From a virus, in IMG/VR virus record IMGVR_UViG_3300031673_000256, positions 1-34,626 of that record: a stretch of 34,626 bases of DNA. One strand, 5' to 3'. The first letter of the stretch is position 1. Each line of letters begins with the position of its first letter. The translations under genes were made by a program, and so were the position numbers. Of this stretch, positions 1 through 34,626 are shown piece by piece. Below the pieces are notes generated by a model that saw only the letters and a list, made by a program, of their open reading frames with translations, searched no databases and was not told the DNA's origin.

Positions 1-7354: not shown

Positions 7355-7528
7355 GAAATGTCCAGTTTGTATATTTTCTTCAATGAAAATGTGTGAGACA
7401 CAACACGACTTGCTCACCCTGCATTCTGGTGGGGCATACCCCATCACTATGCGAAGTCAGCCCTGCCCGGTCACCAGCTCGCTCCTGCTCCCTACCCCGG
7501 ACCGTAGGGAGCAGAGCCAACCGGCGAC
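7355..7528. other. Spacer with two hairpins before the DnaA-domain gene
   Basis: A perfect 11-bp stem (7485-7495 with 7504-7514, 8-nt loop) starts 14 bases past the stop of the gene at 7529. It has no T-tract, so intrinsic termination is doubtful. A smaller dyad GGGG-CATA-CCCC lies at about 7434-7445 and TGTGTCTCACACA at about 7398-7410 on the minus strand. These may be regulator sites for the downstream gene. Confidence 0.5.
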
Positions 7529-8164
7529 TTACGCCACGTGGGCCTGCGTCCCCACCACCTCCTCCGCTGCTGCCTGGTCCACCGGAATCAGCGCACTCAT
7601 CACCCGCGCCCGGTGAAACCCGGTCTGCAAGAACAGAAACTCGGCACCCGAAAAGTGCGGCGTATCATCGTCCCGCAGCCGATCCAGCCCGGCACACGCC
7701 CGCTCGATCAGCGCGTTCGCCTCCCCGAATCTCTGATGGCCTTTGTGGAGCTCCCGCACCTTTAGCGCGACCCCGCTCTTGTAGACCTCCCACATGTTCG
7801 CCAGCTTCTGCGATACCGGCGCCACCGGGTGGACGATCTCCACCACCTGGCCCCACGCTTGAATAGTCAGCCGCGTGTTCACGAACCGGCCCTGCTGCTC
7901 GCACCACTCGACTATGACCGGCCCGAGGTCCGCGTCCGCCAACGCCGCCGTCGTGCTCACCAGGTACCGCGCCACCAGGTCCTTGCTCACGCCAGGCAAC
8001 GTCCGCCCCTGCGCGTCCAGGATCACGGGTGGCTGGAAGATCGCCACCTCGCGCCCGTTCACTGCCGCCGCCGATGCAGCGCCTGGCTGGGGCACATCAT
8101 ACACCACCACCTTCGTCCCCGGCCGCTTGCCCTTCGACCCTCCCAACAATCCTCGCAACTTCAT
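7529..8164 (-). CDS. Conserved-looking protein of unknown function
   Basis: I do not recognise this 211-residue protein. It starts with a basic segment (MKLRGLLGGSKGKRPG), then VVVYDVPQP, FQPPVILDAQGRTLPGVSKDLVARYLV, a likely alpha/beta middle (GPVIVEWCEQQGRFVNTRLTIQAWGQVVEIVHP) and a helical C-terminus with ANALIERACAGLDRL. No transmembrane segment or metal motif is seen. ATG 8164 follows GGAGG with six-base spacing; the frame upstream of it is intergenic repeat DNA. It sits between a membrane protein and the DnaA-domain protein and may belong to replication or maintenance. Confidence 0.7.
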   Translation of the reverse strand: MKLRGLLGGSKGKRPGTKVVVYDVPQPGAASAAAVNGREVAIFQPPVILDAQGRTLPGVSKDLVARYLVSTTAALADADLGPVIVEWCEQQGRFVNTRLTIQAWGQVVEIVHPVAPVSQKLANMWEVYKSGVALKVRELHKGHQRFGEANALIERACAGLDRLRDDDTPHFSGAEFLFLQTGFHRARVMSALIPVDQAAAEEVVGTQAHVA

Positions 8165-8240
8165 CCCAAACCTCCTTACTCTCCTGTAGACATCGTGCGT
8201 GCACCGTGCGTGCGTACGCCTACGCGCCCAAATGCACGTC

Positions 8241-9200
8241 TTACGCACGATCCCAAGCGGGTGGGGCGGGCTCTTCCCTCCCATTCCCCCCCCGCGCCAA
8301 CCTCTCGAACACCTTCCGGCCCACCGCCGTCAGTTGTACTCCCTGCGTCGGTGATCCCGGCCGTACCCACACCACCAACCCTCTGTCCAACAAACTATCC
8401 TGGAAACCCCGAAACTCCGGCCCGGCCGCCAGCGGCTTTCCTGATCCTGCCAACCCTCGCTCCGAGATCGGCCGCCCGGCCAGGATCATCTCTGCCACCT
8501 CTTGCATCCGCCGCCGTGCATTCGGCCCCGTCAGCAGATCAATCCGATCCATCCCCCGCACACCATTCTCATTCGTGTGCGACACCTCCACCTGCACCCG
8601 CTCCAGCCGCGCATCAGGCTCCTTCACCACCGCCTCCTCCGACCTTAGTGGCACCCCCGGGAATGCAGGCCCTGACTCCGGCAGCCGTTCCTTGATCGGC
8701 CCCGGCCACCACGGATCAGCAATCTCATACCGCAACCGATAAATGATATGCGGATAACACCAGAAATAAACCGCCGCCGGCAATGACCCCAACACCCTCC
8801 ACGCCACGTGCAATCCCCACGTAAACCGCAGCGACACGTCCCACACGATCACCCGTATACTGCCCGGCCACAACGCCTCCACCACCCGCGGCGCTGCCCC
8901 TATCCACGCCACCAACAACACCGCGATCGTCAACGGCGCCCCATACCGCACTACTCCGTTATCCTGCGGCGCTCGCCGCCAGATCTGTGCCATCAGCCAC
9001 ACCCCGGCCGCCGGCACCACCATGTACAGCGACCACGGCCCCCACAAAACCAGCAGCCCCGCCGCGCATCCCACCAGCACCAACCGGATCACCATAATTG
9101 CCATCCACTGGCGCAGCGGCAGCATCAGCTCCCCGGCCATCCCGCCGTACCGGATCTCCGTCTGTCCTGGTGGGATTAACTGCTTCCCTTTATCGCCCAT
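8241..9200 (-). CDS. Four-TM membrane protein with cytoplasmic winged-helix-like tail
   Basis: A 319-residue protein. About four hydrophobic segments fill residues 28-160 (for example MVIRLVLVGCAAGLLVLWG, LYMVVPAAGVWLMAQIW, LTIAVLLVAWIGAAP and a Trp/Tyr-rich segment ending PHIIYRL). The soluble C-terminal half ends in a winged-helix-like part (RRMQEVAEMILAGRPISERGLAG...FQDSLLDRGLVVWV...LTAVGRKVFERL). A membrane-tethered DNA-binding protein in a replication/partition region could anchor or sense DNA at the membrane. It overlaps the small membrane gene upstream by 11 bp, suggesting co-translation. Function not known. Confidence 0.72.
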   Translation of the reverse strand: MGDKGKQLIPPGQTEIRYGGMAGELMLPLRQWMAIMVIRLVLVGCAAGLLVLWGPWSLYMVVPAAGVWLMAQIWRRAPQDNGVVRYGAPLTIAVLLVAWIGAAPRVVEALWPGSIRVIVWDVSLRFTWGLHVAWRVLGSLPAAVYFWCYPHIIYRLRYEIADPWWPGPIKERLPESGPAFPGVPLRSEEAVVKEPDARLERVQVEVSHTNENGVRGMDRIDLLTGPNARRRMQEVAEMILAGRPISERGLAGSGKPLAAGPEFRGFQDSLLDRGLVVWVRPGSPTQGVQLTAVGRKVFERLARGGNGREEPAPPAWDRA

Positions 9201-9387
9201 TCCGCACCTTCCATCCCGGCCATCTCCGCTCCGCCAACTCGTCCCCGATCCACTCCAACCGGCCGCCCGGGCGGAGCAATTCCTGGACCAGATACATCAG
9301 GCCGAGGCTCACCACCAGCATCACCAGCCCCGTCCCGCAAACCGCTAGAACCGATCCTAGCAGCGAAAACTCAACACTGGACTCCAT
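9190..9387 (-). CDS. Small single-pass membrane protein
   Basis: A 65-residue protein with one strong hydrophobic segment, LLGSVLAVCGTGLVMLVVSLGLMYLV (about residues 8-33), followed by a basic, Trp-containing cytoplasmic tail. ATG 9387 is preferred (AGAGGCG upstream) over an upstream in-frame start. It overlaps the larger membrane protein gene and probably partners it. It is the first gene after the iteron array. Confidence 0.65.
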   Translation of the reverse strand: MESSVEFSLLGSVLAVCGTGLVMLVVSLGLMYLVQELLRPGGRLEWIGDELAERRWPGWKVRNGR

Positions 9388-9433
9388 ATCGCCTCTGCTC
9401 CAAAAACCGCTCAGAATGCCTCTCAAACCCTCT

Positions 9434-9520
9434 TACCCCACCGTTGTACCCCACCGTTGTACCCCACCGTTGTACCCCACCGTTACATTCTCCAACGGCG
9501 GGGTTAAACCCCACCGTACA
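9434..9520. repeat. Iteron array downstream of parA/RHH (candidate centromere or origin)
   Basis: Four head-to-tail copies of TACCCCACCGTTG, period 13 bp, occupy 9434-9484 (the fourth loses the last G). An inverted copy (CAACGGCGGGGTTA, 9493-9506) and another direct core (ACCCCACCGTA, about 9508-9518) follow and form a dyad. The array sits 23 bp past the stop of the RHH gene that follows parA. That is the usual setting for a parS-type centromere or iteron origin. Confidence 0.72.
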
Positions 9521-9542
9521 AGAGCCAAAACCGCCTCAGTTT

Positions 9543-9920
9543 CTACTTCTTGACGTGTTTCTGCAACTCCCTGACCAGCTCCTCCAGCCCCTCGATCATC
9601 ACCACCCATCCCCACTTGGGCGACCCACTAACCTGCCGGTGACCATCGAACACCAGGCTCCCGGCCATGTACTGCCGCACACCCTCAGTCACCAATAAAT
9701 TCACCACTCCCGCCGGCGAGCATTGCTCCGCCGCCGCGATCTGCGTGATCATCTTCACCACCTGCGGATCCAACTCGAACGTCACCCGCTGCCGCTTCGC
9801 ATCCCGCTGCGCCTTTGCCCGCTGCGCCGGCGTCATCTCCCGCCGCCGGCGCTGCTCCTTGCCATCCCCAAGCGCCGCCATCACCGCCGGATCCAGAACT
9901 ACCTGCTGCCTCTCCATCAT
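9543..9920 (-). CDS. Ribbon-helix-helix-type partner of ParA (centromere-binding candidate)
   Basis: A 125-residue protein with a basic N-terminal tail (KEQRRRREMTPAQRAKAQRDAKRQR) followed by an RHH-like core: RVTFELDPQVVKMITQIAAAEQCSPAGVVNLLVTEGVRQYM. The rest is a short domain ending in a helix (LEELVRELQKHVKK). Start ATGA overlaps the parA stop, so the two are translationally coupled. In type Ib partition loci a small RHH protein binds the centromere repeats and recruits ParA through its flexible N-terminus; the iteron array at 9434-9520 lies just downstream. The role is inferred from this context. Confidence 0.78.
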   Translation of the reverse strand: MMERQQVVLDPAVMAALGDGKEQRRRREMTPAQRAKAQRDAKRQRVTFELDPQVVKMITQIAAAEQCSPAGVVNLLVTEGVRQYMAGSLVFDGHRQVSGSPKWGWVVMIEGLEELVRELQKHVKK

Positions 9921-10705
9921 CGCTCCCCCTTCCCATTCCCGATCACCTGCCCCAGTCGCACCAACACCTGCTTATATCCCCCCCGCCGCATCCCCCCCAA
10001 CTCCACCCCATTCAGCGCCCGGCAGTCCGCCGCATACTCCCACAGCGTCTTCCCATACGCCGGCGCCTCCCGCGCCTTCACATCTACCGGAATCGGCGGC
10101 CACAACTGCTTCCCGAACTGCTCCACCAGCACCTGGAGCTGCTCGTGGCTTTCCTTCGTCGTCCGCTCCCAGAACGTCGGCAGCACCCCCAGGAACCGCC
10201 CACACTGCGCCTGCCCCCCCCGCGACGTCAGCGCCGCCGCGCTCCTCAGCGCATCCGTCGCCCCCACCACCGCCAGGTGATCCAGCGCCACCGGCACCAG
10301 GAACCCCGTGCACGCCACCAGCGCCCCCACCTGCAGCACATCCACCCCCGGCGCCACGTCCAGCACCACCACATCATAGTCCAACTCACCCAGCGCATCC
10401 CGCAGCGCAAACTCCCGAAACGACTGCCCGGCCAACCGCTGCTTCGCCTCGTACGTCGAGTGATCCCCCAGCACCACCTCCAGCCGTTCCCGCCCCGAGG
10501 CCTTCACCGCCGGCCCCTCCTCGAACAGCAGCCGGTACACCCCCCCCTCTTTCACCAGCCCGAGTGCATCCGCCACATTCCCCTGGCAGTCCAAATCCAC
10601 GAGCAGTGTCCTGGCCCCGGCCAGCGCCAGCCCGTGCGCGATGGTCACGGCCGACGTCGTCTTCCCCACGCCCCCCTTCTGGTTAACGAGCGCTAAGGTG
10701 AACAT
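9917..10705 (-). CDS. parA: ParA-family partition ATPase
   Basis: A 262-residue deviant-Walker ATPase. KGGVGKTT at residues 10-17 carries the two-lysine deviant Walker A; LLVDLDCQGNV is the Walker A-prime region and VVVLDVAPGVD the Walker B region. ParA forms ATP-dependent patterns on the nucleoid to segregate plasmids or prophage-plasmids. No N-terminal HTH is present, as in ParA of type Ib. ATG 10705 fits the domain start and overlaps the upstream gene by 23 bp; the longer frame is shadow. The RHH gene follows with ATGA overlap; a ParB-like protein lies further upstream. Confidence 0.93.
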   Translation of the reverse strand: MFTLALVNQKGGVGKTTSAVTIAHGLALAGARTLLVDLDCQGNVADALGLVKEGGVYRLLFEEGPAVKASGRERLEVVLGDHSTYEAKQRLAGQSFREFALRDALGELDYDVVVLDVAPGVDVLQVGALVACTGFLVPVALDHLAVVGATDALRSAAALTSRGGQAQCGRFLGVLPTFWERTTKESHEQLQVLVEQFGKQLWPPIPVDVKAREAPAYGKTLWEYAADCRALNGVELGGMRRGGYKQVLVRLGQVIGNGKGER

Positions 10706-10985
10706 CGCCCCTCCCTTGCACCTGACGCGCCCGCACCATCTCAATTGACCACTCAACCTCGAATTCTATCTCTGTCTCACACTCAGGGCATCCGACAGTG
10801 ATCTGACTAGGCAAGGGCCATTCGTTCGTATCACCCACACGCAGCAACTCATCCAAAACACTAGCGCCGCACCTCGGGCACCGCGCATCAAGATCCTTGA
10901 CGAGTGCCTGTCGCCGATCTTCCTGGTAACGGTGCCACCAGGTATCTATATCCCAAGGCTTCGCAATCGCATCAGTACTACCCAT
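10683..10985 (-). CDS. Small zinc-ribbon protein
   Basis: A 100-residue protein with two CxxC knuckles (CPRCG near residue 36 and CPECE near residue 66), giving a single zinc ribbon, flanked by a Trp-rich N-terminus (WDIDTWWHRYQ) and an acidic strand (EIEFEVEW). Start ATG 10985 has GGAGGGGTGAG before it and lies one base after the stop of the previous gene. It overlaps parA. Unknown function; the tight coupling suggests a partition or regulatory role. Confidence 0.75.
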   Translation of the reverse strand: MGSTDAIAKPWDIDTWWHRYQEDRRQALVKDLDARCPRCGASVLDELLRVGDTNEWPLPSQITVGCPECETEIEFEVEWSIEMVRARQVQGRGDVHLSAR

Positions 10986-10986
10986 C

Positions 10987-11280
10987 TCACCCCTCCATCA
11001 CCGGAACATACCGCGGCATCGCCCCATTCTCCGGCACCGCATCCTGCCGCGCCAACCCATTCTCCCGCAGCCGCTTCTGTGCAGCCTCGAGATCTCCCCA
11101 AAACCACCGGTCCGCCAACCCGTGCAACCCCAGGTGCCCCAGATACGAATGCCAACTCCGTCCCCCCAGCTCCAGCCCACATCTGGGGCACCTGGCCGGC
11201 ACCGCCTTCCTGGCCACCGCCCGGCCTCCCCGCGCCGCCCCGATCTTTCTCCCCAGCGCCAGCGCCTCAGCTCGCGTCAT
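10987..11280 (-). CDS. Small zinc-finger protein
   Basis: A 97-residue protein with CPRCGLELGGRSWHSYLGHLGLHGLA: a CxxC pair followed by histidines that could complete a C2H2-like site. A basic N-terminal helix (MTRAEALALGRKIGAARGG) precedes it and a helical KRLRENGLA segment follows. ATG 11280 overlaps the end of the ParB-like gene by 14 bp. Likely a DNA-binding accessory of the ParB/ParA block; target unknown. Confidence 0.72.
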   Translation of the reverse strand: MTRAEALALGRKIGAARGGRAVARKAVPARCPRCGLELGGRSWHSYLGHLGLHGLADRWFWGDLEAAQKRLRENGLARQDAVPENGAMPRYVPVMEG

Positions 11281-13360
11281 CACCCTTCTCCCACGGCCCC
11301 TTCCACCCCTCCGGCCATTCCCTCCGCACCCAATCCGCCCACGAGTGAAGCCCATGCATATTGCTCCAACTCACCGGCACAAACTCCTCCACCTCCCCCG
11401 TCACCGCATTCACCAGCCGCCACACATTACTCCTCTGCTGATTCCGCGCCTGCCGCTCGCTCAGCACCACGTCCAACAGCGTGGCCACCGCCCCGTCCCC
11501 ACCCAACTCCTCCCACTCCCGCACCACGAACCGCTGCAACTTCTCCCAATCGTTCGACTCCTCCACCGGCCGCCCGTAGTCGAGCCACCGCAGAATCCCC
11601 CACAGCGCCCCGTGATCCCCTCCGTATCCCGCACTACGCCCCAGCCCCACCAGCCACGTTGCTACCCGCTTCCGTTCCCCGAACCTCTCCCCTCCTCCGT
11701 TCGCGATCGCCGGCAGATCCTTGTACACAAACTCCTCACACCTCGGCAACAACTGCCCCTCCTTCGTCGCCAGCGCCCCAAACTCCGGCGCCCGGTGATC
11801 CCCCATCCCGTACCCGTACTGCTTCCCCTTCAGCGGCTCCACCACGAACCGGCACGCCGGCAACCCCTGCTCCCCCAACTCCGGCCGGTAATTTCCACAC
11901 TTCGTGCAACTATGCGCCTGAAAATGCCTCAGCACCTGGTCGGGCTGCTCCAGCATCCACTCCTGAAACGCCCGGATCTCCACCACGTGCTGCTGCGCCC
12001 GCTCCTCCGTCACCTTCGCCGCCTGCTCCTCCTGCAGCCTCACCGCCCGCTCATAACTCACGATATACTCTGCCACGTCCGCCAGGTACTGGAATCGCTC
12101 TGCCTTCTCACACGCGATCCCCAATTGATCGAACAAATTGTCCAGGTGATATTCCACCGGCACCACCACCGGATCGTCCGACCCGATGAAATCCTCGCAC
12201 GTCGTCTGCTTCCTCCCCCGCCACCGCCCGCAATACACCGGCAGATCGTCCGCCACCACCGTCGGCTTCGGATACCGCCCGACCACACACGCCTCACACC
12301 TCCGCCCCGTCTCCCCCGCGAACGCCTCCCACGTAAACCTCGACATGGTCTCCCCCGTCGCCAGCCGCACCAACACCGCCTCCACCATCGCCCGGCTCTC
12401 CACCACCGTCAGCGGCTTCTTCCCCAGCACGTTCGTCTTATTGTACGACCACTCCCGCAGCGTTAGCAGTTCCTTCCCACACCTCTCGAGATCCGCCCGC
12501 TGTACCGCCCACTGGATCAGCCGGAGATTATTCCGCTCCTCCGGCGTGTACACGTGCTCCCCCTGCGGCTCCCAGCGCGCCGGATCCACGAACGCCGCCA
12601 ACTCCCGCGCCGCATTCTGCACCTGCCGCGTCGTCGCCGGCGTATCCTCCCGCGCCACCGCCGACGTCGCCCACTCCGTCACCACCCCCTGCAGCGCCTT
12701 CGGCACCGCCGCGATCGCCCGCGCGTGCGTCGCCGTGAGTACGCGCGTATTCACCGCCGCCTGCGCCGCCTCCGTCAGTCCCAACAGCCCCAGCCGCTGC
12801 GCCACGTACCCCTGCGACTTCCCAATGTGCTGCCCCAGCGTCCGCTGGCTCCAGCCCATCGCCTCAATCAGTCCCTGCAGCGCCCGCGCCTCCTCCACCG
12901 GATTCAAACTCTCCCGCTCGATATTCTCCACCACCGCCATCTGGTGCAACCGGTCCAGATCCGTGCTCGGCTCCACCCGCGCCAGGACCTCCACCCGCGC
13001 GGCGTCCAGCAGCTCCCGCACCTCCGCCGGCACCGCCTCCAGCCCTCCGCTGGCCAGCGCCTCCACACACTCCTTCTCCGGGGCCCCCGCCACCTTCGCC
13101 CACGCCAGCCCCATCACCGCCCGTGTCCGCCGCTCCCCGGCCACCAGCTCATAGAACACCAGCCCGGCCTTGTCCTCCGGCTGATTCCACTGAAACACCA
13201 CGATCGCATTGATCAGCCCCTGCTCCCGGATCGAGCACGCCAGCTCCCACAACCGCTCACCGTCGAACACCTTGCCCCGCGGCTGCCACCGCGACGCCCG
13301 CACGTGCGTCAACAGCACCCGCCTCACCACCGGCGTCAACTTCACATCCTGCGTCTCCAT
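11267..13360 (-). CDS. ParB/Srx-domain protein with long cysteine-rich C-terminal extension
   Basis: A 697-residue protein. Its N-terminal ~215 residues show ParB features: RASRWQPR, LACSIREQGLINAIVV, the CTP-binding signature VAGERRTRAV, VENIERESLNPVEEA and the HTH GWSQRTLGQHIGKSQGYVAQRL. ParB proteins load on parS and slide as CTP-bound clamps. The remaining ~480 residues are unlike ordinary ParB (about 280-350 residues total): they carry several Cys sites (CEAC, CTKCGNYRPELGEQGLPAC and others) and Trp-rich helices. Such long ParB-like proteins also occur as phage or ICE regulators, so a partition role is not certain. AGGAGG precedes ATG 13360 by seven bases. Confidence 0.82.
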   Translation of the reverse strand: METQDVKLTPVVRRVLLTHVRASRWQPRGKVFDGERLWELACSIREQGLINAIVVFQWNQPEDKAGLVFYELVAGERRTRAVMGLAWAKVAGAPEKECVEALASGGLEAVPAEVRELLDAARVEVLARVEPSTDLDRLHQMAVVENIERESLNPVEEARALQGLIEAMGWSQRTLGQHIGKSQGYVAQRLGLLGLTEAAQAAVNTRVLTATHARAIAAVPKALQGVVTEWATSAVAREDTPATTRQVQNAARELAAFVDPARWEPQGEHVYTPEERNNLRLIQWAVQRADLERCGKELLTLREWSYNKTNVLGKKPLTVVESRAMVEAVLVRLATGETMSRFTWEAFAGETGRRCEACVVGRYPKPTVVADDLPVYCGRWRGRKQTTCEDFIGSDDPVVVPVEYHLDNLFDQLGIACEKAERFQYLADVAEYIVSYERAVRLQEEQAAKVTEERAQQHVVEIRAFQEWMLEQPDQVLRHFQAHSCTKCGNYRPELGEQGLPACRFVVEPLKGKQYGYGMGDHRAPEFGALATKEGQLLPRCEEFVYKDLPAIANGGGERFGERKRVATWLVGLGRSAGYGGDHGALWGILRWLDYGRPVEESNDWEKLQRFVVREWEELGGDGAVATLLDVVLSERQARNQQRSNVWRLVNAVTGEVEEFVPVSWSNMHGLHSWADWVRREWPEGWKGPWEKGDDAS

Positions 13361-13363
13361 CAC

Positions 13364-13437
13364 CCTTCCTCCTTCACATCATTCTCAACCTGCAGGTGTG
13401 CCCATCCCCCACACCCCCACACCCCCACACACAGCTC
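13364..13437. repeat. C/A simple-repeat spacer
   Basis: CCCCCACAC-type units fill about 13405-13436 between the ParB-like gene and a small membrane-protein gene. Apart from the ribosome-binding site of the ParB-like gene nothing else is seen. Confidence 0.55.
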
Positions 13438-13746
13438 CTACCCTCCATCCGCCTCCCCCGCCTCCCCGAACAACTCCTCCCACCGCGCCGCCAGCAATCC
13501 CTTCAACCGTGCCAGCTCCCCCGCCATCACGATCACCCCCAGCCCCACCACCATCACCCAATCCCCACACAACAACCGCCAGGTGGCAAATCCGGCCAGA
13601 AGCGTGCTCACCCCGGCTACATAAGCCTCTACCCTCGTTGGTTCCCGCGTCCACGGGAACCAGTGCTCCACCAACAACACCAGCGCCGTCAGCAGCGCAC
13701 TGGCCCCCAACGTCCCCCACTCCCAAACAACTCGTGACATACTCAT
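13438..13746 (-). CDS. Small membrane protein, two or three TM segments
   Basis: A 102-residue protein with hydrophobic segments LGASALLTALVLLVEHWF, VAGVSTLLAGFATWRLL and WVMVVGLGVIVMAGELA, and an acidic tail (EELFGEAGEADGG). AAAGGAGGGG lies 11 bases before ATG 13746; TTG 13755 and ATG 13740 are alternatives. It could be an antiholin-like or superinfection-related protein. It is in the early region, not with the lysis genes, and no function can be assigned. Confidence 0.65.
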   Translation of the reverse strand: MSMSRVVWEWGTLGASALLTALVLLVEHWFPWTREPTRVEAYVAGVSTLLAGFATWRLLCGDWVMVVGLGVIVMAGELARLKGLLAARWEELFGEAGEADGG

Positions 13747-13781
13747 TGGCCTCAACCCCTCCTTTCAGTGCTATAATGAAC

Positions 13782-14030
13782 CTAGAGCACCTCCAGCACC
13801 GAAACCTCCACACACCCCCCAGGTGCCTCCACCCGCATCCGGTCCCCGGGCTGGGCGTTCCGCAGCGCCCGGCCCACCGGACTCTCAACACTCAGTTCCG
13901 CCACCGTCTCCACCCGGCCCCACACCAGCCGCCGCGTGAAACTCGTCCCTTCGACCACGAACCGCACCACCTGCTCCATATTGTTCTGCACCGCATCCAG
14001 AACCCGCTGCCGCCGCACCTCTTCGTCCAT
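13782..14030 (-). CDS. GreA/GreB C-terminal-domain-like small protein
   Basis: An 82-residue protein whose second half, SPVGRALRNAQPGDRMRVEAPGGCVEVSVLEVL, matches the SPLGxALLGxxxGDxVxVxxPxGxxxxxIxxI pattern of the FKBP-like C-terminal domain of Gre factors. That domain binds the rim of the RNA polymerase secondary channel. The coiled-coil N-domain with the catalytic acidic tip is absent, so transcript cleavage is not expected. It could compete for the secondary channel or tether another protein to polymerase. GAGGAGG precedes ATG 14030 with a six-base spacer. Its first 146 bp overlap the 3' end of the gene at 13885-14340. Confidence 0.68.
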   Translation of the reverse strand: MDEEVRRQRVLDAVQNNMEQVVRFVVEGTSFTRRLVWGRVETVAELSVESPVGRALRNAQPGDRMRVEAPGGCVEVSVLEVL

Positions 14031-14340
14031 CGCCAGCCTCCTCGTAGAACACCCGGTGCAGATTCACCCCCGCCACCTGCATCCGGCACCACCAGCACAA
14101 CCCATCCTTCCCCACCGGATTCTCCACGTCATCCAAAAACTCACACCGTGTGCACCGCCGCGTTACCCGCGCCCTGATCCCCTCCAACTCCACCCTCTGT
14201 GCACACTGGCGCCGTACCAGTCCCACGTAACTGCACGCCACCCCCACCTGCCGGGCGACCTCCTGCGGCTCCACCCCCTCCGCCAGCAACCTCCGAATCC
14301 GCTCCGCCTTCGACCCTGTGTGCAATCCCCCCCTCCTCAT
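13885..14340 (-). CDS. HTH plus zinc-knuckle regulator with overlapping 3' end
   Basis: A 151-residue frame. Residues about 9-45 (SKAERIRRLLAEGVEPQEVARQVGVACSYVGLVRRQC) form a helix-turn-helix. CTRC and CWWC at about 64-85 form a zinc knuckle, giving a small DNA-binding regulator. The final ~48 residues are Gly/Ala-rich and lie entirely over the start of the GreA-like gene in another frame. Either the overlap is real or a sequence error/frameshift hides the true stop. ATG 14340 overlaps the upstream stop as TAATG; TTG 14325 with AGGAGG five bases before it is an alternative start. Confidence 0.68.
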   Translation of the reverse strand: MRRGGLHTGSKAERIRRLLAEGVEPQEVARQVGVACSYVGLVRRQCAQRVELEGIRARVTRRCTRCEFLDDVENPVGKDGLCWWCRMQVAGVNLHRVFYEEAGDGRRGAAAAGSGCGAEQYGAGGAVRGRRDEFHAAAGVGPGGDGGGTEC

Positions 14341-14684
14341 TACAACAACCCCAACTGCTGCGGCCCAAACTGACTCTCGGCCGCACCCTCCATGATCCGG
14401 ATCACCTCCCACAACGACCCAATCCGGCTCTTCAGCGACCCCGTGTACCCCATCACCTCGTCCACTGACCTCGCGAACCGGTACCCCCCATCCTCATCCG
14501 CAATGATCAAATGCCCCGCCTTCCTCAACTCCACGATCGCTGCCCGCAGCACCCGGTCCGAGCACGCCAACCGGTGACATAGCGTTTGCCTGCTCATTAC
14601 GTGGGACGACCCGCGCCACCCCTGCAACACCTCCAACACCGCCGGTGCCACCTCCAGCGCCTGCTCCGTCCACTCCGTCGCCAT
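14340..14684 (-). CDS. Winged-helix DNA-binding protein
   Basis: A 114-residue protein with a winged-helix core: ALEVAPAVLEVLQGWRG, then SRQTLCHRLACSDRVLRAAIVELRKAGHLIIADEDGGYRFA, and a helical C-terminal part (GSLKSRIGSLWEVIRIMEGAAE). This arrangement is common in small phage replication or regulation proteins. GGAGG with a five-base spacer places the start at ATG 14684, two bases after the nuclease stop; longer frame starts overlap the nuclease gene and are shadow. Target unknown. Confidence 0.75.
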   Translation of the reverse strand: MATEWTEQALEVAPAVLEVLQGWRGSSHVMSRQTLCHRLACSDRVLRAAIVELRKAGHLIIADEDGGYRFARSVDEVMGYTGSLKSRIGSLWEVIRIMEGAAESQFGPQQLGLL

Positions 14685-14686
14685 CG

Positions 14687-15277
14687 CTACCTCCGGCAAT
14701 GACCGCATTCGCATTCCGGCGGCTCTCCCGCATCCACCGCCGCCAGAATCCCCCGCGCCTTCTCCTCCAACTTCCGCCCCACCTCCGCGTTCCGCACCAC
14801 CTCGCACACCCATAATTCCCCTGACTCGCGTTCCTTATACACCACCAGCGCCCGCTCGTACCCCCCCCAGTGCATATACGCCTGGACCTGGTCGTAGTGC
14901 CTCAACTTTGCCCCCATGTCGCGGACATTCTCCAGTCCGTCCGCATTCACCGACTTCACCTCGAGCAGCACACCGCCCACCACCCCATCGATGTGCCCCT
15001 GCACCCGGCCGCCGAACGCCACCAACTCCTTCCCCACCTCCTCCACCTCGATCCCCATCTGCTCCAACCGCGCCCGCACGTCCCTCTCGTGCACGTACCC
15101 CTCGTGGCAATACAGCACCCCCTGCACCCCCGGCTGCCGGCGCCCCTCCACCAGGTCGAAAAACAACTTCCGAGGACACTGCCCGATCATACTCATCCCC
15201 AGATACTGCCGGCCGTCGTCCCAATCGTTCGCCACGGCCTCCAATAACATCTTCTTCAACTCCAGCGCATCCATCAC
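14687..15277 (-). CDS. PD-(D/E)XK exonuclease, Cas4/RecB-like, with Cys cluster
   Basis: A 196-residue nuclease-fold protein. IGQCPRKLFFDL near residue 32 and HERDVRARLE near 62 are followed by VQGHIDGVV and LLEVKSVN (the D...ExK active site, about residues 96-110) and HYDQVQAYMHW (the QxxxY motif, about 130). One Cys sits in GQCPR and three in the C-terminal ECECGHC, an arrangement like the Fe-S cluster ligands of Cas4/AddB-type nucleases. It probably processes DNA ends in phage recombination or replication. No cas1/cas2 or CRISPR array is nearby, so a CRISPR role is not supported. It overlaps the upstream gene by 4 bp. Confidence 0.85.
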   Translation of the reverse strand: MMDALELKKMLLEAVANDWDDGRQYLGMSMIGQCPRKLFFDLVEGRRQPGVQGVLYCHEGYVHERDVRARLEQMGIEVEEVGKELVAFGGRVQGHIDGVVGGVLLEVKSVNADGLENVRDMGAKLRHYDQVQAYMHWGGYERALVVYKERESGELWVCEVVRNAEVGRKLEEKARGILAAVDAGEPPECECGHCRR

Positions 15278-15612
15278 TCCTCCTTGCTACTGGCCGTCGG
15301 CTCACGCCCGACGACCTCCCGATAAGCCTGCAGCGCATCCTCATAATCAGCATCGCGCTGCTCAATCACCGCCGGCATCGCCCGCCACCGCCGTGCTATA
15401 CATGCCTCACTATGCGTGATCCCAATCCAGTTCCGCAGCGCCCGCTCGACGACCTCCTCCAACCTGGCCTCCTCCATCCGAGGCCCCACCGCCACACTCG
15501 GCGCCTGCACCACCAGCGCCCGCCGGCCCGTCACCACCTCCGCCGCCAGCCGCAAATCCTCGACCGTCACCCCCCGCGCCATCTCCGCCATCGCCCCACA
15601 AAACTCGTCCAT
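15274..15612 (-). CDS. Hypothetical helical protein before the nuclease
   Basis: I do not recognise this 112-residue, mostly helical protein (EDLRLAAEVVTGRRALVV, EEARLEEVVERALRNWIGI, DADYEDALQAYREVVG). Start ATG 15612 follows GAGGAGGA; ATG 15615 is also possible. Its ATGA overlap with the nuclease gene suggests a partner such as a recombination co-factor. The leader contains one copy of the 20-bp repeat (15662-15676) and lies after the structured element at 15683-15827. Confidence 0.6.
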   Translation of the reverse strand: MDEFCGAMAEMARGVTVEDLRLAAEVVTGRRALVVQAPSVAVGPRMEEARLEEVVERALRNWIGITHSEACIARRWRAMPAVIEQRDADYEDALQAYREVVGREPTASSKEE

Positions 15613-15661
15613 CATTCCTCCTCTATGATCCTGATCCATTCCCATCCTATCCGTTACTTTC

Positions 15662-15676
15662 CCAATCCGTTGTTGT
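15662..15676 (-). repeat. Leader repeat, single copy (site 1 of 8)
   Basis: Contains the core CCAATCCGTTGTTGT (plus strand), preceded by TCCGTTACTTT. The orientation is the same as all other copies. It sits about 50 bp upstream of the start of the gene at 15612, the only site outside the structural module. Confidence 0.85.
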
Positions 15677-15682
15677 AATCCA

Positions 15683-15827
15683 CGGTGACCGGGTGGAGGT
15701 CCTGCAACCTCCGGAGGCCTTCAGTAGTGGCCACAGCCCCAGGCTCCTATCGTCTCCGGATCGTGAGCCACCACCTCGCAATCCTGCGCCACACTTAGCC
15801 GCTGCTCCGCAGCCACCCCGGTCACCG
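15683..15827. ncRNA. Candidate structured RNA or attachment region closed by a 14-bp stem
   Basis: CGGTGACCGGGTGG (15683-15696) pairs with CCACCCCGGTCACCG (15813-15827) with a single bulged base. Inside, read on the minus strand, are CTGC-GGA-GCAG, CGCA-GGAT-TGCG, a GGCTC/GAGCC helix and GGAGGT-TGCAGG-ACCTCC. This would be a multibranched fold about 145 nt long. It lies between the tyrosine recombinase stop (15854) and the next gene. It could be a non-coding RNA, a recombinase arm/core site or an elaborate terminator; strand cannot be fixed because stems are symmetric. I recognise no known RNA family. Confidence 0.4.
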
Positions 15828-15853
15828 CTCTTCCTCATTCCCCATCTACCCAT

Positions 15854-16930
15854 CTACTCGATCCCGATCAGCGCCTCCACCTGCGCCCACAGCACGTCCT
15901 TCCTCTTCTCCGTATGCTGAATGTAAATCTGCGTCGTCGCCAACGTCGAATGATTCAGAAACCTCTGCAACTCCTGCAAATCGTCCGTCAACTCGCGCCG
16001 CAACATCGCCGCCGTGTGCCGCAGCGTGTGCGTGTGGATCCGCTCCCACTTCAACCCCGCCCGCCTGGCGCACTTCTTCACGATCCTATTGATGAACGAC
16101 GCCGACAACGGCTCATCCCCCCGCACCGTCACCCCCAACCGCTCCACCACGTCGCTCAGCGCCACGAACACATAATCCCCTTCCCCCATCCCCTCCAACC
16201 GCCCCGCCGCCCTCAAATACCCCACCATCGCATTGTACGCCGGCAGCGGCAACTCATCCTCCCGCGACGTCCCACCCTTCCCCCACCACCTGTAATACAC
16301 CCGCCCCCCTTCCTCGCGGATGTCCCCCCACCGCAGCCGCCGCACCTCCGACGACCTCCGCCCCGTGTACAAATACGTCACGATCAGCGCCAGATCCCTC
16401 AGCCCCTCCACCGTATCCTGCGGAATAGACCTGAGCAGCGCCCGCACCTCATCCACACTCAAATAAATGCTTCGCTCATAAGGAGAAATCTTCGCGCGCT
16501 CCACCCGCATCACCGGATTCCGCTCCGCCAGCGGCACCTCCCGGCCCGACACCCCATCCACCACCGTGAACCGGTTGCAGCAAAACGCATAAAACGACGA
16601 CAACGCCGCCAACCGCAGATTTACCGTCGCCTCCGCCAGCCCCGCCTCCCTCATCCCCTGCTGCCAGCGCAACACCTGCACCCCTCCCACCTCCCACGGC
16701 TCCACCCCGCACCCCGCGAAAAACCCCTGCACCGCCCCCTCGTACGCCCGCCGCGTATGCTGGCTTCGCGCCGCCCTCACCTCCAACCACGCCACCGCCG
16801 CCTGCCCCCACCACTCCCGCAGCCGCTCCTCCCGCCCCTGGCCACCCTCCGGCCCCAGCCCCCGGCTCCCACTCCATCCCGGCCCCACCACCGCCGGCAA
16901 CCCCACTCCCACCATCCCCTGCATCGTCAT
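15854..16930 (-). CDS. Tyrosine recombinase (XerC/D-like integrase)
   Basis: A 358-residue recombinase. After a Gly-rich N-terminus comes a SAM-like core-binding domain (about 38-115, QHTRRAYEGAVQGFF...ATVNLRLAALSSFYAF), then the catalytic domain with all expected residues: R192 in TGRRSSE, K218 in WWGKGG, H301 and R304 in HTLRH, H327 in LNHSTL and Y336 in QIYIQH. It could integrate the phage or resolve dimers of a plasmid form. GGGAGG lies seven bases before ATG 16930. A second recombinase of a different class is at 20200-21684, so which one integrates is open. A 10-bp hairpin lies in the leader at 16967-16995. Confidence 0.93.
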   Translation of the reverse strand: MTMQGMVGVGLPAVVGPGWSGSRGLGPEGGQGREERLREWWGQAAVAWLEVRAARSQHTRRAYEGAVQGFFAGCGVEPWEVGGVQVLRWQQGMREAGLAEATVNLRLAALSSFYAFCCNRFTVVDGVSGREVPLAERNPVMRVERAKISPYERSIYLSVDEVRALLRSIPQDTVEGLRDLALIVTYLYTGRRSSEVRRLRWGDIREEGGRVYYRWWGKGGTSREDELPLPAYNAMVGYLRAAGRLEGMGEGDYVFVALSDVVERLGVTVRGDEPLSASFINRIVKKCARRAGLKWERIHTHTLRHTAAMLRRELTDDLQELQRFLNHSTLATTQIYIQHTEKRKDVLWAQVEALIGIE

Positions 16931-16966
16931 CTCACACCTCCCTCATCCATTTTGACGTTCCCCGCC

Positions 16967-16995
16967 GGGCTGGATCCCCCCCCCCGATCCAGCCC
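16967..16995. other. Perfect 10-bp hairpin with homopolymer loop upstream of the tyrosine recombinase
   Basis: GGGCTGGATC (16967-16976) and GATCCAGCCC (16986-16995) flank a loop of nine C (nine G on the minus strand). No T-tract follows on the minus strand. It lies 37 bp before the recombinase start, between stop and start codons, and may be a regulator or recombinase site, or a weak terminator. Confidence 0.55.
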
Positions 16996-17020
16996 CGCAA
17001 GCAACCTCAAAACCCGTGCC

Positions 17021-17119
17021 CTACCCCCTCCACCACATCACCAGCACGATCAGCCCCACCACCTCCAACCCCAGCATCACCCAATCCGCCCTGCTCCACC
17101 GGTTCGGCTTTCCCGCCAC
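17021..17119 (-). CDS. Possible 32-residue single-TM peptide
   Basis: A GTG-initiated frame (start right after GGAGGTGGAGG) ends at TAG 17023-17021. It encodes a basic N-terminus followed by WVMLGLEVVGLIVLVMWWRG, a clear transmembrane segment. A competing frame in the same DNA, ATG 17159 to 17007 (50 residues, Gly-rich, GGGAGG five bases upstream), has the better ribosome-binding site but low-complexity sequence. Only one is probably real; the membrane peptide looks more protein-like. Confidence 0.4.
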   Translation of the reverse strand: MAGKPNRWSRADWVMLGLEVVGLIVLVMWWRG

Positions 17120-17161
17120 CCTCCACCTCCAGGTGCGCGTCGGACCACCCCGCCGCCATCC

Positions 17162-17503
17162 CTACCTCCCCCTCACCACCCGCAGTGCCGTCCGCAGGCA
17201 TCCCCACCAATCCCCGCACTCCCGCGCCTCCCCCACCGCCTCCCGCACCACCGCCACCGCCTCCTGCCACATCCCCAACCCCACCTCCTGCCCGTCCCCT
17301 CCACCCACCTTCCCATCGCGTATTTCTATATCCGTGGTTCTCCTCCCCATCCTCCCCAGCGCCTCCTCCACGTGCGCCCCCCGGATCTCCGCCGCCCCTA
17401 CCACCACCTCATCCAGCGTCGCCCACAAATCATCCCACGACACCGTCTCCAGCCCTCGCCGCGCCGCCCACAACAACTTCTGCGCCGATCCTGTCCTCTC
17501 CAT
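17162..17503 (-). CDS. Hypothetical helical protein
   Basis: A 113-residue protein, not recognised. It is mostly helical, with SAQKLLWAARRGLETVSWDDLWATLDEVVVGAAE and WQEAVAVVREAVGEARE, and ends in a basic tail. Tight spacing to the next frames places it in the early leftward operon of small unknown genes. No metal or membrane motif is seen. Confidence 0.6.
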   Translation of the reverse strand: MERTGSAQKLLWAARRGLETVSWDDLWATLDEVVVGAAEIRGAHVEEALGRMGRRTTDIEIRDGKVGGGDGQEVGLGMWQEAVAVVREAVGEARECGDWWGCLRTALRVVRGR

Positions 17504-17508
17504 TTTCC

Positions 17509-17703
17509 CTACCCCCTGCGATTTCTCCGCCGCGACAACTTCGCCGTCTTCCGTGCCTTGCCCACCTTCCCCTTCGCGCCCCTCGCCGGCTGCCGTCCCC
17601 GCTCGTGCTTCGAGGCCCCCTTCAGCTCCGCCAGCGCCGCTCGTATCGGCACCTCCGCCAGCGTCCTCAACAACTTATCCTTCCACTCCACCCCTATCTC
17701 CAT
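17509..17703 (-). CDS. Small very basic protein
   Basis: A 64-residue protein with a short amphipathic N-terminus (WKDKLLRTLAEVPIRAALAELKG) and a strongly basic C-terminal half rich in Lys/Arg (KHERGRQPARGAKGKVGKARK and on). This suggests nucleic-acid binding. GGGAGGTAGGG precedes ATG 17703 and the stop of the previous gene lies two bases before. Upstream in-frame sequence is shadow of the neighbour. Function unknown. Confidence 0.6.
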   Translation of the reverse strand: MEIGVEWKDKLLRTLAEVPIRAALAELKGASKHERGRQPARGAKGKVGKARKTAKLSRRRNRRG

Positions 17704-17705
17704 CC

Positions 17706-17942
17706 CTACCTCCCATCCCCCATCGCCTGCACGATCTGCGCCATCGCCCGTGTCATCGCCGCCCGCGCCTCCTCCAGACACCGCGCATACACCGGCACCC
17801 GCGCCCCGTTCCCGTCCACCGTCAAAATCCCGATCAACTGCAACCCCTCCCACATCCCCGGGAACCCCTCCACGAACCCATCCACCACCGCCCCCGCCGG
17901 GCGTACCGCCACCACTGCCTGCTCACAGTCCCCCATCGGCAT
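17706..17942 (-). CDS. Hypothetical protein
   Basis: A 78-residue protein with GMWEGLQLIGILTVDGNGARVPVYARC in the middle and a C-terminal helix (LEEARAAMTRAMAQIVQAM). Not recognised. It overlaps the upstream gene by 20 bp and is followed after two bases by the basic protein, so these form one coupled set of early genes. Confidence 0.55.
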   Translation of the reverse strand: MPMGDCEQAVVAVRPAGAVVDGFVEGFPGMWEGLQLIGILTVDGNGARVPVYARCLEEARAAMTRAMAQIVQAMGDGR

Positions 17943-18135
17943 CCTCCTCGAACTCGTCCTCCACCTCCCGCGCGATCTCCTCCAGCGCCAACCGCAAATG
18001 CCCCCGCCCCAACATCTGCGCCCCCACCTTCCGCGCGACCTCCTCCCCCCGCGCGATCACCGGTGCCAGCGCCTGCTCACTGTACATCTGCCGGAACACC
18101 AACAGAAACGCCTCAGCCGCCGCCGTCCTCTTCAT
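17923..18135 (-). CDS. Small helical protein
   Basis: A 70-residue helical protein (AEAFLLVFRQMYSEQALAPVIARGEEVARKVG...LRLALEEIAREVEDEFEED) with an acidic end. ATG 18135 overlaps the stop of the preceding gene as ATGA; the longer frame is shadow. No known family recognised. Confidence 0.6.
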   Translation of the reverse strand: MKRTAAAEAFLLVFRQMYSEQALAPVIARGEEVARKVGAQMLGRGHLRLALEEIAREVEDEFEEDADGGL

Positions 18136-18497
18136 CGCATCACCACCGGCAGCCACCCCCGCCCCATCAGCACCGGCTCCAGCCAAATGTCCGGCATCCG
18201 CGTCGGCAGCGTCGGCACCAACTCCGCCCCCGTCGCCGGCAACAACACCACCGTCGCCGTCGCCACCGCCACCGATTCATCCTTCCCTGGCTTCCTGGTC
18301 GGCTCCACCGTCGCCACCGCTGCCGTCGCCGTCGGCGTGAACCCCGTCGGCACCCCCCGCACCGTCGGCGTCTCCACCGGCGAGATCGGCGACACCCCCA
18401 CCTGCGCCGCCAACCCCTGCCCCCCCACCACCAACACCCCCACCAGCACCACCAACCCAATCACTACCTCCAGCCGCCAATTGCTTCTCTCCATCAT
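18132..18497 (-). CDS. Membrane-anchored Thr/Pro-rich protein with LPATG
   Basis: A 121-residue protein with an N-terminal signal-anchor or uncleaved signal (LEVVIGLVVLVGVLVVGGQGLAA, about residues 9-31), then a Thr/Pro/Val-rich extracytoplasmic stretch (SPVETPTVRGVPTGFTPTATAA) like the linkers of Chloroflexota secreted proteins. LPATG occurs at 86-90. A sortase substrate would need a TM segment and basic tail after it; these are absent, so LPATG is probably fortuitous or atypical. ATGA overlaps on both sides show co-translation. Possibly a lysogenic-conversion or exclusion protein. Confidence 0.65.
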   Translation of the reverse strand: MMERSNWRLEVVIGLVVLVGVLVVGGQGLAAQVGVSPISPVETPTVRGVPTGFTPTATAAVATVEPTRKPGKDESVAVATATVVLLPATGAELVPTLPTRMPDIWLEPVLMGRGWLPVVMR

Positions 18498-18826
18498 CTG
18501 CTCCTCTCCACACCCTCCAGCAAATGCAACACCCGCGCCTCATTCTCCGTCAGAGCCACCCGGCTCGCGTCCGGCGTAAAATGAAACATCAGATCTCGCA
18601 CCTGCACACTCAGATCCCGCAACTCCTCCCCATCCTGGCACCGCTCGATCATCCGCGCCAGGTCCTCCACGATCGAGCCTGCCACCGTACACCGCCCGGT
18701 GCACAGATCCACAACCCCCTTGACAATCGTCATAAGCGCCCGCTCCCTGCCTGCCTGCTCCTCCATCCTCACCGTTGGCAGCAGCATCCTCATCCCTTCC
18801 CCCAATGCCCTCATTATCGGATCCAT
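18494..18826 (-). CDS. Hypothetical helical protein, early operon
   Basis: A 110-residue helical protein (MDPIMRALGEGMRMLLP, AGRERALMTIVKGVVDLC, GSIVEDLARMIERCQDGEELRDLSVQVRDLM) ending LTENEARVLHLLEGVERSR. Not recognised. GGAAGGTGGGAG precedes ATG 18826. It is the first gene after hairpin T3 and so would need read-through or a local promoter to be expressed from the 19192 promoter region. Confidence 0.6.
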   Translation of the reverse strand: MDPIMRALGEGMRMLLPTVRMEEQAGRERALMTIVKGVVDLCTGRCTVAGSIVEDLARMIERCQDGEELRDLSVQVRDLMFHFTPDASRVALTENEARVLHLLEGVERSR

Positions 18827-18872
18827 CTCCCACCTTCCTAATCCGTAAATCCTGCCCATCCGTGTTCCAAAC

Positions 18873-18910
18873 AAAAAAACGGACGTCTCACCTCACAGCG
18901 AAACGCCCGT
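18873..18910 (-). terminator. Rho-independent hairpin T3 overlapping the end of the first early gene
   Basis: On the minus strand ACGGGCGT (18910-18903) pairs with ACGTCCGT (18886-18879), one G:U pair, followed by seven T (18879-18873). The 16-nt loop contains GTGAGGTGA and includes the stop codon of the RHH gene. The stem is fully paired only on the minus strand, which supports leftward transcription. It would separate the first early gene from the rest unless antiterminated. Confidence 0.8.
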
Positions 18911-19192
18911 CACCCCTGCCTTCACCATCCGCGCCGTCACCCACTCCCGGATCACCAGCCCCAGCGCCTCCCCGATGCTACCGAAACCCTCATCCTTCGC
19001 CACCTGCGTCAGCACCGCCTGCTCCAGCGCCGGCAACGCCCCCGTGATCCGCCGCCCGTCCAGCCCCTGCCGGACCAACAGCGCCGCCTGCTCCCTTGGA
19101 TCCCGCCCCTCCGCCCGCGCCAAATCCGACAATGCCTGACTCACATCTGGTGTCAGCTTAATCATCATCCTTCTTGGAATATACTCATTCAT
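18893..19192 (-). CDS. Ribbon-helix-helix-like regulator, first leftward early gene
   Basis: A 99-residue protein with an RHH-like N-terminus: YIPRRMMIKLTPDVSQALSDLARAEGRDPREQAALLVRQGL, then a helical part (LEQAVLTQVAKDEGFGSIGEALGLVIREWV). AGGAG eight bases before ATG 19192 fits the start. It is the gene divergent from the XRE repressor across the control region, the position of Cro-like or early regulators. The stop codon is in the loop of T3. DNA target unknown. Confidence 0.7.
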   Translation of the reverse strand: MNEYIPRRMMIKLTPDVSQALSDLARAEGRDPREQAALLVRQGLDGRRITGALPALEQAVLTQVAKDEGFGSIGEALGLVIREWVTARMVKAGVTGVSL

Positions 19193-19204
19193 CTCCCCAT
19201 CTCC

Positions 19205-19375
19205 TGGTAACGCTTTCCGTGTGGTATCTGTGCCCATACGGTCAGTCAGTTACCATGATAGCGACAATCCCAAAACTGTATAGTACCAAATGTCACCTAA
19301 AACACGTGACAAATGACACACCATTTACTTAGGTATGGTCATTCGAGTTACCAAACTTGGAATCCCTAATTACCA
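19205..19375. promoter_or_regulatory. Divergent control region with TTACCA/TGGTAA half-sites
   Basis: Between the divergent RHH and repressor genes, TTACCA-like half-sites occur at 19205-19210 (TGGTAA), 19222-19227 (TGGTAT), 19250-19255, 19283-19288 (GTACCA), 19348-19353 and 19370-19375. A separate dyad TGTCAC-N9-GTGACA lies at 19291-19311. The region is AT-rich compared with its flanks. It looks like a lambda-like operator cluster; the spacing is irregular, so exact operators need footprinting. Confidence 0.6.
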
Positions 19376-19398
19376 CAACCTATGATAGACTATATACT
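19370..19398 (+). promoter_or_regulatory. Candidate repressor promoter (rightward)
   Basis: TTACCA (19370-19375) and TATACT (19393-19398) are 17 bp apart. The -35 is itself a TTACCA half-site, as would be expected for autoregulation. AAAGGAGG at 19406-19413 follows. Confidence 0.55.
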
Positions 19399-19425
19399 TG
19401 ATTGAAAGGAGGTCCGGGCAGCACA

Positions 19426-19569
19426 ATGGGGCAAAAATCACTCCTTCATGGTAGAATAAAGAAACTGTGCCTGATCAAACCAAACTCACCCGTTGGATAC
19501 TCAATACCCTACGCCAAAACGGCTGGTCCATTCGCGAATTTGCGCGCCGCGCTGGCGTATCACATGTAG
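19426..19569 (+). CDS. Possible 47-codon upstream frame overlapping the repressor gene
   Basis: ATG 19426 lies 12 bases after AAAGGAGG and opens a 47-codon frame (starts MGQKSLLHGRIKKL) that overlaps the repressor in another frame and ends at TAG 19567-19569. The repressor itself has a GTG start without a clear ribosome-binding site. The frame may be a leader that couples or limits repressor translation, or merely open by chance. Confidence 0.3.
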   Translation: MGQKSLLHGRIKKLCLIKPNSPVGYSIPYAKTAGPFANLRAALAYHM

Positions 19570-19847
19570 CGATTACGCGCGTATTAAACGCATATGGCAG
19601 TGCTGGGGCAGAACTATGCCTCGCCTTGGCCCGCGCCACCCACACCCCAGCGGAAACACTCCTGGAGCTCGCCGGTCTTATCCCGTCTTACACACCTGAC
19701 ACAGCACAAGAACAACGCGAATATGAATTGCTCAACTACTTCCGGCTGCTTGACCCCGGCGGCCAGCGCGCCCTCATGACCCTCGCCCGCGCCCTCCACG
19801 AGGACCGCGCTGAATACAATATTGACAGAGAGAGAGAGAATAAATGA
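19467..19847 (+). CDS. XRE-family repressor (CI-like)
   Basis: A 126-residue protein with an N-terminal XRE HTH: TKLTRWILNTLRQNGWSIREFARRAGVSHVAITRVLNAYG (about residues 5-44), then LALARATHTPAETLLELAGL and a helical C-terminal part (EYELLNYFRLLDPGGQRALMTLARAL). It probably represses the leftward early promoter and maintains lysogeny. The only start that keeps the HTH is GTG 19467, because an in-frame TAG lies 15 bp upstream; no strong Shine-Dalgarno precedes it. No LexA-like peptidase domain is present, so induction must work differently from lambda CI cleavage. The next gene overlaps it by 4 bp. Confidence 0.85.
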   Translation: MPDQTKLTRWILNTLRQNGWSIREFARRAGVSHVAITRVLNAYGSAGAELCLALARATHTPAETLLELAGLIPSYTPDTAQEQREYELLNYFRLLDPGGQRALMTLARALHEDRAEYNIDRERENK

Positions 19848-20128
19848 ACCACCCACCGGCCCCGCCCCTGACCCTGACTCTTGAGGCCCGCACCGCCATC
19901 CTCGACCGCGAAGTCGCCCGCTACGTCAAACGCGGCTTCCGCCTCGTCACCCGCACCCCCACCACCGCCCAACTCCTCAAACCCAAACACTTCTCCTTCC
20001 TCTGGGCCACCCTCTGGTTCTGCTGCCTCGGCATCGGCCTCCTCTTCTACCTCTTCTACTACTGGTCCCGCCGCGACCAAACCATCTACCTCGAAGTGGA
20101 CCCCACCGGCCGCATCCGCAAAACCTGA
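19844..20128 (+). CDS. Small membrane protein of the lysogeny operon
   Basis: A 94-residue protein: charged helix (LEARTAILDREVARYVKRGFRLVTRTPTTAQLLKPK), one strong hydrophobic hairpin or long TM (FLWATLWFCCLGIGLLFYLFYYW), then RRDQTIYLEVDPTGRIRKT. This layout (YVxRGYRVxxxTPTTAQL...FSFLW...YLEVDxxGRI) is one I associate with a widespread family of small bacterial membrane proteins of unknown role. Co-translated with the repressor (ATGA overlap), it may act in superinfection exclusion or lysogenic conversion. Confidence 0.75.
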   Translation: MNHPPAPPLTLTLEARTAILDREVARYVKRGFRLVTRTPTTAQLLKPKHFSFLWATLWFCCLGIGLLFYLFYYWSRRDQTIYLEVDPTGRIRKT

Positions 20129-20134
20129 TCCTCC

Positions 20135-20197
20135 TTACGGATTACGCATTACGGATTACGGATTACGGATTACGGATTACGGATTACGGATTACGCA
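20135..20197 (+). repeat. GGATTAC heptad tandem array
   Basis: About nine copies of the 7-bp unit TTACGGA (two variants TTACGCA) run up to the start codon of the serine recombinase. The unit is a simple intergenic repeat type seen in several bacterial phyla. It supplies only a weak ribosome-binding sequence for the gene that follows. Confidence 0.9.
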
Positions 20198-20199
20198 TC

Positions 20200-21684
20200 A
20201 TGACCCGCCTCGCCATCTTCGCCTCCGTCTCCACCCCCGCCCAGGCTGCCGTCGAAAAAGACTCCCTCCCCTCCCAACTCCGCGACGGCCAAGCCTTCGC
20301 CGCCTCCATCGGCGCCACCGTCGTCGCCACCTATCAGGTCCCCGGCCATAGCCGAAAATACATCTTCTACACCGACGCCGAGACCGACATCCCCGCCTAC
20401 CACCAACTCCGCGCCGATTGCGACGCCCACATCTTCGACGTCCTCTGGTGCCGTGCTCGCGATCGCCTCGGGCGCACCGACGCCCTCATCGCCCAGGTCG
20501 AAGCCCTCGTCGCCGCCGCCAGCGCCCAAACCTACTCCTCCCTCATGCCCCACGACCTGGCCCACACCTCCGAAACCTCCAGCCTCTACCTCTCCGCCGT
20601 CGAGCGCGCCCAGGCCCAGGTCGAAAACATCCAACGCACCCGCCGCCGCGACGTCGGCATCCGCGCTCGCGTCCGCCGCGGCCTCCCCCACTGCCGCTGG
20701 CCCTACGGCTACCGCCCCGTCAAAGACCCCCACGGCCACACCATCGCCGGCGAATTCGTCCCCGGCGAAATCGAAGCCGTCCAACTCGCCACCGACCTCT
20801 TCCTCGCCGGCCTCGGCATCCACACCATCGCCCGGCGCCTCAACGCCACCCCCTACCACCCCCGCCGCTCCCCCCGCTGGGCCATGACATCTGTCCGCAA
20901 CATCCTCTACAACGACCGCTACGCCGGCCTCATCACCTACGGTCCCCACCTGGTCGCCACCGACCCCTCTCCCGCCTACCCCGCCGCCTGGGACCCCGCC
21001 ACCCATCGCGCCATCCTCCAGGAACGCGCCCGCCGTCGCCGAGGTGGCCACCCGCGCGTCTCCCCCATCTCCGGCCTCGTCTTCTGTGCTCGTTGTGGCT
21101 ACGCCCTCGAGCTCAACCGCCCCCACGCCGTCTACAACTACCGCTGCTACACCCACGCCAACCGGCGCGCCCTCGGCCGCTCCTGCCACACCAACACCAT
21201 CCGCGCCGATGTCCTCCTCGACGCCATCCAACAGACCCTTTCCACCCTGCGAGATCCCGCCGCCCTCGACGCCCTCCTCACCGCTGCCGCCCCCAACCGC
21301 GCCCCCTTCGAAGCCCAGCGCGCCCACCTGGTCGCCGCGATCGCCGCCCTAAAACAAAAACGCGAACGCCTCGCCCTGGCGTTCGCTGACCAAACTATGA
21401 CCGCCGACGTCTACCGCGACGCCGACGACCACCTCCTGGAGGACCTCCAGGCCGCCACCCGGCAACTAACCGACGTCGGCGACCAACTCGCCGTCCAGCC
21501 CACCCCCGAGGACCACCGCGCCGCCCTCGAGGACCTCCTAGCCACCCTGGCCACCGACCCGGGCTGGCTCCGCACCGGCCCCGTGGACCAGGTCCGCGCC
21601 GCCCTCCTACGCACCGGCCTCCGCCTCTACGTAGAAAACGGCCACCTCGTCCGCATCACCATCACCCCCGGAGCAGGAGTGTGA
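20200..21684 (+). CDS. Large serine recombinase (site-specific integrase)
   Basis: A 494-residue recombinase with the large-serine layout: catalytic N-domain (about 1-140), recombinase domain (about 155-260, PHCRWPYGYRPV...IARRLNATPYHPRRSPRW...NILYNDRYAGLITYG), zinc ribbon (CARCG...YRC...SCH, about 297-330) and a coiled-coil-containing C-terminus. Ser11 in ASVSTPAQ is the expected nucleophile, and DRLGR supplies the R68/R71 equivalents of gamma-delta resolvase. The R8 equivalent reads Ser9, and the RP motif around R45 reads IP. It adjoins the repressor, as integrases of temperate phages do. The plus-strand coding DNA is C-rich, unlike the G-rich minus-strand genes. Confidence 0.9.
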   Translation: MTRLAIFASVSTPAQAAVEKDSLPSQLRDGQAFAASIGATVVATYQVPGHSRKYIFYTDAETDIPAYHQLRADCDAHIFDVLWCRARDRLGRTDALIAQVEALVAAASAQTYSSLMPHDLAHTSETSSLYLSAVERAQAQVENIQRTRRRDVGIRARVRRGLPHCRWPYGYRPVKDPHGHTIAGEFVPGEIEAVQLATDLFLAGLGIHTIARRLNATPYHPRRSPRWAMTSVRNILYNDRYAGLITYGPHLVATDPSPAYPAAWDPATHRAILQERARRRRGGHPRVSPISGLVFCARCGYALELNRPHAVYNYRCYTHANRRALGRSCHTNTIRADVLLDAIQQTLSTLRDPAALDALLTAAAPNRAPFEAQRAHLVAAIAALKQKRERLALAFADQTMTADVYRDADDHLLEDLQAATRQLTDVGDQLAVQPTPEDHRAALEDLLATLATDPGWLRTGPVDQVRAALLRTGLRLYVENGHLVRITITPGAGV

Positions 21685-21721
21685 AACACCAATGAACTCG
21701 AAACCCCATCTCCCACACTCC

Positions 21722-22072
21722 CTATCCGCTTATCCGTTCCTCATCCGTTGACACCCCCAGCTTCTCCAGCAGGTCTAGCACTTCCCCCGCCTGCGCCACC
21801 GGCCACCCCTGGAACCCCTCCGCCGCATTCCTAATAAACCTCAGCTCCGGCTTCTCCAGCGCGATCGTGAACGTCCTCCCCATCGCCTCCGCCTGCCACC
21901 TCATTTGCCCGGCCTCCTCCACCAGCCCAATCTCCTCCCGCTCCTCCTCCGTGAACTCCAACACCTCCAATGCCCGCAGCGCCATCCTAAATGCCCGCAC
22001 GTCCCCGCGTGTGCCGTTCACCACCTGCACCAGTATCGCCCGCTGCCAGATCGTCAACTCCAATTCCATCAT
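21722..22072 (-). CDS. Hypothetical protein after the tail fibre
   Basis: A 116-residue helical protein (LTIWQRAILVQVVNGTRGDVRAFRMALRALEVLEFTEEEREEIGLVEE) not assigned to a family. Its ATGA overlap with the fibre gene and its place at the end of the tail operon suggest a fibre-assembly or structural accessory protein. ATG 22072 or 22069 are the possible starts. It converges on the serine recombinase gene with a 37-bp gap lacking any visible terminator. Confidence 0.65.
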   Translation of the reverse strand: MMELELTIWQRAILVQVVNGTRGDVRAFRMALRALEVLEFTEEEREEIGLVEEAGQMRWQAEAMGRTFTIALEKPELRFIRNAAEGFQGWPVAQAGEVLDLLEKLGVSTDEERISG

Positions 22073-23583
22073 CTCGCCTCCAACATCTGCTCTACTCGTT
22101 GCATCCGCTGATACACATCACGAAACGCACACGCATAAAATTGCAGGAATGCCCTATGCTTGATAAACGCATGCGTTCGGCCCACCTCATCCACGCTCAC
22201 CGTCACCAATCCCGCCCTCTCGAAATCCGCCAGATTATACCGAATAACCTCATCCCACCGGCCCCGTATCATCCGCGATAGATCCGCCGCCAGCACCAGG
22301 TCGTCGTACTCGTCCCAATCATCCCCCACCCCGATAATCGCATCGGAATGCAACTCCCCTTCCTGATCAAAAATGAACCGCGTCGAGGCGCTCGAGCGGA
22401 TAACCATCAAATTCGCATCTGCCCCCGGCGCCGCCAGCCCCGTTCCGCTTTTCGTATGCGCATAGATTTCAACATGGCCACGTCCCGCGGCGCTTTTCGT
22501 GGTATCATCCGCCGTGGCGCACCCTGTCAGAGCCGCCGCCGCAGTCGCCTCAGAGAATCCCCGGATATTAATCCCTCCCGACCCCACGGCACCATATTGG
22601 ATTGCCAGCACATCGCCAAATGTATCTGTCTCCGTATAATTGGTAATTCCGTGGGCTACCTCCGCAGCCTTGAATGCGGCCGCCTCGTTCGTGGCCGCCC
22701 CCTGGTTGACCGTAACGCCGATGCTCATGCCGGCGTTAGAAGTCTCATTGATGTACAGCACCCCGGCCACCAGCGCCACCCCATCCGCACCCGGCACACT
22801 CGCACCCGCCCCAACCGCCAGCCGTTTCACCTTCACGCCACTATTCGCATCCGTGGCCACAATGCAACTGGCCGTTTGACCTGTGCTGTTCGTGACTGCG
22901 TGCGTGTGGTTTCCCGCCGCACTATTCGTACTCGTCGCCGTGCACGTCCCCGGCGTCGTCAGCGCCACGTCGTCCGCATTCACCGTGATCCCGGCCCCCG
23001 CCCCCACCGTCAGCGTCCGGTTCGCCGTCAAATCCCCGCCCCCGGTGAGCCCGGCCCCCGCCGTGATCGTGATCGCCGACCTGGCCAACGTACTGTCAAT
23101 CGCATGCGTGTGGTTTCCCGCCGCGCTATTCGTGCTCGTCGCCGTGCACGTCCCCGGCGTCGTCAGCGCCACGTCGTCCGCATTCACCGTAATCCCGTTC
23201 CCCGCCCCAACTGTTAGCGTCAGATTTGCTGTCAGGTTTCCACCACCAGTCAAACCAGCGCCAGCCGTGATCGTGATCGCCGATCTCGCCAGCGTGCTGC
23301 CAATCGCGTGCGTGTGGTTTCCCGCCGCGCTATTCGTACTCGTTGCCGTGCACGTCCCCGGCGTCGCCAACGCCACCGTCACCGCCAGGCCCGCCCCCCC
23401 GTCCGTCACCGTGATCGAATTCCCCGCCGTCAGCACCCGCTCCGCCGTCAGATCCGCATGCAGCGCCAGCACCACGTACTGCGCGTCATTCGGCGCCGGC
23501 CCCACCCCACTCGCCGCCGTGATCCACGTCCGTAACTTCGCCACGTCCGTCAGCAGATCGTCAACCCCCAGCCTATCCTCCAT
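22069..23583 (-). CDS. Tail fibre / receptor-binding protein with HxH repeats
   Basis: A 504-residue protein. The N-terminal ~60 residues are helical (attachment). Then come three related ~68-residue repeats with TPGTCTATSTNSAAGNHTHA, LARSAITITAGAGLTGGG and LTVGAGxGITVNADDV; each has one GNHTHA. In T4 gp37-type fibres HxH motifs coordinate metal ions along a trimeric needle. A globular part follows and a helical C-terminus (MIRGRWDEVIRYNLADFERAG...DVYQRMQRVEQMLEAR). ATG 23583 follows AGGAGGGGGG supplied by the end of a leader-repeat copy. DNA repeats have a 204-bp period (22901, 23105, 23309). Confidence 0.82.
   Translation of the reverse strand: MEDRLGVDDLLTDVAKLRTWITAASGVGPAPNDAQYVVLALHADLTAERVLTAGNSITVTDGGAGLAVTVALATPGTCTATSTNSAAGNHTHAIGSTLARSAITITAGAGLTGGGNLTANLTLTVGAGNGITVNADDVALTTPGTCTATSTNSAAGNHTHAIDSTLARSAITITAGAGLTGGGDLTANRTLTVGAGAGITVNADDVALTTPGTCTATSTNSAAGNHTHAVTNSTGQTASCIVATDANSGVKVKRLAVGAGASVPGADGVALVAGVLYINETSNAGMSIGVTVNQGAATNEAAAFKAAEVAHGITNYTETDTFGDVLAIQYGAVGSGGINIRGFSEATAAAALTGCATADDTTKSAAGRGHVEIYAHTKSGTGLAAPGADANLMVIRSSASTRFIFDQEGELHSDAIIGVGDDWDEYDDLVLAADLSRMIRGRWDEVIRYNLADFERAGLVTVSVDEVGRTHAFIKHRAFLQFYACAFRDVYQRMQRVEQMLEAR
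22880..23370 (-). repeat. 204-bp in-frame tandem repeats inside the fibre gene
   Basis: The motif TGCGTGTGGTTTCCCGCCGC (plus strand) begins at 22901, 23105 and 23309, giving a 204-bp (68-codon) period. The second and third units are close at DNA level; some stretches show many synonymous changes. The repeats can expand or contract in frame. Confidence 0.85.
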
Positions 23584-23606
23584 CCCCCCTCCTATCCGTT
23601 CCTTTC

Positions 23607-23621
23607 CCAATCCGTTGTTGT
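23607..23621 (-). repeat. Leader repeat, single copy (site 2 of 8)
   Basis: Core CCAATCCGTTGTTGT. On the minus strand the repeat continues GGGAAAGGAACGGATAGGAGGGGGG and so provides the ribosome-binding site of the fibre gene. The stop codon of the upstream gene lies within its first bases. Confidence 0.85.
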
Positions 23622-24745
23622 CACCTCTGCACCCCCCTCTGGATCCTCCGCGCGATAATCTCCGCCCCCGGCTCCACCCCCAGATACCCCATCCTCAGCT
23701 CCCCCCCCTCGCGTCCCTCCATGAACTCCACCGTATCCACGTACCGCATCCGCGGATCGTCCCAATCCGTCGCCGTCCCCGCCTTCGCCCACCCCGTCGC
23801 CGCCGCTGGGTTATAGAGCAGGAACCCCGGTTCCACCAGCTCCAACACCGCCTCCCCCCCCGCCCGGTCTAGGAGATGCTCCCCCATCAACTGATACGTC
23901 CAATCCGTCGGCGCCTCCTCGTACACGAACCCCCTTCCCCCATACACCCCCCCCTGCCACACGTGCCCCGACGTGTCCCCCAGCAGAACCATCTCCTTCA
24001 CCAGATCTCCGATCCTCCTCGGCACCGGATCCGCATCCGCGCTCACACTATCCGCGTTCGTCTCGATCCTCTTCGACACCACAAACTCACTCGCCGCGAT
24101 CAACGTCCCCAGCACACTGCTGGCCGCCGCCGTCGTCGTCGTCTCCATATACCGCCACAGCAACGTCTCCCAGTATCCCGCCACTGCCACTCGCAACTCG
24201 TCTGGCTTCACCCGCTCCTCCCCCTCCCGCGCATCCCCCCCCGTGATCCGCGACCGCGGCCAGCCCCCCTCTATCAGCATCTTATCTCGCTCCCCCACCG
24301 CCGCCGCCGCCACCGCCCCCCCCAGCGTCTTGATCACGTTACACTCCCCAAACTCGTCCGACGAGCTCGTATTCTCTGCCCACCCCGTATTCGCCCGCGT
24401 CGGCCCCACACTATACACCGCCGTCACCCGATTGTGGAACACCGCCGGCTTCAGCGAGATCGCCATCTCCGCCCCATCCTGGATCAGCCGCATCTCCTCC
24501 ACGTACCCCTCCCACGCCCCCATCCCATACACCGTCTCCACCAACCGGCAGCCCACATTCAAATTATAGAATTCCGTCAGCTCCGCCCGCGTCCAGTCCT
24601 CCTGACTCAGCATCAACGATCCCCCCAGATACCCCCCCACCGCCCCGCACTTCCGCCGCCATCCCCTGGCCGCCCCCGTCAGATCCCCCAGATACGCCAG
24701 CCCTGTCGTGCCGGCCGTCAGCCGCTGATACAGCCCCAAACTCAT
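23621..24745 (-). CDS. Tail-tip / baseplate protein (Tal-like position)
   Basis: A 374-residue protein between the Dit-position protein and the fibre. The N-terminus (MSLGLYQRLTAGTTGLAYLGDL) is followed by mixed alpha/beta sequence with IAASEFVVSKRIETNA and a C-terminal MRYVDTVEFMEGREGGELRMGYLGVEPGAEIIARRI. No peptidase motif is seen. By gene order after the tape measure it should be a tail-tip hub or Tal-like protein, but I cannot match it to a defined family. ATG 24745 overlaps the previous stop by 4 bp. Confidence 0.7.
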   Translation of the reverse strand: MSLGLYQRLTAGTTGLAYLGDLTGAARGWRRKCGAVGGYLGGSLMLSQEDWTRAELTEFYNLNVGCRLVETVYGMGAWEGYVEEMRLIQDGAEMAISLKPAVFHNRVTAVYSVGPTRANTGWAENTSSSDEFGECNVIKTLGGAVAAAAVGERDKMLIEGGWPRSRITGGDAREGEERVKPDELRVAVAGYWETLLWRYMETTTTAAASSVLGTLIAASEFVVSKRIETNADSVSADADPVPRRIGDLVKEMVLLGDTSGHVWQGGVYGGRGFVYEEAPTDWTYQLMGEHLLDRAGGEAVLELVEPGFLLYNPAAATGWAKAGTATDWDDPRMRYVDTVEFMEGREGGELRMGYLGVEPGAEIIARRIQRGVQR

Positions 24746-26145
24746 TCCGACCCCCGCAGGTTATACCACTGGCAATAGTAAAGCCCACCGTTGCCATCGT
24801 TCAACGTAATCTGATCCGTCAGAACCGACGACGCCGGCCGTTGATACACCACAATCATCCGTCCATCCCCGGGTGGCAACCCAAAATTGCAAAACGACTT
24901 CGGTGCACCTACGTGATAATAGGACGTGTACGCTACCACCCTGCCTACCCTGCCAATCGGCGACTCTGCCACCGCCCATACATTCCCGGCGATCACCTCC
25001 ACCTCGTCCGACAGAAACCCCTCGTCCACCGGCACCGGGCATACACAATCCAGATCCAAACTACCTGCCCCATCCGTCCGCCGTCCCCAGATCTGCAATG
25101 TGTACCCGGCCTCGTATGCCGCCGCATGCACCGCCAGCGGCAATACCTGCAGATCCCGCAGCGGAATCGGCGCGATCCCCATCTCATAATAGTTCCAACT
25201 CGTACCCACCTCGACCTTTGGCCCGGCCACAAAATCCGCATCCGCCATTCCCTGATATCCCCACCGCACCTGCACCTCCCACGTCCCCGTCGTCGCCGCA
25301 CAGCGCAACAACCATAGAAACATCCCAAATTGATCACTCCTATTTGCCGTATAATCCGCCAAATCAACCGTCAACCTCTTCGCCCACGTCGCCGTCCCCG
25401 GTGTTACCCGCACCTTCGTGTTGCCGCCCCCGCCCGGGCTGGCCGTCGAATCCGTTGTTCTACCCGCATCCGTCCCCAGCGTCCCATCCGTATCCTCGCA
25501 TTCCCATATATTGACAAAATTCGTCACCGTCCCGTGCTTGTTCGCCGACCTGACCCCCACCCAGATCTTCCCGATCGCACCGCTCGGTACAGTGAAACCA
25601 AAATGCGCGATCCTGGCCGCCCGGTCCCCCACCACGTCCGCCCCCGGGCTGGCCGTATAATCGTAAAACACACTCGCTGCCGCCGTCGGCGTTGCCGCCG
25701 GCATCGCCACCGTCGCCGTCCCCTCCCACACCCCTTCCCGCTCCACCTTCAGCCGCACCCGTGCATCGTTGACGCCCGCCTCATTCGCCATGTCTACCTG
25801 CGCGCTCAGCCACTCCATCGCGATCTCCCGCACCAACGCGCGGCGCTCCCCCGTCTCATTGTTCATCTTCACGTGCAGCCACACGGGATACTGCTCCTGC
25901 CGGTCGGCCATATACCGCGCCGCCCCCTCCCTCACATCGTCCATCGCCTGCATACTCGTCCCCAGGTCGTTGTGCGACCCCCGGTCCACCAGGCAATCAA
26001 TCGCCTCCGTCACCGGCAGCGGCCGCCGCCCGTGCACCGGCACCCCCACCTTCGCATTCCACGTCCCCGCCCGCCACCCACTCCCCGCCCCCGCCAACAG
26101 CGACAAATCCGTCGTATCCCGCCTAAACTTAAACACCACCGCCAT
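24742..26145 (-). CDS. Distal tail (Dit-like) / baseplate protein with beta-sandwich insert
   Basis: A 467-residue protein in the position of Dit, just after the tape measure. The N-terminus (MAVVFKFRRDTTDLSLLAGAGSGWRAGTWNAKVGVP) fits a tail-tip hub. Residues about 155-330 look like a jelly-roll carbohydrate-binding-type domain (IAHFGFTVPSGAIGKIWVGVRS...VRVTPGTATWAKRLTVDLADYTANRSDQFGMFLWLL). A further beta-rich part follows. Such added lectin-like domains can help host binding. AGGAGGGGATAG precedes ATG 26145, again after a leader repeat. Confidence 0.72.
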   Translation of the reverse strand: MAVVFKFRRDTTDLSLLAGAGSGWRAGTWNAKVGVPVHGRRPLPVTEAIDCLVDRGSHNDLGTSMQAMDDVREGAARYMADRQEQYPVWLHVKMNNETGERRALVREIAMEWLSAQVDMANEAGVNDARVRLKVEREGVWEGTATVAMPAATPTAAASVFYDYTASPGADVVGDRAARIAHFGFTVPSGAIGKIWVGVRSANKHGTVTNFVNIWECEDTDGTLGTDAGRTTDSTASPGGGGNTKVRVTPGTATWAKRLTVDLADYTANRSDQFGMFLWLLRCAATTGTWEVQVRWGYQGMADADFVAGPKVEVGTSWNYYEMGIAPIPLRDLQVLPLAVHAAAYEAGYTLQIWGRRTDGAGSLDLDCVCPVPVDEGFLSDEVEVIAGNVWAVAESPIGRVGRVVAYTSYYHVGAPKSFCNFGLPPGDGRMIVVYQRPASSVLTDQITLNDGNGGLYYCQWYNLRGSE

Positions 26146-26175
26146 CTATCCCCTCCTATCCTTTCCGTTCCTTTC

Positions 26176-26190
26176 CCAATCCGTTGTTGT
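26176..26190 (-). repeat. Leader repeat, single copy (site 3 of 8)
   Basis: Core CCAATCCGTTGTTGT followed on the minus strand by GGGAAAGGAACGGAAAGGATAGGAGG, which forms the ribosome-binding site of the gene at 26145. Confidence 0.85.
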
Positions 26191-26198
26191 AATCCACA

Positions 26199-28250
26199 TC
26201 AAAAACTCCCCACCAACTCCACAATCGCCTCATAATTCCACTGCCCCGCCGCATCCCGATACTGCCCCGCATCCTCGATCATAATCGGCGCCACCACCAC
26301 CATCCTCCCCCCTCCCCCTCCCCCCCCCCATCCCCCCATCCCCCCGCCCAGCTCACCCATCCCCGCCTGTGCCCCCGCCACTGCAGCAGCCAACGCCTCC
26401 AGCGGCAACCCTACCGATGCTTTGACCCCCTCCGCCCAGCCCCGCATCATATTCTCGCCCAGCCCCCTCATCAACAGCGACGGCGACCCAATCCCAAAAA
26501 AGCCCTTGATAACTTCCCACGCTGCTGACGCCGCCGCCCGGCACGCCTCGATCAGCCACGACAACGCAGCATTGATCCCATCAATGATCCCCTGGATGAT
26601 TCCCCGCCCCAGTGCCCCCCAATCTGTACTCGTGAACTTATTGACAATCGCAGAGATCAGATTGGCCACTATCCCGCTCAGCGTATCCCAAGCCCTGCGC
26701 AAAATCTCGGCGATCCCATTCCACACCGCATCCCACGCCACTCGCAAATTCTCTCCAAATCCGCGCCAGTCCCCCTCGAACGCTGATGCAAATGCAGCAA
26801 TGATCCCGCTGATCACCGCGCTCACCGTTTCGATTCCCGCCTGAATCACACCCCATGCCCCCTGGGTTATCGCCGTGATCGTCGCCCCGTGCTTATCCCA
26901 GAATCCCTGCCACACGGCAAGCCCGCCCTGAATCACCCCCGCAATCCCCGCCACCACCCCCTCGATGAACGTCCGTATCCCCCCCCAATCATTCACCCAC
27001 GCCAGATACAACGCCGCCAGCGCCGCGATCACCAGCACCAACGGCGCCTCGATCGCCAGAATCACCGCCGCCACCACCCCCCCGATGATCGCGAAAATCT
27101 CCCAATTATCCACCACGAACTGCAACGCATCCGCCAGCAGCGGCAGCGCACTCGACGCCAGTATGAGGAGCTGCTCCCCCCACAACTGCAGCGTCGGCAA
27201 AAACTCCACTATCGCCGGCCAAATCACCTCACTAATCACCCTCCCCACCGGCTCCAGCCCCGCCAGGAATGCATCTACATTCGCCACCACTTCCGGCGGC
27301 ACCAGCGCCCCGATCCCCCCCTCCCCGATCCGCTCGATGAACCCCAGCACCCGCTCCACGAACCCACCCAACTGCTCCCCGATCTCCGCAATCTTCCCAC
27401 TCTCCAGCATCCCCCGCAGCGTATCGAACACCCCACCCAGCGCCCCCGTCACCACCTCCAGCGCCGGCGTCAACAGATCCGCCCCCCCAAAATACATCAG
27501 ATCCTTGAACGATGATTGCAGCCCCTGGAACGTCTTGCTCATCCGCTCCGACGCCCCCCCAAAGTTCACGTCCGCGTACCGCACGAACGCCCCCGACACG
27601 TCCGCCATCGTCAGCGCCCCGTCCTTCAGCCCCTCCCGCACATCCTCGATGCTCATCCCCAACTCATCCTGGAACACATCCCCCAGGTCCAACCCCACCA
27701 TCTTCAGCTGCCGCATATTGGCCGCCGTCAGATCCCCCGCCTGCAGCGCCTGAGCCAGGTTGTATGTCATCCGGCCCATGCTCTCGTTTGTCATCCCCAA
27801 CCCTGCCCCAGTATCCAGGACCGCCTTCGTCAAATCAATCGCACTATCCCCCGTCGCCCCGAATGCCATCTGCAATCGAAAGGCATCCGCTACCTGCTCA
27901 AACTCGAATGGCGATACCAACGCCAGATCCTTCAGCCTGCCCAACAACCCCTCCGCGACAGGCCCCACCTTCCCCAACGCATCCTCGATATTCTCCGCCC
28001 CTCCCGCCGCCACCAACTCCCGCGCCGCCAGCGTCTCCAGCGAGAGCGTCAAATTCTGCAGCCCCGTCGCCCCCCCGAACGCCTCCCGCGCAATATCCCC
28101 GATCCCCCGCCCGATCGCCGCCAGCCCGCTGGCCACCAGCCCCCCCAGCGCAAACTCCGCGATCCGCCCCAGCGCCCCATGCACCCCATTCAGCGCCCCG
28201 CTCGCATTGTCCCGCCCCTCCACGATGATATTGATTCGATAATCGGACAT
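26199..28250 (-). CDS. Tape measure protein
   Basis: A 683-residue tape measure protein, the ruler for tail length and part of DNA ejection. The N-terminal ~250 residues match the TP901-type tape measure pattern (VSPFEFEQVADAFRLQMAFG, DLTAANMRQLKMVGLDLGDVFQ, MSKTFQGLQSSFKDL). The middle is hydrophobic helical (WEIFAIIGGVVAAVILAIEAPL and on) and the C-terminus has GIGSPSLLMRGLGENMMRGW, usual for this class, then a Gly-rich stretch. If each residue spans about 1.5 angstrom, a tail near 100 nm is expected. ATG 28250 has only a weak ribosome-binding site; an in-frame upstream ORF with the same first six residues lies at 28331. Confidence 0.95.
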   Translation of the reverse strand: MSDYRINIIVEGRDNASGALNGVHGALGRIAEFALGGLVASGLAAIGRGIGDIAREAFGGATGLQNLTLSLETLAARELVAAGGAENIEDALGKVGPVAEGLLGRLKDLALVSPFEFEQVADAFRLQMAFGATGDSAIDLTKAVLDTGAGLGMTNESMGRMTYNLAQALQAGDLTAANMRQLKMVGLDLGDVFQDELGMSIEDVREGLKDGALTMADVSGAFVRYADVNFGGASERMSKTFQGLQSSFKDLMYFGGADLLTPALEVVTGALGGVFDTLRGMLESGKIAEIGEQLGGFVERVLGFIERIGEGGIGALVPPEVVANVDAFLAGLEPVGRVISEVIWPAIVEFLPTLQLWGEQLLILASSALPLLADALQFVVDNWEIFAIIGGVVAAVILAIEAPLVLVIAALAALYLAWVNDWGGIRTFIEGVVAGIAGVIQGGLAVWQGFWDKHGATITAITQGAWGVIQAGIETVSAVISGIIAAFASAFEGDWRGFGENLRVAWDAVWNGIAEILRRAWDTLSGIVANLISAIVNKFTSTDWGALGRGIIQGIIDGINAALSWLIEACRAAASAAWEVIKGFFGIGSPSLLMRGLGENMMRGWAEGVKASVGLPLEALAAAVAGAQAGMGELGGGMGGWGGGGGGGRMVVVAPIMIEDAGQYRDAAGQWNYEAIVELVGSF

Positions 28251-28259
28251 AATCCGTTC

Positions 28260-28331
28260 CTATCCGTTCCGATCTGCGTTCATCTGCGTTCGTCTGCGTT
28301 CATCTGCGTTCGTGATCCTGTAATCCGACAT
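28260..28331 (-). CDS. 23-codon upstream ORF duplicating the tape measure N-terminus
   Basis: ATG 28331 (GGTGAGG upstream) opens MSDYRITNADERRRTQ... and ends at TAG 28262-28260. The tape measure protein also begins MSDYRI, and the two frames are the same: after TAG come GAA CGG ATT and then ATG 28250. The insert between them is the AACGCAGATG repeat. It may mark the former start of the tape measure gene, interrupted by repeat growth; TAG suppression would give an N-terminal extension. Confidence 0.4.
   Translation of the reverse strand: MSDYRITNADERRRTQMNADRNG
28271..28311. repeat. TCTGCGTTC decamer array (first block)
   Basis: Four tandem copies of a ~10-bp unit (TCTGCGTTCA/G on plus). A second block is at 28459-28511 and related copies at 31436-31612. 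This is a simple intergenic repeat type, not CRISPR: no spacers. Confidence 0.85.
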
Positions 28332-28345
28332 TGGACCTCACCAAC

Positions 28346-28378
28346 AAAAAAGGCCATTCCCCTCACTGGAGAATGGCC
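28346..28378 (-). terminator. Rho-independent hairpin T2 upstream of the tape measure gene
   Basis: GGCCATTC (28352-28359) pairs with GAATGGCC (28371-28378). On the minus strand six T follow (28351-28346). The loop on that strand contains GTGAGGGG, as in T1 and T3. It would stop leftward transcription before the tape measure gene unless antiterminated, or ends the transcript of the GT-C-like gene. Confidence 0.85.
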
Positions 28379-28458
28379 CCGTGTATCCCCGTTCCTGGAA
28401 CCGTCGCCGCCTGCTCAGACGGCCGTCCTATCCGTTCCTACCCGTTCCTACCCGTTCC

Positions 28459-28511
28459 GATCTGCGTTCATCTGCGTTTATCTGCGTTCATCTGCGTTCG
28501 TCTGCATTCAT
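28459..28511. repeat. TCTGCGTTC decamer array (second block)
   Basis: Five tandem copies of TCTGCGTTCA-like units (last one TCTGCATTCA). They start just past the stop of the GT-C-like gene and overlap its last codons. Confidence 0.85.
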
Positions 28512-29323
28512 CGTCCGAGGATCCAAAGCGCACAAGGCAAAAACAACCTCGACTCCCGTCCCCTCCCCATCGTCCACCCCATCACCACCCACACCAGTCC
28601 CACCCACCTGGTCGCCCCCAACGCCCCCTCCAGCAGGTGGCCACCCGTCACCGCCGCCCACACCATCCCCACACACAACCCCAACGAAAAAAGCGGCCCA
28701 GGATCCATCCTCTCCCACGCCGCCTTCCAATCCCCCACGTTATACGCCCTCCACGTCCACCGCTCGCAATACAACACCGCCCTCCCCTGCACCAACCGTA
28801 CCACCCCCAGCGCCGCCGGCCCCGCCAGACCCGCCAGGCCCGCCGGCCACCCCCCGGCCAGCCCCGCCACCACCGGCGCCAGCCCCGCCGTCTCCCGGCT
28901 CAACCCCCACACCACCCCCCCCACCGCCGCCGCCCACGGCACCCCCATCAAACACAACCCCAGCCCCACCAGCTCCGCGTACTGATCCCAATAATCGAAC
29001 TCCAGCGTCCCCGCGATGATCACTGCCAGCCCCAGCATCCCCATCCGCCCGAGGTGCACCTCCGCCACCCCCAGCGCCCCGGCCAGCAGCCCCACCTTCG
29101 CCGCCTGGTATGCGACCGCCCGCCCCTTCCCTGCCGGCAGCCATCCCACCACCCACGGCACCAGCACCCGGTACCGCATCGGCGCCGGGCTCGACCTGGC
29201 CAGCACCCCCCCCATCGCCCCGTACCCATTGAACCGCGTCCCCACATTCCTGGCCACCACCCGCCACTCCAGCATCCCCACCACCACTGCCACCAATACC
29301 ACCCCCATTACGCGCGTAATCAC
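28508..29323 (-). CDS. Multi-pass GT-C-like membrane protein (glycosyltransferase candidate)
   Basis: A 271-residue polytopic membrane protein with about seven or eight hydrophobic segments. The pattern resembles small GT-C-fold transferase-like proteins: MRYRVLVPWVVGWLP after the first TM, an acidic loop LEFDYWDQYAEL, WGLSRETAG, and GRESRLFLPCALW at the C-terminus. GT-C enzymes use lipid-phosphate sugars at the outer membrane face. It is out of place between the tail chaperones and the tape measure and has its own downstream terminator, so it behaves like a moron that alters the host surface. GTG 29323 follows AGGAGG; ATG 29308 is an alternative. Family call is tentative. Confidence 0.65.
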   Translation of the reverse strand: MITRVMGVVLVAVVVGMLEWRVVARNVGTRFNGYGAMGGVLARSSPAPMRYRVLVPWVVGWLPAGKGRAVAYQAAKVGLLAGALGVAEVHLGRMGMLGLAVIIAGTLEFDYWDQYAELVGLGLCLMGVPWAAAVGGVVWGLSRETAGLAPVVAGLAGGWPAGLAGLAGPAALGVVRLVQGRAVLYCERWTWRAYNVGDWKAAWERMDPGPLFSLGLCVGMVWAAVTGGHLLEGALGATRWVGLVWVVMGWTMGRGRESRLFLPCALWILGR

Positions 29324-29349
29324 CCCTCCCCCTCCTATCCGTTCCTTTC

Positions 29350-29364
29350 CCAATCCGTTGTTGT
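29350..29364 (-). repeat. Leader repeat, single copy (site 4 of 8)
   Basis: Core CCAATCCGTTGTTGT; on the minus strand it leads into GGATAGGAGGGGGAGGG before GTG 29323. It lies between the T chaperone stop and the GT-C-like gene. Confidence 0.85.
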
Positions 29365-29372
29365 AACCCGAA

Positions 29373-29600
29373 TCATCTCCTCCTCGACCGCGACCGCAAC
29401 CTCGCCAACTTCTCCTCCTGCTTCCGCACCCGCCCCTCGATACTCAAACATTCCAGGTGCGGCAACACGTCCGCCAGCGGCACCGTCCGCAGCACCACCG
29501 GCGTACAATGATACACGTCCCGGCACAAAATCAGCGTCAGATACTCGGCTGGAGGCCTCCCGCTCCCCGTCCACAGGTACGCCATCAGCCGAACCTTCAG
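29373..29600 (-). CDS. Tail assembly chaperone T domain, made by -1 frameshift from G
   Basis: After -1 slippage at GGGAAAC (29606-29600) translation continues CTG AAG GTT CGG CTG and then MAYLWTGSGRPPAEYL..., ending in a basic tail (KLARLRSRSRRR). The 75 added residues give a G-T fusion of about 158 residues. An internal ATG at 29585 exists but has no ribosome-binding site. The G/GT pair binds the tape measure and tail tube proteins during tail assembly in lambda-like phages. The position two genes before the tape measure fits. Confidence 0.75.
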   Translation of the reverse strand: MKVRLMAYLWTGSGRPPAEYLTLILCRDVYHCTPVVLRTVPLADVLPHLECLSIEGRVRKQEEKLARLRSRSRRR

Positions 29601-29848
29601 TTTCCCCCGGGATTCATCCCCTCGTTGATCGCCTGCATCAACTGCTGCCCGATCTGCCCCAGCGCCGTCATTGGAATCCCCTTCCCCCGCACCCCCCCCA
29701 CCACCACCCGGTCCAGCAGATCCATAAACGCCTTCATCGTCCCCGGCTCCGGCATCTTCCCCCCCGTCCCCGCCATCGCCACGATCGTCTCCAGATCGTC
29801 AATGTAGCAGCTCTCCAGATCGATCCGAATCGTCAACTCCTCCGCCAT
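29597..29848 (-). CDS. Tail assembly chaperone G
   Basis: An 83-residue protein (MAEELTIRIDLESCYIDDLETI...FMDLLDRVVVGGVRGKGIPM...QQLMQAINEGMNPGGN) located between tail tube and tape measure genes, the usual site for gpG-like chaperones. Its last two sense codons GGA AAC lie in the heptamer G GGA AAC followed by TGA, so a fraction of ribosomes can slip -1 and make the GT protein. GGAGG seven bases before ATG 29848 comes from the last leader-repeat copy. Confidence 0.8.
   Translation of the reverse strand: MAEELTIRIDLESCYIDDLETIVAMAGTGGKMPEPGTMKAFMDLLDRVVVGGVRGKGIPMTALGQIGQQLMQAINEGMNPGGN
29600..29606 (-). promoter_or_regulatory. -1 programmed frameshift site GGGAAAC
   Basis: G GGA AAC in the zero frame, followed at once by TGA. 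This matches X XXY YYZ and resembles the lambda G/T site GGGAAAG. The -1 frame is open into the T ORF. Confidence 0.8.
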
Positions 29849-29858
29849 CCCTCAGCCT

Positions 29859-29921
29859 CCAATCCGTTGTTGTCCCAATCCGTTGTTGTCCCAATCCGTT
29901 GTTTTCCCAATCCGTTGTTGT
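29859..29921 (-). repeat. Leader repeat, four copies at 16-bp period (site 5 of 8)
   Basis: Cores CCAATCCGTTGTTGT start at 29859, 29875, 29891 (variant ending GTTTT) and 29907. They fill the gap between the tail tube stop and the G chaperone ribosome-binding site. Confidence 0.92.
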
Positions 29922-29927
29922 CCCGGA

Positions 29928-30389
29928 TTACGTCACCGCACTCTGCGTGAACGCCGCCGTCTTCACCGAGAACGCCGCCATCACCGGATCACCCGGCCCT
30001 GCCTCCCCATCCGGCGGCAGAACCACCGTCGCCTTCGAGTCGCTCCCCGACGTGAACCTGAATTCCCCAGTAGTGTCCCCCGCCTTCGGCGACCACCGCA
30101 CCATCAGCATCCCCCCGCCCGCCGTAATGTGCTGATCCCACACCAACTTCCAGCCCCCCGTCGTCTCCTCCGTATACAGCAGCTTCACCTCACACTCCGT
30201 CGGATTCAGCTTCCCAAACTTGACCACCGCCGTGTCCCCGTCGAACGTGAACGCCTCTCCACTCTGCCGGTCGTACCCCGAGAACGAAACCCCCGACGCC
30301 CACCCGCTAATGTCCGTCCAGTCCGAGTTATTCGTCGAGATCTCCAACTTCGCCCCGACCGCCGCTAAACCACCTGTCGTCTGCGTCAT
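29928..30389 (-). CDS. Major tail tube protein
   Basis: A 153-residue beta-rich protein: LEISTNNSDWTDISGWASGVSFSGYDRQSGEAFTFDGDTAVVKFGKLNPTECEVKLLYTE, which is the pattern of siphophage tail tube proteins of the TP901-1/HK97 type. Hexameric rings stack around the tape measure to form the tail tube. It lies before the G/GT chaperones, as expected. ATG 30389 has AGGATTGGG upstream and follows a four-copy leader-repeat array, suggesting strong or regulated expression. Confidence 0.85.
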   Translation of the reverse strand: MTQTTGGLAAVGAKLEISTNNSDWTDISGWASGVSFSGYDRQSGEAFTFDGDTAVVKFGKLNPTECEVKLLYTEETTGGWKLVWDQHITAGGGMLMVRWSPKAGDTTGEFRFTSGSDSKATVVLPPDGEAGPGDPVMAAFSVKTAAFTQSAVT

Positions 30390-30407
30390 CCCAATCCTCC
30401 TGTTCTC

Positions 30408-30541
30408 TTTCCGTTACTTTCCCAATCCGTTGTTGTGTTCCGTTTCCGTTACTTTCCCAATCCGTTGTTGTGTTCCGTTTCCGTTACTTTCCCAATCCGT
30501 TGTTGTGTTCCGTTTCCGTTACTTTCCCAATCCGTTGTTGT
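30408..30541 (-). repeat. Leader repeat, four copies at 35-bp period (site 6 of 8)
   Basis: Cores CCAATCCGTTGTTGT start at 30422, 30457, 30492 and 30527, each with GTTCCGTTTCCGTTACTTTC between. The units are identical, so expansion is recent. The array covers the 3' end of the gene at 30484-30708 and the leader of the tail tube gene. Confidence 0.95.
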
Positions 30542-30708
30542 GCCCCCTCCTCCTCCACCTCCCGCATCCACCCCATCAGAATCGCATGCTTCACCCACTC
30601 CGCCCCCGCATCCGCCTCGAACACCGTCCCCTTCCTCGTCATCGCCCCTCCGCTGGGAGGTGACATATTCTCCAGCGCCTCATACCGCCGCATCCTCTTC
30701 TTGCTCAT
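30484..30708 (-). CDS. Small hypothetical protein with repeat-encoded C-terminus
   Basis: A 74-residue protein. The first ~53 residues (MSKKRMRRYEALENMSPPSGGAMTRKG...AEWVKHAILMGWMREVEEEG) look genuine; GGAGGAGGGCCGG precedes ATG 30708. The last ~20 residues (QQRIGKVTETEHNNGLGK) are translated from 35-bp leader-repeat units and stop in the second unit. The original stop was probably lost when the repeat expanded. It overlaps the glycosyltransferase gene by 29 bp. Function unknown. Confidence 0.6.
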   Translation of the reverse strand: MSKKRMRRYEALENMSPPSGGAMTRKGTVFEADAGAEWVKHAILMGWMREVEEEGAQQRIGKVTETEHNNGLGK

Positions 30709-31423
30709 CCGGCCCTCCTCCTGAAAAATCCGTGATCGCGTGCCACGCACAGAAATCCAGCGCCCCCATACTCCTCCGGTCTCCCACCACGTGCCCCGCC
30801 ACCACACTCAAATCCACGAACACCTCATACCCCGCCTCCTGCGCCCGCTCGCAAAAATATCGGTCCTCCCCGTTCGCCTTATCGTACGTCGCCCGGAACC
30901 ACGGCCGCTCCATCCTCTCCAGCACCCGCCGGTGCGTCAGCATACAATGAAACCCCGTAAAATCCACCACCCGCAGCGCCCCCTCCGGCCTCGGCTCCAC
31001 CATCGCCGCCCGGTGCGTTTGCAACTGCGCATGCTCCAGGATCCACTCGTGCACCCAGTCCGACCGCACCCACCTCTTATCCCCCTCCGCCTGCCCGCGG
31101 TACACCGTCGGCGTCACCGGCACCCCGATCGTGAAACACAGCGCCCCCACCACCGGCATTCCCCAGCTCAACAACCTCTTCAGCGTCCCCGGATGCACCT
31201 CCGCGTCCGCATCCAGCCACAGCACCCACTCACAATCCGCCAGCCCTGGCTCCCCCAGCACCCGCTCCACAATCCAATTCCGCGCCACGTCCACCGCCAC
31301 CGTCCGCGGATTATACAAATACTTATACCCAGGCGCCGGCGCCTCCAACATCCGCAAACTATCCACGTACAGCCACGTCGGCGGCCCACACCGCGGCGTC
31401 GCCACCACCACCCCTCCTCCCAT
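30680..31423 (-). CDS. GT-A-type glycosyltransferase
   Basis: A 247-residue GT-A-fold protein. VVVATPRCGPPTWLYVDSL begins the Rossmann-like part, WVLWLDADAEVHPGTLKRLL carries the DAD metal/nucleotide-sugar motif (about residues 73-92), and GEDRYFCERAQEAGYEVFVDLSVVAGHV is the usual ED...C..A...G...D acceptor-side segment. It likely glycosylates a virion tail or capsid protein or a host surface structure. It is inserted between the tail terminator and tail tube genes and flanked upstream by a TCTGCGTTC block, suggesting a moron. GGAGGGAGGATAGG precedes ATG 31423. Confidence 0.82.
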   Translation of the reverse strand: MGGGVVVATPRCGPPTWLYVDSLRMLEAPAPGYKYLYNPRTVAVDVARNWIVERVLGEPGLADCEWVLWLDADAEVHPGTLKRLLSWGMPVVGALCFTIGVPVTPTVYRGQAEGDKRWVRSDWVHEWILEHAQLQTHRAAMVEPRPEGALRVVDFTGFHCMLTHRRVLERMERPWFRATYDKANGEDRYFCERAQEAGYEVFVDLSVVAGHVVGDRRSMGALDFCAWHAITDFSGGGPDEQEEDAAV

Positions 31424-31626
31424 CCTATCCTCCCTCCGATCCGCGTTCATCCGCGCTCATCTCCCGGTGTACTCACCGGCTTCATCTGCGTTCCCGTCCC
31501 AATACACCTTGCCCCAATCTGATCCGCGTTCATCTGCGTTCCCATCCTAACCCATCTTCATCCAATCCGATCCGCGTTCATCTGCGTTTATCTGCGTTCA
31601 TCTGCGTTCCCGTCCCCATCCCTATC
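31424..31626. repeat. TCCGCGTTC/TCTGCGTTC repeat spacer
   Basis: The 203-bp gap holds scattered and tandem decamers (31436-31465, 31487-31499, 31519-31548, 31567-31612) and a 6-bp hairpin CCGGTG-TACT-CACCGG (31464-31479). Otherwise nothing gene-like is seen. Confidence 0.75.
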
Positions 31627-32049
31627 CTAATACACCTTCACTTCCACCGGCAACACCTCCATCCAATACGGATCCCCCCCCACCGCCGCCGGCACCACCT
31701 TACTCCTCCCCGCGAACCCGATCCACTGCCAATTCCCCGTCTTCCGGTTCGCCTCAATCACCTGGTAGAGCTTCTGCGCCACCTGGTCCAGCGCATCCTC
31801 CGCCACCTCCTCCCCCTCCCGCGCCACGAACGATAAGACCTCATAAAAATACGTCGCCTTCGACCCCTGGAACGTCAGCGCCTCCCCCTCCACCCCCGCA
31901 CTCCCCACCACCACAATCGGGCTCTGCCCGTCGAACGTCCCCTTCATATAATCGTACACCGCCTGCACCGGCAACCCCGTCCCCACCAACCCCGCATTCA
32001 ACAGCACCCCCAGCGCCTCCCGCACCTCCTGCCGCGTCTTAATCGCCAC
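31627..32049 (-). CDS. Tail terminator protein
   Basis: A 140-residue protein with the layout of siphophage tail terminators: N-terminal helix (TRQEVREALGVLLNAGL), a beta strand IVVVGSAG, YFYEVLSFVAREGEEVAEDALDQVAQKLYQVIEANR and a C-terminal strand WMEVLPVEVKVY. The hexamer caps the tail tube before joining to the head. Placed between the HK97 gp10-like gene and the tail tube gene, as in HK97/SPP1-type phages. A leader repeat lies upstream. Confidence 0.8.
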   Translation of the reverse strand: MAIKTRQEVREALGVLLNAGLVGTGLPVQAVYDYMKGTFDGQSPIVVVGSAGVEGEALTFQGSKATYFYEVLSFVAREGEEVAEDALDQVAQKLYQVIEANRKTGNWQWIGFAGRSKVVPAAVGGDPYWMEVLPVEVKVY

Positions 32050-32079
32050 TGTGATCCCTCTTTCCTTTCCGTTCCTTTC

Positions 32080-32094
32080 CCAATCCGTTGTAGT
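32080..32094 (-). repeat. Leader repeat, single copy (site 7 of 8)
   Basis: Core CCAATCCGTTGTAGT (one change from the common form), in the leader of the tail terminator gene. Confidence 0.8.
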
Positions 32095-32100
32095 ACTCTG

Positions 32101-32490
32101 TCACAACCCCCTCACCAACTCCCTCATCGCCCCCTCCGCGATCTCCCGTCCCCGCTCCTCCACCACCCGCTCATAAAATGCGTGACTCCCCCCCCGCGCG
32201 TGCTCCTCCACCCCATACACCGCCGGCCGCTCCCCCGTCCGTGGATTCACACTCGCCGGATCAATGAACACCCGCGCCCGCAGCCCCTCCACCGCAACCC
32301 GGTGCGACGCCCGCAGCGCGCCGGTGTCCACGTGCGTAATCGCCACCGCATACCGGTGCGCCGCCGTCCCCGCATACACCACCGCCCGCCCAAACGCCCC
32401 CTCCGGCCGCAGCGCCGCGATCGCCCTCAAATTCGCCTGCTGCGCCTCCTGAATCCCCGTAATCGTCAAACTCGCATCAAACCCCGCCAC
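32101..32490 (-). CDS. HK97 gp10-like head-tail joining protein
   Basis: A 129-residue protein with VDTGALRASHRVAVEG, the hallmark of the HK97 gp10 family, followed by a beta part (ARVFIDP), YGVEEHARGG and a C-terminal helix (YERVVEERGREIAEGAMRELVRGL). It joins head and tail or acts as stopper/neck protein. GTG 32490 follows AGGAGGGGAGGC. The upstream frame (GKERIRRGG) is translated leader repeat. Confidence 0.82.
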   Translation of the reverse strand: MAGFDASLTITGIQEAQQANLRAIAALRPEGAFGRAVVYAGTAAHRYAVAITHVDTGALRASHRVAVEGLRARVFIDPASVNPRTGERPAVYGVEEHARGGSHAFYERVVEERGREIAEGAMRELVRGL

Positions 32491-32516
32491 GCCTCCCCTC
32501 CTAATCCGTTCCTTTC

Positions 32517-32531
32517 CCAATCCGTTGTAGT
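32517..32531 (-). repeat. Leader repeat, single copy (site 8 of 8)
   Basis: Core CCAATCCGTTGTAGT, the same variant as site 7, in the leader of the HK97 gp10-like gene and followed by GGGAAAGGAACGGATTAGGAGG on the minus strand. Confidence 0.8.
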
Positions 32532-32557
32532 AGGCCCGCTAACAATCATTATCATAC

Positions 32558-32896
32558 CTACGTTTTCAGCTCCTCCAGCACCAGATGCAGATAATCCGCC
32601 ACGTCCGGAGGCCACCTCCACTCCCCCACCGCCCGCACCGGATACTCCGTACCCCCCACCACCAACAGATCCCCCTCCTTAATATCCAGCCCCCCCTGCA
32701 CGAAACACTGCAGCACCTCGTGCGCCGTCTCCAGCCCCAACCGCTCCCTCAACTCCGGATCCACCGGATCCAACGGCGTACACACCAGACTGGAGATGCT
32801 CGTCGCCGGGCTCCCCCGCTTCCCCCCGCTCACCGCCGGCGGCCGCTTCGTACTCGCCGACACCGTCGCCATCCTCGTAAACGCCAAACTCGTCAT
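32558..32896 (-). CDS. Head-tail connector / head-closure-like protein
   Basis: A 112-residue protein with GLETAHEVLQCFVQGGLDIKEGDLLVVGGTEYPVRAVGEW in its C-terminal half. This beta-barrel pattern (KxGDxLxxxGxxYxVxxV) is typical of head-closure connectors such as SPP1 gp16-like proteins. AGGAAGG eight bases before ATG 32896 fits the start. It sits between adaptor-like and gp10-like genes. Assigned by pattern and gene order. Confidence 0.7.
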   Translation of the reverse strand: MTSLAFTRMATVSASTKRPPAVSGGKRGSPATSISSLVCTPLDPVDPELRERLGLETAHEVLQCFVQGGLDIKEGDLLVVGGTEYPVRAVGEWRWPPDVADYLHLVLEELKT

Positions 32897-32968
32897 CTCA
32901 GAAGCCTTCCTACAGCCCAAATCACCGAAAATCCCCCCAAATCCCACCCATTCCCGCTAGAAACGCCT

Positions 32969-33172
32969 CTAGGCGCTCGGCGCCGGCGCATCCTCCTCCT
33001 TCACCTCGATCCGTACCAACCCCGTATACGTCTTTAACACCGGCACCGGCGGCACCTGCACCCGCACCCATCCCTCCTCGTCGTCCGCCTCCATCGCAAT
33101 ACTCGTCACGTCCACCTCCTTATACCACACCCGCACCCGTCCCCACCCCTCACGCCACCGTGCCACCCTCAT
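32969..33172 (-). CDS. Small hypothetical connector-region protein
   Basis: A 67-residue beta-rich protein (RVRVWYKEVDVTSIAMEADDEEGWVRVQVPPVPVLKTYTGLVRIEVKEE). Not recognised. ATGA overlap with the adaptor gene stop makes co-translation likely. Its sequence suggests an OB- or Ig-like small virion protein. Confidence 0.6.
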   Translation of the reverse strand: MRVARWREGWGRVRVWYKEVDVTSIAMEADDEEGWVRVQVPPVPVLKTYTGLVRIEVKEEDAPAPSA

Positions 33173-33603
33173 TCCGGCCTCACGTACTCGAAATCCCATC
33201 CATACTCTGAGGTGATATCCACATCGTCGCTGGCCACGTCGTCGCTATACCCGTCCACCCGCACCACCCCCGCCACGTACACCCCCCGCTGCACCGCATA
33301 CCCATATTGCTCCCGCCACCGCTCCCCCAACTTCGTATACCGCTCCGCCACCTGGCTCAGCGACTCCTTCCGAGGCCCCACCCACAAATCCGCATACATC
33401 GCCCACGCACCCGCCAGCGCCTCGAACGCCGCCGCCACCGCCCGCTGCCACGTCCCCTCCAACGTCACCAGCCCCGTCAACTCCTCGTCGTCGAAATTCG
33501 CCCCCGCCGGCTTCGGCCCCGCCGACTCCGTCGTATCCTGGATCGCAAACCTCACCCGGTCCAGATCCGTCGTCAAATCACTGCGATAAGTAAAATCGGC
33601 CAT
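33169..33603 (-). CDS. Head-tail adaptor protein
   Basis: A 144-residue protein whose N-terminus, SDLTTDLDRVRFAIQDTTE...NFDDEELTGLV, matches the DRVRFxIxDT...xxDEEI pattern of adaptor proteins (HK97 gp6/SPP1 gp15 type) that bind the portal. Helices EGTWQRAVAAAFEALAGAWAMYA and LSQVAERYTKLGERWREQYG follow. Gene order before head-closure and gp10-like genes agrees. Confidence 0.8.
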   Translation of the reverse strand: MADFTYRSDLTTDLDRVRFAIQDTTESAGPKPAGANFDDEELTGLVTLEGTWQRAVAAAFEALAGAWAMYADLWVGPRKESLSQVAERYTKLGERWREQYGYAVQRGVYVAGVVRVDGYSDDVASDDVDITSEYGWDFEYVRPE

Positions 33604-33609
33604 AATACC

Positions 33610-33918
33610 TCACAAATTCTGATGGACCTCGAACCGCGTAATATCCGTGCTCCACGTCCCCGCCGCCAACACCACTCGTCCCTGCAGCTTCCACCACCCC
33701 GCCTCGTCCAGATCACCCGCCACCGTCGCATACTGCATCTTCCCATCCGTCCCATCCGTCGTGAAACTCGCCGCCTTCGTCAGCTTCCCCCCATCCGGCG
33801 CCGTCAGAATGATCTGCTTCGTCGTCGCACTACTGATGTCAATCGTCGTGGTGCCATCCTTGATCGTCACCACCAACACCGTCCCGATGTCCCCCACGTG
33901 AATCTCATTTGCTGCCAT
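33610..33918 (-). CDS. Ig-like / BppU-N-like structural protein
   Basis: A 102-residue beta-sandwich: HVGDIGTVLVVTIKDGTTTIDISSATTKQIILTAPDGGKLTKAASFTTDGTDGKMQYATVAGDLDEAGWWKLQGRVV. This VGDxGTxxxxTIxDxxxxxDISxA pattern occurs in small phage structural proteins related to BppU N-terminal domains. It is likely a virion decoration or connector-associated protein. Its start overlaps the stop of the upstream repeat protein by one base. Confidence 0.75.
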   Translation of the reverse strand: MAANEIHVGDIGTVLVVTIKDGTTTIDISSATTKQIILTAPDGGKLTKAASFTTDGTDGKMQYATVAGDLDEAGWWKLQGRVVLAAGTWSTDITRFEVHQNL

Positions 33919-34626
33919 TAGATATTCCCCGTAATCGCCCGCTTCTGATCAACGTACCCGATTTCGTCAACCGCCCGATCAACGTAACCCGTCACCGCCA
34001 CCGCCTGCTCGATGTAAACCGTGGTCGCCCATCCCTGCTCGATGTACCCTGTAACCGCCCGCTCCTGCTCGATATACCCCGTCACCGCCAGAATATTGCT
34101 CAGCACCACCGCCGGCCCCGTCGTACTCACCACCACCGTCCCGACCACCGGCGTCACCGTCACACTCCCCAGCACCACCCCGGGCTCTACCCCACCGGCC
34201 ACCGCCCCCACCGGCCCCGGCCCCACCGTCACCGACCCGAACATCACCCCAGGTCCTACCCCACCACAAACCACCGTCCCCACATCCGGCGTGATCCACA
34301 CACTGGAGGTGACCACCAACCCCCCCGCACTCGCCCCGACCGCCGTCCCCGCACCTGGGCTGAGCGCCAGACTCCCCAACACCACCGTCCCCCCCGCGCT
34401 CGCCGCGATCGCCACCGACGCCGCCGGCCCCACCGCCACACTCCCCAATACCACCACCGGCGCCGACGTCGCCGCCACCGCCGTCCCCGCGCCAGGCCCC
34501 AGCGCCAGGCTCCCCAGCACCACCGCCGGGGCTGTGGAGGTCACCACCGCCGTCCCCGCATCCGGGCTCAGCGCCAGGCTCCCCAGCACCACCGCCGGGG
34601 CTGTGGAGGTCACCACCACCGTCCCC
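33918..34626 (-). CDS. Repetitive beta-rich structural protein (5' end cut by window edge)
   Basis: The frame is open through the right edge, giving at least 235 residues. The first part is ~23-residue repeats around APAVVLGSLALSPDAGTAV (at least six recognisable, 69 bp each, the last two near-identical at 34512 and 34581). Repeats diverge toward the C-terminus. The last ~60 residues switch to short repeats of AVTGYIEQER type (about six). No family is recognised. Because it precedes head-tail connectors it may be a capsid decoration or fibre-like protein. Composition is strongly Val/Gly/Ala/Ser. Confidence 0.65.
   Translation of the reverse strand, partial: GTVVVTSTAPAVVLGSLALSPDAGTAVVTSTAPAVVLGSLALGPGAGTAVAATSAPVVVLGSVAVGPAASVAIAASAGGTVVLGSLALSPGAGTAVGASAGGLVVTSSVWITPDVGTVVCGGVGPGVMFGSVTVGPGPVGAVAGGVEPGVVLGSVTVTPVVGTVVVSTTGPAVVLSNILAVTGYIEQERAVTGYIEQGWATTVYIEQAVAVTGYVDRAVDEIGYVDQKRAITGNI

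Follow-up and report, generated by a model that had tools for sequence, protein, structure and literature searches.

The stretch of DNA analysed here, a virus record of 34.6 kb that is called the window throughout, raises the question why one short sequence recurs in front of so many of its genes, and whether its placement reflects a function or the neutral spread of a host-derived repeat, the two options that an earlier note on this DNA had set against each other. The virus is probably a temperate tailed phage. The minus strand has a G content of 46% and carries nearly all of the predicted genes, and support was obtained for a portal protein, a large terminase, a tape measure and both a tyrosine and a serine integrase; an HTH protein, ParA, ParB and a Cas4-like exonuclease are encoded as well. 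Among 249 sampled genomes of the class to which an Anaerolineae MAG (G007) belongs, two encode proteins with 51-55% identity to the large terminase, versus 28-34% identity to cultured phages among the best matches listed. This difference points to Anaerolineae (Chloroflexota) bacteria as the hosts.

Some further properties of the window may be mentioned here. The plus-strand GC skew runs from about -0.26 to -0.56 along the whole window (1-34626), an extreme strand asymmetry. The tyrosine integrase gene is found at 15854-16930, in a phage that also possesses a serine recombinase and ParA/B. A perfect 13-nt array (3.9 units of TACCCCACCGTTG, 9434-9484) adjoins the ParA and ParB genes and is perhaps a centromere (parS-like) or a set of origin iterons. 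A 7-nt array (TTACGGA, 8.7 units, 20135-20195) lies just upstream of the plus-strand serine recombinase gene (20200-21684), and a 204-nt repeat (2.3 units, 22901-23376) lies within the fibre-like ORF; 69-nt repeats also occur at 34100-34626.

When up to two mismatches were allowed, ACAACAACGGATTGGGAAAG was recovered twelve times in the window, and thirteen times with up to three, on the minus strand only; the chance expectation obtained from dinucleotide shuffles was 0. As a truncated unit forms the end of the 16-nt array at 29859-29924, the original count of 14 copies, spread over eight minus-strand sites, holds, and the fourfold tandem copies described for two of the sites were recovered too (35 nt x4.1 at 30401-30542 and 16 nt x4.1 at 29859-29924). 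The sites themselves are real, but the positions first given for them were about 5 nt off (e.g. 15657-15676). All eight lie directly upstream of a leftward gene. The conserved leader unit comprises 28 nt (ACWACAACGGATTnnGAAAnnAACGGAT) and extends to ...GAAAGGAACGGAT; as a rule a Shine-Dalgarno sequence (SD) comes next, and the start codon is located 8-19 nt downstream. The sites are:

32504..32531, minus strand: 28-nt leader repeat, upstream of the GTG at 32490 (uncharacterised late gene)
32067..32094, minus strand: 28-nt leader repeat, upstream of the GTG at 32049
30401..30542, minus strand: array of 35 nt x4.1 with a 28-nt repeat in each unit, upstream of the ATG at 30389 (tail tube according to the earlier note)
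29859..29924, minus strand: array of 16 nt x4.1 (ACAACAACGGATTGGG), upstream of the ATG at 29848
29337..29364, minus strand: 28-nt leader repeat running into AGGAGG, upstream of the GTG at 29323 (GT-C according to the earlier note)
26163..26190, minus strand: 28-nt leader repeat, upstream of the ATG at 26145
23594..23621, minus strand: 28-nt leader repeat running into AGGAGG, upstream of the ATG at 23583 (fibre-like protein)
15649..15676, minus strand: 28-nt leader repeat, upstream of the ATG at 15612; the ortholog leader in contig G406 keeps the motif

The ORF that starts from 30708 runs through the first unit of the 35-nt array and terminates within the second (30484-30542), so that the repeat encodes its C-terminus. 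Some of the gene assignments need correction: several names, among them Dit, GT-C and terminator, received no family support in PHROGs, and the gene at 15612 is a small, non-structural one that adjoins the gene for the Cas4-like exonuclease. A search for viral proteins related to the tail protein encoded from 30389 gave none.

A second host-type repeat occupies the same kind of position elsewhere in the window:

28251..28313, minus strand: second repeat (GAACGCAGAT units) plus the half-motif GGAACGGATAGGAACGGATT, upstream of the tape-measure ATG at 28250
28424..28512, minus strand: more GAACGCAGAT and a GGAACGGGTA array, in the intergenic gap shared with the preceding feature
31424..31609, minus strand: GAACGCAGAT-type arrays, upstream of the ATG at 31423

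The half-motif that had been noticed in front of the tape measure is indeed present and directly adjoins its start codon. Within phages the GAACGCAGAT repeat keeps a single direction (0/11 for the window, 17/0 for G406); host copies are rare and occur in both directions. Ten late genes are preceded by a gap of at least 30 nt, and nine of them carry a repeat (seven the 28-mer and two the GAACGCAGAT repeat), versus none of the seven late-region genes that overlap or nearly abut the preceding gene. The difference is significant (Fisher p=0.0004) for gene starts that were picked by hand and two repeat families that were pooled after the data had been seen. G406 possesses yet another leader-like repeat, CCACGGATnGGGAAATACACGAT (L083-L085; e.g. 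22649, 34450 and 35381), with a layout like that of the 28-mer.

When viral contigs were searched for the 20-mer and for two less strict patterns, eleven more contigs with the motif came up; G402, an apparent copy of G407, was left out of this count. Over the twelve contigs there are 39 copies, which within each contig all point in the same direction (0 opposed). The start codon is mostly found 8-19 nt past the 28-mer, and the SD takes one of two forms: AGGAGG or GGGAGG immediately past the motif, or the internal AAAGGA, in which case the motif-final AT begins the ATG. In further contigs GAAT-type variants were found, one of them a tandem array ending in AAAGGAG plus ATG. For four copies in G002 the arrangement is less regular, as those at 10903, 3505 and 3173 are not closely followed by a clear long gene and that at 13293 is ambiguous. 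Motif differences amount to 2.3 and 3.3 within a phage versus 3.9 between phages. No protein similarity to the window was seen for G001 and G002 in an ORF-level blastp of partial stretches, and a tblastn of chosen window proteins against the full G002 contig gave three matches, for part of the tape measure, an integrase and a replication protein (29-40% identity), so that G002 is better regarded as very remote than as entirely unrelated. In G001 (L009) and G002 (L049) a stem-loop, GGTGACA...TGTCRCC with a variable loop, lies directly upstream of several copies. One other match (L127) was set aside, having no adjacent SD and coming from a pattern that was estimated to give 1-2 chance matches in the collection. 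Cultured phages yielded weak partial matches to the motif (E at least 1), and in TerL-related prophages of other Anaerolineae neither the motif nor another repeated leader was observed.

The repeat is also present in bacterial genomes. The exact 20-mer (ACWAC form) has eight matches in 84,980 genomes, of which six are in Chloroflexota MAGs; two exact matches in Bacillaceae (L011 and L018) were set aside as their flanks resemble homologous coding sequence. The 28-mer, with up to three mismatches, was recovered from 21 of 396 genomes of the Anaerolineae class, and a reversed control pattern from 0. Host copies occur in both orientations (11/18 in G005, 7/10 in G187 and 6/4 in another genome), and for 71 of the 122 non-redundant copies an inverted partner follows no more than 150 nt downstream, separated in most cases by a loop of 12-30 nt. 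Gene starts within 60 nt of the host copies number 13 in the sense and 19 in the antisense direction, and gene ends 21 and 13, thus no bias towards gene starts, on the basis of a crude gene calling in which 33 of 110 copies fell within called ORFs. Given the inverted partners and the lack of a start bias, the host 28-mer is a dispersed palindromic repeat, often forming one arm of a hairpin. It resembles REP/BIME and MITE-type palindromes in being dispersed, mainly intergenic and arranged in inverted pairs with a short loop, but differs from REPs with a RAYT: the motif flanks none of ten Y1 (Y1_Tnp) transposase loci in four host genomes, and a RAYT/REP origin was rejected.

Phage copies differ from this host form in two respects. 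None of 32 has an inverted partner (versus the 71 of 122 in hosts), and a strict SD is found within 12 nt for 13 of the 32, versus 2 of the 122 host copies; the phages therefore carry a single arm, in one direction and joined to an SD. What the earlier note had named as evidence against a function, host copies in both orientations and unrelated to start codons, is indeed seen in Anaerolineae, but the viral copies are one-directional and mostly at starts. The host-type repeat, the 39/0 direction in viral contigs and the conserved ortholog leader (see below) together argue for a host origin and for a placement of the viral copies that looks selected, so that function and neutral host spread, which had been put forward as alternatives, each hold in part.

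The ortholog leader is that of the 15612 gene, the product of which is 64% identical to its relative in G406. Within the two leaders the motif forms an island in which 25 of 28 positions are alike, with the differences at the variable positions 14, 20 and 21, and the flanks are poorly alignable; among about ten orthologous leaders compared with G406 this is the one in which the motif is kept. The related contigs L076, L077 and L082 have the motif in front of one and the same gene, and L082 contains a second version, inserted into the older, ancestral copy, which indicates that copies turn over by recombination. In the copies of phages and in those of hosts, the conserved blocks are ACWACAACGGATT, GAA and AACGGAT, and the variable positions are 14-15 and 20-21; the per-position information content of the two sets is correlated (Spearman 0.48, p=0.01).

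The leaders with the motif contain 37% A versus 20% for motif-free leaders, have a mean MFE of -10.0 versus -19.9 kcal/mol (p=9e-5) and are more often unpaired from SD to start (0.59 versus 0.41), in a comparison with a motif-free set that is unmatched because it includes many coupled genes. Relative to dinucleotide-shuffled leaders the structure z is about 0, which means that composition accounts for the low structure, and a role as ribosome-binding site alone consequently leaves the retention of the exact blocks unexplained. Such retention may reflect recent copying or a specific binder, and sequence alone cannot separate the two. Pairing with 16S rRNA beyond the SD-like AAAGGA was discarded, as the ungapped match was no better than that of shuffled motifs; an apparent 16S match in a G005 locus proved to lie outside the 16S gene. 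A sigma-70 promoter was rejected likewise, as none of the promoter-like sites (-35/-10 hexamers) coincides with a motif copy. No phage RNA polymerase or sigma factor was found among the window proteins searched, no Rfam family matched the window at gathering score, and none of the papers in the library searched contains the repeat sequences.

The closest known parallel is the SAS of Cluster K mycobacteriophages, an asymmetric short repeat of which a genome holds 11-19 copies, nearly all of them pointing the same way (PMC3203893, PMC12699233). It is located a few nt upstream of start codons, contains the SD core GGATAGGAG and favours genes with larger gaps, and a function in translation is suspected (PMC3203893, PMC12699233). 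The 28-mer likewise is one-directional, near start codons and inclusive of an SD, and it too favours larger gaps (9/10 versus 0/7, both repeat families counted). On the other hand, the SAS consensus GGGATAGGAGCCC has 0 matches in the window at up to two mismatches, SAS measures 13 nt rather than 28, it belongs to the non-structural half of the genome whereas the 28-mer mainly precedes structural late genes, and it is nearly absent from the host whereas the 28-mer is an abundant repeat in some Anaerolineae genomes. Moreover, unlike SAS, the 28-mer forms tandem arrays and is common to phages whose proteins show little or no detectable similarity. Judged by these features the repeat resembles SAS but is not a member of it, its apparent host origin being the new feature. 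The inverted repeat of G001 and G002 is reminiscent of ESAS in its variable spacer and its position directly upstream of several copies, but ESAS is an imperfect 17-bp inverted repeat, and the stem found here is unrelated, shorter than 17 bp and not consistently present in the window. The stoperators of Cluster A phages are asymmetric 13-bp repressor sites that lie in short intergenic gaps and in one direction relative to transcription. They act in transcription regulation (PMC3203893). The repeat shares their asymmetry, direction and location in short intergenic gaps, but nothing ties it to a repressor, and it adjoins the SD and the start.

How the repeat came to its present position can be explained in several ways. 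A sequence-specific site for a phage or host protein or small RNA, acting either as a promoter or operator in the DNA or at the level of the mRNA, that would bring the late genes under joint control is in our view unlikely. It would agree with the retention of the same blocks and the variability of the same positions in phages and hosts, with the blocks kept in the orthologous G406 leader and with the stem-loop directly upstream of several G001/G002 copies; yet host copies are not placed at gene starts, a different repeat family takes the same slot at the tape measure and the 31423 gene, the 16S rRNA match does not exceed that of shuffled motifs, and neither a sigma-70-like site at the copies nor a phage polymerase or sigma factor among the proteins searched came to light. 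Unlikely, too, is a neutral or selfish spread by recombination, in which the direction would result only from purine-biased coding strands and short gaps. The near-fixed distance of 8-19 nt to the start with the SD attached, the 39/0 orientation, the fact that all phage copies have lost the second arm and the conserved island in the orthologous leader are not predicted by such spread, although the host-type origin, the greater likeness of copies within than between phages, the tandem slippage arrays and the G-rich minus strand, with a second purine-rich repeat in the same direction, are all in line with it. One could also imagine that the repeats are recombination joints for module exchange among Anaerolineae phages, gene starts being harmless exchange points. 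Their occurrence at gene boundaries in contigs that have little or no protein similarity that could be detected and the second version inside the ancestral copy of L082 would fit, but exchange of this kind requires neither a single direction with an SD attached nor tandem arrays upstream of single genes, and we regard it as very improbable.

The explanation that we favour, and consider somewhat probable, is that the repeat is a portable start-associated leader, for which one arm of a palindromic intergenic repeat of Anaerolineae was the source; we infer from the features of the leaders that a translational role would fit best. Through the arm each uncoupled gene would acquire a tract that is rich in A, has little structure and includes an SD (the internal AAAGGA or a terminal AGGAGG), at which ribosomes could load independently on an otherwise very G-rich mRNA, the leaders being assumed to be transcribed inside polycistronic mRNA. 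Copies would move between leaders through recombination, and the extra tandem units ahead of 30389 and 29848 may increase output. Against this explanation speak the low structure that composition accounts for, the irregular copies in G002, the orthologous leaders that do not share the motif and its absence from the TerL-related prophages. A more far-reaching version, in which phages repeatedly domesticated the host arm as a common leader code read by a host factor, is rather improbable; if true, a single host protein or RNA would set late phage translation, and the hairpin copies in the host would compete for that factor.

Taken as a portable leader of this kind, the repeat would be a case of a dispersed bacterial repeat that is used as a directional gene-start element across barely similar phages, in a phylum, that of the Anaerolineae, about whose phages and gene signals very little is known. 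It would offer a second, independent system for the unsolved question of SAS, with an origin that can be traced, and as a sequence tag it may help to link viral contigs with Anaerolineae hosts.
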